Shown in pieces: positions 1 to 64,000 of a stretch of 64,000 nt of DNA. A program made the translations under genes and the position numbers. Below the pieces are notes generated by a model, which made no database searches, was not told the origin of the DNA, and was given only the letters and a program-made list of their open reading frames with translations. This DNA comes from Rhizoctonia solani (Eukaryota > Basidiomycota > Agaricomycetes > Cantharellales > Ceratobasidiaceae): assembly GCF_016906535.1 (NCBI RefSeq), contig NC_057385.1:3534001-3598000 (forward strand). The letters run 5' to 3'. Position 1 is the stretch's first letter. Every line of letters starts with the position of its first letter.

Positions 1-620
1 GGAGTCCATGAGGGTTTTGATGGGTTTAACCAAGGAATGTTGCATGTGTAGGTTGATAAAAAGCAGTGGGTGTTCATTTGAATCAAGAGCAATAAATACA
101 AATTTGGTTTCTACAGATTCTACAGGCACATTTTCTGGGACCAAGGGTTTGGCAGTAATCCTTGGTCTTATTCTTTTCCCAACTCCTCAGACTCAGCTAC
201 CTTAGCTGTTTCTTTTAGGATAGCTTTCCAACCATTTGGGCACTGTTTGATCCCATGGCCATTTTGGCTGCACTTGATGCACAGTCCTGCTGTGTGGCAG
301 CAATGTTGTTCCTCAGGGGTGACATAGTTGGGGTCCTTAGATAGGCAGACCCAATGAGTGGTAGTGGTGGAAGTGGTTGCAGTGACTGGGGCCTTGGCTG
401 CCTTTTTGGGGTGGTTCTCCTTGTTTTCCCAATGGGTATTGTCAGTTTTGATTGAGGCAGCAAATATGGCTTCAAGATTGTCTGGGATGTTGTCCTTAGT
501 GGACAGGAGTTCCTTAACCTTCCAATGAAGGCCCCTAGTGAATTGCGCAATATACGCTTCTTTGTTCCAATCAAGCTCTGCAACCTCATTGCAGAACTCA
601 GCAATGTATTCCTTACTCAT
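1..620 (-). pseudogene. Ty3/gypsy gag 3' half and start of pol (fragment)
   Basis: The minus strand reads a gag C-terminal half of about 150 codons (620 to 168). It keeps the capsid-like tract seen in the two elements at 46-58 kb (AYIAQFTRGLHWKVKELLS), a Thr-rich linker and one CCHC zinc knuckle (CIKCSQNGHGIKQC). Gag stops at 168. Positions 1-167 continue in another frame into the linker before the pol protease, and the window edge cuts the rest. The 5' half of gag is missing: the reading begins at about 620, directly beside a dispersed LTR-like repeat. A GGGAAAA heptamer lies just before the gag stop. CpG is almost absent compared with the copy at 52 kb, so this is an old, decayed insertion. 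Confidence 0.8.
174..180 (-). promoter_or_regulatory. Candidate -1 frameshift heptamer GGGAAAA
   Basis: On the minus strand the gag frame reads ttG GGA AAA GAA TAA, so the heptamer fits X XXY YYZ and stands one codon before the stop. The same heptamer stands at the same place in the young element (52,712-52,718). The role is inferred from position and pattern. Confidence 0.45.
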
Positions 621-814
621 GCATACATGTCACCTATGATGTCATCAAGGTGGAGGTGTTACATAGCTGACTAAGCAGTGGAGGGGATGTGGCAAGGCAC
701 TTGGGGTATGACATAAGCACCAAGGTCACATGATTGAAAATGTTGTCTGTTTGTCTTTGTTTAAAATCAAGAAAATGGGAGTAAATTCCACAGTATTGAA
801 TGTGTCTTCAACAT
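618..814 (-). repeat. Dispersed LTR-like repeat, copy 1 (partner 5,649-5,846)
   Basis: About 197 bp aligns with 5,649-5,846 in the same orientation, with scattered differences and small indels. Read on the minus strand each copy begins TGTTG(A/T)AGACAC at its right edge, an LTR-like TG terminus. The gag fragment follows directly on the minus strand, so this may be the remains of that element's 5' LTR. No target duplication was found. Confidence 0.55.
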
Positions 815-1339
815 ATTGTCACTTTAAGTATTGCCTTCATTGCCTTGCCTTGGTTAGTAGTAGACTACTTAGTTAGTTTGTTCTAGTAGCTATGGCCTTA
901 AGCACCCATCCTACCAGCAAGTAAACTGCCTTATAGCAGGTCTACAACAGACTTGCAGCACCCTCTAATGCACAGGAGAGGAGTTGCATATGAACTGACC
1001 ACTGGGCATAGGCTGCTGCAGTTGCAGCACTGCTCTCTTCATTTTAGTCCCTCAGTAAGTCTCCCATGCCTGTAGTATACATAGCATCTGCAGAACAAGA
1101 ATCATTAGCTGTATTAAAATAGATAAGAAATTAAAAAGAAATACCTTGCATTTGACAATAAGCTCCACCTCTTGGACCTGTTGAGGTTTCCAATGGGTGC
1201 TGACCCATTGGAACTTGGGACCAGGGTTAGCAACCATAGTGAGTACATGGATGGGTGCATATTGGGCTTAATGCACTTATTGATCTTCCCAATCCTCCAC
1301 TGGATGGCATGTCTCAACTCTAGGATAGCTGTTGTTATA
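815..1339. other. No gene recognised
   Basis: AT-rich, CpG-poor sequence with only short unsupported frames. It is the left flank of the Tc1-like insertion and ends with the TA target dinucleotide at 1,338-1,339. Confidence 0.5.
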
Positions 1340-1364
1340 CAGTGCTGTTCAAAACTGTTCACAG
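1340..1364. repeat. Left terminal inverted repeat of the Tc1-like element
   Basis: 25 bp, matching 2,931-2,955 inverted with one mismatch. An inner copy of the GTTCAAAACTGTTC core lies at 1,530-1,552 in the opposite orientation to this outer copy. Confidence 0.88.
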
Positions 1365-1580
1365 GATTGGAACATTTGTACTGTATCAGTTGTTACTAAA
1401 TCAATTGTCACATGATAAATTTGAAATTCATCTGGTATAATTGGTAGTGTCTTCTCTGTCTAACACAATTTATCTTATTCAGTTTGAATGAGATTTGATG
1501 AAGATACATTCAGAACAATGGAACAATCTCTGTGAACAGTTTTGAACAATGGACTACAGGATATACAAGTCAAGCAAATA

Positions 1581-2599
1581 TCAATACTTGGTTGGGCCAC
1601 CTTTGGCCTTGATCCAAGCCTGAATTCTCTTAGGCATACTCTCTATCAAATCCTGGCACTTCTGGGTACTAACTTTGTCCCAAATCTCCTGCACCCTCTC
1701 CAATAATTCCAACATCCCACTTGCAGGGGTTTCATAGCTATAAAGCTCCCTCTTGATTTGATCCCAAAGGCTTTCAGTTGGATTGAGGTCTGGGGAGTTA
1801 GCAGGCCACTCAAAGACCTCAAGCCATTCTCTTGGAACCAGTCTTTTATAATATGGGCCTTGTGGGAGCTTGCATTGTCTTGCATAAATATGCCCTTCTG
1901 CATGTCCAGCCCATAGTACTCCAGAGTTTGCTTGAATTCATCTTCTAGGATCTCCACATAGAGTTCCTTGGTGAGAGACCCATCTATCTTGCACATAAGA
2001 CCAGGGCCTTTCCACCCCATGCATGCCCATATCATGATATGGCCTCCTCCGTTCTTATTGGTTTTGATGATCTGGTGGGGCTGAGGTGCCTGGCCAACCC
2101 TTTTATAGGCATAGCAGTGCCCATCTGACCCAAATTTGTTGATCTTGGTCTCATCTGACCATTGGACCCTCTGCCAGTCATCAATTGTCCAGTGCTGGTG
2201 TGCCATAGCAAATTCATAGCATGCCTTGATATGTTCCTTTGTCATAGCTGGCTTTTTGGGCTTGACAAAAGGCACCACACCAGCTTTCTGCACTGCCCAA
2301 TGCAAAGTAAGGCTTGAGACAGTGTCCTCATTTGTGCTAGAGAGCTCTTGAGCAACTAGGCATGGGGTTGTGGGGGCAGGGCCAGTCAACAGGTGGGTGG
2401 CATGGCAAATATTGGTGGGTGAGAGCTTAGAAGGGCAGCCACCTGAGTGCTTGGGGAGCTCAGGACAGTGCATTGCCCCTATCCTGCTAATCATTCCAGT
2501 ACTGACACCAGTTTGAGAGTGAATTTCTGAGAAGTGAAGGCCTTTTATGAGCTTATCAACATTATTCTGGACATCAGAGGGAGGCAAAGCTTTAGGCAT
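1581..2599 (-). pseudogene. Tc1-like DD34E transposase, one frameshift
   Basis: The start ATG at 2,599 opens a 5' frame with helix-turn-helix-like segments typical of Tc1 transposases. The first catalytic Asp is in QWSDETKIN, the second in FMQDNASSHK, and the third residue, Glu, is in SPDLNPTESLWDQIKRE. There are 34 residues between the second Asp and this Glu, hence DD34E. After NGL the reading must shift frame (near 1,810-1,820) to reach VFEWPANSPDLNPTE and continue to the stop at 1,581. In the unshifted frame translation runs to about 1,646 with unrelated sequence. All catalytic residues survive, so a one-base change separates it from an open frame. Members of this family cut and paste at TA sites. 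Confidence 0.9.
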
Positions 2600-2930
2600 G
2601 GTAGGCAGAGGACAACAGAGGGTTGAGGCAGACTCAGAGCAATTGGGAGGGATTAAATGACCTGCCAGTAGAGTATGATATCATTGAATGACATTATATG
2701 ACATCACAGCTGATGTCACCATCAAATCATTGGGGGGCTAGACCCCATTGTTCAAAACTGTTCAGACATACCCTGATAATTTTGTTTGTTACTCAGTCAA
2801 TTCTCAGCCAAATCAGACCAAACTAAGTACAACACATAAAAGAAGTGATAGTGCTTGTTTGAGAGACATTTCAAATTGGTATGCCCACTGGTGATGAGAT
2901 AATGGCTTGTTTATGAATAAAACAGCATCT

Positions 2931-2955
2931 CTGTGAACAGTGTTGAACAGCACTG
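2931..2955. repeat. Right terminal inverted repeat of the Tc1-like element
   Basis: 25 bp ending GAACAGCACTG at the element edge, followed by TA. An inner copy of the core lies at 2,745-2,765, again inverted relative to the outer copy. Confidence 0.88.
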
Positions 2956-2961
2956 TAGATA

Positions 2962-3134
2962 TGTGCTGGATATGGTCACACAACCAGTATAAGTGGTTGC
3001 ATGCTGGCCCAAGCCCAAATTTGGGGGGTAGCAGGTGTAATCATGGGTTGTCAGCAGAGGAATAATAGGGCTCTATGGCTTAGTGGTCAAGCTGGTTCAA
3101 TTCTGGCTAGTTCTATTTTCCTCTGTTTATGACA
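2962..3134 (+). repeat. SINE-like 173-bp repeat, copy A
   Basis: Near-identical in length and sequence to 26,878-27,050 (+) and 22,268-22,439 (-), with a partial copy at 24,252-24,311. The 3' third contains an A-box-like TGGCTTAGTGG (3,076-3,086), a B-box-like GGTTCAATTC (3,094-3,103) and a TTTT run (3,116-3,119), the pattern of a tRNA-derived Pol III promoter with unusually close boxes. It starts 5 bp right of the Tc1 target site and abuts an LTR remnant. Assignment as a SINE is inference. Confidence 0.55.
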
Positions 3135-4640
3135 AGATATCACATTTACCATTTGATCTGTACTTATTGTATTTATTACATCACAAATACTACAGTAGAT
3201 AAAATGAGTTGAAGATGCAAAATAAGGTTTTCAAGGTCTCTCTTTCCAATTGCAACCTTGGCCAAATCTATAAGCCTCAGGAATACCCTCAATATGCAAT
3301 ATCTTCTGCATATATGCTGTTTTCCTGTCCATTTAAATATATAAAATTTCATCTGGACTTATAGGCAGTAATAAAGAATATTTTCCTGGTTTGTAGTATT
3401 TATCATACAAGATTCTATCTTGTGGCTATGCACAGATATATTCAGGGTCCCCCCTGTTGCATAGGCAAGCACTCTGACACTTAATCAGCACTTAAGTGCC
3501 AGCACACTAAATGCTCCTTTTCTCCATCACCTGGGCATCCCACACTACCAAATCTCTTGTGCCTAGGTGTGCCAGTTTGTGTGCTCCATAACAACAGCTC
3601 AAACACTCAGAACACATAAACATTTGGCAGCATTATGCCCTATTTACTGTAAGTACCCAATTCAGGGGTATCATACCTTTGGGACTGATTACTCCAAGGA
3701 TGAAACACTTAGCCTTGGGACATCCAGGCACTCACATAGGTAAATACTGCCTTGGGGCAAATATTAGGGACTGTTGTTATTTACTTTGTACCAAAGTATT
3801 GGCTCCCTCAAGTGTTTCAGTTGCCACCTGTACCTCCTGTACCCTCTCTTGATACCAATGATGTATATACTTGTTTGTGTGCCTTCTCAGGGTATAAAAG
3901 GACCCTGTGAAGACGCTTCTAATGCATCCATTTATCCACTCTTATATATTGACATATACACACAAGCCTTTAACAGTTTATCTGCGCATTTACTTTAGTG
4001 ATTGACTCACTGTAAATAGCATAGGAGGTTATTTGGCACACTAAAACCATAGGCCAGTCCCAACAGACACATGGTAGCCTATTAGTGTACTTACTGCAAC
4101 CCTGTGCCCTTTGACTGTGACAGTTGTTGAGCTCAAGATCAAGTATAGCGCAACAATACTGTAAGGATTGTTGTGATTGAGTGATAGTGTTTCAATCATC
4201 CATACTCCCATATTGTAGATATCTTTATCTATAATATCTCATAAATCCTAGATACATTTTAGGCACACCCCATACATAAGTCTTAAGTCTTACTCAAGCA
4301 TATTTAAGTCCTATACTTATTAGGCAAACCCTGTAAATCCTGTACATTAGTCAGGTAACCCACTTACCTAAGGTACTACCCCAGAGACCTTAAGTATACA
4401 TACCCTTAGTCACTTAGGCTTAAGTAACATTAGTCTAAGATACTATACATAACCAACCACCTGCACTTGATAGTTGGTAGACTATTTGTTAGGAGTTGTC
4501 TATTTCCAACAAACTTAGCATACATTGTGCATATATTCTGTGCAAATATTCTGATACATAATACTAGTTCTTAGCTATTCTCATAGACATTTTGTATATA
4601 GTGATTCTTTCTTACTCCTGTACTTACACAACTCTTAACA
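3135..4640 (+). mobile_element. Long LTR (family LTR1), 5'-truncated remnant
   Basis: It aligns along its length with the solo LTR at 34,041-35,567, including a TATA-box region (GGTATAAAAGG near 3,893) and the terminal ACTCTTAACA ending at 4,640. The first few bases of the LTR are missing where the SINE-like repeat ends. Nearly every CpG of the 34-kb copy is TpG or CpA here (for example across 3,470-3,620 against 34,385-34,530), so this copy is much older. Confidence 0.8.
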
Positions 4641-4995
4641 TACTGTCCTGGTCATAAATATTGTCATGCAAGTTAAGATGGTCACTGCTTGTAGTACCTA
4701 ATAGATTTTCAGGTACAGTTGAGACACTACAATGTGACTCTACAACCAAACCCATGCCTTGGCAAAAATTGACCTGGTTAGGAGCTCCAAGGTTGCACTC
4801 TGTACATGTATTCACTATATTAGCTTGTGGACACAGGTTGCTCATATAACAGTCATCTAATTTCTTACCAAGAGATAACCTTATGCATTGCTGAGGTTTC
4901 CTGTCAGGTACCTCCAATATGGTTATACATAGGCCAATTGCTGTCCACACATTAAATGGCCCTGTAGTATACTGGTCAGGTATTTTAGCATACAT
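4624..4995 (-). CDS. Hypothetical ORF, 123 codons, Cys-containing
   Basis: An ATG-started minus-strand frame with about eight cysteines. There is no signal peptide, no recognisable domain and no second copy in the window. It overlaps the last bases of the LTR1 remnant. It may be internal sequence of a decayed retroelement whose LTR-like part is at about 5,275-5,845 on the same strand. Low CpG and the surroundings argue against an active host gene. Function unknown. Confidence 0.15.
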   Translation of the reverse strand: MYAKIPDQYTTGPFNVWTAIGLCITILEVPDRKPQQCIRLSLGKKLDDCYMSNLCPQANIVNTCTECNLGAPNQVNFCQGMGLVVESHCSVSTVPENLLGTTSSDHLNLHDNIYDQDSMLRVV

Positions 4996-5274
4996 TCAAA
5001 ACAAATATACTTATTCACCCAAGACACCAAATTATGGGTACACCTCAATTGAACAGTGACCCCAAACCATTCTCTAACAAATTACTATGAGCTGAATAAC
5101 CCCATATGTAATTTCAGTATGTATCTGACTAACCAGAATTTGAGTCAGAAGCCAAAAGATTTCTGTGGCCTGGGTTTGAATGGGCTGTGTTGGTATGTTG
5201 GGAATGATACCAATTACTGGAGGGCTACAAAAATTGTGATTAACTGACTGCAGATCAAAGCAAGAGAAACACAA

Positions 5275-5845
5275 GCTTACTTATTGTCCTAGACATAGTC
5301 CAGGATGGTGTGTGGGATGGCACTTGTGGCTGCAGTGTACAAAGGATGAGTTGCTTAAGGCAATGGGTACCTATACTACAACAACAAACAACTATACAAT
5401 AATGACAAAACCACTTAAGGCAGCAGTGAGCTATCTACATACAGCAATGAAGCTGCTTAAGGCAGTGACTGAATAACTAGGTAAATATCTTACTGGGCTT
5501 AAGGCCCTTGTATAATGTGGGGTTGCAACAAGAGGTAATCAACCTGGGGATTACCATGGTTGATTGCCCTCCTTATATATAGTTACAAGGCAGTGCTAAT
5601 TACAAATATCATAACCAATAAGAAGCCCACTCCATCAGCAGCCTTATTCATGCATGTATGTCACCCATGATGTCATCAAGGTGGAGGTGGCTACATAGTT
5701 GACTAAGCAATGGAGGGGACATGGCTAGTTGCTTAGGGTATCACATAAGCGCCAAAGTCACATGATCAAAAAGGGTGCCTGTTTGTGTTTGTTTAAATTT
5801 GAGAAAATCAGAAATAAATCCATGTTATAGAGTGTGTCTACAACA
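5275..5845 (-). mobile_element. LTR-like segment (left boundary uncertain) containing repeat copy 2
   Basis: The part 5,649-5,846 repeats 618-814. On the minus strand the segment begins TGTTGTAGACAC at 5,845 and has a TATA-like CTATATATAAGG at about 5,570-5,583, as expected of an LTR promoter. The left (3') end could not be fixed; a TGGTATCA-like tract on the minus strand near 5,210-5,220 could be a primer site. No target duplication is seen. Confidence 0.35.
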
Positions 5846-5892
5846 TTTATAGTCCATAACTGTGCTAACAGAAATGCAACAGAACAGGATTG

Positions 5893-6327
5893 TGTCATAA
5901 CCCATATCTGGAAGGGTTATTACCATGTATATCCACTGTCAAAGATATATATAGTATATATGATGCACAGTGATATATTAATAATATAGGTCACTGGGGG
6001 ATGTTGCACTCCCCCTGCCCCACTAGCTGTGGGCCAATGTTAAGGGAGCCTGCAGGCAAGGTCTGAAAATATATTAATAGAAGAGATTATGTCATCCCCC
6101 CCCCACCTCAAATCTGTAGTAGTTTAGTATAGTATTTGATAAAGGACTGGAGGGGGGGAGGTCATGTGACCCTGGTGGACTGTCAGTCTCTAAGTCATGA
6201 GCGCTTAGGGTAATGACAGTTCTGACTGCATATATGTGAGTATATGCGGCCTTCTAAAGACTGTGGAATATCCTATTAGTAGGTGGCTTGGTCAGGAGAC
6301 ATGCCAGCAAAGGCATGGGTCATGACA
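5893..6327 (+). mobile_element. LTR of family TGTCATAA..GGTCATGACA, copy 1
   Basis: About 435 bp matching 32,776-33,209 end to end, including the terminal TGTCATAACCC and GGTCATGACA and a central C-rich run. The flanks are gattg and tctgc, so no target duplication; it abuts element X directly and may be a recombinant or eroded solo LTR. Orientation is taken arbitrarily from the repeat. Confidence 0.75.
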
Positions 6328-7061
6328 TCTGCCAACCTTTGGCACTTATTTGCAGTTACTAAGTGCTGGTGCTTCCATGCTTACTTGCACTTGTTCCATG
6401 CTCTGTAAGTACTGTTCCTGCATATAAATGTATGGTACTAAAATCATAGAAATAATAGTATGATCACTTAGCATGATCAAATGTGTATATATGCAAGTGC
6501 AATGAGGAAGTAAAGTATAAAACGTCTTGTAGCACTGCCAGTTTCCAAATATAGTAATGTGCATGCCCATATTTGGATAGAGCAAGTATGATTACTCTAG
6601 TTTGCACTATTCACTATTGGCAATTATGGGTGCATATGTCTAAATTATCCATTCCATAACATCACAGTCCCTGCACAAGCTGCTGCAACACAGCTCCCTT
6701 TCACTCTTCTGTCAACTCCCTTGCTTGCAGATCCTAACTCTGACAACAGGGATTGGGGAACATGACAATCCTCCAGAAAATATGCTGTGGTAAACAGACC
6801 AACCTTTAGCTTGGCTCAAATTTCTGGCACTACAACAGCTTTCTCTTGGTGCCCCTCCTGAATACATCAAGGGCTTACCTACATTGGCCAACAAGTTACA
6901 AGAACTCACTATTTCTAGCCCAGATACATTTTTTATTGGTAGTGATCCAGAGCAGTACTCTGGTGACAACAAAGCAGCATACTGTGCAGCACTAGAGAAT
7001 ATTCTCAAAATTGGCCTGAACACAATGCATTTGAACCTCCAGCTTGGATACTGGTTGCATG
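6328..7061 (+). mobile_element. Unrecognised repeated element X, copy A, left part
   Basis: This aligns with 25,330-26,085 (minus strand) and, for its first about 320 bp, with 32,205-32,540. It is cut at 7,061 by the chromovirus insertion and resumes at 13,611 after the GCATG duplication. It includes most of a short ORF also present in copy B. No transposase or terminal repeat is recognised, so the class of the element is unknown. Confidence 0.65.
6730..7061 (+). pseudogene. Element X ORF, 5' part, interrupted by retrotransposon
   Basis: After a possible splice acceptor (TTGCTTGCAG ending near 6,729) an open frame reads to a TAA about 20 codons in, then on through KFLALQQLSLGAPPEYIKG and LANKLQELTISSPDTFFIGS. 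At 7,061 it is interrupted by a 6.5-kb retrotransposon; the frame resumes at 13,616 and ends at a TGA at 13,756-13,758. The minus-strand copy at 25,195-25,670 has the same reading with about 95% identity and also carries a stop at the TAA position. No family is recognised. It could be a captured host gene fragment or an element protein. Confidence 0.4.
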
Positions 7062-7636
7062 TGTCAGAGTCTGACTAATGAAGAATGGGATAAATGCCTA
7101 AAGAGGCAGTGCTGGCTTTTGGGGATAAGCAGAAGACTGCAACCAACACTTTAGATAGAGAGATTACTTGCCAAATATGGCACAAGACCCCTTAGAGTAG
7201 AGCAGGAGAGTGGGGAGGGTAGTCAGTAGATTGACAGGAGGTCAAGTTCTGGTCTGAATGCCAGAACTCTCCCTTCATTATATACATCATACAGAACAAG
7301 GGAACTGTAAAGTACAAAGGAGAACAATGGAAGACATACTACAAAGGTATGGGTAACTAAGAGAACAATAGAAGACATACTACAAAGGTATGGGTAACTA
7401 AGAGAACAATAGAACAATGCAACTAAGGACATATGGTAACTAAGTAACCAGAGGACAAAGCTAACAGGCTAAACAAAGGGACCATTCACATTCCATGTTG
7501 ATTGCTCTGCCAGGGGAGTCCTGCATGGCCTGTGGTCATGTTGGGAACATCCCCTGGTCCATATAATTCGTAAAATTTAGATAAAATGATAATAGAATAT
7601 TAGGGTATCTGTGTCCATGCCTCTTGGGTCATGACA
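7062..7636 (-). repeat. 3' LTR of the chromovirus
   Basis: 575 bp, essentially identical to 13,037-13,610. It contains a near-perfect internal duplication of about 55 bp (around 7,310-7,410: the AGAAGACATACTACAAAGGT tract occurs twice). Confidence 0.95.
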
Positions 7637-7647
7637 CTTCCCCCCCT

Positions 7648-10600
7648 TCAAGGCCCAGGTGCATCTGGGTGTAGCTGGTGGAATTTGGCAACCTGTTTTG
7701 GTGCATTGGCCAAGTGACTTTTGGGTTCCCAGGTGTTCTCTTCTGGTCCATACCCTTTCCACTTGACATAGTACCACAGGTTCCTTCCTTGCTTCCTGGA
7801 ATCCAAGATCTTCTCCACCACATATTCTTCTCCTGTTTGGGTAATTACAGGAGGCAAAGGTTTGGGTTTGCGCTGGAATTCATCAAAGGGTTCCTTGTGG
7901 AGTAGAGCTGTGTGGAATACTGGATGGATCTTCATAGATTTTGGAAGTTCCAACTTGTAGCTCTCTTTGCCAATCTTCTCCAAGACTTTGTATGGTCCCA
8001 ACCTCTTGTGCTCAAGTTTGTGGGAAGGCCTTGAAGTTTTGATATTGCTGCTGTCTAAGAAGACCCTATCACCAGGTTCAAGCTTGATTGCTGCCTTGTG
8101 CTTGTTATTATAGTAGAAGGCTTGCTTGTTCTGGGCCATGGTTAATGCAGCTTTGGCTTCCTCCAGGTTTCTCTTCAAGAACTCAGCCAGTTCATCTGCT
8201 TGAGGGACTTGGGTAACAGTAATATCCCCAACAGTGAAATCTGGATTGTACCCATAACAGAGGTAAAAAGGAGAGTGTTTGGACCCAGCATGAACCCCAT
8301 TGTTATATGCAAATTCTGCCAAGGGAAGGAGAGCAACCCAGTCATCTTGCCTATGGCTAAGATAGTGCCTTAGGAAGATTCAACAAACTGGTTTAACCTC
8401 TCACTTTGCCCATCCACTTGGGGTCTGTAGGCTGTTGAGAAGTGTGGCTCTATCCCCAAACGCTTGTATACTTGGCGCAGGTTTGGCATTGAATTGAGGC
8501 CCACAATCTGATGGTTTTTCTGGGCAGCCCATGGAGTTTCCATATGAAGTTTACAAAGAGATTTGCAACATCAACAGCAGTGGCTTAGAGGTGGTAGGAA
8601 TGAAATGGACCATCTTGGATAGTCTATCCACCACTGTGAGTATTGCATCATATCCCTCTGAAATAGGAAGGCCAACAATCAGGTCATATGTAATTTCCTC
8701 CAAGGCTTTCTGGGTAGATCAATAGGTTGGAGTAACCCCATCTTTGCCTGGTTGGAATGTTACTTCTAATGCATGAGTCACATGCCTGAATGTATTTGGC
8801 CACAGATTGCTTCATCCCAGACCAATAATAATGGCGAGACAGCAACTCCATGGTTCTCCACTGTCCTGGATGGCCTGTGGAAGGATTATCATGCCTGCTT
8901 TCAAGGACAAGGCGCCTGATTTCTGGTTCATTGGGTACATAAATGCACTGGTGGTAGTAGAGCAACCCATTATCCAGAGACCAGCCTTTAACAGGAATGT
9001 TTTCCTCCAAGGACTTCAGGATTTTGGCAACAGTTTTGTCATCAGGCAGTGCATCTCTGATAAGGTCATTGAGGTCACTGTCTGTGAGAATTGAAGATAT
9101 AAAAAGCTCTGGTGCAATAAGTGCAGGGGCTTCACCCCCCCCTTTAGCCTCCCCTTTCAGGTCTTCTCTCCTGGAAAGGATATCAGCTTTTTGTTTTGGG
9201 AGCCAGGCCTGTAAACAATTCTGTAGTTATAGTCTGCCAAAAATCCCATCCATCTAGCCTGACGCCTGTTAAGTTCCCTCTTTGTTTGGAAATATTCCAG
9301 GTTTTTGTGATCTGTGAGGACTTTGACAGGGATTTCAGAGCCTTCCAAAAGGTGTCTCATTCCTTCAATGCTCTAATCACTGCAAGCAACTCTTTGTCAT
9401 AGATGTCATAGTTGCATTCTGCAGGTGATAGGCTCTTTGAAAGGAAGGCCACAGGATGGAGTTTGTCATCTCCACCTTTTTGGCTAAGGATTGCACCAGT
9501 TGCATAATCTGATGCATCACACTCAAGGAAGAACTCTTTTGAAACATCAGGCTGAATGAGGACAGGGGATCAATCAGAGCTCTTTTTAGGTTGTCAAAAG
9601 ACTCCTGCTGTTCAGCACCCCACTTCCAAGGGTTCTCCTTGCGCAACAGTTGGTAGAGTGGATATGCAAGCTTGGAGAAGTTCATAATGAACCGCCTGTA
9701 GAAGTTGACAAAACCTAAGAACTCTTGAACCCCTTTAACTGTCTGGGGTGTTGCCCAATCAACAGCTTTGGAAATTTTTTCAGGGTCTGCACATACCCCT
9801 TCCCCATTGGCTATGATTCCCAAGTAGTGTACTTGATCCTGGAAGAACCTGCATTTCTCAAGCTGACAGTACAACTTGTTTCTGTAGCCTTTTGAGAACT
9901 TCCTGACGATGGGTAACATGTTCTTCTCTGGATTTGGAGAAAATAAGGATATCATCCAAGTACACTCTCACATAGACATCTAAGATGTCCCTCAGGATAT
10001 CATGATCTGGAAGGTAGCTGGGGCATTGCACAGCCCAAAGGGCATAACCAGGTATTCAAAAAGGCCATATTTAGTCTTGAATGCTGTTTTCCATTCATCT
10101 CCTTCCTTAATTCTGACAAGGTTATATCCAGATTTAAGGTCCAGAGCAGTAAAGCACTTTGCACCCTTAACTTCTCAATGAGATTGGAAATCAAAGGAAG
10201 GGGGTAAGAGTTCTTGACTGTGTTGGCATTCAGTGCACGATAGTCAATGCACATCCTCCTTTTGCCATTCTTTTTGGGAACAAAGATCACAGGAGAGCTG
10301 TAATGGGATTTTGAGGGCCTGATAAGGCCTTGGTCCAGCTGTTCCTTTAGGATCCTCTTGAGTTCCTCATCATCAGAAGGTCTAAGGGGATAGACAGGTC
10401 CTTTAACCTGTTTGGTTTGATCTTGGAGGACTATCTCCAAGTCATAGGAGCGATGAGGAGGCAACTCTGTCACCTTGTCCTCAGAAAATACCTCTGCATA
10501 GTCACAGAGTTCCTCTGGGATGCCTTCAAGTGAATGATTCACAGCACCTCCAGGGTCCCTAGGGATACTTTCAAGAGCCTCATAAGGAGCCTCAGCACCT

Positions 10601-11030
10601 CCTAGGTCTTCTGGTACACTTTCAAGGTGGTTGGCAGTCCCACCAGTGTTTCCCAGGATAATATGAGAAGAAGAAAAAACAAGTTGTACTACAGTATACA
10701 GAGTTAAACATTACACGCTTGGTAGTCCATTCTATAGTAGGGTTGTGTAACTTGAGCCAAGACATTCCTAAAACAATTGAGTGTCTACCTATGTCTGCTA
10801 CATTACATTTCAGAACCTCTTTATGGCTACCTATAAAAAATTCAAAAGTACATTCAAACTCAACCAAACCAGAGCTGATATCACGACCATCAATGACCTT
10901 TAATGACCTAGGAATTGACTTCCTGACCAAGGGTATATGATTGGTCAATAAGATTTTTATGGATGAAACAGGATGAAGCTCCTGAGTCAATCATAGCCCA
11001 CCCATAGAATGGTTTCATCTGGGTGGTGCT
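7648..11030 (-). pseudogene. Chromovirus pol (PR-RT-RH-IN-chromodomain), frameshifted
   Basis: Minus-strand blocks in order: aspartic protease motif AMIDSGASS (about 11,010); reverse transcriptase with SSPVIFVPKKNGKRRMCIDY (10,250-10,300) and an intact YLDD box in [10 protein letters not shown] (about 9,965); the connection EFLGFVNFYRRFI; RNase H with [11 protein letters not shown] and YRPGSQN; integrase zinc finger HHCC (RHDNPSTGHPG..CDSC, 8,790-8,900); a degraded integrase core (8,320-8,690); and a C-terminal chromodomain (YYVKWKGYGPEENTWEP, about 7,720-7,780). The reading changes frame at least six times. In active relatives this polyprotein copies the RNA and targets integration, the chromodomain binding methylated histone H3. 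Confidence 0.9.
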
Positions 11031-11160
11031 TTTTTGTTGGGGGCACTAATACTTGGAAATGCAGAATAGTAAATATTGAGTGGAGAGATGTTATTTACAG
11101 AAAATATTTCTAAATTGTCCAAGTTTTTAATTCCCTCTGAGACATGGTGCCTTTTCATGT

Positions 11161-12469
11161 TCAGAGGTCCCCATTTTCCGACTCATTCTCAGATAGATGG
11201 GCTTCATAGCCAGAGTATGTATTGGAAGGACATTGGCTAGCATAGTGTCCCTTTCCTCCACAGGTAGAGCATACAATAGGTTTTTTGCCCTTTCCTGCAG
11301 AGTCAAGATCCATAGGGCTTGGTCCAGAGTTGGAAGATTTTGGCTGGACTGGAGAGGGGTCTACAGGATGTGAGTCCTTTTTGAGACTTTTGAAGCTACT
11401 CTCAACCACAGTGCCATCATTCCACTTCACAGTAGGAATAGACATGCCCTTTGCATTTTTGCCAATTTTTGAAATGGTGCCTTTCCTTGCTTTTCCATCT
11501 GGTCCAATCATGTACACTTTATCCCCAACAGTGAGTTTATCCCTGGTCACATTGCCCAAGGCTCCTGTTGACGATGTAGTGCCCTTTTGGAACAGGAGTT
11601 TGGTCTGGCCCTTGTGTTGTGCCTGGAACTGTTCTAGGCGCGGGTCAATCTTCAGAGCTTTATCAGCAAGGTTCTCTAAGGAAACATTGCTGGCATTATG
11701 GTCATAGTCCTGAGCCATAAGCATCTCCTTGATTTTGAGAGACAGGCCATCATAGAAAAAGTCCCTTAGGGATATGTCATTATACCCTAGGTTCTGGGAG
11801 TAGGTTTGGAAGTCCTTGTAGTAATCTTGAACAGACTTGGTTTGCTTTAGGGTCTTGAATTTAGCCCTATAGTTCTCAGTCTTGTTCTGGACATTCCACC
11901 TTGCATTGAACTGCAACCAGAACCCATTGATACTGTGGAGCCAAGCCACTGGGTGATTATTGACAACATCCTCTTCTAAGTAGGGTTCAAGCCACTCATG
12001 AGCTTTACCCTCCAGGCAAGAGATAATAAAAGCTATCTGTTCCTCAACTGAGGCTTGGGGATATGAAACCCTCAGATAGTGAGAGACAGCCACCCTAAAT
12101 GAAACTGCTTTGTCTTTGTTACTACCATCAAACTTCTCTGGTAGGTTAAGCTTGGGCCTCCTGGACCCAGAGCCTGAGCCTGAACCAGAACCTTGAGGGC
12201 ACCAGCCAGAGCAGAGATAATATTCTCCAGGGCTTTGACTTGCCCTTCCATCTGGGTGATGCCACCATCATGGTTTTGAAAGAGTTGTTGGCAGTAGCAA
12301 GATCAGCAGTGTTATTGTGGATCTGACCAATTGCTACCTGCAAATTATGATTAACAGCCATGATTAAGGTTTTCAAGGCTGTGAGGGTCTGAGACACCTC
12401 TGCAGGTAATGAAGGTGCAATGGAAACAGAATCAGGATCCACAGTAACAAAGAGATTTTGGCTGCTCAT
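11161..12469 (-). pseudogene. Chromovirus gag, frameshifted
   Basis: ATG at 12,469 (MSSQNLFVTVDPDSV) opens a coiled N-terminal segment of about 80 codons. A frameshift near 12,250 and another near 12,100 lead into the capsid region (HYLRVSYPQASVEEQIAF.., 12,093 downward) and then to a CCHC knuckle (CSTCGGKGHYASQC, about 11,220-11,270) and an acidic tail ending at 11,161. Between capsid and knuckle lies a block reading GDKVYMIGPDGKARKGTI..VKWNDGTVVESSF, which looks like a small SH3/Tudor-like beta barrel; this is inference from sequence appearance. Gag forms the virus-like particle. Confidence 0.85.
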
Positions 12470-13022
12470 GATGAAAGTGGAAAAATAAAGAAGAAGAAGA
12501 AATATAAAAGGTAGAAAAGAGTAGAAAGGTTACAGGAGTTCTATACTACTGAAAGTGCTATACTACTAAAAACTATCCTAAAAATGTTCAAAAAACTATA
12601 CTAAAAAATTCCTGCTCTAGGCGCTAAAACTTTGCTCCACACCTAGCCTTGGACAGCCCCTGCAACTAATCAACAGCTATGGACAAGCGTGATATAGAAG
12701 TGGGTGTTCTGCAAGCGGGTGTTTTGCTGACTAAGTTTGCAAGGCAGTAGGTGAATGTATCCACCTGTCAGGTTGGTGATTCCTAGTCTATAGCCCTATA
12801 GTAATCCAGGTACTGCTTAGTCCCTCAGGGTCTTTGATTATTACACCCTTATGACCTTCAGCTATTCCCCAGGTACTGGTACCACAGATGGTCTCAATCC
12901 CCTAAGACTATAGTGCCCACTAAGCTGGCCCACCAATAGTCCTAGTTAAGCAATACTGGGGCAAATGCGTCACCCAGTAGAGTATTATATGCTAGCACTA
13001 ACAAGAGCACTGCACAGAGCCA

Positions 13023-13034
13023 AGAACTTGACCT
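13023..13034 (-). promoter_or_regulatory. Self-complementary primer binding site (Tf1-like)
   Basis: On the minus strand, two bases (TT) after the 5' LTR, AGGTCAAGTTCT is the exact reverse complement of AGAACTTGACCT inside the LTR (13,224 to 13,213). No tRNA-type TGG primer site is seen. This matches the layout of Tf1, in which the RNA 5' end primes reverse transcription. Confidence 0.7.
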
Positions 13035-13036
13035 AA

Positions 13037-13610
13037 TGTCAGAGTCTGACTAATGAAGAATGGGATAAATGCCTAAAGAGGCAGTGCTGGCTTTTGGGGA
13101 TAAGCAGAAGACTGCAACCAACACTTTAGATAGAGAGATTACTTGCCAAATATGGCACAAGACCCCTTAGAGTAGAGCAGGAGAGTGGGGAGGTAGTCAG
13201 TAGATTGACAGGAGGTCAAGTTCTGGTCTGAATGCCAGAACTCTCCCTTCATTATATACATCATACAGAACAAGGGAACTGTAAAGTACAAAGGAGAACA
13301 ATGGAAGACATACTACAAAGGTATGGGTAACTAAGAGAACAATAGAAGACATACTACAAAGGTATGGGTAACTAAGAGAACAATAGAACAATGCAACTAA
13401 GGACATATGGTAACTAAGTAACCAGAGGACAAAGCTAACAGGCTAAACAAAGGGACCATTCACATTCCATGTTGATTGCTCTGCCAGGGGAGTCCTGCAT
13501 GGCCTGTGGTCATGTTGGGAACATCCCCTGGTCCATATAATTCGTAAAATTTAGATAAAATGATAATAGAATATTAGGGTATCTGTGTCCATGCCTCTTG
13601 GGTCATGACA
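13037..13610 (-). repeat. 5' LTR of the chromovirus
   Basis: 574 bp. Read on the minus strand it has TATATAA (first T at 13,258). 34 nt further lies AGAACTTGACCT (13,224 to 13,213), the reverse complement of the tract just outside the LTR (13,034 to 13,023). Confidence 0.95.
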
Positions 13611-14763
13611 GCATGCCTTTGTTGAGCACCTTGCCATGATCAATGAATTGGTAACAATGGAACTGGCCAACTGTTGTCTGAACCTGGAGTTGATGGACCA
13701 TGCAAGAGGAAGGGTGGAGAGATGTACATGGGTTTATGGCAGTGGTGTTTGCATGTGATGTGAGGTAGCAGGTGTGCAGTGAGTGTGAGTTCATTGTTCT
13801 TGATTATATGTGCTGCCCCTCATGTGGCAATTCTTTTTCTTCTTCTTTTTTGAATAAATGCCCCCACATACACAGAAAGCATGAGAGCTACATTTCAATT
13901 AAGGCAAACTTCTTGTAGAAACCAAACCACAGAAATCTACAAGGAAAAACACAGAGAGGGAATCATGTAGACAGTACACACAAAGCACACAGAGACATGT
14001 GGCATGGGCAGAAAGAAGGAGCTGGCAAACCAACATACAGGTGGCTTAAAGGCTAACTTGAGTGGAGGCCATAAGTGTGGGGATGGGGCAGCCATGGTGG
14101 CAAATCTAGTCATAATTTGTGAAAGTAAATTTAGTGCATTTTGTTGAAGTGGGCAACTTCTGAAAAATGGACTAAATTTAGTCCATTCTTGCTTTGTTTG
14201 TGCTGGGCAACTTTTTGATGAGCACCAAACAAACAATGGACCAAATTTAGTCCATTTTTCAGAAGTTACCCACTTCAACAAAATGTGTTAAATTTACTTT
14301 ATTTCTCATTTTCTCCTCTCATACACTATATCTATCCTTGGAACTGCATTGCACAGGGTAATCCAACCCTCTCTTTCCATTTATGCTAGTCCTAACTTCC
14401 AAAAATGGAAGGTGCATGCTCTGTTGGGCTGTTAGTACATGAATTTGATTGATGTTTGCAAATTGAAATGATATGTATATGAATCAACGCTGAATCACGT
14501 GGTTTATTAGTAGAATATCATTTTCAGGGTTGCTTATCTAATAAATCCTTGCACATAACTGCAATTTAATGTGAAATATTAAAGACATGAATTTCAACAA
14601 ATGATTTTGAATTGCCATGATAAGTATGTAGATCAATGCGGAATCAAGTGGTCTACTAATAAAATTTCACTTTTGGGGCAGGTTATTTAGTGGGTTTGGG
14701 CGGAGAAATGTGATTTGATTTAAGGTTCTGCTCAACCCCTCCTTGAGCCAGACCCCCTATAAT
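13611..14763 (+). mobile_element. Element X, copy A, right part
   Basis: It continues the element after the insertion: the end of the ORF (stop at 13,756-13,758), a T-rich stretch, a palindromic MITE-like insertion (14,122-14,300) and two diverged direct repeats of about 150 bp (around 14,460-14,560 and 14,600-14,700) that share AATCA(A/C)G(C)(T/G)GAATCA. The right edge at about 14,763 (..GAGCCAGACCCCCTATAA) mirrors the left edge of copy B at 24,312 (TACTATAGGGGTCTGGCTC). Confidence 0.65.
14122..14300. repeat. Palindromic MITE-like element, long form
   Basis: A near-perfect inverted repeat with arms of about 70 bp (AAAGTAAATTTAGTGCATTT.. and its inverse ending at 14,300). The middle contains further palindromes (GGACTAAATTTAGTCC). 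The corresponding site in element X copy B has a 59-bp short form (24,777-24,835) with the same terminal repeats. Confidence 0.6.
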
Positions 14764-15654
14764 AAAGGGTTAAAAGAGGCAAGCTGGTAAAGCATCCCTA
14801 CAGGTACAAAAGTGCATACTTTGCTGTTCTGCACACTCTCACTGCCAAAACTTGCTTCAAATCTTTATTCTTGCACTCTGCTCCATCTCAACATGCCCAC
14901 TTTTCAATCAATTGATGCCCTGCCTTGAAATTACTGCATAGCCATTAACTTCTACATTCTCAGCAGACCAGAAGAGATGAAGGTGCATTTGGACAGTGCT
15001 GCCAACATCATACAAACACTAATGAGCACCAACAGCAGGAACAAGGTCAAATTCATCAAGTGCAACAACTACAAGCCCCACAAGTGGGGATTTATATATT
15101 GGCTTGATCCCAATGGTGCAGATGGAGCCAACTTCCTATATGAAAAAAGGGTAAATTACTGGTGGCATTTCATTGCCTCCTACTCTGGTGCTTTCAGGGA
15201 GTTTACATGGGTTTGCTACCCCTCCACCCACTGTCTCTGCGCTTCCCACAGCAAGGGAGCTCACTGAAGCAATGCAAAACCTAATTCTGCTCTATCCTTC
15301 CAACCCACCAGCTTACAGCACTGCTCCCAACTTGTCATTGACGCCTCCACCACACCCACACACTCTCAGGCCAACAGAAGAACATGTACCAGCTCCCCTC
15401 CCATTTCCACTTTTCTCCAGCATGCCAAACACTAACTGGACACCAGTTTATGTGTCTCCTGTGAGAGAGACGCATTGGGAGCCTCAGAACTACCTAGGAT
15501 GGAGCAATGAAGAAATAAGAAGGAATGCGGAGTCTTTTGAAAGCACTGGGGAAGGGAAAATGTTCACATTTGATGAACCGCTTGCAATTGATTACTCTTA
15601 ATGGATTCAAGCAGCTCTTTGTCACTGCCTAAAGACCTTTTTGAAGGGGGGCAT
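14764..15654 (+). pseudogene. 3' end of chromovirus family C: extra 3' ORF of unknown function
   Basis: The plus strand reads SIDALP, a TGA, then AINFYILSRPEEMKVHLDSA, KPHKWGFIYWLDPNGADGAN and, after a frameshift near 15,200, a Pro-rich part with ARELTEAMQNLILLYPSNPP and ending LAIDYS at 15,601. The same ORF occurs on the minus strand between the chromodomain and 3' LTR of the element at 17,575-21,185, so it is a third coding region of this family, downstream of pol. A purine tract (GAAGGGGGGCAT) precedes the LTR at 15,655. No domain is recognised. Confidence 0.55.
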
Positions 15655-16012
15655 TGTCATGAGCGTCTCCTGACATGTGTACTGGTTTGTTCACTCTCTT
15701 CCCCCCTGCCTGCATGTACTTAGAGAATCCACCTTCTACTTGATTAGTGTCCATCTGTTCTATTTGTATGTTTTCCTTCCTTGTTTGTGTCCTTCCCTCT
15801 TCTTTCCTCTTTCCTTGGACTTTGTCTGGACTTGTTCCATTCTAAGTGCTTCTATCTTGCTTATCTTGCTGCGCGCCGGTCCGGCTTACTGTATAGGGCC
15901 TCTTGACAATATGCTCCACCTTCCCTCTCATTTGTACAGACTGGACACCGCTTTTTCTATGTATTTACTGCTTTTCTATTTTGTTATGAAAGAAGACTGT
16001 GAATTGGCTTGG
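15655..16012 (+). mobile_element. Family C LTR, 3'-truncated
   Basis: It begins TGTCATGAGCG next to the purine tract of the preceding internal sequence, so it is that element's 3' LTR. It stops at ..GAATTGGCTTGG, about 80 bp short of the family end, where another LTR of the same family starts. Confidence 0.75.
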
Positions 16013-16443
16013 TGTCATGAGCCTCACCTCCTGACATGACTATGTATTACCTGCCACTTCCTTCCCCCCCCCCCCCAGTGCGTTTGTCTGGGGAACCCAT
16101 CTGTATCCATCCAATCTGGTGTACGGTTACTATCTTCCCTGTTTATGGTTTTCCCACTTCCTTCTTCTCTTCTTGCACTTAGTCTGGACTTATTCCGTTC
16201 TAAGTGCTTCTATCTTGCTTATCTTGCTGCGCACCGGCCTGGTTCACTGTGTAGAACTTCTAAGATATATGCTCCATCTTTTTTCTCAGTTGTATGGCCT
16301 GGACACTTCCCCTTCTCCTTGTATTTACCCTTTTCACTCTGTAATGAAAGAAGACTGGGAATTGCCTTGGAAACCCCAAGAACAATTTACCTTGAGAATT
16401 TCCCACTTTCTTCTAACAACAGTCATTTTATTCTTGGTTATGA
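16013..16443 (+). mobile_element. Family C LTR, nearly complete
   Basis: TGTCATGAGCCTCACC.. to ..TTCTTGGTTATGA, aligning with the solo LTR at 18,183-18,613. It is preceded and followed by CTTGG (16,008-16,012 and 16,444-16,448), which could be a target duplication if the last two bases of the LTR were lost. Confidence 0.7.
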
Positions 16444-16454
16444 CTTGGAACAAA

Positions 16455-16641
16455 CTTTGTCCAGACAGAGTGCAAGAAAGGGGCAGAGAAGTGGGAAGAG
16501 CACACACAAGGTAGGAAGGAAACAAACAAACAGATCAGATGGATACAGATGGGATGGGATGTACATGAGTTCCCCAGACACACGCACTAGGGGAGAAGGG
16601 AGCAACATAGAATACACAGGCACGTCAGGAGGCTCATGACA
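16455..16641 (-). mobile_element. Family C LTR fragment, inverted
   Basis: The 5' part of the family LTR in minus orientation, ending GGCTCATGACA at 16,641. Together with 16,013-16,443 it forms a head-to-head arrangement. Pol fragment sequence begins directly at 16,642. Confidence 0.7.
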
Positions 16642-17574
16642 AGTGGCCTATTCTGATTTGTGTCATCCTTAAACTTAGGTTCACAACTGTGGGCCATGGA
16701 TTTAGGCTCTGAGACAGCAACTGAGGTGGTGTTTAGGCTGCTTGACAGGGCGTCATGTCTCTGTGACTGTTTCCCAGGTCTGCAAACAATGGCAAAGTTG
16801 TAGTATGCCAGCAGATGCAAGTGCACATGATGCCTGTTGATTGTTTTGGCTGATTTCTGCTACTCCAGATTTTTGTAATCATTAAACAGAGTGATTGCCT
16901 AGCCAGTTCCTTCCAGGATTCTCCAATGCTCAAATGCGCAAATGCTGGCAAGTAGCTCCTTGTCATGTGTGTCTTAGTTCAGCCAAGCCGGTGAGAAGCT
17001 GGCTGAAATCAAATAAACAGGGTGTGAGCCACTATCTTCCTTTCTCCTAGATAGCACAGTGCCTGTGGTTGTTTCATAAGTGCCTGTTTCCAAGGTGTAA
17101 GGCTAAGGATCATCATGGTGAGAAAGAATAGGCTGCTTGCAAATTTCTGCCTTAATTGCATCAAATGCAGCCTTCTGTTCTTTTTTCCAGATCTATGATT
17201 ATTCCTTCTGAGTAAGATTGTTCAAGGGAAGTGCCAAGTGAGTGAAGCTAAGAACAAGGCAGCAATAGAGGTTTGCAAAACCAAATGATTGCTCTTATTT
17301 CACAATCTGGGGTCCAGGCCAGTCTATGATTGCTTGTACCTTGTCTTTCTCCACGGAGTTGCCATCAGTAGTAATCATGCGACCAATGTAGGTCACTTCT
17401 GCAACCAAGAAGTAGCATTTGGTAGGGTTGCAGAATAGACTAAGATTCAGCAAACAAGATAAGACATCCTTGATATGTTCCACATGCTCTTCTCTTGATT
17501 TATAGAATATCATAATATCCAAGTACACAACCACAGAGATATCAAGCAATTCATAGAGTATGTTGTTCATGAAG
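16642..17574 (-). pseudogene. RT and RNase H fragment of a Ty3/gypsy element
   Basis: Minus strand: NNILYELLDISVVVYLDI (17,570 downward) is the reverse transcriptase C-D region; the second Asp of YLDD is lost or shifted. It continues through the thumb (CNPTKCYFLVAEVTYIGRMI) to RNase H (about 16,980-16,750) and the end YNFAIVCRPGKQSQRHDALS. Several frameshifts and stops. Both ends are cut by family C LTR sequence (16,641 and 17,575). Confidence 0.8.
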
Positions 17575-18032
17575 TGTCACAACAAAGAATGAAATGACTG
17601 GTTGTGAGATATTGAGACAATTCACACGGATGAGAAAGTGGGAAATTGACAAGGTGAATTGTTCTTGGGGTTTCCAAGGCGATTCCCAGTCTTCTTTTAT
17701 AACAAAAGATGGAAGGGGGTAAATCCAAGGAGCAGGGACGGCGCCCAGGCCGCACAACTGGGAAGCAGGATAGAGCATATGGCTCAGAAGCTCTACACAG
17801 TGAACCGGGCCGGTGCGCAGCAAGATAAGCAAGATAGAAGCACTTAGAACGGAATAAGTCTAGACTAAGTGCAAGAAGAGAAGAAGGAAGTGGGAAAACC
17901 ATAAACAGGGAAGATAGGAACCGTACAAACAGATTGGATGGATACAGAGGGTTCCCCAGGTAAATGCACCAGGGGGGGGGGAAGGAAGTGACAGGCAATA
18001 CATGGTCATGTCAGGAGGTGAGGCTCATGACA
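17575..18032 (-). repeat. Family C 3' LTR
   Basis: 458 bp from TGTCACAAC to GCTCATGACA (plus-strand reading). It is followed on the element side by the tract TTGCCCCCCATC, the complement of a GATGGGGGGCAA polypurine tract. Confidence 0.85.
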
Positions 18033-19300
18033 TTGCCCCCCATCAAAAGCCCTTAGGCAGTGACAGAGGGCTGTTACAGCCATTCAGAACAATCAATAGC
18101 AAGTAGCTCCTCAAAGCTAAACAGCTCCTCATTCTCACTGCCTTCAAATGTTTCCACATTCCTTCTCATTTCCTCCTTGCTCTGTCATGAGCCTTACCTA
18201 CTGACATGACTATGTGTTGCCTGTCACTTCCTTCCTCCCCTCACTGCATAGGTCTGGGGAACTCATCTGTATCCATCTAATCTGTGTGTACAGTTCTTCC
18301 CTCTTCCTTGTTCCCTTCTTGCATTTAGTCCGGACTTATTCCGCTCTAAGTGCTTCTATCTCGCTTATCTTGCTGCGCACCGGCCCGGTTCACTGTGTAG
18401 AGCTTCTGAGCCATATGCCCCATCTTGCTTTCAATGTGCGGCCTGGACAACGTCCCTCTCCTTGTATTTACCCTTTTTTTTTCTTTTTGTTATAAAGAAG
18501 ACTGTGAATTGGCTTGGAAACCCCAAGAACAATTCACCTTGTCAATTTCCCACTCTCTACTCTGTGAATTGTCTCAATATCTCACAGCAGTCATTTCATT
18601 CTTGGTTGTGACATGTTCCATCCTGGGTAGCTCTGAGGCTCCCATTGCGTTTCCCTCATTTGAGACAAGTCACCTGGGGTCCAGTGAGTGTCTGGCGTGC
18701 TGGGGAACAAGGGGAACGGCAAGGGTGCTGGTGCATGCGCCTCTGTTGGCCTGGGAGTGTCTGGGCATGCTGGAGGGCTCACTGGCATTGCCGGCCTGCT
18801 TGTGTTGGCTGGTGGGTCTGCTGGGTAAAGCAGAATGAGGTTCTGCATTCCCTAGGTCAGCTCCCTCGCAGATGGAGGTGTGGAGACTGTGGGGGTGGAG
18901 TAGCAAACCCATGGCAATGCCATTGTGCCAGATCCTTGAAAGCACCTGGATGGGAGGCAATGAAGTGCTACCAGCAATATACTCGCTTTCCATACAGTGT
19001 GACTGGTCCTTGTTCTCCCCTGGGGTTGAGCCAATAGAGGAATCCCCACTTGGGGTGCTTGTACACGTTGCGCTTGAAGAACCTGACCTTGTTGTGGCTG
19101 CTGGCGCTCATCAGAGCAAGAATGATGTTAGCAGAGCTGTCTAGGTGTGATCTCATTTCTTCTGGGCTGTTCATGATGTAGCAATTGATGTTGAGGCAAG
19201 GGTTGTAGGCTAAGGCGTCAATAGAGCTGAAGATGGGCACGCTGGGATAGTGGGGAGCGCAAGAAGAACTTAGCAGGGCAATTTCTAGCAGTGAGAGCTT
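18033..19300 (-). pseudogene. Extra 3' ORF of family C, split by a solo LTR
   Basis: Minus strand after the chromodomain: FSSIDALAYNPCLNINCYI, NSPEEMRSHLDSSANII, KHPKWGFLYWLNPRG, then a Pro-rich segment (ARELTQGMQNLILLYPADPP) and WEPQSYPGWN at 18,614. Here a plus-strand LTR interrupts it; on the far side (18,182 to about 18,075) it resumes with KEEMRRNVETFEGSENEELF and ends LAIDCSEWL. At least one frameshift lies near 18,900. It shares its whole length with the plus-strand copy at 14,764-15,654. It is unlike standard chromovirus proteins and no known domain is recognised. Confidence 0.6.
18183..18613 (+). mobile_element. Solo LTR of family C inserted in the family's own 3' ORF
   Basis: 431 bp, TGTCATGAGCC to GGTTGTGACA, with flanks TGCTC (18,178-18,182) and TGTTC (18,614-18,618), a target duplication with one transition. 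It has TATAAA (18,491-18,496) followed 34 nt later by AAGAACAATTCACC (18,525-18,538). It is opposite in orientation to the element it interrupts. Confidence 0.88.
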
Positions 19301-20540
19301 GTAAAGTGACAAAGCGGGCAGTTTTTGATTTGCTGAGTTGCTTGACTATCTTGCCCTTTCTAACTTTGCGTGCATTTGCAGGGATGGGACTATTGGCGGC
19401 TGGGGCATCTGGATAATTAGCAAAGAAGTCGCGCAATTTGTCCTTGCAATGCTGTAGATCCTTGGTTGGTTCCCATGTGTACTTATGGGGCGCATATCCC
19501 TTCCATCTGACCCTGTACTTCCAGACCCTGTCTTCTGCTGCCCAATCTACAAATTTGTCTACTTCATACTCTTCTTCTCCTTCTGTTGTGATCACAGGCG
19601 GGAGAGGAGTGAATGTGCAATCAAACTCTGTGTCCTGTTTGAAAGCAGACAATAAGCTGACATGGAACACATCAAGGATTTGTTGTTTGGCTCATTCATC
19701 AGTAATAGGCAATCCTGTGGGTTCCAGGAGCGGTGAAATGACAGGAGAACAGCCATACACAATCTCAAAAGGCGATTTGCCTGTTGCTTAGTCTGGCATT
19801 GTTGTGAGCAAATGCAGCCAGTGGAAGCCAGTAAACACAATGAGACCGTCTAGGATTAATGAAGGGACGTAGGTAAGCCTCTAGCCATTGGTTCTTGATA
19901 CCAGTTTGCCCATCAGATTGTGAGTGATAAGCAGTAGAGAAACTAGGAGTGATCTGCAGAGATTTGTAGAGTGCCTTGAGGAACTTGGAGTTGAATGTAG
20001 TCCCTCTGTCAGACACAGTGCGCTTCAAGTGCCATGTAGCTTCCAGACATGTTCCAGGAACATCTGAGCTACATCCTCAGCAGCGGCAGTTTCCTGACAG
20101 GGAGTCAAGTGCATCATTTTTGTGAAGCAGTCCACAACCACCAGAATGCTGTCATATCCCTTACATTTGGGAAACTTGACAATGGAATCATATGAGATGT
20201 CTTCCCAAGGACCTGCAGGGACAGAAAGCCGGTTGAGAGCAAAGTTGTGCACATGGCCCTTGCTTCTTTGGCAGATTTCACAAGTCTCCACATAGCAATT
20301 GACTTGGAATTTCATTGCTGGCCAGTAGTAGTCACAACTGATTAACTCTAGAGTCTGTGCTACTCCTTGGTGACCAGAAGCAGGGGAACCATGGAAGGAT
20401 AAGAGCTGCTGTTTGATCTGTTCATCTGGCACAACTATTCTTCCTTGATACAGAAGTAGACCCTTCTGAATTGTATAGCCATTGACGATTCCCGTGATCC
20501 GGCATCTGCCAAAGCATCCGATGCAAACTACACGCAATCT
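19300..20540 (-). pseudogene. Integrase and chromodomain of family C, broken
   Basis: Minus strand from 20,540: zinc finger with FHGSPASGHQG..CETCEICQRSK; core with DSILVVVDCFTKMMHL (Asp), VSDRGTTFNSKFL (Asp) and TAYHSQSDGQTGIKNQ, where the third acidic residue of DDE appears replaced (GQTGIK in place of GQTER or GQTEV). A frameshift region follows at 19,680-19,790, then a C-terminal part and a chromodomain (YRVRWKGYAPHKYTWEP, about 19,470-19,520), and a basic tail. It is cut off upstream of the zinc finger. Confidence 0.85.
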
Positions 20541-20718
20541 GAGAGGTGTAAAGAGGTAAAAGAGTTCAGGTCTTTTGGAATCAATGTGAGAGTAGCCTAG
20601 TTGGCGGTGTGCAATAACCTAGTGCGCTTTGTGGCAAGGGAAAAGAGAACTGTAGGAAGTAAAGGTAGGGATGAGGACCTGAGTGATGTCCAGGTTGATA
20701 GATTGGCTACAGCCTGGA

Positions 20719-20732
20719 AAGAACAATGTCAC
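20719..20732 (-). promoter_or_regulatory. Family C self-complementary primer binding site
   Basis: Two bases inside the 5' LTR edge, the minus strand reads GTGACATTGTTCTT. The LTR tract 34 nt after its TATA box (AAGAACAATTCAC, plus-strand 20,823 to 20,811) pairs with all of it except one bulged C. Confidence 0.6.
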
Positions 20733-20734
20733 TA

Positions 20735-21185
20735 TGTCACAACCAAGAGTGAAATGACTGCTGTGAGATATTGAGACAATTCACAGAGGAGAGAGTGGGA
20801 AATCAGCAAGGTGAATTGTTCTTGGGTTTCCAAGCCAATTCACAGTCTTCTTTTATAACAAATGATGAAAGGGGGTAAATAAATGGAGAATGGACAGTGT
20901 CCAGGCCGCACAAGTTGGAAGCAAGATAGAGCATATGGCTCAGAAGCTTTACACATTGAACCGGGCTGGTGCGTAGCAAGATAAGCAAGATGGAAGCACT
21001 TAGAATGGAATAAGTCGAGACTAAGTGCAAGAAGAGAACAAGGAAGAGGGAAGAACATAAACAGGGAAGATAGGAACTGTACACACAGATTAGGATACAG
21101 ATGAGTCCCCCAGGCAAATGCACTGGGGGGGGGGAAGGAAGTGGCAGGCAATACATAGTCATGTCAGGAGGTGAGGCTCATGACA
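20735..21185 (-). repeat. Family C 5' LTR
   Basis: 451 bp, alignable with 17,575-18,032. On the minus strand TATAAAA begins at 20,857 and the primer-complementary tract at 20,823. Confidence 0.85.
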
Positions 21186-21906
21186 TTTTTTTGCAATTTT
21201 GATTTTAAGTATGCCAAAAATAAATATGATACATGCATACCAAATCTACAAAAATACAAAAGAATTCTCCTTAAAATCAATGCTGGACAAAAATCCACAT
21301 TAGTGTAATGCATATAACTTAAATTTCTCCAGGTTTCAGCACAATATGGGCATGGAGAGTGGTTAGAAAGAAAGCCAATGAAAACAAATGTTGAATATGT
21401 ACCTTTGTCAGGGATACAACCATTGATACTATGGGATTCCATGTCACTTCTGTGTATACGTGCCTCTTAGTAGCCCTTGATATCCAACTATGCATTTGGG
21501 TCCAGATAATGAGTTGTATGCAAAGAGGCTCAGGACATGGAAGCTGCCAGCTGCACTATACCACTTGTATATCACAGTTCTGTGTAAAACAGTCCATGCA
21601 AAGACTTTGATTCTAAAATTATAATCAAGGTAGATCATGTTTATGCTTGCCAATTGATTTTGTGTGTTTGAACCAATACACACACACAGCTGTATTGTGT
21701 CCAAGTTTCTTTGGCACAATATTACAGTGTTATGAAAAAAAGATTCAAAATTCAACCAACCAAAATAGCTAAACATATATGTCAGACAAAATATGTACAT
21801 CAAAATGGCTTAGAGTGCATTGCCCTGTTGATTCCAGATGGCACCTAGGCACAGTTGATTAGACACAACAAACAAACAAGTGAGTGCATAGATACCCTTC
21901 ACCAAG
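21186..21906. other. No gene recognised
   Basis: AT-rich unique-looking sequence beginning with a T run. Frames of about 90-120 codons on the minus strand have no domain features and no second copy in the window. Confidence 0.5.
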
Positions 21907-22267
21907 TGTTATAGATATGACATTGTTTCATTCACCTGTAGTTATTTTATTATTTACACAAGTAACATTACAGCAAATAGAATGCAATAAAGATGCAAAA
22001 TAAGGATTTCAAGGTCCCTCTGTCCAATTAAAACCTTTGCAAAACATACAGGCATCAGGAATACCCTCAATATGCAATATCCTCTGCATATATGCTGTTT
22101 TATCCTTTTATATATAAATAAATTCAGCTGAGTAGATAAGAAGTAAGTACCAATATTTTCCTTGTTTGTAGTATCTATTATACAAGATTCTATCTTGTGG
22201 CTACACACAGAAATAGTCAAGGTCCCCCCTGTTGCATAGGCAAGTGCTCTGGCAATTAACCAGTGCA
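21907..22267 (+). mobile_element. LTR1 5' fragment
   Basis: TGTTATAGATATGACATT.. matches the first about 350 bp of the solo LTR at 34,041 and of the remnant at 3,135, then breaks off where a SINE-like copy starts. Confidence 0.8.
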
Positions 22268-22439
22268 GTCATAAACAGAGGAATATAGAATTAGCTGGAA
22301 TTGAACCAGCTTGACCACTAAGCCATAGAGTGTTGTTATTCCTCTGCTGACAACCCATGATTACACCTGCTACCCCCCAAATTTGGGCTTGGGCCAGCAT
22401 GCAACCACTTGTACTGGTCATGTGACCATGTCCAGGACA
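22268..22439 (-). repeat. SINE-like repeat, copy B
   Basis: 172 bp in minus orientation, matching copies A and C. It lies between an LTR1 fragment and an LTR2, in both cases at a breakpoint. Confidence 0.6.
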
Positions 22440-23196
22440 CTCAGTAACTGGGAGTTGTGGTCTAGGTCCTGCTATGGCTATTCTAAGCATTCACACTAAT
22501 GACTTATTAGGATTAATTGGTCTTTATGTATCAAATAGCTCAGACTGTACCTCTCATGTAACTTCCCCTTTTTACATCATGTATATAGTTGTTTGTTATC
22601 CCTATGGGGCATATAAAGCCCCTGAGGGAGACCCTTTGAATGCATCCCCATTTCCATCCCATTTTTACCTTTTGTGTGAACCTGAAGATCTGAGAGATCT
22701 TCTTTACTTAGTTTGGAATATCTTATTTTGCTTTCTTAGCCTCTTGAGCTCACTGAAGTTAACCTGCAAGATATCTTGGTGCATATAGCCTCTAGCAAGG
22801 TTCCAACAGGCATTAGGTAGCAAGGAAAGGCTCTAGGGCAACCTTGAATCTCTTGAGTAAGTCAGTTGGGAGAGTTTAAGGTTGTTAAAGCAGCATATAC
22901 ACTTTAATTAAGTGCAATCTCAGCCAAATAAATTACTAACAAATCTAGATAAATTACAGTAAGTAACTAAAGACTTAGTACTAACTTCTATACTGTAGGT
23001 ATAAGCACAACCAACCACCTGCAACTGCAGTAATTGCTTGATTATTTGTTAAGTGTAGTGTTCACCCTGATTACCAACCTGATTTACCTTTATATAGCTA
23101 GTCTATTGCCTTTTATATCAATAGATATTTAATCTATTAACTACTTTAGTATCTTCTGTACTTAATTACATAGTCCCAATACCCTACTCTTTAACA
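22440..23196 (+). mobile_element. LTR of family LTR2
   Basis: A TATA region (GGGCATATAAAGCCCC, about 22,606-22,621) and the end CTCTTTAACA at 23,196. It aligns with the minus-strand copy at 31,203-about 32,000 and more weakly with LTR3 (33,371-36,028). Its 5' start is unclear, lost next to the SINE-like copy. Confidence 0.65.
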
Positions 23197-24251
23197 CCAA
23201 GGTACCAGGAGCTCAGAGGTAGAGGACCCAGGGAAGTCAAAGGGACACTGCATAAAAGGCAGTGTGAAAAGTGCAAAGTGTGGACAGCAGCAACAACAAC
23301 ATGCTAGTGGATGAGATTGGAGCTCCTGCCACCAAGAAGCTGACCTTGGGTGGAGGACCAACCAGATCTACATTGAAGACAAGCAGCCCCTCTCTAGCAA
23401 TACACCCAAAGCTCATTAAGATGCAAACAATAGGTGCTGGCAACAATGCTTCTCTACTGATGCAAGGCAAGGTTTAATTTGCAAGGTATCTCAAAGAACA
23501 CAAAGATGCACAGGAGCAGACCACTGCAATGGTTCCTGCCCATGAAGGCAAAAATTTGTTCTCATTATTTCTCTGTAAAGCAAACCCTGGTCATTACTTC
23601 ACAAAACTGACAATTGGGGGGCATACTGTGCCAAATCTATATAGTTTACTAGGCTGCCAGGAGATAGAAAGCAGGGAGCACATGCCCAAGGACACTGTGG
23701 ATGCCATAGCCAATACACCTTTTGTTGCTAGGGAAATGGGGAAGCTGATAGAAGACACAGAAGGACAGCAGATGGACCTCCAAACTTCAATGTACCAGCT
23801 GGCCAAAGCATGCACTGAGATGCCACTAGGCTCTGATTTTGCAGTGACCTGGCTAGCAGGGTTGATTGCACACCTGAAGGTAAGTATTAATACTCCCCAC
23901 TCCCACTAAAAAACAACAAAAGTGGTGTTCACACTGAAACACCAACAGGACCTTTTTGTATTGAAGTGCGCCAAACACATGAAGTACTACAAGATGCAGC
24001 TGGAATGATGCAGTTAACAAACCAATGATGGTGGTGCATGAGGGTGGTCTTTTTGACACAGGGCTCCTTAAGGTCAAGAATCAAGGGGAGGACTTGTTTC
24101 TGGATCTTTGAACAACCTTTGTGCAAGGAAAATAAGAAAAAGAAAAAGGTACAGAAAGCAATCCAGAACCACCCTGCTTGGAAAAATGATTGAAAGTCCA
24201 ACATTGACAGAGTACAAGCTTTTTGTAGGCAAGCTTCATGGATTGGCACAT
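23197..24251 (+). pseudogene. Internal retroelement region with two unrecognised ORF pieces
   Basis: Directly after LTR2 come two plus-strand frames: 23,271-23,477 (Ser/Thr/Gly-rich, with LTLGGGPTRSTLKTSSPS) and 23,529-23,909 (FTKLTIGGHTVPNLYSLLGC.., ending near a GTAAGT splice-donor-like site at 23,880). They could be the gag-like start of the LTR2 element. No zinc knuckle, protease or RT motif was found, and no second copy exists here, so the assignment is by position only. Confidence 0.3.
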
Positions 24252-24311
24252 TGTCCTGGACATGGTCCAAACAGACCAGTACAAGTCAGTACAAGTGGTT
24301 GCATGCTGGCC
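24252..24311 (+). repeat. SINE-like repeat, 5' fragment (copy D)
   Basis: The first about 60 bp of the family (TGTCCTGGACATGG.. to GCATGCTGGCC) with a small internal duplication (CAGTACAAGT twice). It ends exactly where element X copy B begins. Confidence 0.55.
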
Positions 24312-24776
24312 TACTATAGGGGTCTGGCTCAAGGGGGGGTTGAGCAGAACCTTAAATCAAATCGCATTTTTCCGCCCAAACCTATTAGATAACCTGCCCT
24401 GAAAATGAAATTTCACCAGTAAACCACGTGATTCCGCATTCATTCATATACCAATCAAGGCAATTTGAAATCATTTGTTAAAATTCATCTCTTCAATATT
24501 TCACATAAAATTGCAGTCATGTGCAGGGACCTATTAGCTAAGGGACCCTGAAAGTGAGATTCTACTAGTGAACCACGTGATTCTGCGTCGATCCATATAC
24601 ATATCATGGCAATTTGAAAACATCAATCAAATTGGTGTACTAATGGCCAAACACAACATGCACCTTCCATTTTTGGAAGTCTCAACTTCCATAAATGGAA
24701 AGAGGGGGTTCTATTGCCCCATATAATGCAGTTTCAAAGATAGATATAGTGTGTGAGAGGAGAAAATGAGAAATGA

Positions 24777-24835
24777 AGTAAATTTAGTGCATTTTTCAGA
24801 AGTTGCCCACTTCAACAAAATGCACTAAATTTACT
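24777..24835. repeat. Palindromic MITE-like element, short form
   Basis: 59 bp with about 19-bp terminal inverted repeats (AGTAAATTTAGTGCATTTT) and the same outer sequence as 14,122-14,300. Confidence 0.55.
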
Positions 24836-25194
24836 TTCACAAATTATGACTAGATTTGCCACCATGGCTGCCCCATCCCCACACTTATGTCCTTTACTCA
24901 AGTTAGCCTTTAAGCCACCTGTATGTTGGTTTGCCAGCTCCTTCTTTCTGCCCATGCTACATGTCTCTGTGTGCTTTGTGTGTATTGTCTACATGATTCC
25001 CTCTCTGTGTTTTTCCTTGTAGATTTCTGTGGTTTGGCTTCTACAAGCAGTTTGCCTTAATTGACATGTAGCTCTCATGCTTTCTATGTATGTGGGCATT
25101 TATTAAAAAAAGAAGAAGAAAAAGAATTGCCACATGAGGGGCAGCACATATAATCAAGAACAATGAACTAACACTGCACACCCCCTACATTGCA

Positions 25195-25670
25195 TCACAT
25201 GCAAATACCACTGCCATAAACCCATGTACATCTCTCCACCCTTCCTCTTGCATGGTCCATCAACTCCAGGTTCAGACAACAGTTGGCCAGTTCCATTGTT
25301 ACCAATTCATTGAACATGGCAAGGTGCTCAACAAAGGCATGCAACCAGTATCCAAGTGGGAGGTTCAAATGCATTGTGTTCAGGCCAATTTTGAGAATAT
25401 TCTCTAGTGCTGCACAGTATGCTTCTTTGTTGTCACTAGAGTACTGCTCTGGATCACTACCAATAAAAAATGTATCTGGGCTAGAAATAGTGAGTTCTTG
25501 TAACTTGTTGGCCAATGTAGGTAAGCCCTTGATGTATTCAGGAGGGGCACCAAGAGAAAGCTGTTGTAGTGCCAGAAATTTGAGCCAAGCTAAAGGTTGG
25601 TCTGTTTACTACAGCATATTTTCTGGAGGATTGTCATGTTCCCCAATCCCTGTTGTCAGAGTTAAGACCT
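25195..25670 (-). pseudogene. Element X ORF, copy B
   Basis: The minus-strand reading contains LANKLQELTISSPDTFFIGS (near 25,515), an Ala/Leu-rich helical middle and ends GSGICM at 25,195. Upstream, at the same place as in copy A, the frame has stops (TAG TAA). The two copies differ by few amino acids, and most differences are CpG-type transitions or single changes. No recognised domain; a short alpha-helical protein of about 140 residues if it is translated. Confidence 0.35.
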
Positions 25671-26335
25671 GCAAGCAAGGGAGTTGACAGAAGAGTGAAA
25701 GGGAGCTGTGTTGCAGCAGCTTGTGCAGGACTGTGATGTTATGGAATGGATAATTTAGACATATGCACCCATAATTGCCAATAGTAAATAGTGCAATCTA
25801 GAGTAATCATACTTGCTCTATCCAAGTATGGGCATGCACATTACTATATTTGGAAACTGGCAGTGCTACAAGACATTTTATACTTTATTTCCTCATGCAC
25901 TTGCATATATACACATTTGATCATGCAAAGTGATCATACTATTATTTCTATTATTTATAGTTTTTTAGTACCATACATTTATATGCAGGAACAGTACTTA
26001 CAGAGCATAGAACAAGTGCAAGTAAGCATGGAAGCACCAGCACTTAGTAATTGCACATAAGTGCCAAAGGTTGGCAGGGCATGCCAATGCCAATATCTTG
26101 GTGGGAAATAGGCATGTTATCATGTAGACAAATACCAATAGGTCAGAGGCACCAGCATCTTGCTTCTCAAAAGGAATTGTCTGATTCTGACCCATATTGA
26201 TGGTTGTAGAGGGAAAAGTCTTGGAAACCTTTTGGAAATATTGTGTTTCTACTGCACCCACTGATCTGTTTGCTGTCATACTTGGAGCTTATGTATATAT
26301 AGCACATATGCATGTGCCCACAAATTTATAGCCCA

Positions 26336-26877
26336 ATTGGTGATGGCAACCTGAGACCAAGTTTGCTGTCTGCCAGACAGTCTCAGGGTCCATTATGTTG
26401 AACCTGGATGATCTCCCTGGTTTCTGCATTTTAGATTCTCATAATTTGTATATAGACCCATGTACCAAGTGATGACCTACTGGCAAACTCTCAGGAAGAT
26501 TGGCAATGGTCACCTTGGGCCAAGTTTACTGTCTGCTGGACAGGCTCAGGGTCCATTATGTTGAACCTGGACAATCTCCCTGGTTTCTGCATTTTATGTG
26601 CTCATTTTCTGTATCTAGGCCTTTGTGTTTAGTGATCATCTACTGGAAAACTCTCAGGAAGATTGGTGGTGGTCACCCTTGGGCCAAGTTTACTGTCCAC
26701 TGGACAGTCTCAGGGTCCATAATGTTAAACTAGACTATCTCCCTGGTTTCTTTATCTTATATCCTCATTCTTTGTGTATAGACCTATATATCAGGTACTA
26801 AATCTACTAGCAAACTCTCAAAAAGATTGGTGATAGCAACCTGAGACCAAGTTCACTGCCTGCTGGGCAGTCATGGG
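26336..26877 (+). repeat. Tandem repeat, 163-164 bp unit, about 3.3 copies
   Basis: Units start at ATTGG at 26,336, 26,499, 26,662 and 26,826 (periods 163, 163, 164). Each carries GACCAAGTTTACTGTC-like and CTCAGGGTCCATTATGTTGA-like tracts with 10-20% divergence. The fourth unit is cut by the SINE-like copy C. Confidence 0.85.
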
Positions 26878-27050
26878 TGTCCTGGACATGGTCACATGAC
26901 CAGTACAAGTGGTTGCATGCTGGCCCAAGCCCAAATTTGGGGGGTAGCAGATGTAATCATGGGTTGTCAGCAGAGGAATAATAGGGCTCTATGGCTTAGT
27001 GGTCAAGCTGGTTCAATCCTGGCTAGTTCTATTTTCCTCTGTTTATGACA
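26878..27050 (+). repeat. SINE-like repeat, copy C
   Basis: 173 bp, the best-preserved copy: B-box-like GGTTCAATCC, and TTTT after the tRNA-like segment. It truncates the 163-bp array. Confidence 0.6.
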
Positions 27051-28223
27051 ATGGGTCCATGTCATAAAGTTCACATACCTTAGTTTGGTGGTTTTTGTCA
27101 AATATTAGTTGCAATACTTCCTTTATTATACTTATGGCTACAAATCACAGGCATCCAGCTTGATCACTTGGTGGTAATGGGTGTCACTTGTAAAAACATG
27201 CAGCCAGGTAGGTTTTCTGACTTCAGCTGCCATTTTGCTCATTGCTGGTATATCATATATCCCCAGAAAGGTTGGGCAAAAAAATGGATAGAAGTGGGAG
27301 AGGTCAACCTTATTCTGCCATGCACTTCTTCATCACTCCAGAGATGCATTACTGGTTTTACAATCCAGAAAGCTGCAAGTAGTTCATGTTTCTTGCATTT
27401 GACACATATCACTGTCTGATCATCTGTTATGACTGGGATTGTCATTTATTTTGCATCCAACAGGCACATAAAGGATTACCTTTAGATTGTGCAATTATGA
27501 TTTCTCTTGTAGCAATCAACAACCCATGTCTGGGGATACTGCAATATCAAGTTGAGCATACCTGAATACTGAATGCTTTTGAATTGTACCTAAGAACATT
27601 ACCTGGGTGTGATACTCAGAAGTATGGTACTTGCACTATAAAGAGCTTCAGATCAAATATGCAAACTGGTAACTATATGTTTGCACCATCACTCAGGTAA
27701 AAGTCTTGCAATAGACTGCATGTTTTGACAGGTTGTGTAGGAGAGGTTGTAATTGTACCCTCCCATATGACAAGTGCCTGAAATGTTGGTAACCTCCTCA
27801 GACATATCATGTTTGTGTGATGCATGTAATTCATTTTTGATCCTTCACATTTCTATTAGTGCCAATGGATCACAATCAGCAAAGCGGCACACATGTGCAG
27901 ATAAATTCAGGTCTATCTGTTGTTATCTCAGTCACTATTCCAGTCCTCAGATGTGTCTGATTGGTTGTCCTCATCTTGATCCCCTCCCTGGCTCCCTACC
28001 TGACTACCTTCTTGCCTGAGTCCTTGCTATTGGGTTATAGTATGAAAAATCCCTTGAATTTCAGAGAATAATGGGATTCCTGCTTTTGTCTGTGATTCAA
28101 ATTGCGTGAGACTTTGTCATTATGGTCTCCTGTGCTATGCGCACCTACTGTCAAAGTTTGGGGCAATTCTATTGAGGTCAGAAATAATCAATTTTTAACT
28201 ACTTTTATCACTGCAGCCTTGAG
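27051..28223. other. No gene recognised
   Basis: AT-rich, mostly low-CpG sequence without a supported ORF or a second copy in the window. CpG becomes somewhat more frequent after 28,100. Confidence 0.5.
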
Positions 28224-28710
28224 GACCGGTTGCCAACCGGTCAATTGGAAATTCAACAAAAATCGTGAAAAATGCGGACCATGACGCACTTTCCAAAAAT
28301 GGAAAGACATTTGAAATTGGTCAAGAACTCGTTGAGAAAACAGCAAAATACATTTGCGGATGCAATTCAGAAACTTTTTTTATTGTCTCACAAGGTAGAG
28401 CTAGCTCATACAATCATTTTGACACCAGAACGATGTTATTTGGCTTAGTATTTGTGGAGATATAATGGAAACAATATACATGTAGAGCTTTGGCGCCAGA
28501 GGGGACCGGTTGCCGACCGGTCCTCCCTCAGAAAATTGACCCTCCCAAATGTCATCACAATAAGGTCTGTATGTGCTCAAAAGATGCGCATAATTTCACA
28601 GAGTACCTCAGTACTAGAACGGCGTAGATTGGCTCAGTATTGAGTGAGATACACGCAAGACAAAGTTGATGGTCTGCTTGACACCAGAGGGGACCAGTCG
28701 CCGACCGGTC
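28224..28710. repeat. Three copies of a 19-nt palindrome, GACCGGTTGCCGACCGGTC type
   Basis: Copies at 28,224-28,242, 28,504-28,522 and 28,692-28,710: 7-bp arms GACCGGT/ACCGGTC around TGCCR. The first has CCAA and the third CAGTCG in place of one arm base set, but the dyad is kept. Copies 2 and 3 share GAGGG before and CCTC after, extending the symmetry. Spacing is 280 and 188 bp in otherwise non-repeated sequence. Confidence 0.75.
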
Positions 28711-28871
28711 CTCAGGGTCCTATGGTGAGGGACGTTTGTGAAATCTCATCACAACCAAGTGTTTAGTAGCTCATAGAATGCAGAAAATTTGGCTCTCTTC
28801 AGTGATATCCTACAATATGCTGAGAAAATTAGTTGCTGAAAATTAGTTATTACAAAGTAGTAGGTTGGTGT

Positions 28872-28988
28872 AGGGTGAACCAAGCTACACTGCAGGGTGA
28901 CCCAAGCTACACTGCAGGGTGACCCAAGCTACACTGCAGGGTGACCCAAGCTACACTGCAGGGTGACCCAAGCTACACTGCAGGGTGA
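28872..28988 (+). repeat. 22-bp minisatellite, 5.3 units
   Basis: Units start AGGGTGA(A/C)CC at 28,872, 28,894, 28,916, 28,938 and 28,960, with a partial sixth at 28,982. The units are identical apart from one base in the first. Confidence 0.95.
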
Positions 28989-29059
28989 ACTGTGATATGG
29001 CACAGGGTGGGAACCAGGTGGACACAACCCACATATGGTGTGAGGGTGGATTATAGGGG

Positions 29060-31150
29060 AAGCATCAGCCCTTCTACAAAAAGTTGCGTACTTTACACAC
29101 AGCAATACCACCATCCCAAGTTAGGGTGAGTCATGTGACAACTGACCACCCATGCCACACAGAATTGCGTACAACATGCAGAAGCATAGCACCATGGCCA
29201 ATGTTAGGGTGAATCACATGACCACCCACCACTCCACTCATGCATAGTTGCATACTTGGTATGGAACTATACTGCATGCAATATGTTAGGGTGAATCACG
29301 TGACCACCTACCACTCTACTCATGCAGAGTTGCGTACTTGGTATGCAACTATACCACCCACAGTTACATTAGGGTGAGTCACATGACCACCCACCACTCT
29401 ACTCATGCAGAGTTGCGTACCAAGTACGCAACTATACCACCCACAGTCATGTTAGGGTGAGTCACATGACCACCCACCACTCTACTAATGCAGAGTTGCG
29501 TACTTGGTACGCAACCATACCACCCACAGTCATGTTAGGGTGAGTCACATGACCACCACCACTCTACTCATGCAGAGTTGCGTACAAGTACGCAACCATA
29601 CCACCCACAGTTATATTAGGGTGAATCACATGACCACCCACCACTCTACTCATGCAGAGTTGCGTACCAAGTACGCAACCATACCACCCATAGTCATGTT
29701 AGGTGAGTCACATGACCATCCACCGCTCTACTCATGCAGAGTTGCGTACTTGGTACGCAACTATACCACCCACAGTTACATTAGGGTGAGTCACATGACC
29801 ACCCACCACTCTACTCATGCAGAGTTGCGTACCAAGTACGCAACCATACCACCCATAGTCATGTCAGGGTGAGTCACATGACCATCCACACTCTACTCAT
29901 GCAGAGTTGCGTACTTGGTACGCAACCATACCACCCACAGTTACATTAGGGTGAGTCACATGACCACCCACCACTCTACTCATGCAGAGTTGCGTACCAA
30001 GTACGCAACCATACCACCCACAGTATATTAGGGTGATCACATGACCACCCACCACTCTACTCATGCAGAGTTGCGTACCAAGTACGCAACCATACCACCC
30101 ATAGTCATGTAGGGTGAGTCACATGACCACCCACCACTCTACTCATGCAGAGTTGCGTACCAAGTACGCAACATACCACCCATAGTCATGTAGGGTGAGT
30201 CACATGACCATCCACCACTCTACTCATGCAGAGTTGCGTACCAAGTACGCAACCATACCACCCACAGTTACATTAGGGTGAGTCACATGACCACCCACCA
30301 CTCTACTCATGCAGAGCATACTTGGTATGCAACCATACCACCCACAGTCATGTTAGGGTGAGTCACATGACCATCCACCACTCTACTCATGCAGAGTTGC
30401 GTACTTGGTACACAACCATACCACCCACAGTTACATTAGGGTGAGTCACATGACCACCCACCACTCTACTCAGGCAGAGTTGCACACAATGTACACTACC
30501 ACACCTACCACGCCACATAAACATGATAATGTAACAACATAATAAAATCTTAAAATAATTTAGCACATATTCCATAGTCAGGGTGAACATACTATAAGCT
30601 TCACTCCTCACTCAATACTGTGTACAGTGCATGCAACTATACCAATCACCTCTAGGTTAGAGTGAGTTGCATAATCACTTACTACCCCTCTTACTCATAG
30701 TTGCGTACAATGTACACTATCATACCACCCTCTGTAGAACTATGGTAAGTCACATGACTATATACACCCTGCCAACCCAAAGTTGTATAAAACAACAAGA
30801 ACAACAACAACAATAACAATAACAATAACAATAAAACATCATTTACACAACCATTCCCACCACACCATGTAACAGCAATAAGAACATAAAAGCATAATAA
30901 CATGATCAAAGAATGTAACAGAATATACCATGTACCAATAAGCTAGAGAGTATCAACTTACAGGTATCATCCCTCTCAAACAAAGCTGCATACATTGTAT
31001 GCAACTATATCACTTGCCTCAAAGTAAGGGTGAGTCACATGACCACCTACCATCCCACCCATACAGAGCTGCATGCATTGTATGCTATCATACCACCCAT
31101 TATAAAGTAGGACTCAAATGACCACTTGCCACCCCTCCCACACAGAGTTG
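29060..31150 (+). repeat. Satellite array, about 84-bp unit, about 17 good plus 5 degenerate units
   Basis: Each unit reads roughly TTAGGGTGAGTCACATGACC, then ACCCACCACTCTACTCATGC, then a dyad with core GCGTACCARGTACGC (or its inverse), then CCATACCACCCACAGT. Units starting at TTAGGGTGA run from about 29,113 to 30,445 at about 83-84 bp spacing. Central units are almost identical; the first two and those after 30,490 are diverged (GCATACTTGGTATG, for example), as in classical satellites. An open frame across 29,504-29,872 exists only because of the repetition and is not taken as a gene. Confidence 0.95.
30788..30836 (+). repeat. AAC/AAT microsatellite
   Basis: AACAACAAG followed by runs of AAC and AATAAC within the degenerate right part of the satellite. 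Confidence 0.85.
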
Positions 31151-31202
31151 CATACAATGTACCAATCACTCACCACACCATGTAAAATGATAGCATGATG
31201 AC

Positions 31203-32000
31203 TGTTAAAGAATAGGGCATTTGGACTATCTAATGATATACAGAATATAGTAAAGCAATGGGTAGATTAAGTATATATGGATATAAATGGTAAGAAGTCA
31301 GCTATATAAAGGTAGACAATATTATTAATCAGGGTGAGCCCTACACTCAACAAGTAACAAGTAATCTAGCAAATACTTGCAGATGCAGGTGGTTGGTGGT
31401 ACCAATACCTATAGCATGAAATATAATAATGAGTCTCAGTCACTTACTGTTATCTATCTGAATTTATCAGCAATTTGTTTGACCAATATTGCGCTTAACT
31501 AGAGTGGATATGCTGCTTTCAATGCCTTAAACTCTCCCCACTGAATTACTCAAGTGGTGCAGGGTTACACTAAAGCCTTTCCAAGCCACCCAGTGTCTGT
31601 TAGGACCTTACTGAAAGCCATATGTGCCACAATACTCTACAGGCTAAGCTAAGTGAGCTAAAGAGGCTAAGAAAGTAAAATAAAGCACTCTGAACTAAGA
31701 GAGAGAAGATCTAATGGTCTTTAAGTTTACAAGAGGGATAAAAGTTGATGAAAGTGGGTGAAAGATGGGATGCATTCAAGAGTCTCCCTCAGGGGCTTTA
31801 TATACCCCAAAGGGAGCACAAATAACTATATACATGATGTACAAAAAGGGAAGTTACATGAGAGGTACCCTCTGAACTATTTGATACATAGGAACCTTGC
31901 CAAGACCATTTAAGGACAATAAGTCCCAGTGAGAGAGGCCTAGAGTTATTTATAGAATGTTCTAGTACATTTATGACTAAAATCCATTAGTCTGAATGCT
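31203..32000 (-). mobile_element. LTR2 copy, minus orientation (right edge approximate)
   Basis: The left edge TGTTAAAGAATAGGGC at 31,203 is the inverse of the LTR2 3' end at 23,196. The TATA region (inverse of GGGGCTTTATATACCCC) lies at about 31,793-31,810. Alignment to 22,474-23,196 is clear between 31,360 and 31,900 and fades to the right. Confidence 0.65.
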
Positions 32001-32029
32001 AAGAATTGCCTTTGGGCATGTTAGGAACT

Positions 32030-32560
32030 CATAGAAAGCACCAGAAACTTAAATCATTAGTTGCTCCATCAGTTTGGCTCAGAATCAGACAACTGCTTTC
32101 AGGAGGTGAGATGCCAGCATAGCCAACATAGTGGTAATTGTCCCCATGCTAATATACCTATTTACCACCAAGATATTGGCATTGGTGCACCCTGCCAACC
32201 TTTGGTGCTTATTTGTAATTACTAAATGCTGGCACTTCCATGCTTATTCCTAGTACTTGTCCTATGCTCTGTAAGCACTGCTCCTACATATAAATATATG
32301 GTACAAAATATACCACAATTTTTAGAAATGATAGTAAGCCTAGTTTGCATAGATTGACATGTATATTTGCAAGCACAATAAGGAAGTAAGGTATAAAATG
32401 TCCTATAGCACAGCCAGTTTTTAAATGTAGTAACTTTCACTCCCATATCTGGATAGAGTAGATAAAATTACCCTAGTTTCCACTAGTTACTATTGTCAAT
32501 AAGGGGTACATATGTCTAAATTATCTATTTCACTATGGTGTGATAAGATCTTGAAAATCA
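32030..32560 (+). mobile_element. Element X, copy C, fragment
   Basis: Same orientation as copy A. It includes CCAACCTTTGGTGCTTATTT.. (compare 6,333) and further left sequence found only in copy B (TTGTCTGATTCTGA in inverse). It ends with CTAAATTATCTATTTC (compare 6,640-6,655). Confidence 0.6.
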
Positions 32561-32775
32561 GTATATCAGTAATAGACATCTTTTTCTAGTATAATTTGGC
32601 CTGAGAACTACAATGTTGGTATGCTTTCCTCTGTACAAATCAGACCAATGGAGAATTGATATTTAAATTAGCATATATTGGCCTTGATTTCAGTTCAATT
32701 TGTACTTAAATACACATTTTTATTTTCAGTATTTTAACCTTATACAGTGTTTCAAGGCATATCCCCCCTAGTTTG

Positions 32776-33209
32776 TGTCATAACCCATATCTGCAAGGGT
32801 TGTGACCATATATATCCATTGTCAAAGATATATATAGTATATGTGATGCACAGTGATATATGAATAATATATGTTGCTGGGGGATGTTGCACTCCCCCTG
32901 CCCCCCTAGCTGCAGGCCAATGTTAAGGCCCTTGGGCAAGGTCTGAATAATATATTATTATAGAAGAGATTATGTCATCCCCCCCCACCTCAGATCCATA
33001 GTAGTTTAGTATAGTATTTGATAAAGGACTGTAGGGGGGGAGGTCATGTGACCCTGGTGGACTGTCAGTCTCTAAGTCATGAGTGCTTAGAGTAATGACA
33101 GTTCTGACTGCATATATGTGAGCAAATGCAGCCTTCTAAAGACTGTGGAATATCCTATTAGTAGGTGGCTTGGTCAGGAGACATGCCAGCAAAGGCACAG
33201 GTCATGACA
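32776..33209 (+). mobile_element. Solo LTR, 434 bp, TSD GTTTG
   Basis: Begins TGTCATAACCC, ends GGTCATGACA, and is flanked by GTTTG on both sides (32,771-32,775 and 33,210-33,214). It matches 5,893-6,327. No internal element exists, so it arose by LTR-LTR recombination or is a non-autonomous relic. No full-length element with this LTR is in the window. Confidence 0.92.
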
Positions 33210-33370
33210 GTTTGGACATATGCACATGTGTAAAGTAGCTGGGTCACTATTCTAATTATTTTGGATGGCTCTTGGGTCTCTTTCATAGCGGCTCCAGGAG
33301 GTTAATTAGCAATCCTATATAATGGGAGCAGGCAAGAAAGAGTTGTATGCCTCACCTCCTTATGTAGTCC

Positions 33371-34040
33371 TGTTATGGAATAGGAAATAATAGTAAAGGA
33401 CTGCAAAGTAAAGAAGAAGAAAATAAGCAAACACAATTTAGTTTTGAGATGGTGTAGACAGTTATTTGTAAAGCACATAGAAAGACTCCTTGATTTCTCC
33501 CATATTTTCTACTATTTTTAATCATGTAAATACTTGAAGTATTAAGGCAGAAACAGTCCTTTGGAGGAAAGACTTAATAACTTAGGTTTGGCTGAAGGGC
33601 TGTTCTTAAGTAAGCACTCTGCTTTCCACAAGCTACTAACCTGAGTAGCTAAGAGGAAGGTATGGGCCTCACTAAGAGCACAGCTTGTTTCAGCCTTTCC
33701 CTAAAGTGTCTTTATGGGGGGAAGGATATTTTTAGAACTGGAGGCTAACTCTTATAAGGCATGGCTTTATGAGACAGGCTCTCACTTAACATCTCAGCTC
33801 CATTCATCTTGTCATGTACCTTACTCTACTGTATAGTAATCACAGGCCTCTAAGGGTATAAGTAGCCCCTTGAACTGGCCTTTTTGAATGCATCTCAGTT
33901 TTACATCCTCTCTCAGCCTAGTGTGACTCTGAAGACATCTTCTATTGATTTCTCTAAGTATCATACATATTAAAGCAGCCTCAAAGTTCCAAAGTTTGGT
34001 GCATGCAGCCTCTAGGACAGTCCCAAACTATACAGGGAAC
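33371..34040 (+). mobile_element. LTR3, left part (interrupted)
   Basis: Starts TGTTATGGAATAGG at 33,371 and has a TATA-like GGGTATAAGTAGCCCC (about 33,855-33,870). It is interrupted at 34,040 by a solo LTR1 and resumes at 35,568. It resembles LTR2 around its TATA box (..TTTGAATGCATC..). Confidence 0.55.
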
Positions 34041-35567
34041 TGTTATGGATATGACATTTCTTCATTAATCTGTACTTATTTTATTAATTACACTAGTAAT
34101 CTTACAGTAAACAAATGAGATAAAGATGCAAACTGAGGTTTTCAAGGTCCCTCTACCCAATAGTGACCTTTACAAAACCTATAAACCTCAGGAATACCCT
34201 CAATATGCAATGCCTTTTGCATATATGCTGTTTTCTCACTCATTTAAATATATATAAATTCAGATGAGTATAAACAGTAACAAGTATATTTCTCTTGTTT
34301 GTAGTATTTATTATTCAAGATTCTATCTTGTGGTTACACACAGAAATATTCAGGGTCCCCCCTGTTGCATAGGCAAGTGCTCCAGCGCTTAATCAGCCCT
34401 TAAGCGCCAACGCACTAAATGTGCCTTTTCTCCATCACCCGGGCATCCCACACTGCCGAATTGCTTGCGCTTAGGTGCGCCTGTTTGTGCGCTCCAGAAC
34501 GCTGGGTCAACTCCCAAAACGGATAACATTTGGCAGAGTTATGCCCCATTTACTGTAAGTACCCAATGCAGCAGTATCCTACCTTTGGGACTGTTTACTC
34601 CAAGGATGAAACACTTAGCCTTGGGACATCTAAGGACCCACACAGGTAAATACTGCCTTGGGGCAAACATTGCCTTGGGGCAAATATTAGGATTTGTTGT
34701 TTGTTTACTATGTACCAAAGTATTGGCTCCCTCAAGTGTTTCAGTTGCCACATGTACCTCCTGTACCCCTCTTGGTATCAATCATGTATATACTTGTTTG
34801 TGTGCCTTCTCAGGGTATGCAAGGACCCTGTGAAGACGCTTCTAATGCATCCTACTTTTATCCTACTTTACTCTTATATATTGACTTATACACACAAGCC
34901 TTTAACAGCTTATCTGCACATGTACTTTAGTGATTGACTCACTGTAAATAGCATAGGAGGTTATTCGGCACATTAAGACCATAGGCCAGTCCCAACAGAC
35001 ACAGGGTCACCTATTAGTGTACTTACTGCAACCCTGTGCCCCTTGACTGTCACAGTTGTTGAGTTCAACATTGAGTATAGTGCAACAATACTGTAAGGAT
35101 TGTTGTGATTGAGTGATAGTGTTTCAATCCACCATACCCCCTATATTGTAGATAGCTTTATCTACAATATCTCATAAATCCTAGATCTATTTTAGGTAAG
35201 CCCCATAAGTCTTAAGTCTTACTTAAGCATATATAAGTCCTATACTTATTAGGCAAATCCTATAAATCCTGTACATTAGTCAGGTAACCCTCTTACTTAA
35301 TGTACTATCCCAGAGACCTTAAGTATACATACCCTTAGTCACTTAGGCTTAAGTAACATTAGTCTAAGGTACTATACATAACCAACCACCTGCACTTGAT
35401 AGTTGTTAGACTATTTGTTAGGAGTTGTTATTCCTGATAACCTAGCCTATATTGTGCATATATTCTGTGCATATATTCTGATTCTTAATACTAGTTCTTG
35501 GTTATTCCCATATACATTTTGTATATAGTAATTCATTCTTACTCCTGTACTTACACAACTCTTAACA
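34041..35567 (+). mobile_element. Solo LTR1, 1,527 bp, TSD GGAAC
   Basis: TGTTATGGATATG.. to ..CTCTTAACA, flanked by GGAAC (34,036-34,040 and 35,568-35,572). It is unusually long for an LTR. It retains many CpGs (34,380-34,530), unlike the older copies at 3,135 and 21,907. It sits within another LTR (LTR3). TATA-like AGGGTATGCAAGG lies where copy 1 has GGGTATAAAAGG. Confidence 0.93.
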
Positions 35568-36028
35568 GGAACCTAGAAATAGCTTGGTTGCAACCCTGCT
35601 AAAACTTCCTGGCAGTATACTTAGTATTTGGTGCTTCTAAAACATCCTTACCCCCTTGTCAGCCATTGGAGACAGGGAAATAAATTAGCATAGATCTCAA
35701 TAAAATTACAATGAGCTCCAGAGACTAATATTTAGGTTATACACTAGTCTACTTGTACCTTGCATTGCCTACTACTTAGTAATACTCCTATTACTAGTTA
35801 TTGGTAGAGGTCACCCTGATGATAAGTACCTTGTTCCCTTAGCAAGTTAATTAGTAACTTTAATATACTCTTACTCCCTTAGCTTTAGACTTCTTCTATT
35901 ATTTATCTTGATAAGATTATTACCTTTTATAGTTAACCAGCTACCATTTTTATCTTTCTCCCTCTTTTAGTATCTTACTTTCCTTTTAGAGTACATTTAA
36001 TTGCTGCTTATTTTCCCTATCTATAACA
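35568..36028 (+). mobile_element. LTR3, right part
   Basis: Continues after the solo LTR1 and ends ..CTATCTATAACA at 36,028, an LTR-like CA end. The flanks of the reconstructed LTR3 (AGTCC and GCAAG) do not match, so the boundaries are tentative. Confidence 0.5.
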
Positions 36029-36903
36029 GCAAGGTGGAAGACAAGAATGTGGAATGAGCGTGGTCTATGTGGGGATCAAGCAGGTTAAAAACTTAATGTA
36101 CTATGACCATGGTGTAGCTGTGTAAAATTGACTGTTCAGTATCCAGCTCTCCTGCAAGTTGACAGGCCTTTTTACAAGTAAGATAACCATTCAAGCAAAG
36201 TCCATTGTGCTCCTTCTTGTAAATCCAACCATAGAGCTGATGCTCTAGTTTTAGTAGAGTTCCAGATCAATAGCATCAGGAAATTGGATAACACCTTGCA
36301 ACACCATGTAGTTATTATCTATATTGCGTTGATTATGAGGTGTTTGGCAGTTGTGCATGCCTTCTCAAGGGTGGCTGATACTATGTGTACATTCTGTCAG
36401 GGCTATAAGAGTTTGACAGACCTATAGAAGGTTTGACATGGCATTAATTGGCTACCAAGGTATAGATGCACAATGTCCACCATGCCACAGTACAATGTAG
36501 ATTCCAGGCTATCATGTAAGGGAATAGAATGTTACTACTGTTATGTACATATGACATGCTAGAAACAAATGCTTATTCAATAGTCATACTGTACAGGTCC
36601 CATATCTTCTTCACTTTTGAATCCCTCACTCTCCCAATCCTGTTCAGATGGTTCATCTCCCAAAACATCCTCTTCTAATTCAATTTTGACAGTTTTTTTG
36701 TTTGTAGCATTGCTCACAGGTTTTAAGGTGACTTAGGATGCATCCTAACACATCCTAGGTGACTTACATAAGCCACAAGTGCATAAGATTCCCCCTTTCC
36801 TCATCACACAGGTGACTGAACTTACATGAGACTTGACTTAGATGGTTGGATATACTGGGTTAGGAAGTTAATTCAACCACTTGTGTTTGAGCAGAAGTTT
36901 CCA
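36029..36903. other. No gene recognised
   Basis: Low-CpG sequence with no repeat partner found. A local dyad GTGACTTAGGATGCATCCTA lies near 36,729-36,748. Confidence 0.5.
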
Positions 36904-37649
36904 TGGCATACCAGGTACGCCAGTCCCCAGACCAGTGTTGTTGTGCTGCTACATGATCTTGCTTGAGGAGCAGCGCATTCAGTATGCTACACCCTGGCAC
37001 AGCCCTTTGATTTTTGTCAGATGGTCTGCCCTCCTGTGCAGCGTACCTGGTATGCTACACGCCAACACAGCTCTTTGCCATTTGTCACACCAGTCTCCTC
37101 TCTGAAGCGCAACATAATGTGTACGCGTTTTGCTGTCAACCACTGCTCACATGTCATTATATGTTCTTCTATGTATTTTGTATTCTATGTGCTTGTCATT
37201 CATACCACTTATGCATGTGCAGATTTGCAACTTTTGACAGGTCTCAATAATTGTGGCTGGAAATTTCATGCTTAAAAGATTGAACATCCCACCACAATTA
37301 GCATCAGTTGATAGCCGCAGAGGAGTAGATAATGATAGAACTTTCAAGTATATCAAACAGAGTTGTTCTGACAGAATAATAAAAAAACAAGAAAATACCA
37401 GCCAGAGCTCTTGAATATACTGGCGTACCAGGTACGCCACCTACAAGCATGGATAAAAACCAAGCATGTGAGTCTGTATATGACATTTTCACTTCAGGCA
37501 AAATCAACATATTTCTACTTTGACACGTTGCAATTTACTGGCAATTATCTTTGATGGCGTACCAGGTACGCCAGCCCTGACGTACTTGGCTTTCATGTCA
37601 CGTGACCATTGTAAGTGACAGGCCAATATCTGGCGTACCTGGTACGCCA
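36904..37649. repeat. Dispersed cluster of 19-nt palindromes TGGCGTACCAGGTACGCCA
   Basis: Copies at 36,904-36,922 (one decayed base, GCATACC), 37,041-37,055 (core only, GCGTACCTGGTATGC), 37,421-37,439, 37,555-37,573 and 37,631-37,649, the last three perfect. A degenerate copy at about 36,972 belongs to a local duplication of about 69 bp (36,970 and 37,040). Intervening sequence is not repeated. Confidence 0.85.
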
Positions 37650-38139
37650 GCCCTGGACCCATGACCTATAGAGTGACCTGTATGTAAAATGATTACAAGC
37701 GCTGACCCCCCTTTGATTGTGTTTAAGTAAAATGTCTCTTTACGCTTTCCGCCTCAATGTATAGCTTTGTAATTGTAAGGAATGTACAATATTCTTATAT
37801 TAACACTATTATACGCAAACCCCTTACATAATCAAGTTGGCAACGCTCACCCAACTTAACTTCTTGGTGTAACAAATAGGTAACTGTCTTCATTATTGTT
37901 ATCTTACTTCTGTTTGTTACTCGTTACATACATAAGCCACTTGATTGTTGGTTATATTATTGGTCACCGCACAAACACTGCCCAGGCTCTGAGGAACCCA
38001 TAAGCGCGCCCTGGCACGTGCTCATCTTCTGGCTGCGTCATCATTACTTGGCCTTCTATCATATATGTATTTCTACATTTATATTATCTACACTCATTAT
38101 ATATCTTGCCCTCAAGGAAGTTTACTCCTTGGGGTTTTT
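37650..38139. other. Transition from CpG-poor to CpG-normal DNA; no gene
   Basis: No ORF. It contains short GC-rich patches (TAAGCGCGCCCTGGCACGTG, about 38,001-38,020) in AT-rich sequence and a small hairpin (AAGGAAGTTTACTCCTT near 38,114) just past the end of the M28 gene. Confidence 0.45.
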
Positions 38140-41100
38140 TTAGATCACTGCCATACCTGCACACACCCCAACAGCATCACGTCATCCACCCACCCCGCTT
38201 TTCTTCAAACCACTGATCCATTCGCTCAAACACCTCCATTGCCGGTCCCGCTTGATCATTCTTCTTCCCTGGCCACATGGCCTTTTCCTCAATCCCCACA
38301 AAATTGATCTTCACGGTTCGTGTGTAAATTGGCCTGCGCCCAGCCCGGGAACCTTGATCTCCAACTTGATCAACCATTCGTTCGTCCCATAATACAATGC
38401 CTCTTTGATGTGGTGTCGAGCTTCCCCATACGGTGGTGGAGAATCTAGGGACCAGTTCACTACCAACGCGTCGAACGCAATCACTGTACCACGCATTTAG
38501 TATCTCACAATGCAGCCCCAACAACGCGTACATACCTGTCCAGATGAGACACGGGCGCAAGATTTTCAGTGTCAGTTTGCGTGTCCTAGTCGCGAAATCA
38601 AGTATATCATTATATGCCTTGACCGTGAAAATCTTTTCCCAGCTGGACTCGTATCCTTGAGGCCAAGGCGCGCCACCTTGTACGACGTCACAAACTAGAT
38701 AAATCTTAGTTGCGTTCCACGACTCGAATTAGGGGTACTTACTTGCAAAAACGGATACAGCACATCCCTAGTGGTCGTGTAAGTGGGCTCGACCAGATTA
38801 AACACCAATACCTACCAGTCCAGATTCCAATCATCCATCACATTCAAAGTCGGCTTTGCTCCGGGAGCCCCAAATTCGGCTGCCAACTCGTTCACCAGGG
38901 CTTCAAACCCAGGTGCCGCGTCAGCAGAGCCCAGTTGAAGCGTATATTCCCCAGAAGTAATCTGACCAAGTAAATGTCAGTCTCAACCCTAATTATAAAT
39001 ATAAAGAGCCATACGTTTTCAACGTACATACCAAAAAACCGCTTCTGGTGCGTTCTATCGAATGGGGTAATCCGAGGCAGTGAGAATATGATGCACATTA
39101 ACACAGACCATCCTGCGACTGAGAGAGTAAATATTTTCAATGCACGCGCCCAAACCGGTGGGAAAGAGGCAGAACAAGCGGGAAAGCGTAGAAGGCGGCA
39201 ACGGTAGTGAGCAACGCAATAATATTGTTGACAGGAGGAAGCTGGGGCAAGACGTTAATTGACAAGCACACCACAAGGTTTCGGGGCACTCACAGAGCCC
39301 ATACGTCCCGTCTTTGTTGGCCATATAGTCAGAAATGTGTGGGTACGGCAACACGCAGTACTCACCAAGGGAACAAAAATATCAGTCAATGAAGTCGCCA
39401 CCTTGGTTCCAAGAACAAGTGGGCCAAAGCTTCCCAACACATAGGATGCCACTGGCACCTTGGCATCTCCCCAGACCCATTCTACAGCAATTCCTGCTCC
39501 TGTGAATAAACTCACAAATCAAAGTAGCCCAGCACTTCCAATGCCAAGACTTTGTACGGCCCAAGCCCCAGCGCTGAAAAAGAGGTGGACGGAGCAATAG
39601 GAAAGTCGTTCTAGGTCTTGGCCTGAAGCACGCGAGTTGAGGAATACCTGGAAGACCAAGACACCCAGCAACGCTGACGGGGTATAAGTACAAGGCAAAA
39701 TCGTTCGTTGGCGAATCATTTCATGCCCTGACCCATAGATGACATTAATGCAGCAAAGACATTCGCCGAAACCAGGCCAAATATTAGCAAAACCGGTACT
39801 CCCACTATTGATTGAGCGTGTAGGCGAGACAAACGGAAAAGGGGGAGAGATAAGAGGAAAGTCGCAGTGTACAGTCGCTGGGCTGTTGAGAAATAGTATG
39901 AAAAGAAGTATCGAGAGAGGAGGGAGAAATAAGGTGTCTTTGGAGGGCTGTAACTTTGCAACGTCGGTAAGGGTGATGCTGACAATGATAAATAGGTCAA
40001 GAGTGCAAGAGTGTTCTCAGCCATGTGTTAACCAGCCAATCATCAGCTCTCGCTCGCCATAGCCCAAGACTTTTAGCTTACCTGTGCTACGCCAGGTTCA
40101 ATGTTCTCCACGGTATCTCTTCGAGTGTGATACAAGTACGAATTTCCCACAATTGCCATATTGGGGTACCTATCAGCACACATGGCTCAGAGATTAACCA
40201 ATACTACTCACATCTAGACCGGTTAGGTTCTGATATTCCTGAAATTGCCTGAAGTCAGTGCTGTCGAATAAATTAGTAGAGTCCTTCTTTTCATTCATCT
40301 GGATGCCTACTCGGACATGATAACCCCGAGCTGAACACATCGTTCGCTAATACCGTCCCAAAAGGTCGAAGTACATGCGAGTATGCTTCAATCATTTCTT
40401 CAGAGGTTGCCTGAAAAAGCAATTCAGGCCCGGTTGAACCAGCCGCCTCGAGGTTTATGATTGCTCGAACACTACAGATGGGATCAATCGGTTTGTCATA
40501 ATATAAGCGAATTATACGCACGTATGCGCAGTGAAATGCTGAGTGGCATACAAGTGCGAACCATCTTGCAACGATTCTTCGGCATTAAATACTGGGGCAA
40601 GAGTATATTTAATCCTACTAGTTATGTTGATAAGGACTCAAACTCACAAAAAATGATCGAGTGAACCGGTTGCCAACTAGGGGGTTCCGTTAGAACACGA
40701 ATGCACTCCAGCATAACACGTACAGAAATAGCATCGTCCGCCGCACCTACAAATTGACCACTTAGTAAATCTTTTGGAGGGCTTCAGTTGAACCGCTCAA
40801 AACTTACCAGGACTGGGCAACGTGCTATCGAGGTGCGAGTTTACCAATACAGCGTTTCTCTTTCCTTCAGGGGTCCCATCCGATACTCGTACGACGATAT
40901 TCGTCAAGTCGACGTAGTTTTTATATACTCGTTTGTTCATCATGTCAAATCTTGTGTATGGTAGAAAAAAGTCAAGTATACCACATGACATCATGGGAAA
41001 AGGATGACCTGCCTGTGCGTTCCACTACCCTACTGCCTCCACACCTCACATTCAAGCCTTCGTCCCGGAGTGAGGCTCAACAGCTCTTTACATTGGTCCC

Positions 41101-41161
41101 GCAATTTCTCAACTTGATCCAGCAGCCAGGCATCTCCCAACGCGTGCTCTCTAGTGCCAAC
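38140..41161 (-). pseudogene. M28 metallopeptidase (vacuolar/ER membrane protease, Pff1/ERMP1 type), 5' end lost
   Basis: The minus strand begins at VGTREHALGDAWLLDQVEKL, continues EVWRQ, a TAG (41,030-41,032), GSGTHR, an intron and FDMMNKRVYKNYV. The zinc-peptidase core follows: NSHLDSTLPSPGAADD (His and Asp ligands), AEESLQDGSHLYATQH (Glu), NLEAAGSTGPELLFQA, and GNSYLYHTRRD (His). Next come HMAENTLALL and several hydrophobic segments (about 39,950-39,080) as in the membrane-spanning C-terminal half, and a lumenal tail ending VFERMDQWFEEKRGGW. Introns of about 50 bp separate the exons. Family members are multi-pass vacuolar or ER proteases. The N-terminal anchor is missing, the in-frame TAG breaks the frame, and the last residues need a frame change, so it is probably non-functional. 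Confidence 0.85.
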
Positions 41162-41163
41162 GG

Positions 41164-41880
41164 TAGTTGTTCCAATGGATCGTCACTGTCTCTACCTGGT
41201 GTCGATCCAGCAACTTCGCTGTTCGATTGCCTGGATGGGCTGGTGCTTTGCGACGGCTTTGACTGATCTACGGGTGAGTACTTGCGTTTCATGGGATTAT
41301 AATACTCACCCTTTTCCTCGGCGGCTCTCCAAGTTGGTCCTGAGCCCCACGCTTGTTGCTGTGCTTCACCTCCCAACAAACCAGTACGTCCTTCCAGCTA
41401 GGCGTTCCATTGGGCATTGTTCCAGACACACCAGTAATATCTGGCTTACGAAAAGCAGGTGAATCAAGTAGGTATTTTTGCGAAGTATCCCTAAATGCAA
41501 GGTTGGTTTTGCTTTGGAGGTCAAACAGAGGACCAATTTGTGTGCTGATCGAGTAGTAGAGATCAATCAACGATGCGTAAAGTGCAGCTTCATTACCAAG
41601 AGGGATGTCTTTAATTCTGTCCATGATTGAGCCCCACCGACCAGCTGATTCAAAGGCATTGCAATCTAGGCCTTCTTCAATTGCCTGATAATGACTGTTG
41701 GGAAATTTGCACACTTCACGAATAAACAGTCGAAAGTCCATGCCGCGAACTATGTTACCAGTTATTTCACCTCTAAGAAGAGGGGCCTCGGATTGCCTAT
41801 CTGTTCTTGTTGATGTACTGACGCGAACAACGTGAGGGGTGCTGCTAGACCCAGCTAGTCGAGCAAAACGGACGTCAGAA
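41164..41880 (-). pseudogene. FunK1-type fungal kinase, N-terminal fragment
   Basis: Minus strand: RFARLAGSSSTPHVVRV, GEITGNIVRGMDFRLFIREV, then KPDITGVSGTMPNGTPSWKD and VLVCWEVKHSNK, the pattern of the N-terminal half of FunK1 (fungal-type) protein kinases, where a WxxVLxxxEVK segment precedes the catalytic loop region. It ends in a Lys/Ser-rich stretch (SPVDQSKPSQSTSPSRQSNS) and passes without a gap into M28 sequence at 41,161. The HRD and DFG motifs are absent, so it is a fragment. The upstream start could not be fixed; an ATG near 41,920 is possible with a splice. Confidence 0.6.
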
Positions 41881-42052
41881 TCGGGTCAAAGATTTATGCT
41901 CAGATTCCATACTTGGAGCAGACATGAGCCTTCCAAGTAAGTTTTGTGTTTGGAATCAATCAGAGTATTGATTTGCAAGACCTTGTTGCACGAAAAAAAT
42001 GGAGAGACTACAAAGACTAAGCCATTGGCAACCAACATGGGTAAGCGCCAGA

Positions 42053-42245
42053 ATCACTGCAAAGAGGGGGGTCACGGACAGGACCCGCGGACAGGCACGG
42101 ACCAGCGTGGTAAGCGCCGAGCGGGCAGGACTGCAGGTCTGCTTCTGTTCTCGTTCGTCCGCGTCACACGAACTGCCACAAAACTACACTGACAGCCGTA
42201 ACTTGCCTGCGCTATGAAATAGGGTGCGTACAGGCGCGTACCACC
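42053..42245 (+). repeat. GC-rich dispersed repeat, copy 1
   Basis: Starts CACTGCAAAGAGGG and ends ACAGGCGCGTACC. The same end blocks, in the same order, bound the inverted copy at 61,515-61,730. It contains repeated GCGGACAGG/CACGGACC motifs. The centre is diverged between the two copies. Unknown class, perhaps a small non-autonomous transposon. Confidence 0.5.
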
Positions 42246-42519
42246 GGGGAACGGATGGTGTTGGTAAGCATGAATTATCGGGCTACTAGAGTGCCGATGG
42301 GCCTGTCGACGACTGGGACTCTAGTAAAACCCTCGTCCAGTCTCGTGTATACGTTAAATCTGTACTACGTGCTCAAATACAACGATATCATCTCCCTAAA
42401 CACACTGGTTCGCTTACAACACTCTGCATTTGCGGTGATAATTTGTGAAGGATGGGCCCGGTGTCGGTATGTGAATCAATAGATTGTCTAAACTATTTGC
42501 CTTTTAAACACTTGAAAAT

Positions 42520-45500
42520 ATTAGGAAAATGGGCCTTGTGATCCTCGATGCACGGTTCATACTCAAGAAGCAATAGTTTCTCGTCGTACACGTCGGCGAT
42601 GCATTGATCGAATTGACAGTTTGCATTGGCGGCAGGCGGCGCACGAACAAGACGTAGCTCTTGGCTTCTGACCTAGCACTTCTGTATCAGCGGATCCGGT
42701 GCCTCCTTCTCTCAATGCCTCAACTCTGAAAGATGATCTGGATATTGACCTCGAACCGCCGCCACCTCAAAACCATCACGACGACGATGATACAACTCTG
42801 CCAACCTGGGGTCTGCCTAATCACGAAGCATTCGACTATGGCGCGTTGAATCAAGAATCCTTCCAGAGTGACCTAGAGCTTGACGATAACAGTGACTTCG
42901 GAGTTGAGACTGCCCCCCAGACCCCAATATACGATCCTGAAATGGATTGGGCTTCTGACTTGGGCTACACGTCTGGTGAAGCAGCCGATATCGAGACAGA
43001 CACGGATTCGCACCCGGAACTTGATGACCTGCTCCCTATATCTCCAGCAAACTCTCAAGCGGCCTTGCCCACCGTTGGGCTGAATATAGATCAGATAGGA
43101 AACAATCTTGAAGACGAGGCGCCTCAGGTGAGTAATATCTCCTAGGTGGGTATGCTGCATGTTGGTCTGATATTCTACAGGTCCCGCTTACCCCTGACGC
43201 TCCAAATTTGGAGTTGAATGAAGAAACAGCACAAGAGCCCAACATTGACACTCCGATGGATCGCAGCGAGTTACCTGATGGGCTGCGTGTATTCAAAGAT
43301 CTGTTACTCAAATTTTCGAGCGACGGTAACCTAACAGTTACGGCTGCAGAAGCTTTCCTGAAAACAATCAATATGTGTCTGGAGAAAGGCCTATTACAAT
43401 GTGGCTCTGAGTCGAACCCAGGTGAGTTCCGTATGATTTCGTGACCAACATATTGCTCAATCACTACAACTACAGCGCATCGACTACCAATGACGTTGGA
43501 GACACTACAGCGACATGCCGGCGATCCTCCCGACATTATGAATGTCTACGCTGTATGTCCGGATTTCAGCTGCCAGGTCCTTAGAGTACTATTGACAATG
43601 GAGTTGGACAAACCACACACATGCGTCAAATGTAAAAAACTAATCACTCGACAGAAGACAATTCGGCACCGTGGTTCACGTAAAGTCACCTATTGCTACA
43701 CGCCAATCCTACAATATGCATTTGGCTCTGTGAAGCGTCAGTTGAAGTCAATACTTGAACGTCCTGGAATCTTGGAAGCTATCAATAAGCACCGGGAATA
43801 CCTTAGGAGAGAAGGCAAACCAGACGACGTACTCAAAGATATTCAAGATGGTGAGCTCTGGCGGAACTTTCAGAAGGGTGATACCAAGTTTTTCGAAAAC
43901 CCTCACAACATCGGACTCATTTTGATGTGCGACGGGTATGTACATATATCTTGTTCCCAGATTCTGCGGATGATCTTCATGGCTGTATAGCTTCTCACCT
44001 GCTACACGGCAGGGTGCCGCGTCGTACTCCATGGGTGCTATCAGCATGTGCATAGCTAACCTTCCACCTGATCTTCGGTACGTACACCCCAATTTGTTTG
44101 GACAATGTTGTCTAACTTTGTTTCCTGTTCAGAAACCGGCCAGAAAACAAAATTCTTGTTGGGGTAACACCTGGCCCACATGAGCCAAATGTCAACACAA
44201 TAAATAACTTCTTGAAGCCAATGGTTTCTGAGTTACTTGAACTCTGGAAGGAGGGTATGTCTATAACTCATCCTGGTATGTGGCACCTGCAATATACCTT
44301 TCGATTTGCAGCGCTGATAGCAAGGTTTTATAGACGGAACACTGGAAGTGGTCTTTGCTGCTCTAGTTGCATGTGCTTGCAATACGCCTGCCGCACGGAA
44401 GGTTGGTGGGTTTCCTGGCACAGGTGCTTGATATCCATGTACTGCGTGCTGGTGCTTGCATAAGGAGTTCAATAGATACAACAAAAGTAAGCTATTTCCT
44501 ATTTTTGAGCCAACAACATTGCTCACCCTGCATAGAGTTTCCGCGTAGATCCAGAAAGGAGCATAAATGCGCATCCAAGGCATACAAACTGCTGCCTAAT
44601 AAAACGCAGAAAGAAAACTTCATATCTGCAGATTTCCAGAAGGACAAGCCTGGTGGCTACCGGTACAGTGTGTGTTGCTATTACCATACTGGGATCCTTC
44701 CACTATGGTTATAGTTGACCCTATGCACTGTTTATTCCTGGGTGAGCTTAAAACGTTTTTGTATGACTCAAACTGATAGATTTGTATGCCATTAGGCCTT
44801 GTAGATTTTCAGTTTCATAAGATATGGGTGGAAATGGATCACTTACAACAGGGAAAAGAGTTAAAGGAGCTTCAGAACATGATTGATTTGGCAAGTGTTT
44901 TGCTTATTGTTGCTTGGTTCTTTTACTCAGTATTACTCATACAGACAATACAACCCAGACACTGTGGGCAACTGCCAGTTGGTATTGGAACAAGTTCAGC
45001 CGGATCCTTGACTTCCAATCCTCTCCAAAGTCTGGCAACAATTGACCTTCCAATAGCAGTATGTTTCTATTGTACATTATATTTCTACTCTCATTTGCCC
45101 ACTAGATTCCTATTCTATGGGATAAAGTTGATATCAGCAGTGTAGAGCAGCAAACACACAAGGCATGGGCAAAACTCAAAGAAGCAGAGGAAAAGAAGAA
45201 AGCCAAGCTGAGAAAAGGTGACAAAGTGACTTGTAACGCTGCAAAAGCCCAGCAGCAGGCCTTAACAAACACCAATCCAACTACACACCCTCAAAAACAA
45301 CAACATACCACTCAAGTTGGTAATCAGTCTGGTGATAGCAACTCAGATCTACCTTTGGATGCTTGTGATGTTGCTAATTTGGAACAAACCAAGGAGGTTG
45401 ATGCTGAGCAACGCGGGTTTATTTCTTGGAGGTTGCAGGACGCAGACAGAATACTTCTTCTATTGACAGCTATCAAACATTTATGCTCTTGCACAGTCAG

Positions 45501-45909
45501 GCGTGAGTCAATCAAGATTGGCAAAGAGAGGTTGATTAAGTACTTAGCACAAACAGCCAAGGTAGGGCAAAAATATCTTCTACTCTATTTGTTGATACGC
45601 TTACAGCAATATTTTAATAGCTGCATGGTGTTGAGCAAATGCGCCCAAACCATCATGGCAGCTCTCATCTCCCTGAGCAGATTGTAAGATACGGCCCAAT
45701 GTCACAAATTTGGACATACTCTGGTGAGCACCTCAACTACAACCTCAAAAATACAAGCAGCAATTGGCACGGTGGTGGCAAACATGAGATAACCTTTGCC
45801 ACAGTTTTCCATCAATGCTTTGGCTGCATTACTTGGGCAAGTCATTATTTATTACCAGTATTTTGACCTACTATTTACTTTGATGAGATAGCTATCAAAT
45901 ATTGCCAAC
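42520..45909 (+). pseudogene. Plavaka/Tnp2-like (CACTA-type) transposase, 5' part
   Basis: A possible first exon (about 42,520-42,666) is followed by an acidic exon (42,680-43,125), then exons 43,181-43,420 and 43,476-43,936 separated by GT..AG introns of about 55 bp. It carries a CxxC (CVKCKK), GELWRNFQKGDTKFFENPHN, NRPENKILVGVTPGPHEPN and LKPMVSELLELWKEG (44,133-44,256). Next come VFAALVACACNTPAARKVGG with a TGA in GTGA*YPCTAC (about 44,445), VIVDPMHCLFLGLVDF (the conserved DPMHNLxLG box), IPILWDKVD, and RPNHHGSSHLPEQIVRYGPM with WTYSGEHLNYNLKN. This order is diagnostic of basidiomycete Plavaka transposases. It is cut at 45,909 by a retrotransposon and resumes at 58,406. Confidence 0.88.
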
Positions 45910-46470
45910 TGTTACAACCTCCTTACCTATACCATTAGAATTGCCTGAATTTTCTATTATTTTTACTATTTTTTACGGACTCTATATCTTTTGTTTTTCA
46001 ATCACGTGATCTCAGCGCTTACAATGCCAAGATGCTGCGCTGAGATGCCATGCCAAGGGCGCTTAGGAGAAATCCACGCTTCTGCGCAGCCCGCAGCACG
46101 CTTCTCATTTCATACATGTACTTCCTTTCTCACAAGCACAGACCATGTAGATAGTGTGCTCTCTTCTATAAATACAGCAGGAAAATTGCTTGGACACCCC
46201 AAGTTGATTTTACCTTGTCTCATTCCATTGAGGAGGACAACCCCCAGCCAGCTAAGTAGCCGGCCCTCAGTAGTTTAGCAGTTAACCCCCCTCAGCTCAC
46301 TCACCACACCTCCCAGGCTAAGCCCCCTCCGTCAGCAGTAGAAGTTTGTAGAGTGCCTTACGCACCATTAGTATAGCCTTAGTATAGATTAGATAAGCAG
46401 TGTCCTGTAGTAGTATGGCCCCAAGCGCCCAACCCACTAGCGTGTACCCACCTTACAGTGGAGTACAACA
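45910..46470 (+). repeat. Outer element 5' LTR
   Basis: 561 bp. TATAAA at 46,167-46,172; GTTGATTTTAC at 46,203-46,213, 36 nt on, pairs with the primer site at 46,473-46,483. TCACGTGA is present near 46,003. Confidence 0.95.
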
Positions 46471-46472
46471 TT

Positions 46473-46483
46473 GTAAAATTGAC
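46473..46483 (+). promoter_or_regulatory. Self-complementary primer binding site, outer element
   Basis: GTAAAATTGAC, 2 nt after the LTR, pairs over 11 nt (two G-U pairs) with GTTGATTTTAC at the predicted RNA 5' end (46,203-46,213). Confidence 0.65.
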
Positions 46484-46988
46484 TTTTTGTAGGCTTGTTC
46501 AACAAGGAGAGGACCCCCTGTACTAGCACAAGGGAAAACACGTGATCTGGGCTACTTTGCGGGGTAGAATAATCAAAAACCCCCCACCCACATGTAGTAC
46601 CAAATTGCTATAAGGCAGACGGGCTCTAATCCCCTGCATACCATGTGTTTTGCCAGAACACAGTAGTTAGCAACCTTAGTCAGCTGAAACACCCGCTTGT
46701 AGAAAACCTGCTCATATCACAATTGCCAGATCTGTTGATTTGTTGTAGGGACTATCCAACGCTAGGTGCTTGACGCAAAGGTTTAGCGCCCACACACTAC
46801 ACAAAAACTGCCCATAAGTCCTGATATAGGCATCACTCCCCCACGCTGTCTTCACCATTCCATCCACACGCTCTGGCGTCCCTCACCCCTACTCCCGTCC
46901 TCCCAGCCGCTCCAGCCAACGTTCCATTCCAGCCCGCTCCCAACCACCCTCTTGCAGCACATCTCCCACTTTGCAAGACTTGTCAAGG

Positions 46989-48174
46989 ATGGAACCGGAG
47001 CCGTCCATTACCACTCTCCTCAAGGCTATCACAGCCCTCACCACCACAGTTGGGTCCTTGCAGGACCAAATCAAATCACAAGGCCAGCAGCTTGTTGAGC
47101 TCAGGGCCATATGCAAGGAAACGGCCAACCTCCTTGGCAATAAGGATCAGGGAGGACAAACCCAGCCTGGCCCATTGACTGGGCCTGTCACCCCTCCTAC
47201 CCACATGGGAGGGGAAGCCCACACTCCAGGCACGGTTAGGCCTGGACTCAAGGACCCCTTCCAACCAACGCAGGGAACAAGGTTTGACTCCAAAGAAGAG
47301 GAGGAGCCAAGGAGGCCCAAAAAAGAGCCTTGGGGAACGCCTAGGAGCCTAAGCTCCCTCACCCTGTTTGACTCTGGGTTGTCTGTAAAACAACCCAAGA
47401 TGGAATTGCTGGACCCTTATAAGGGTGATACCAGGGGAAGAAAGGCCACCCAATGGCTCAACTGAATGCTTCTCTGGGTTGCCCTTCACAGGGATCAGTT
47501 CAACAAGGAAGAGCAGATGGTTGTGTGGATCCTGTACCACATGACAGACAAAGCCGCCAACTGGGCACTTCCCCTTATTGGGGCTATTATCAAGGGCAAG
47601 GGCAACCCTCCAACACCATCCCAGCCTTAATGGCCAAATTCAAAGAGGCCTTTGCCAACCCTGATGCCAAATGGGCTGCTGCCAGGAAAATTGCTGTGCT
47701 GACTCAGAAAACCACCATGTCTGAGTATGTCACAGAATTCTGCAACCTCATGGCGGAACTCAACTGGAACACAGAGGCGTACATTGCCCAATTCACGCGC
47801 GGCCTCCATTGGAAAGTCAAAGAACTCCTGTCCACCAAGGACAATGTCCCCAACAATGATCTTGAGGCCATATTTGCAGCCTTGATCAAGATTGATAACA
47901 CCCGTTGGGAGAACAAGGAGAACTGCCCAAAAAAGGCTCCCACTAAGGCCCCAGTCACCACAACCACCTCCTCATCCACCACTACCACCAGGGTCTGTCT
48001 ATCTGAGGATCCCAATTACATTACCCTGGAGGAAAGGGACTGCTGCTGCGCCTCTGGCCTATGTGTCAAATGCGGACAGAAGGGCCATGGCATCAAACAG
48101 TGCCCCAATGGTTGGAAGGCAACAATCAAAGAAATGGCCAAGGTGGCAGAGGATACTGAGTCAGGAAAAGATTG
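46989..48174 (+). pseudogene. Outer element gag, with in-frame TGA and a frameshift
   Basis: ATG at 46,989 (MEPEPSITTLLKAITALTTT) starts a coiled N-terminal part, then a Pro/Gly linker. A TGA at 47,463-47,465, immediately followed by ATG, breaks the capsid after QWLN at the same codon as in the inner element. The capsid resumes MLLWVALHRDQFN, shifts frame near 47,610, and continues AYIAQFTRGLHWKVKELLS to a CCHC knuckle (CVKCGQKGHGIKQC, about 48,060-48,105) and the stop after SGKD at 48,172-48,174. The heptamer at the frameshift position is AGGAAAA, weaker than in the inner copy. Confidence 0.85.
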
Positions 48175-50455
48175 AGGCCAAGGACTACCGTCAAGCCCCT
48201 GGCCAAATTAGATGTGCATGTATTGGATTGTGAATTTGTATCTGTGGCTCTAGATTTGAATAAAAAGCCCCTCTTATTCATTGATTTACAACTGCACAAC
48301 TTCCCAACAGAAAAATTAAAAACCTTAGTGGACTCAGGAGCCACATCCAACTTCATCTCCCCCTTGATTGTTGAAAAACTTAAAATCCCAAAAACCCAGC
48401 TTGAAAATCCACAAGTTGTGAGAATGTTAGATGGTACCCTATCCCAGACTGGTTGTATATGGCACCAGGTTCAACTTGCGGTCTTGGCCAATGGCCATCC
48501 ACACACTATCCCCTTCTTAGTTTGTCCCATTGGAAATACACCAGCAATTTTAGGCATGACGTGGCTAACAGCAGAGGCTCCCCTCATTGATTGGCAACAG
48601 GGACTAGTTACCTTCCCTGAAAATACAAATTGCCTCCAAAGAAGAAGCCAATCCCAATCCCTTGGCAGACCTCCCCACACAATACCATGAATTTGCCAAA
48701 GTCTTTGGCAAAGAAGAATTCAAGGTTCTGCCCCCCCATAGGGAATATGACATAGCCATAGATCTCCTACCAGATGCCAAGCTCCCCTGGCCCCATTTAC
48801 GGCATGACAGACGCAGAATCCAAAGCCCTGAAACAACACATTGATGAAGAACTAGCAATGGGCAAGATCCGCCCCAGCACTTCATCAGCAGGCGCCCCAG
48901 TCATGTTTGTAAAGAAGGCAGATGGTTCCCTTAGGCTGGTTGTAGATTATTGGAAGCTCAACAACGTGACCCATAAAAACGTTTACCCCTTACCACGGCA
49001 AAACAACCTCATGGCCAAACTAAGGCAGGCAAAGATGTTCACAAAACTGGACCTCTGATGGGGATATAATAACATCTGGATCAAGGAAGGTGACAAATGG
49101 AAGACAGCCTTCCGCACCAAATATGGGTTATTCAAATACCTAGTCATGCCGTTTGGTCTCACAAACGCCCCTGCAGCATTCCAACATTTTATGAATGACC
49201 TGTTTAGAGACCTGATTGACGTAACAGTGGTAATTTTACCTACACAACATCCTCATCTTCTCAGAAAAACCAGAAGAACATCTGCTCCACGTCAGAGAAG
49301 TCTTATCTAGGTTAATGAAGAACCAGTTGTTCTGCAAACTGTTGAAGTGTCACTTCCACATAACAACAGTAGACTATCTATGAATTGTCATCTCTCCAGC
49401 AGGGTTCTCAATGGACCAGAAAAAGATCAAAGCTGTCACCTTGTGGCCAACCCCAAGGACCATCAAACAGGTGCAGGCCTTCTTAGGCTTTGTTAACTAC
49501 CTCCGGCGGTTCATTCCCAATTTCAGCTCTGTGGCACAACCCCTCCATAACCTCACCAAAAAGGAAACCCCTTGGTCATGGGGCAATCCAGAGGAAGCTG
49601 TGTTTCAGGAATTGAAGTCCCTTGTCACCAAATCACCAGTTCTTGTCCACTCCAACCCAGATCTCCCCTACTACCTAGAAACTGACGCATCAGGGGTAGC
49701 CATGGGAGCTATCCTGAGCCAACAAGGGGAGGACAATTGTCTCCACCCAGTTGCTTACATGTCAAAGTCCTTCTCAGGCGCTGAAGCCAACTATGACACG
49801 CACAATAAAGAGCTACTAGCTATTATCAAGGCACTGGAGGAATGGCGCATCTTCTTGGAAGCAACAGAAAGACCAATACAAGTGTTCACTGACCATTGGA
49901 ACTTGGAATACTGGATGCAGGCACAGACCTTCAACCAAAGACACGCACAATGGCAAGTTTTCCTGAGTGATTTCAACTTTGAAATTCACTATTGCCCAGG
50001 GAAGCAGTCAGGGAAGCCAGATGCCTTGTCCAGGAGATTGGATTATATAAATCTCCCCACAGAACTGGAAGTCATGTTACAGCCAGAAGTCTTTGCCAAT
50101 ACTTCAGAGGAAGAAGTAGAGATTGTCACAGAAATCCGCTCTAAGCTCAGGGAAGATCCATCCCTAGAGCCCATCATCCAATTCCTCACAGAAGATGTAG
50201 ATAACGCGCCCCCCTCCATTTGGAAAGCCTATTGGGATTATGATTGGGAAGAGGACCTTCTATGGTACCGTGGGAAACTGGTGGTACCAGACTCAGAGCC
50301 CCTTAAGGAACAACTACTAAGAGAATTCCACAACGCCCCACTGGCGGGTCACCCAGGACAACAAAGGACACTTGAACTGATCAGCAGGTCCTACTGGTGG
50401 CCTGGCATGAAGTCCTCAGCAAAAGAATGGGTTGAATGCTGTCCTGTATGCCAAG
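48172..50455 (+). pseudogene. Outer element pol, 5' part (PR-RT-RH-IN zinc finger)
   Basis: Protease (LVDSGATSNFISP, about 48,327); RT with [19 protein letters not shown] and a TGA after FTKLDL (CGA to TGA, about 49,057); the YLDD region is frameshifted (about 49,235). RNase H (YYLETDASGVAMGAILSQ, VFTDHWNLEY) and the integrase HHCC finger follow (FHNAPLAGHPGQQ..CCPVCQ). It is cut at 50,455 by the inner element, whose CCAAG duplication lies in the codons after the second Cys of the finger. Several Arg codons have become Trp or stop. Confidence 0.88.
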
Positions 50456-51016
50456 TGTTATAAACTCCTAAACTATACCATTGGAATCTCCTCTTTTTTC
50501 TAATATTTTTACTATTTTTTACGGACTCAATATCTTTGTTTTTTCAGTCACGTGATCTCAGCGCTTACCATGCCGAGATGCTGCGCCGAGATGCTGTGCC
50601 AAGGGCGCTTAGGAGAAATCCACGCTTCTGCGCAGCCCGCAGCACGCTTCCCATTTGTCACTTATACTTCTTTCTCTCACGCGCACAGACCATGTAGATA
50701 GTATGCTTTGCTTATATATACAACAGGAAAATTGCTTGGAAACCCCAAGTTGATTTTACCTTGTCTCTTATTCATTAGAGAAGGTACCCAGCCAGCTAAG
50801 TAGCCGGCCCCCAGTAGTATCAGAAGTGCTCACCCCTTACTTCACTCACCACACCTCCCAGGCCTAAGGCCCCCTTGTCATCAGTGATTAGTTGAGGACC
50901 GCCTTAAGCGGTAGTAGTATAGCCTATTGAGATAGATTACATAAGTTGCTTGTATTAGTACGGCCTTAAGCGCCTGCTCTCATCAGCGTGTACCCACCTT
51001 ACAGTGGTGTATGACA
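50456..51016 (+). repeat. Inner element 5' LTR
   Basis: TATATATA at 50,713-50,720; GTTGATTTTAC at 50,749-50,759 (36 nt on) is complementary to 51,019-51,029. Confidence 0.96.
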
Positions 51017-51018
51017 TT

Positions 51019-51029
51019 GTAAAATTGAC
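51019..51029 (+). promoter_or_regulatory. Self-complementary primer binding site, inner element
   Basis: GTAAAATTGAC, 11 nt, pairs with LTR 50,749-50,759 including two G-U pairs; the LTR tract is where transcription should begin relative to the TATA box. Confidence 0.68.
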
Positions 51030-51527
51030 TTGTTGTAGGCTTGATCAACAAGGAGAAGACTCCCTGTACTAGCACAAGGGAAATCACGTGATTGGGGCCA
51101 CCTTGCGGGACAGAATAATCAAAAGTCCCCCACCCCCATGTAGTACCAAATTGCTATAAGGCAGACGAGTTCTAATCCCCCGTATACCACGAGTTTTGCC
51201 GGAACTCTGCAGTTAGCAGCCCTAGACAGCTGAAGAACCCGCTTGCAAAAAACCCGCTCATATCACGATTGCCAGATCTGTTGATTTGTTGTAGGGATTG
51301 TCCAACGCTAGGTTTTTGACGCAAGGGCTTAGCGCATACATACTGTGTAAAAACCGCTCATAAGTCCTGTATCAGGCACCTCTACTCCCCACACTGTCTC
51401 CAATATTCCCACCACACGCTCTGGCGTCCCACACCCTTACTCCCGTCCCTCTAGTTGCGCCTCTCAACGTTCCGTTCCAACCCACTCCCAACCACCCTCT
51501 TGCAGCACATCTCCCGCTACGCGAGAC

Positions 51528-52724
51528 ATGTCCGGAATGGAACCGGAGCCAACCATTACCACTCTCCTCAAGGCTATCAACGCCCTTACCAGCCAAGTCA
51601 GGTCCTTGCAGGCCCAAATCCAATCTCAAGGCCAACAGCTCTCTGAGCTCAAAGCCATATGTAAGGAAACCGCCAACCTTGTTGGCAACACAGATCAGGG
51701 CGGAGTCCAAGCCAAGCCTGGCCCATTGACTGGGCCTATCACCCCTCCTACACACGCAGGAGGGGAAGCCAACACTCCAGGAACAATTAGGCCTGGACTC
51801 AAGGCCCCCTTCCGCCCATTGAGAGGAACGGGCTTTGACTCAGAAGAGGAAGAGGAACCCAGGCAAGCCAAAAAGGAGCCTTGCGACACGCCTAAGCGGA
51901 GCCTCAGCTCCCTCACCCCATTCAACTCAGGGTCCAGCGTAAAGCGGCCCAAAATGGAGCTCCCAGACCCATACAAGGGAGACTCCAGGGGACAAAAGGC
52001 AACCCAGTGGCTAGATTGAATGCTGCTGTGGGTTGCGCTTCATCAAGACCAATTCAATGAGGAAGAACAGATGGTTGTGTGGATCCTTTATCACATGACT
52101 GACAAGGCTGCCAATTGGGCCCTTCCTATCATTGGCACCATCATCAAGGGCAAAGGGAACCCCCCAACTACCATCCCGGCCTTAACGGCCAAATTCAAAG
52201 AGGCATTTGCCAACCCGGATGCTAAACGGGCCGCCGCCAGGAAGATTGCCGCGCTTACTCAGACAACCACCACGTCTGAGTACGTCACCAAGTTCCGCAA
52301 TCTCATGGCGGAACTTGATTGGAACACTGAGGCGTACATTGCCCAGTTTACACGCGGTCTTCACTGGAAGGTGAAGGAACTCCTGTCCACTAAGGACAAT
52401 ATCCCAGACAATGATCTTGAGGCTATATTTGCTGCCTCAATCAAAATTGATAACACTTGTTGGGAAAACAAGGAGAACCGCCCCAAGAAGGCACCAACCA
52501 AGTCCCCAGTCACCACAACCACCTCCACTACCACCACCAGGGTCCGTTTATCAGAGGATCCCAACTATGTCACCCCGGAGGAAAGGGACCGTTGCCGTGC
52601 GTCTGGCCTATGTGTCAAGTGCGGCCAAAAAGGGCACGGCATCAAACAATGCCCCAACGGATGGAAGGCCACAATCAAAGAAGTGGCCAAGGTTGCCAAG
52701 GATACCAAGTCGGGAAAAGATTGA
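51528..52724 (+). CDS. Inner element gag, with an internal TGA
   Basis: ATG at 51,528 (MSGMEPEP..); the second ATG at 51,537 matches the outer gag start. The N-terminal 160 codons are a coiled segment (SLQAQIQSQGQQLSELKAI), a Pro/Gly-rich linker and an acidic/basic tract. At 52,017-52,019 a TGA, followed at once by ATG, stands between QWLD and MLLWVALHQDQFN in the same frame. The capsid and a Thr-rich linker follow, then a CCHC knuckle (CVKCGQKGHGIKQC, about 52,612-52,656) and the stop at 52,722-52,724. Gag forms particles and binds RNA. The stop would separate the N-terminal segment unless it is read through or translation restarts at the ATG. CGA to TGA is the simplest origin. Confidence 0.85.
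52712..52718 (+). promoter_or_regulatory. Candidate -1 frameshift heptamer GGGAAAA (gag-pol)
   Basis: Gag reads tcG GGA AAA GAT TGA. Slipping back one base gives GGG AAA AGA TTG and enters the pol frame, which is open from upstream through the protease. The heptamer fits X XXY YYZ and is one codon before the gag stop. No downstream structure was computed. Confidence 0.6.
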
Positions 52725-55700
52725 AGTCAAGGACTGCTGCCAAGCCCCCAACCCCCAAAATGGACAATGTAGATAACTGTATAGAATTTGTATCTGTTGG
52801 TCTGGATTCAAATAAAAAACCACTACTTTTTATCAATCTACATATCCAAAATTCCTCGGCAGAACCCATCAAAACCCTCATAGATTCCGGCGCCACCTCC
52901 AACTTCATCTCCCCTGCTATAGTAGAAAAATTCAAAATCCCAAAAACCCAACTCAAAAAACCACAAGTTGTGAGAATGTTAGATGGTACAATTTCCCAGA
53001 CTGGTTGCATTTGGCACCAGGTTCAACTTGCGGTCTCGGCCAATGGCCATCCACACACTATTCCTTTCCTAGTCTGTCCCATTGGGAACACACCAGCCAT
53101 ACTTGGTATGACATGGCTCACTCAGGAGTCACCCCTCATTGATTGGTCCCTAGGCACCGTCACCTTCCCCAACCAGATCCAAATTGCATCAGAGGAAGAA
53201 GCTGACCTGGATCCTTTGGCAAATCTCCCGTCCCAGTACCAGGAATTTGCTAAGGTCTTTGGTGAAGAAGAATTCAAAGTTCTTCCCCCGCACAGGGAAT
53301 ACAATATTGCCATTGACCTAGTTCCTGATGCCAAACTATCCCCTGGGCCTATCTACGGCATGACTGATGCAGAATCTAAGGCGCTCAAGCAACACATTGA
53401 CAAGGAATTAGCAATGGGCAAGATCCGCCCAAGCACCTCCTCAGCGGGTGCCCCAGTCATGTTTGTTAAAAAAGCGGATGGTTCCCTTCAATTGGTAGTT
53501 GATTATAGGAAGTTAAATGACGTCACACATAAAAATGTCTACCCACTTCCTAGGCAGGATGATTTAATGGCAAAACTCCGGCGGGCAAAATTGTTCACCA
53601 AACTGGACTTACGTTGGGGATACAACAACATACAGATCAAGGAAGGCAATGAATGGAAAACGGCTTTTAGAACCAAATACGGGTTATTTGAATACCTAGT
53701 TATGCCCTTTGGTCTCACTAATGCCCCAGCCGCTTTCCAACATTTCATGAATGATCTGTTCAGGGACCTCATTGACGTCACAGTGGTAATTTATCTAGAC
53801 AACATACTCATCTTCTCAGAAGACCCTGCGGAGCATCCCGTCCACGTTAGGGAGGTCTTATCACGGCTGATGAAAAACCAGCTATTCTGCAAGTTGTCAA
53901 AGTGCCACTTCCACGTTACCACAGTGGACTACCTAGGAATTGTCATATCCCTGGCAGGCTTCTCCATGGATCAGAAGAAAGTTGAGGCGGTTACTTCATG
54001 GCCTACCCCCAAAACAATCAAGCAGGTCCAAGCCTTCCTAGGATTTGTTAATTACCTCAGACGTTTTATCCCCAACTTTAGCACCGTTGCACGCCCCCTT
54101 CACAATCTGACTAAGAAAGAAACTCCTTGGTCATGGAATGAACCAGAAGAACAGGCCTTCCAGGAGCTGAAAACATTGGTCACCAAGGCACCGGTATTAA
54201 TCCACTCGAACCCCGCGCTACCCTACTACCTAGAAACAGATGCATCAGGGGTAGCAATGGGAGCAATCCTTAGTCAACGAGGGGAAGACAACCGCCTACA
54301 TCCCATTGCCTATATGTCCAAATCTTTCTCAGGAGCAGAGGCCAATTACAATACCCACAACAAAGAACTCCTGGCCATCATCAAAGCCCTGGAAGAATGG
54401 CGTATCTTCTTGGAAGCAACGGACAAACCAGTCCAAGTGTTCACAGATCACCAAAACCTAGAGTACTGGATGCAGGCAAGGACTTTCAACCGGCGACACG
54501 CCAGATGGCGCATCTTCCTGAGTGATTTCAACTTTGAAATTCATTATTGCCCAGGAAAGCAGTCAGGGAAGCCAGACGCCTTGTCCAGGAGAGCAGACTA
54601 CACAGACCTCCCCACGGAACCCAAAGTGATGCTACCATCAGAAATGTTTGCCAACACATCAGAAACAGAGTCTGAAATTGTCACAGAAATCTGTTCCAAG
54701 CTCAGAGAAGACCCGTCCTTAGAACCAATCATCCGATTCCTAACGGAAGATGCGGACAATGCACCTCCCTCCATCAGAAAGGCCTATAGGGATTATGACT
54801 GGGAGGAAGACCTCTTGTGGTACTGCGGGAAACTGGTAGTTCCGGACTCAGAAACTCTCAAAGAACAACTATTAAGAGAATTTCATGACTCCCCAATGGC
54901 GGGGCATCCAGGACAACAGAGGACACTGGAACTGATCAGCCGGACTTATTGGTGGCCGGGAATGAAATCCTCAGCCAAAGAATGGGTTGAATGCTGTCCC
55001 ACATGTCAAGTCAACAGACAGGCGCACGCACCAGCAATTTCCCTGAAACCCCTAGAAGTCCCTCCTTTTCCTTTTCACACCATCTCCTACAACTTCATCA
55101 CGGGTTTCCCTAAATCCCAAGGATTTGACGCAATTCTGGTGGTAATAGACTCCTTTTCCAAATTTGGACACTTCATCCCAACCACCAAGAAGGTCTTGTC
55201 CAAGGGGTTAGCAGAGCTATTTGTCTCTCACATATGGAAACTCCACGGACTACCGGTCAGAACAATATTGGACAGGGGAACCACATTCACAGGGAAGTTT
55301 CTCAGGGCCCTATACCAACAACTCGGAATCAAACCCTTGTTCTCATCAGCTTACCACCCTGAGTCAGATGGACAAACGGAAAGAGTTAATCAGTTCATTG
55401 AGTTCTACCTAAGGTCCTATGTAGCAGCAGATCACTTGGACTGGGCCTCCTGGTTGCCACTAGCGGAGTATGCATATAACAACGCAAAACACTCCGCTAC
55501 TGGGAAGACACCATTTGAACTGGTATACAGAAGAAATCCGGTCATGAACCCATCTAACGTACCAGCAAACGTACCAGAGGCAGACAACGTGGCGGATACC
55601 TTGGCACAGGAATGGAAAGAGGCCAAATCAGCCCTACAAATGACAAAGGAAAAAATGGCAGGAAACAAGGGTACAATCCTGGAGTACTCCATTGGAGAAA

Positions 55701-56134
55701 AAGTGTGGCTAGACGCAAAAAATGTGGAGATTTGTTCCAACTCCAACAAGCTAGACCCCAAGCAACTAGGACCCTTTGAAATCACCAAAAAAATCTCCAG
55801 TCATGCGTATCGCCTGAATCTACCGGAAACCCTCAAAATCCACAATGTCTTCTATGTGGGGCTATTATCTAAAGTCCATGAATCGCCTAGTCAACCTCTT
55901 CCAGACAGACCTCCTCCTGAAACAATAGAAGGAGAAGAAGAGTATGAGGTTGAACAAATCATTGACTCCAGGAGACAACGGGGAAAATGGTTCTACCTGA
56001 TAAAATGGAAGGGTTATGGTCCAGAAGACAACTCCTGGGAACCGGAGGAACTGTTGGAACACAGCCAAGAAGAAATCAAATGCTTTAACCAAGCCAGACT
56101 CAGAAAGGCTTGTGACACTGCCAAGAGCCTTTAA
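52713..56134 (+). CDS. Inner element pol polyprotein (PR-RT-RH-IN-chromodomain)
   Basis: Open in the -1 frame relative to gag; the frame is open from 52,457 and is taken here from the slippery site. Protease LIDSGATSNFISP (about 52,880); RT with [19 protein letters not shown] and a catalytic box reading VIYLDNILIF (about 53,790), where YLDD is expected. RNase H: LETDASGVAMGAI, NKELLAII, VFTDHQNLEY. Integrase: FHDSPMAGHPGQQ..CCPTCQ finger, then VVIDSFSKFGHF (D), LDRGTTFTGKF (D) and ESDGQTERVNQF (E). The C-terminal chromodomain WFYLIKWKGYGPEDNSWEP is at about 55,990-56,045. All domains are full length, but Asp to Asn in the RT box (GACGAC to GACAAC, a CpG-type change) should abolish polymerase activity. 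It stops 10 bp before the 3' LTR. Confidence 0.93.
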
Positions 56135-56144
56135 GGGGGGGCAA

Positions 56145-56705
56145 TGTTATAAACTCCTAAACTATACCATTGGAATCTCCTCTTTTTTCTAATATTTTTA
56201 CTATTTTTTACGGACTCAATATCTTTGTTTTTTCAGTCACGTGATCTCAGCGCTTACCATGCCGAGATGCTGCGCCGAGATGCTGTGCCAAGGGCGCTTA
56301 GGAGAAATCCACGCTTCTGCGCAGCCCGCAGCACGCTTCCCATTTGTCACTTATACTTCTTTCTCTCACGCGCACAGACCATGTAGATAGTATGCTTTGC
56401 TTATATATACAACAGGAAAATTGCTTGGAAACCCCAAGTTGATTTTACCTTGTCTCTTATTCATTAGAGAAGGTACCCAGCCAGCTAAGTAGCCGGCCCC
56501 CAGTAGTATCAGAAGTGCTCACCCCTTACTTCACTCACCACACCTCCCAGGCCTAAGGCCCCCTTGTCATCAGTGATTAGTTGAGGACCGCCTTAAGCGG
56601 TAGTAGTATAGCCTATTGAGATAGATTACATAAGTTGCTTGTATTAGTACGGCCTTAAGCGCCTGCTCTCATCAGCGTGTACCCACCTTACAGTGGTGTA
56701 CAACA
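56145..56705 (+). repeat. Inner element 3' LTR
   Basis: 561 bp, identical by eye to the 5' LTR apart from the CA/TG difference near the last bases. Confidence 0.96.
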
Positions 56706-57834
56706 CCAAGCCAATTGAAGAGCCCATGCGCCGGCAATTGCACTGAAACCCCTAGAAGTCCCACCATTTCCCTTCCACACCATCTTGTATGACTTTATCA
56801 CAGGATTCCCAAAGTCAAATGGGTACAACGCAGTTTTAGTAGTCATTGACTCCTTCTCCAAGTTTGGACATTTCATCCCTACAGCAAAGAAAGTCTCAGC
56901 CAAGGGCTTGGCAGACCTCTTTATCAGCCACGTCTGGAAACTTCATGGATTACCGGTCAAAACGGTTTTGGATTGAGGTACAACATTCATGGGAAAATTT
57001 CTAAGGGCACTGTACCAACGCCTTGGGATCAAACCCTCCTTCTCATTGGCATACCACCCTGAATCAGACGGACAAACAGAAAGGGTGAACCAATTCATTG
57101 AGTTCTACCTCAGGTCTTACGTTGCCGCGGATCACTCAGACTGGGCTACATGGCTACCATTAGCAGAATATGCTTACAATAACGCCAGACATGCCGCCAC
57201 AGGAAAGACTCCTTTTGAATTGGTCTATGGAAGGAACCCGGTAATGAATCCATCCAATGTCCCAGCAAATGTCCTGGAAGCAGACCAAGTAGCTGATACC
57301 CTGGCACAAGAATGGCAAGAAGCGGAGTCAGCACTAAGGATGACAAAGGAACGCATGGCAGGAGCAAAAGGGATAATACCAGAATACTCTGTAGGCAAGA
57401 AGGTTTGGTTGGATGGGAAGAACGTAGAGCTCAGAACAAACTCTAACAAGTTGGACCCCAAACAACTAGGACCGTTCAAAATCACAGAAAAAATCTCCAG
57501 CCACACGTACCGCCTTGACCTACTGGAATCTCTGAGAATCCACAATGTGTTCTACGTAGGGTTATTATCCAAGGCACATGAATCCCCAAGACAGCCATTC
57601 CCAGAATGCCCCCCACCTGAAACAATAGAAGGGGAGGAAGAATACAAGGTTGAACAGATCATCAACTCCAAACAACAACAGGGAAAATGGTTCTACTTGG
57701 TAAAATGGAAGGGATACGGCCTGGAAGACAACTCCTGGGAACCCAAGGAACTGTTGGAAAATAGCCAAGAAGAGATCAAGCAATTTAACCAAGCAAGACT
57801 CAGAAAGGCTTGTGACGCCGCCAAGAGCCTTTAA
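56706..57834 (+). pseudogene. Outer element pol, 3' part (integrase core, chromodomain)
   Basis: It resumes after the CCAAG duplication: AN, TGA, RAHAPAIALKPLEVPPFPFH, core VVIDSFSKFGHFIP (D), VLD followed by TGA (CGA to TGA) then GTTFMGKF, ESDGQTERVNQF (E), and the chromodomain WFYLVKWKGYGLEDNSWEP (about 57,690-57,745). It stops at 57,832-57,834, ten bases before the 3' LTR. Apart from two TGAs the frame is open. Confidence 0.9.
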
Positions 57835-57844
57835 GGGGGGGCAA

Positions 57845-58405
57845 TGTTACAACCTCCTTACCTATACCATTAGAATTGCCTGAATTTTCTATTATTTTTA
57901 CTATTTTTTACGGACTCTATATCTTTTGTTTTTCAATCACGTGATCTCAGCGCTTACAATGCCAAGATGCTGCGCTGAGATGCCGTGCCAAGGGCGCTTA
58001 GGAGAAATCCACGCTTCTGCGCAGCCCGCAGCACGCTTCTCATTTCATACATGTACTTCCTTTCTCACAAGCACAGACCATGTAGATAGTGTGCTCTCTT
58101 CTATAAATACAGCAGGAAAATTGCTTGGACACCCCAAGTTGATTTTACCTTGTCTCATTCCATTGAGGAGGACAACCCCCAGCCAGCTAAGTAGCCGGCC
58201 CTCAGTAGTTCAGCAGTTAACCCCCCTCAGCTCACTCACCACACCTCCCAGGCTAAGCCCCCTCCATCAGCAGTAGAAGTTTGTAGAGTGCCTTACGCAC
58301 CATTAGTATAGCCTTAGTATAGATTAGATAAGCAGTGTCCTGTAGTAGTATGGCCCCAAGCGCCCAACCCACTAGCATGTACCCACCTTACAGTGGAGTA
58401 CAACA
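57845..58405 (+). repeat. Outer element 3' LTR
   Basis: 561 bp; differences from the 5' LTR include CGT/CAT and CCG/CCA changes at CpG sites. Confidence 0.95.
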
Positions 58406-59281
58406 CCAACAACAGCAAGGATTCATTAGCGGATTGGGCTGCATATATGCTCCACCTTGACCACAAACAGGCTCAAGGAACTGTCAAGACCAAAGAGCTA
58501 GACTCACATGGTATGTTGTCAAAATATTAATCAACAAGTGCTGACATGTTCTAGTAGACAACATTGAAACTTCTGTTGCTTGCCGCGCCTCTGTTTTGCT
58601 CAAACTTGCACAAATCAACGCATTTTACAGTGCTTTTGTGCAAGCTCAACCTGATATCCCAATTCAACAAGCAGCATACAAGCATGGAAACGCGCCTGTT
58701 CTTGAACTAGAGGTAAATCCTCTTTGAGAGGTGAAGCACAGAGGTCGTATTTTCAGTATGTCCTCTTTTTGCAACTCAATTATCAAGGCAGTTGTGATGG
58801 AAAATGGTCAACTTGCGGAGCAAGTAGGCAAAATTATCGACATTTGGGAACATAAGCAAGCTATTTCTTCAACTTCTAGTGTTTCAAACACCTTTGTACT
58901 TGTACAATGGTACAAGGCTTCACCAATCTTTGCTTCGCAAGCCGTTTGGCTATGGACTGTGGACTTGTACGTATATTGCTCATGGCGTCTTTAATTTGTT
59001 GAACTTACTGTGCAACTAGCACAGATGCCGATGTAGAAATATATGTCCCAGACCAATACCTAGACTGGGAAGCAATTATTCCTGTTAGCAATATTCAGTG
59101 TCATTGTGCTTGGATGACTGTGAATATTGACAATTGCCCTGTTTGGGTGGCAATTGGGCTGGACCAAGTGAGTTAACCAACTTGAGTATATCTATTGGCT
59201 TAACTGTTTGTGACAGGAGTGATAGCAGTCAATAACCCGAGTCCGTTTGCTTATATTTACAAGTTTAGAGCTATAAAATAA
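58406..59281 (+). pseudogene. Plavaka/Tnp2-like transposase, 3' part
   Basis: Continues the gene cut at 45,909: DSLADWAAYMLHLDHKQAQG, an intron, ASVLLKLAQINAFYSAFVQA, then the C-terminal domain with VLVQWYKASPIFASQAVWLW, VPDQYLDWEAIIPVSNIQCH and VWVAIGLDQ, an intron of about 48 bp, and an end at a TAA (59,279-59,281). The Plavaka C-terminal region normally has this arrangement. There is a frame change near 58,725-58,735. Element ends (TIRs) were not identified. Confidence 0.75.
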
Positions 59282-59389
59282 TCTTATACACTGCCCCTAT
59301 TGCTGCAATGTTCCAACTGCAACCCGCTCCTCATCAACCTCCCATCCCGCCGGACTTGGTTTGAGCACCCTGCGCTGGGCTTCGGAAAG

Positions 59390-60725
59390 TCAATCAAACC
59401 ACTCTTTAGATAGGTGGCAACGGTAGAGCTTTGAAGTTGGGATCTTGGGAGCCATCTCGGGGTCCACATTGTTATGCTGACCGCGGGTTATCTTACCAGC
59501 ATAATAGCGCGCTTCAATCCCATACCCATTCTTCTTCTGGCAAGTAATATTATCCATTGACTCAAAAATACCATTCCAAGGCTAACAGAATGTTTAGTAT
59601 ATACTAAAACCAGATGTATGCAGCGCATAAGACATACCTCTTGACGGCAAAAGAATGGAGGACAACCTTCATAAGCAAACTTGGGACGGCCCTGACGGTA
59701 CTTGTGGTGAGTAACCTCGGTAGGTATATTGTCCGAATCGTACTGGTCATCAACTACGTCGGACATAACTTCCTCAACCATCAGCTCAGGTGGGATGTGA
59801 CGCATCTTGCCATCAATCTTGTACTCCAACCTTGGGACCGTGTCGTTTCCAGTAGCCAACTTGGCTCGTGCTTTGCACAGCTATCCAAAAGTGAGCTCAT
59901 CCGATCTTTCTCAGAGAGAAAAGCTGCTACTTACCCGCTTGTTACGTCCATCTCGATTGGTCTTTGAATGGTTAGCTCTGCCTCGGGCTGCAGCGTCGGC
60001 ATCCACAAGCTTCTTAGCCTCCCTCCTTGCTGCGCTCCACATTGGTTTCAGAATGTACTTGACTAGACAGTCCTCTGTCCAGAACTGTCGCTTGATATTC
60101 CCCTTGTCGACTAAACCAATCGCCTGACGGACCTTTTGAGCAAACAAGACCACAATGGTACGTGTAGCAATATGGCTCACCTTGTCATCTGTTAACACTG
60201 CAAGAATCATTTTATCACGCCAGAACTTGTTTGCTGCGTCGTCGATTGATTTGAGCCAGTCGGGATCCCAGGGTACAGGTGGGTTAGTACGCATCCGCTC
60301 TTGAAGTTGCTCCGGAGTGAGCCCAAGTCGTGCATCCTTCAGCTGTTCCATACCGCAAGCCCGAAGGATGATTTTGGTAGAGATTTTCTAGGTGAGCAAT
60401 CGCGTATTAGGTTTATTCAAAGTTTATACTCAGTACTCACTCTCATATGATTCTCTGAGGTCTTATCTGGGCGAGGGTTTGTTGTGTCGCTGGCTCTCCG
60501 GCGCGAACGAGGCCCATTCGATGGGGCAGCTGGCGGCGGAACTGGTTGAGGAGCTCCCCCAGCCATCATCGTATGCAGGTCGCTTTGAAGGGCTTCGAAA
60601 CGCGCTTCCTGGGCTTGGAATTGAACCGCTATAGGTTGCATAATCTGGGCTGCAATAGCTACGGCAAGCGCTTGGTTGGAGGCTTGGTTGTTGCTGCCGC
60701 CATCGTTCAAGCCGTGCTCAGACAT
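59390..60725 (-). CDS. Intact four-exon gene, unknown function
   Basis: Exons on the minus strand: 60,725-60,441, 60,387-59,935, 59,880-59,638 and 59,581-59,390, with introns of about 50 bp and clear GTGAGT/GTAAGT/GTATGT donors and CTAG/ATAG/TTAG acceptors. The protein has about 390 residues: an Ala/Gln-rich N-terminus (ALAVAIAAQIMQPIAVQFQA), a Pro-rich basic linker (PSNGPRSRRRASD), a helical part with TPEQLQERMRTNPPVPWDPDW and WRDKMILAVLTDDKVSHIAT, a basic stretch, and a C-terminus with Cys (GCPPFFCRQE, KLYRCHLSKEWFD). No stop or shift was seen. It may be a conserved lineage-specific protein, or transposon-associated given its neighbours. Start chosen at the ATG giving MSEHGLND. Confidence 0.65.
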
Positions 60726-61514
60726 AGAGGTACAACAGGTGCGGATAGGTGAAGTCACAAGGGGGTGAGGGGGTCAATACGTGTCTACCAGCGTCCAAAT
60801 TGCCTTATATGCACCGCGCACCGTCCTCGATCATCCGGGTATTGTTTGTCTCACTGTAATCTAACGCGGATATCCCCCCACTACCTTGTCATTATTCCAC
60901 ACCCATGTGATCGTCGGATCGCGAGCTCGGATGCGGATCGTTATATTTAATGCCCGCGGGGCTTGGGATGCCCCCTCGTCACGACTACCACCACTGCAAG
61001 GTAAGTTGGCTGTCTTGCTCGATAACTCCACCTCCTAACACATTTTCTTTCGAAGCAGGATAGCTAACTTCACCTATAACTCGGCCTTAGTGAGTTTAAT
61101 TATTCTCTGCGGCCGTGATCGATTGAACTCATGCTTTCGCTCCAGCCAGCTGTCGCTTACGCTTCAACTCCGATCATCGTCGATCGTTTGGCACCTGGTG
61201 ACCCGTCTTTCCTGTCTTATGAATCGTTGCTGCTATGATTTACGCCCTAAGCGATGTAATTGTATCATACCATAGTAGTTATATATCCCAACCAATGGGC
61301 CATTTCGCATTTCGCTCCGATCTCGTGATTTTGTGTGATTTATATATCCGACGGTTATTTGATCAAAACTGTGATAAATATCAATATTTACAGAAAACAG
61401 AACACATACGATAGACGTCGTAGGGCAGGGTCAGCGTTGGTATTTCTCGCACGGACAAGTGCGGACATGTATATACGGCCATGTATGCACAGAGCAAACC
61501 CAAGTATGATGCGT
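60726..61514. other. Intergenic, CpG-rich, promoter side of the minus-strand gene
   Basis: No supported ORF. It contains TTATATTTAA at about 60,941 and several short GATC-rich stretches (61,120-61,190). Nothing specific is recognised. Confidence 0.4.
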
Positions 61515-61730
61515 AAGTACGCGCCTGTCCGTGTCACGGAGATTGATGCGGATCACAACCTTCGGCGGCTGTCCAGATGGTCACACCATGCACACTCAGA
61601 TTCCGTCAGTGTTGGTCTGGGTGAGACGGACATCCTCTGTCTGTGTCTGTTCGCTTAGCCCATACAAGCACAAACAGACGCCCACGGCCCTGTCCGCGGG
61701 GTCCCTCTTTGCAGTGAATGAAAAGCACAG
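61515..61730 (-). repeat. GC-rich dispersed repeat, copy 2 (inverted)
   Basis: Begins GTACGCGCCTGTCCGTG and ends GGTCCCTCTTTGCAGTG, the inverse of the two end blocks of 42,053-42,245. Confidence 0.5.
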
Positions 61731-61959
61731 CCACTGATCAACTTCACGCCTGCTTGGCAGCTGAGAAATTGTTGCAGCCCAGCACCACTGTCTCTTACAA
61801 TTGTTCGCAAGCAGGGTGGCAGTTATTCGGTCACAGCTCGGGCAATTCATTCTCCCTCACCCACCTAGAGTTTCTGAGCCAACACAAGCAACGTTCTTGA
61901 CTCAGGGTCAGTGGTTAAACGCACCTTAATTAATGTACTCACCAGCACAACGGTATTCG

Positions 61960-63466
61960 TCCCACTGATATCGTCCGAGGGTCCCTACTCCTTATACCCT
62001 CAGACTCAAAGATTCGCATCTCCGACTTTATCAAGATCTCAGACGTCCTCGCCGTTGAAACCCAGTGCCAACCCGGAGTCTGGACTCTTGAAGCCGAGAG
62101 TGTTGCTACCCTCTCCGATCCTACTTCTAATGATGAGATAGCCCCTGACGATGCACCTGAACCTGGTCCACTCTTTTGCAAAGGTTCAGAATATTTTAGC
62201 AAACTTCAAGCATCTCATGATGCGAACAAGAGCAAGGCGGTCACCACCCGAGCGCCATGTCGACTCTGAACATTACGCTAACGAGCACGTTTAGAGGCAA
62301 AGCCCGGCCCCAGCGGTACGGCGAGGGACCACGGGTTTACAAAATCTGTGAGTACCGGGTTGTTTATCCGATTGTTTCGAGTCTCCACCCTAATTTAAGT
62401 TCCCATACGTTCGCATTGCCCCTGATATACGATGGATATCCCATCTCATATTTTCATTCTATTCGTCCTCATACGGTACGAGCTTTATTTCATCCATTTA
62501 TCCATTCTCCAATCCGTTGTTTAATATGCGTTTTTGCGAGATTATTGCTCAGCATTACTCTTGGCAATTTCACTCTCCCGTTTCAAAAACCGGCATGATG
62601 CCGACTTCCTTTCTCTTTGTACTTTTTGTTCATTCTAGCGGCAATACTTGTTTTATGAATTCCACGCTCCAGTGCCTGACCCATATTCCCGAACTCGAGG
62701 AATACTTCCTTTCCGGTCTTCATAAACAAGGGCTGAACTACGATAACCCTCTCGGCATGCAGGGTCAGATCACTAACGTCTTTGGCGCCCTTATCCACCA
62801 CCTATATCCATCCCCCAACTCATCCGCCGAGCCTGCGACAAAGAGCTATAGGTGGGGCAACTCCACAAACTCGTATGCGCCAAGAGAGTTCAAACATACC
62901 TTGGGAAAATTCGCTCCTGCGTTTTCAGGCTATCAACAGCATGATACCCGACAGTTTCTCGGGTTCTTGTTGGACGGATTGCAGACTTGAATCGAGTGCT
63001 CAAGAACCCATACGTCGAGAAACCCGAATAGCCAGAGGAAGGTGGTGACCAAAAGGCGGTTGCAAAGGAGACCTGGGAAGGGCACAAGAAGCGAAACGAT
63101 AGCATAATCGTTGATCTCTTTCAGGGTATGTACAAGAGCACGCTTGTATGCTCCAAATGTAGCAAAGTGAGTTTAACCCTTTTACCTCGCGTGGTTTGTT
63201 CTTGCATCAGGCCGGACAACGACTCGTGCATGTCTCGGTTGAAAGTACTCGTTGCATTCCTCGTACAGATCTCAATCACATTCGATCCCTTTATGTATCT
63301 TACACTTCCTCTGCCTGTGACGAAAACATGGCGGCACATCATTCACTGGGTTCCTTGGGATACGAGAAAACGTACGCTGGCCGTCGAAATTGAGGTTCCG
63401 AGGGGCTCGAGTTATGGATATCTGAAGAAGCTGTTCGCCAAATGGTTCAGAGTCAAAGCGGAAAAT
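61960..63466 (+). pseudogene. USP15/Ubp12-type ubiquitin hydrolase, broken 5' and catalytic part
   Basis: The Cys box GNTCFMNSTLQCLTHIPELE (62,640-62,700) contains the catalytic Cys after a splice acceptor TTCATTCTAG. Next come HKQGLNYDNPLGMQGQI, YAPREFKHTLGKFAPAFSGY and QQHDTRQFLGFLLDGLQ. A frameshift near 62,985 and a TAG at 63,029-63,031 break the reading, which resumes [33 protein letters not shown] and [16 protein letters not shown] (zinc-finger Cys pair), then an intron and [20 protein letters not shown], ending [15 protein letters not shown] at 63,466. The His box half of the domain is missing. Upstream exons are likely (a frame at 61,960-62,250 with GPLFCKGSEYFSKLQASHD). Family members remove ubiquitin from substrates. 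This copy lacks the rest of the catalytic domain. Confidence 0.75.
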
Positions 63467-64000
63467 GTGAGCACTCCTGGTCTTTCTCCCGCCCAAGTTG
63501 CGTTTTTCTTCCGCTTCAATCTGTGCCGTGGACACTTCCTTCCCGACTCAGATTCGTTTCTTTGTGCATTCATCCAATGGTACTGTTACGAATTCCACAC
63601 CCGCCCTCAAAGCTGCCCTATCACACCTCGCTTTCCAAGCGCCTCTCTGACTCGTATACCGCCTTTCCTTTCTGCATTGGCCATCCGTACGCTATATGCC
63701 TCAAATCGACCCTTTTTATCACTACATTCTATCACTTCCGGAGTAGGGCTCTATCTCCTGCGTGTTATCTAATCAAAGATTCACGCATCTAGCGTATGAT
63801 TTCGCGTATGCTGGGCCACGCACGCCACCCTGGCGGCACCGTCTGCCTACTCGACCATTTCAACCTGTTACTATCATTTACTCGCAAACTCGGTTTATGT
63901 TTATTCAATTGAGCACTTTTCTTATTCAATAAACTTTTGGCTTGGCATAATTACTGATTGGTTTCGTTTTGCTCACTCGTTCGTAGCTCCTTGCGGCGAA
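63467..64000. other. No gene recognised
   Basis: Follows a GTGAGC donor-like site at the end of the hydrolase fragment, but no further exon of that family is found. CT-rich sequence with two AATAAA-like motifs near 63,927. Confidence 0.4.

Follow-up and report, generated by a model that had tools for sequence, protein, structure and literature searches.

Ty3/gypsy elements of Rhizoctonia solani are, with a probability of about 0.87, self-primed, chromodomain-bearing elements of the Tf1/sushi type in which the primer tract forms one arm of a predicted U3/R hairpin. Seven LTR families of this genome have the self-pairing layout, with six different tracts placed in the same geometry, and on this sequence evidence self-priming is very highly probable. 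The primer tract is consistently predicted to be the 3′ arm of the hairpin, whose primer binding site (PBS)-like 5′ arm lies between the TATA box and the predicted start site. Self-priming itself is a known trait of Tf1/sushi elements; the U3/R hairpin around the primer tract is possibly new.

Candidate self-priming sites in the window

The window is the whole 64,000-nucleotide stretch of R. solani DNA that was analysed. Element A, a Ty3/gypsy chromovirus (7062..13610, minus strand), has a 3′ LTR at 7062-7636 and a 5′ LTR at 13037-13610 that are 99.8% identical, and a GCATG target duplication flanks both ends. Its primer tract, AGAACTTGACCT (13213..13224, minus strand; predicted RNA 5′ end at 13224), begins 34 nt downstream of the first T (13258) of TATATAA, and its PBS, AGGTCAAGTTCT (13023..13034, minus strand), lies 2 nt beyond the 5′ LTR; both were placed on the sequence as the preliminary description of this DNA had them.

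The family C copy (17575..21185, minus strand) has its 5′ LTR at 20735-21185 and a second LTR in the same direction at 17575-18032, separated by about 2.7 kb that contain an opposite-strand C-type LTR (18183-18614); no matching target duplication was seen for this copy. The primer tract AAGAACAATTCAC (20811..20823, minus strand) lies 34 nt after TATAAAA and the PBS GTGACATTGTTCTT (20719..20732, minus strand) 2 nt beyond the LTR at 20735-21185, as previously described. The bulge ascribed to this duplex, however, is peculiar to the window copy, whose PBS is one base longer than in L039 and L042, the two best family C relatives; in these, tract and PBS form an ungapped 13-bp duplex.

Element D (45910..58405, plus strand; LTRs 45910-46470 and 57845-58405, CCAAC duplication) is interrupted by element E (50456..56705, plus strand; LTRs 50456-51016 and 56145-56705, CCAAG duplication). 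The two are about 80% identical and represent one family, with E nested in D, and are therefore not independent cases; the earlier view of a shared geometry with family-specific tracts holds. The primer tract AAGTTGATTTTAC occurs on the plus strand at 46201..46213 in D (TATA at 46167) and at 50747..50759 in E (TATA at 50713), and the PBS GTAAAATTGACTT, also on the plus strand, at 46473..46485 in D and at 51019..51031 in E, 2 nt beyond the LTR. With GTTGATTTTAC at 46203 and 50749 and GTAAAATTGAC at 46473 and 51019, the pairing and the 2-nt spacing described earlier were borne out, but the tract does not begin at TATA+36: the duplex comprises 13 bp (AAGTTGATTTTAC : GTAAAATTGACTT), two of them G·U, and starts at TATA+34. 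A further occurrence of GTAAAATTGAC at 36122 has no LTR end next to it and was discarded as a chance match.

The pol frame of E (52457..56131, plus strand) encodes protease, RT, RNase H, an integrase zinc finger, rve (scoring below its cut-off), SH3_Tf2-1, and a chromodomain. Chromo and SH3_Tf2-1 domains were found in frames of A, D, and E, the window's C copy not being among them, and an RNase H domain is present in D and E.

Tract/PBS pairing across the genome

The length of the primer tract complementary to the PBS is 12-13 nt, or 11 nt in family F, and the best partner for each family's tract is that family's PBS (1 of 5,040 permutations; 1 of 720 when the D/E variant is left out). Because none of the other permutations does as well as the true assignment, the family-by-family match is decisive over chance. 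A single tract/PBS pair alone is not, given the background matches of a free search with this geometry: at a score of at least 11, pairs were found in 11/40 pieces on the expected strand, in 3/40 on the other strand, which may hold real LTRs (L094, L101, and L105 match LTR pieces there), and in 2/200 Markov resamples. A free search near any TATA box likewise gave many matches of 8-10 pairs, and only those at LTR ends were kept. Two nucleotides between LTR and PBS are usual for LTR elements, so this spacer is weak evidence for self-priming.

A pattern search, whose matches were found with family templates so that the families are the independent units, returned 137 matches. The tract starts with C|A 34±1 nt after TATA, which indirectly supports an RNA start there; a TATA box was recognised in 134 matches, and in 131 of these the tract lies 33-35 nt from it. 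R tract and PBS could be read together at 69 places, of which 33 were fully Watson-Crick, 14 deviated by G·U only, 19 had one mismatch, and 3 had two or more. All but one of the single mismatches (18/19) fall at a CpG site, the remaining one being the apparent recombinant L189, which, like L044, combines the tract of one family with the PBS of another. The search missed known copies, among them D and E of the window, L031, L048, and L104; L001, L002, and L101 were omitted as duplicates or overlaps, and the row for L011 was dropped for a false PBS. No pair was recorded in pieces including L033, L045, L049, L090, L099, L100, L103, L105-L108, L110, L183, and L186; these pieces, positioned by fixed offsets, may not include a 5′ LTR.

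At the variable CpG of the D/E family, R and PBS do not track each other: among 45 copies, the class ranking next after CG/CG is a mismatched one, and R is unequal between the two LTRs in 7 of the 19 copies read. If the PBS were re-templated from the primer, every PBS would be expected to be an exact complement; the D/E data do not show this, and the idea was discarded. In L084, R (CGTTTTTAC), PBS (GTAAAAACGAC), and the U3 arm (AAAAACG) all differ jointly from its family, R and the U3 arm being identical in both LTRs.

Predicted U3/R hairpin and leader folds

The U3/R hairpin is predicted in representatives of all seven families, which differ in its sequence but keep its pairing with the primer tract. 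It is very probably a real conserved feature. In the window, its core in A (AGTTCTGG ... CCAGAACT) spans 13219..13242 (minus strand, z -3.9); in C it spans 20811..20843 (minus strand, z -4.6) and consists of GTGAATTG ... CAATTCAC plus an inner CTTGG/CCAAG stem. The hairpin region of D lies at 46180..46214 (plus strand, z -2.9), and that of E, GGAAAATTGCTTGG...CCAAGTTGATTTTACC, at 50726..50760 (plus strand, z -3.9). In 9/9 representatives, mostly picked for good pairing, z ranges from -3.5 to -5.5, and it is below -2 in 73 of the 79 distinct sequences of the pattern-search set, the exceptions being 4/14 H, 1/42 D/E, and 1/7 C sequences.

In RNA folds begun at the tract, the tract pairs with the PBS in 9/9 chosen representatives, and the predicted fold encloses the entire 5′ leader. 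A second short duplex, in which the LTR end (GACA or TGAC) pairs with TGTC or GTCA after the primer, forms in 7/9. The third duplex of the Tf1 "pretzel" fold was seen in none of the nine, folded with a program that allows no pseudoknots.

Opening the tract is predicted to cost 5.2-10.4 kcal/mol in the 3′ LTR, more in 9/9 representatives than at the 5′ end (1.0-5.3 kcal/mol), and shuffled U3 reaches a cost as high in 0-10 trials out of 100. The 3′ copy is still predicted to pair with the PBS at a net -3.3 to -10.4 kcal/mol, compared with -6.7 to -16.8 for the 5′ copy; in these models, the hairpin does not fully close the 3′ tract copy.

Records outside this genome

Self pairs were found at six loci in other records, in three tract groups; the hairpin is present at 5/6 loci (z -4.8 to -7.7) and common to two of the three groups. 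Because they were found by their self pair, these loci are no test of it; a single record set supplied five of the six, and three have the same tract. Between L196 and L192, all three sites (tract, PBS, and U3 arm) are changed, and L198 self-pairs without a hairpin (z -0.3). A 181-nt repeat taken as an LTR in L202 was not counted, having only a 9-bp self match, found by eye at about TATA+44. L193, L197, L199, L201, L205, L216, and L218, which scored at least 10, were set aside as coding, A+T-rich, or not at an ACA end. A search of viral contigs found no relative. Among the at least 120 protein relatives listed, many are named Tf2 by their sources, and those from fish, frog, and ascomycetes show matches of 46-52%.

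Alternative explanations

One alternative is that the PBS serves a tRNA or a fragment of one and matches the LTR only incidentally. At their 3′ ends, 40 tRNA genes sampled from this genome match the PBSs over 4-6 nt, as they do shuffled PBSs, whereas the self tract matches over 11-14 nt, or in window E over 7 nt plus G·U; the longest runs inside tRNAs are 5-8 nt, with 8 for one D/E copy and none above the shuffled maximum. This sample covers 40 of 61 tRNA matches and probably lacks initiator Met, since CTCATAA of the copia site occurs in none of the 40, which leaves the tRNA explanation some room, as do the internal runs of up to 8 nt. Against it, no PBS of the self-pairing families begins with TGG, the complement of CCA, and the PBS varies by family following the LTR tract, whereas copia elements of the same genome have a constant PBS, GGTTATGAGCC.., in 6/6 copies, two of them nearly alike. 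The copia site is presumably a half initiator-Met tRNA site; it matches the copies' own LTRs over at most 6 nt, without a self tract. Priming by tRNA is accordingly considered extremely improbable, and two of the three outcomes that the preliminary description had named as speaking against Tf1-like self-priming, a lack of covariation across families and a better match to a tRNA, did not occur; that reading is supported by the sequence comparisons. Another possibility, that 5′ end and PBS do pair but for the sake of RNA folding, packaging, or translation while a different primer is used, also appears very improbable. Pairing does not by itself demonstrate priming, and the whole leader is enclosed by the predicted fold, but the location of the pairing at the PBS, together with the 2-nt spacer and the precedent described for Tf1 (PMC7175516, PMC10085805), makes priming the simplest reading.

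Alternatives to the hairpin as a guard of the primer carry more weight. The U3/R inverted repeat may be a DNA-level promoter element or an aid to first-strand transfer, with no guarding role; it sits at a fixed distance between TATA and the predicted start, and a core-promoter role is plausible. However, its sequence differs by family while pairing with the tract is kept, which is unusual for a protein site, and six copia copies examined are without it (z of -1.7 to 0.5 downstream of nine TATA boxes). Such a role is rated less likely than not. Reverse transcriptase may correct near-palindromes by template switching, and the U3 arm could be a by-product of this process, its complementarity maintained without selection. 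Such correction would explain the joint changes in L084 and L196 without invoking function, but it accounts neither for a near-palindrome recurring at one position across families whose tracts differ nor for the absence of the hairpin in L198, and is judged rather unlikely.

Proposed mechanism and implications

By analogy with Tf1, the RNA of these elements would begin at the primer tract and its 5′ end would fold back onto the PBS; the element's own RNase H would cut the paired tract, and the freed 3′ end would prime minus-strand DNA over the 2-nt spacer into U5. Since U3 is absent from the RNA 5′ end and present in the 3′ LTR, the hairpin would close only the 3′ primer copy and could discourage priming by it, while the free 5′ copy would favour priming from the right end and spare the 3′ end of the template. 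This guard function is put forward tentatively, at less than even odds.

Self-primed elements carry two identical primer tracts per RNA, a problem that tRNA-primed elements lack, and the hairpin, if a lock, would answer how wrong-end priming and cutting of the RNA are avoided. The broader proposal, that a PBS mimic encoded beside the promoter, missing from the RNA 5′ end but folding on the 3′ primer copy, solves this problem and that lock, primer, and PBS evolve in concert beyond this species, is speculative and somewhat doubtful. Several families with different matched primer/PBS pairs in one genome amount to a natural mutagenesis experiment, and the cited literature on self-priming, as far as it was available, rests mainly on fission yeast Tf1. 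The signature of TATA, hairpin, tract at about +34, and PBS could make RNA start sites predictable from sequence.

Comparison with known systems

Copia elements of the same genome are LTR elements in the same host, but share a single PBS and lack both the self tract and the hairpin downstream of TATA in the copies examined. For Selaginella SM-Tcn1, neither tRNA priming nor self-priming is reported to have been found (PMC2864245). Self-priming is described as a common feature of Tf1/sushi elements (PMC10085805), whose "pretzel" leader resembles the folds predicted here in the self-primer:PBS duplex (9/9) and the second duplex (7/9), but not in the third. In Tf1 of Schizosaccharomyces pombe, the first 11 RNA bases are complementary to the PBS, and RNase H cutting between bases 11 and 12 yields the primer; the descriptions, in the parts available, do not mention a U3 hairpin (PMC7175516, PMC10085805). 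The R. solani elements resemble Tf1/Tf2 in being chromodomain Ty3/gypsy elements with SH3_Tf2-1 and a PBS predicted to be complementary to the RNA start, and differ from them in that several families with different tracts coexist. They likewise resemble Tcn1 of Cryptococcus, also a basidiomycete, for which self-priming has been proposed (PMC7175516), and the Tcn1-like elements of non-seed plants, where most Tcn1 elements of mosses and club mosses are predicted to be self-primed (PMC6317226).

Gypsy elements in the window and their putative primer:PBS pairs

The window (contig 16, 3534001-3598000, of a searched genome of 40.7 Mb in 16 contigs) holds elements of three Ty3/gypsy families. Element A (7062-13610, minus strand) has LTRs of 574-575 nt and a GCATG target duplication, and element C, a short, interrupted copy on the minus strand, has LTRs at 20735-21185 and 17575-18032. 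Element E (50456-56705, plus strand, CCAAG target duplication) is inserted into D (45910-58405, plus strand, CCAAC target duplication), a copy of its own family, D/E; this nesting gives the relative age order of both. Chromodomain and SH3_Tf2-1 matches occur in the frames of A, D, and E, and those of E additionally match gag, protease, RT, RNase H, and integrase. C-type LTR pieces cluster on both strands at 15750-18614 (16013-16411, 18183-18614, and others), and a tandem array with a unit of ~82-83 nt occupies 29082-31099.

In A, C, D, and E, the preliminary description had proposed a duplex between an LTR tract downstream of the TATA box (R, the putative primer) and a site 2 nt past the 5′ LTR (PBS), and all four pairs were found. 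The D/E tract had been placed at TATA+36; its duplex reaches 13 bp, with two G·U pairs, and thus starts at TATA+34, counted from the first T of the box, as do all other tracts in the window. Pairing in C was upheld, and its one-base bulge is missing from the relatives L039 and L042, which pair over 13 bp. A match to GTAAAATTGAC at 36122 has no adjoining LTR and was ascribed to chance.

Covariation of primer tract and PBS across families

Relatives sampled near their 5′ LTR ends, together with family A LTR loci, yielded seven LTR families carrying six different tracts (seven counting a D/E variant). The R:PBS pairs are AGAACTTGACCT:AGGTCAAGTTCT in A, AAGAACAATTCAC:GTGAATTGTTCTT in C, AAGTCGATTTTAC:GTAAAATCGACTT in D/E, AAGTCGTTTTTAC:GTAAAAACGACTT in the D/E variant (L084), ATCGCTTGCAA:TTGCAAGCGAT in F (one copy, L041), AAGACTTGACCT:AGGTCAAGTCTT in G, and AGGTCGATTACCT:AGGTAATCGACCT in H; family A′ has a different LTR with the same tract as A (e.g., L188; CpG-changed in L185). 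When A′, C, D/E, its variant, F, G, and H were compared in a matrix, its own PBS was the best partner of every R tract, and no rival assignment equaled this (1 of 5,040), bearing out the covariation expected under self-priming. Pairs at 69 pattern-search places were perfect in 33, contained G·U in 14, and had one mismatch in 19 and two or more in three (L034, L044, and L047), while two D/E sampling sets retained both R and PBS in 39 of 40 pieces. Of 134 matches having a recognized box, 131 show the tract starting 33-35 nt downstream of it, and C|A occurs at the tract's start in 137/137 matches (background 0.087), although these matches were found via family templates, so that the independent units are families, not copies.

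Priming by a tRNA would instead require a tRNA 3′ end matching the PBS better than the LTR does, and none was present among 40 tRNA genes (sampled from 61 matches): 3′-end matches span only 4-6 nt, and matches anywhere 5-8 nt, the same as for shuffled PBSs. The motif CTCATAA of the copia site is in none of these 40, so initiator Met is probably absent from the sample. In the same genome, six copia elements (L221-L232 set; selected from 58 matches for long frames, and about five independent cases since L223 and L227 are close copies) share the PBS GGTTATGAGCC.., which we read as the kind of site primed by a half initiator-Met tRNA. Their own LTRs match it over at most 6 nt, and no hairpin was found after their TATA boxes. 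Together, these controls set a constant PBS in copia against an LTR-matched PBS in these gypsy elements. The self-priming claim is well supported. The mechanism is already known, and hence not new: earlier reports establish it for the Tf1/sushi group (PMC4600332, PMC2864245, PMC10085805, PMC6317226, PMC3601003, PMC7175516).

Imperfect and apparently recombinant copies

The variable positions of D/E are CpG at all three sites (R, PBS, and the U3 arm of the hairpin described below), in the states CG, TG, or CA; such variation was seen across L051-L089 and L111-L130. Among 45 copies, the R/PBS classes were CG/CG (12), CA/CG (9), CG/TG (8), CG/CA (5), TG/TG (3), CA/TG (3), TG/CA (2), CA/CA (1), and variant (2). 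R differs between the two LTRs in seven (L053, L060, L062, L069, L071, L078, and L086) of the 19 copies in which both were readable, from 20 picked mainly for departing from CG/CG. Variation of this kind, sometimes within one copy, suggests methylation-linked mutation, and the plain reading is CpG decay, partly after insertion. By class counts only, matched classes other than CG/CG show no excess, and thus there is no sign that the primer re-templates the PBS. Two copies look like recombinants with primer tract and PBS from different families: L044 (H-type U3/R, D/E PBS) and L189 (G-type, A′ PBS).

A predicted hairpin at the U3/R boundary

The part that merits further attention is the stretch from TATA+4 to +50, which in all representatives is predicted to fold into a hairpin whose 3′ arm contains the primer tract. 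The arms are AGTTCTGG/CCAGAACT in A, GTTCTGAG/CTCAGAAC in A′, GTGAATTG/CAATTCAC in C, AAATCG/CGATTT with an inner CTTGG/CCAAG stem in D/E, GCAAGC/GCTTGC in F, AGGTCAAGT/ACTTGACCT in G, and CGACC/GGTCG, the shortest, in H. Representatives have z values from -3.5 to -5.5, with the stretch ranking 1 to 6 among 223 to 401 windows of its own LTR fragment; z is -4.6 in C and -2.9 in D of the window, and below -2 for 73 of 79 distinct sequences. We consider it very probable that this hairpin is a real conserved feature.

Its 5′ arm is PBS-like and lies upstream of the predicted start. The predicted cost of opening the tract is 1.0-5.3 kcal/mol at the RNA 5′ end versus 5.2-10.4 kcal/mol in the 3′ LTR, lower at the 5′ end in 9/9. 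Shuffling the upstream 30 nt lowered the mean 3′ LTR cost in 9/9 (in C by only 1.5 of 4.2), yet it stayed above the 5′ value, with 0-10 of 100 trials reaching the cost of the real sequence. For the 5′ copy, net pairing with the PBS is predicted at -6.7 to -16.8; for the 3′ copy, at -3.3 to -10.4, it is still favorable. The effect of the hairpin would thus be a bias in primer choice, not a bar to the wrong one. That it guards the 3′ LTR copy of the tract is a possibility against which we would lean.

Related loci outside this genome

Using a profile from nine RT sequences, 30 related loci (L191-L220) were matched in records named as prokaryote genomes; these eukaryote-type gypsy loci are evidently on carried-over eukaryote contigs, i.e., binning errors, and frog and fungal proteins are among the named entries closest to L192. 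Six loci (L191, L192, L195, L196, L198, and L217) have a self pair of 11-12 bp at a putative LTR end in ACA, at TATA+31 to +33; having been picked by it, they are no test of it. The hairpin played no part in their selection and is present in five (12-15 bp, four-base loop, z -4.8 to -7.7), with none in L198 (z -0.3). One record set holds all but L191, and L192, L195, and L217 have a common tract of which that of L196 is a variant, leaving three tract groups, two with a hairpin. L196 differs from L192 by a change that is mirrored across all three sites (U3 arm, tract, and PBS).

A built-in lock, in which a PBS mimic would close the 3′ copy and lock, primer, and PBS would form a three-way paired system reaching beyond this species, is offered as a tentative proposal that is rather doubtful at present. 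The odds given to the conserved hairpin, its guarding role, and this lock are all held down by the poor independence of the outside loci and the only partial closure of the 3′ copy.

Comparison with Tf1

In the openly accessible literature searched, no work was found to describe a hairpin in U3 with one arm resembling the PBS, and its absence from the literature as a whole is not claimed. When RNA from the tract (assumed as the start) to 60 nt beyond the PBS start was folded for representatives picked mostly for good pairs, the tract lay on the PBS in 9/9 (mean pair probability 0.88-0.98), and in 7/9 a second short duplex joined TGTC or GTCA after the tract to the LTR end. The Tf1 "pretzel" comprises three duplexes (PMC10085805), two of which this predicted leader fold resembles.
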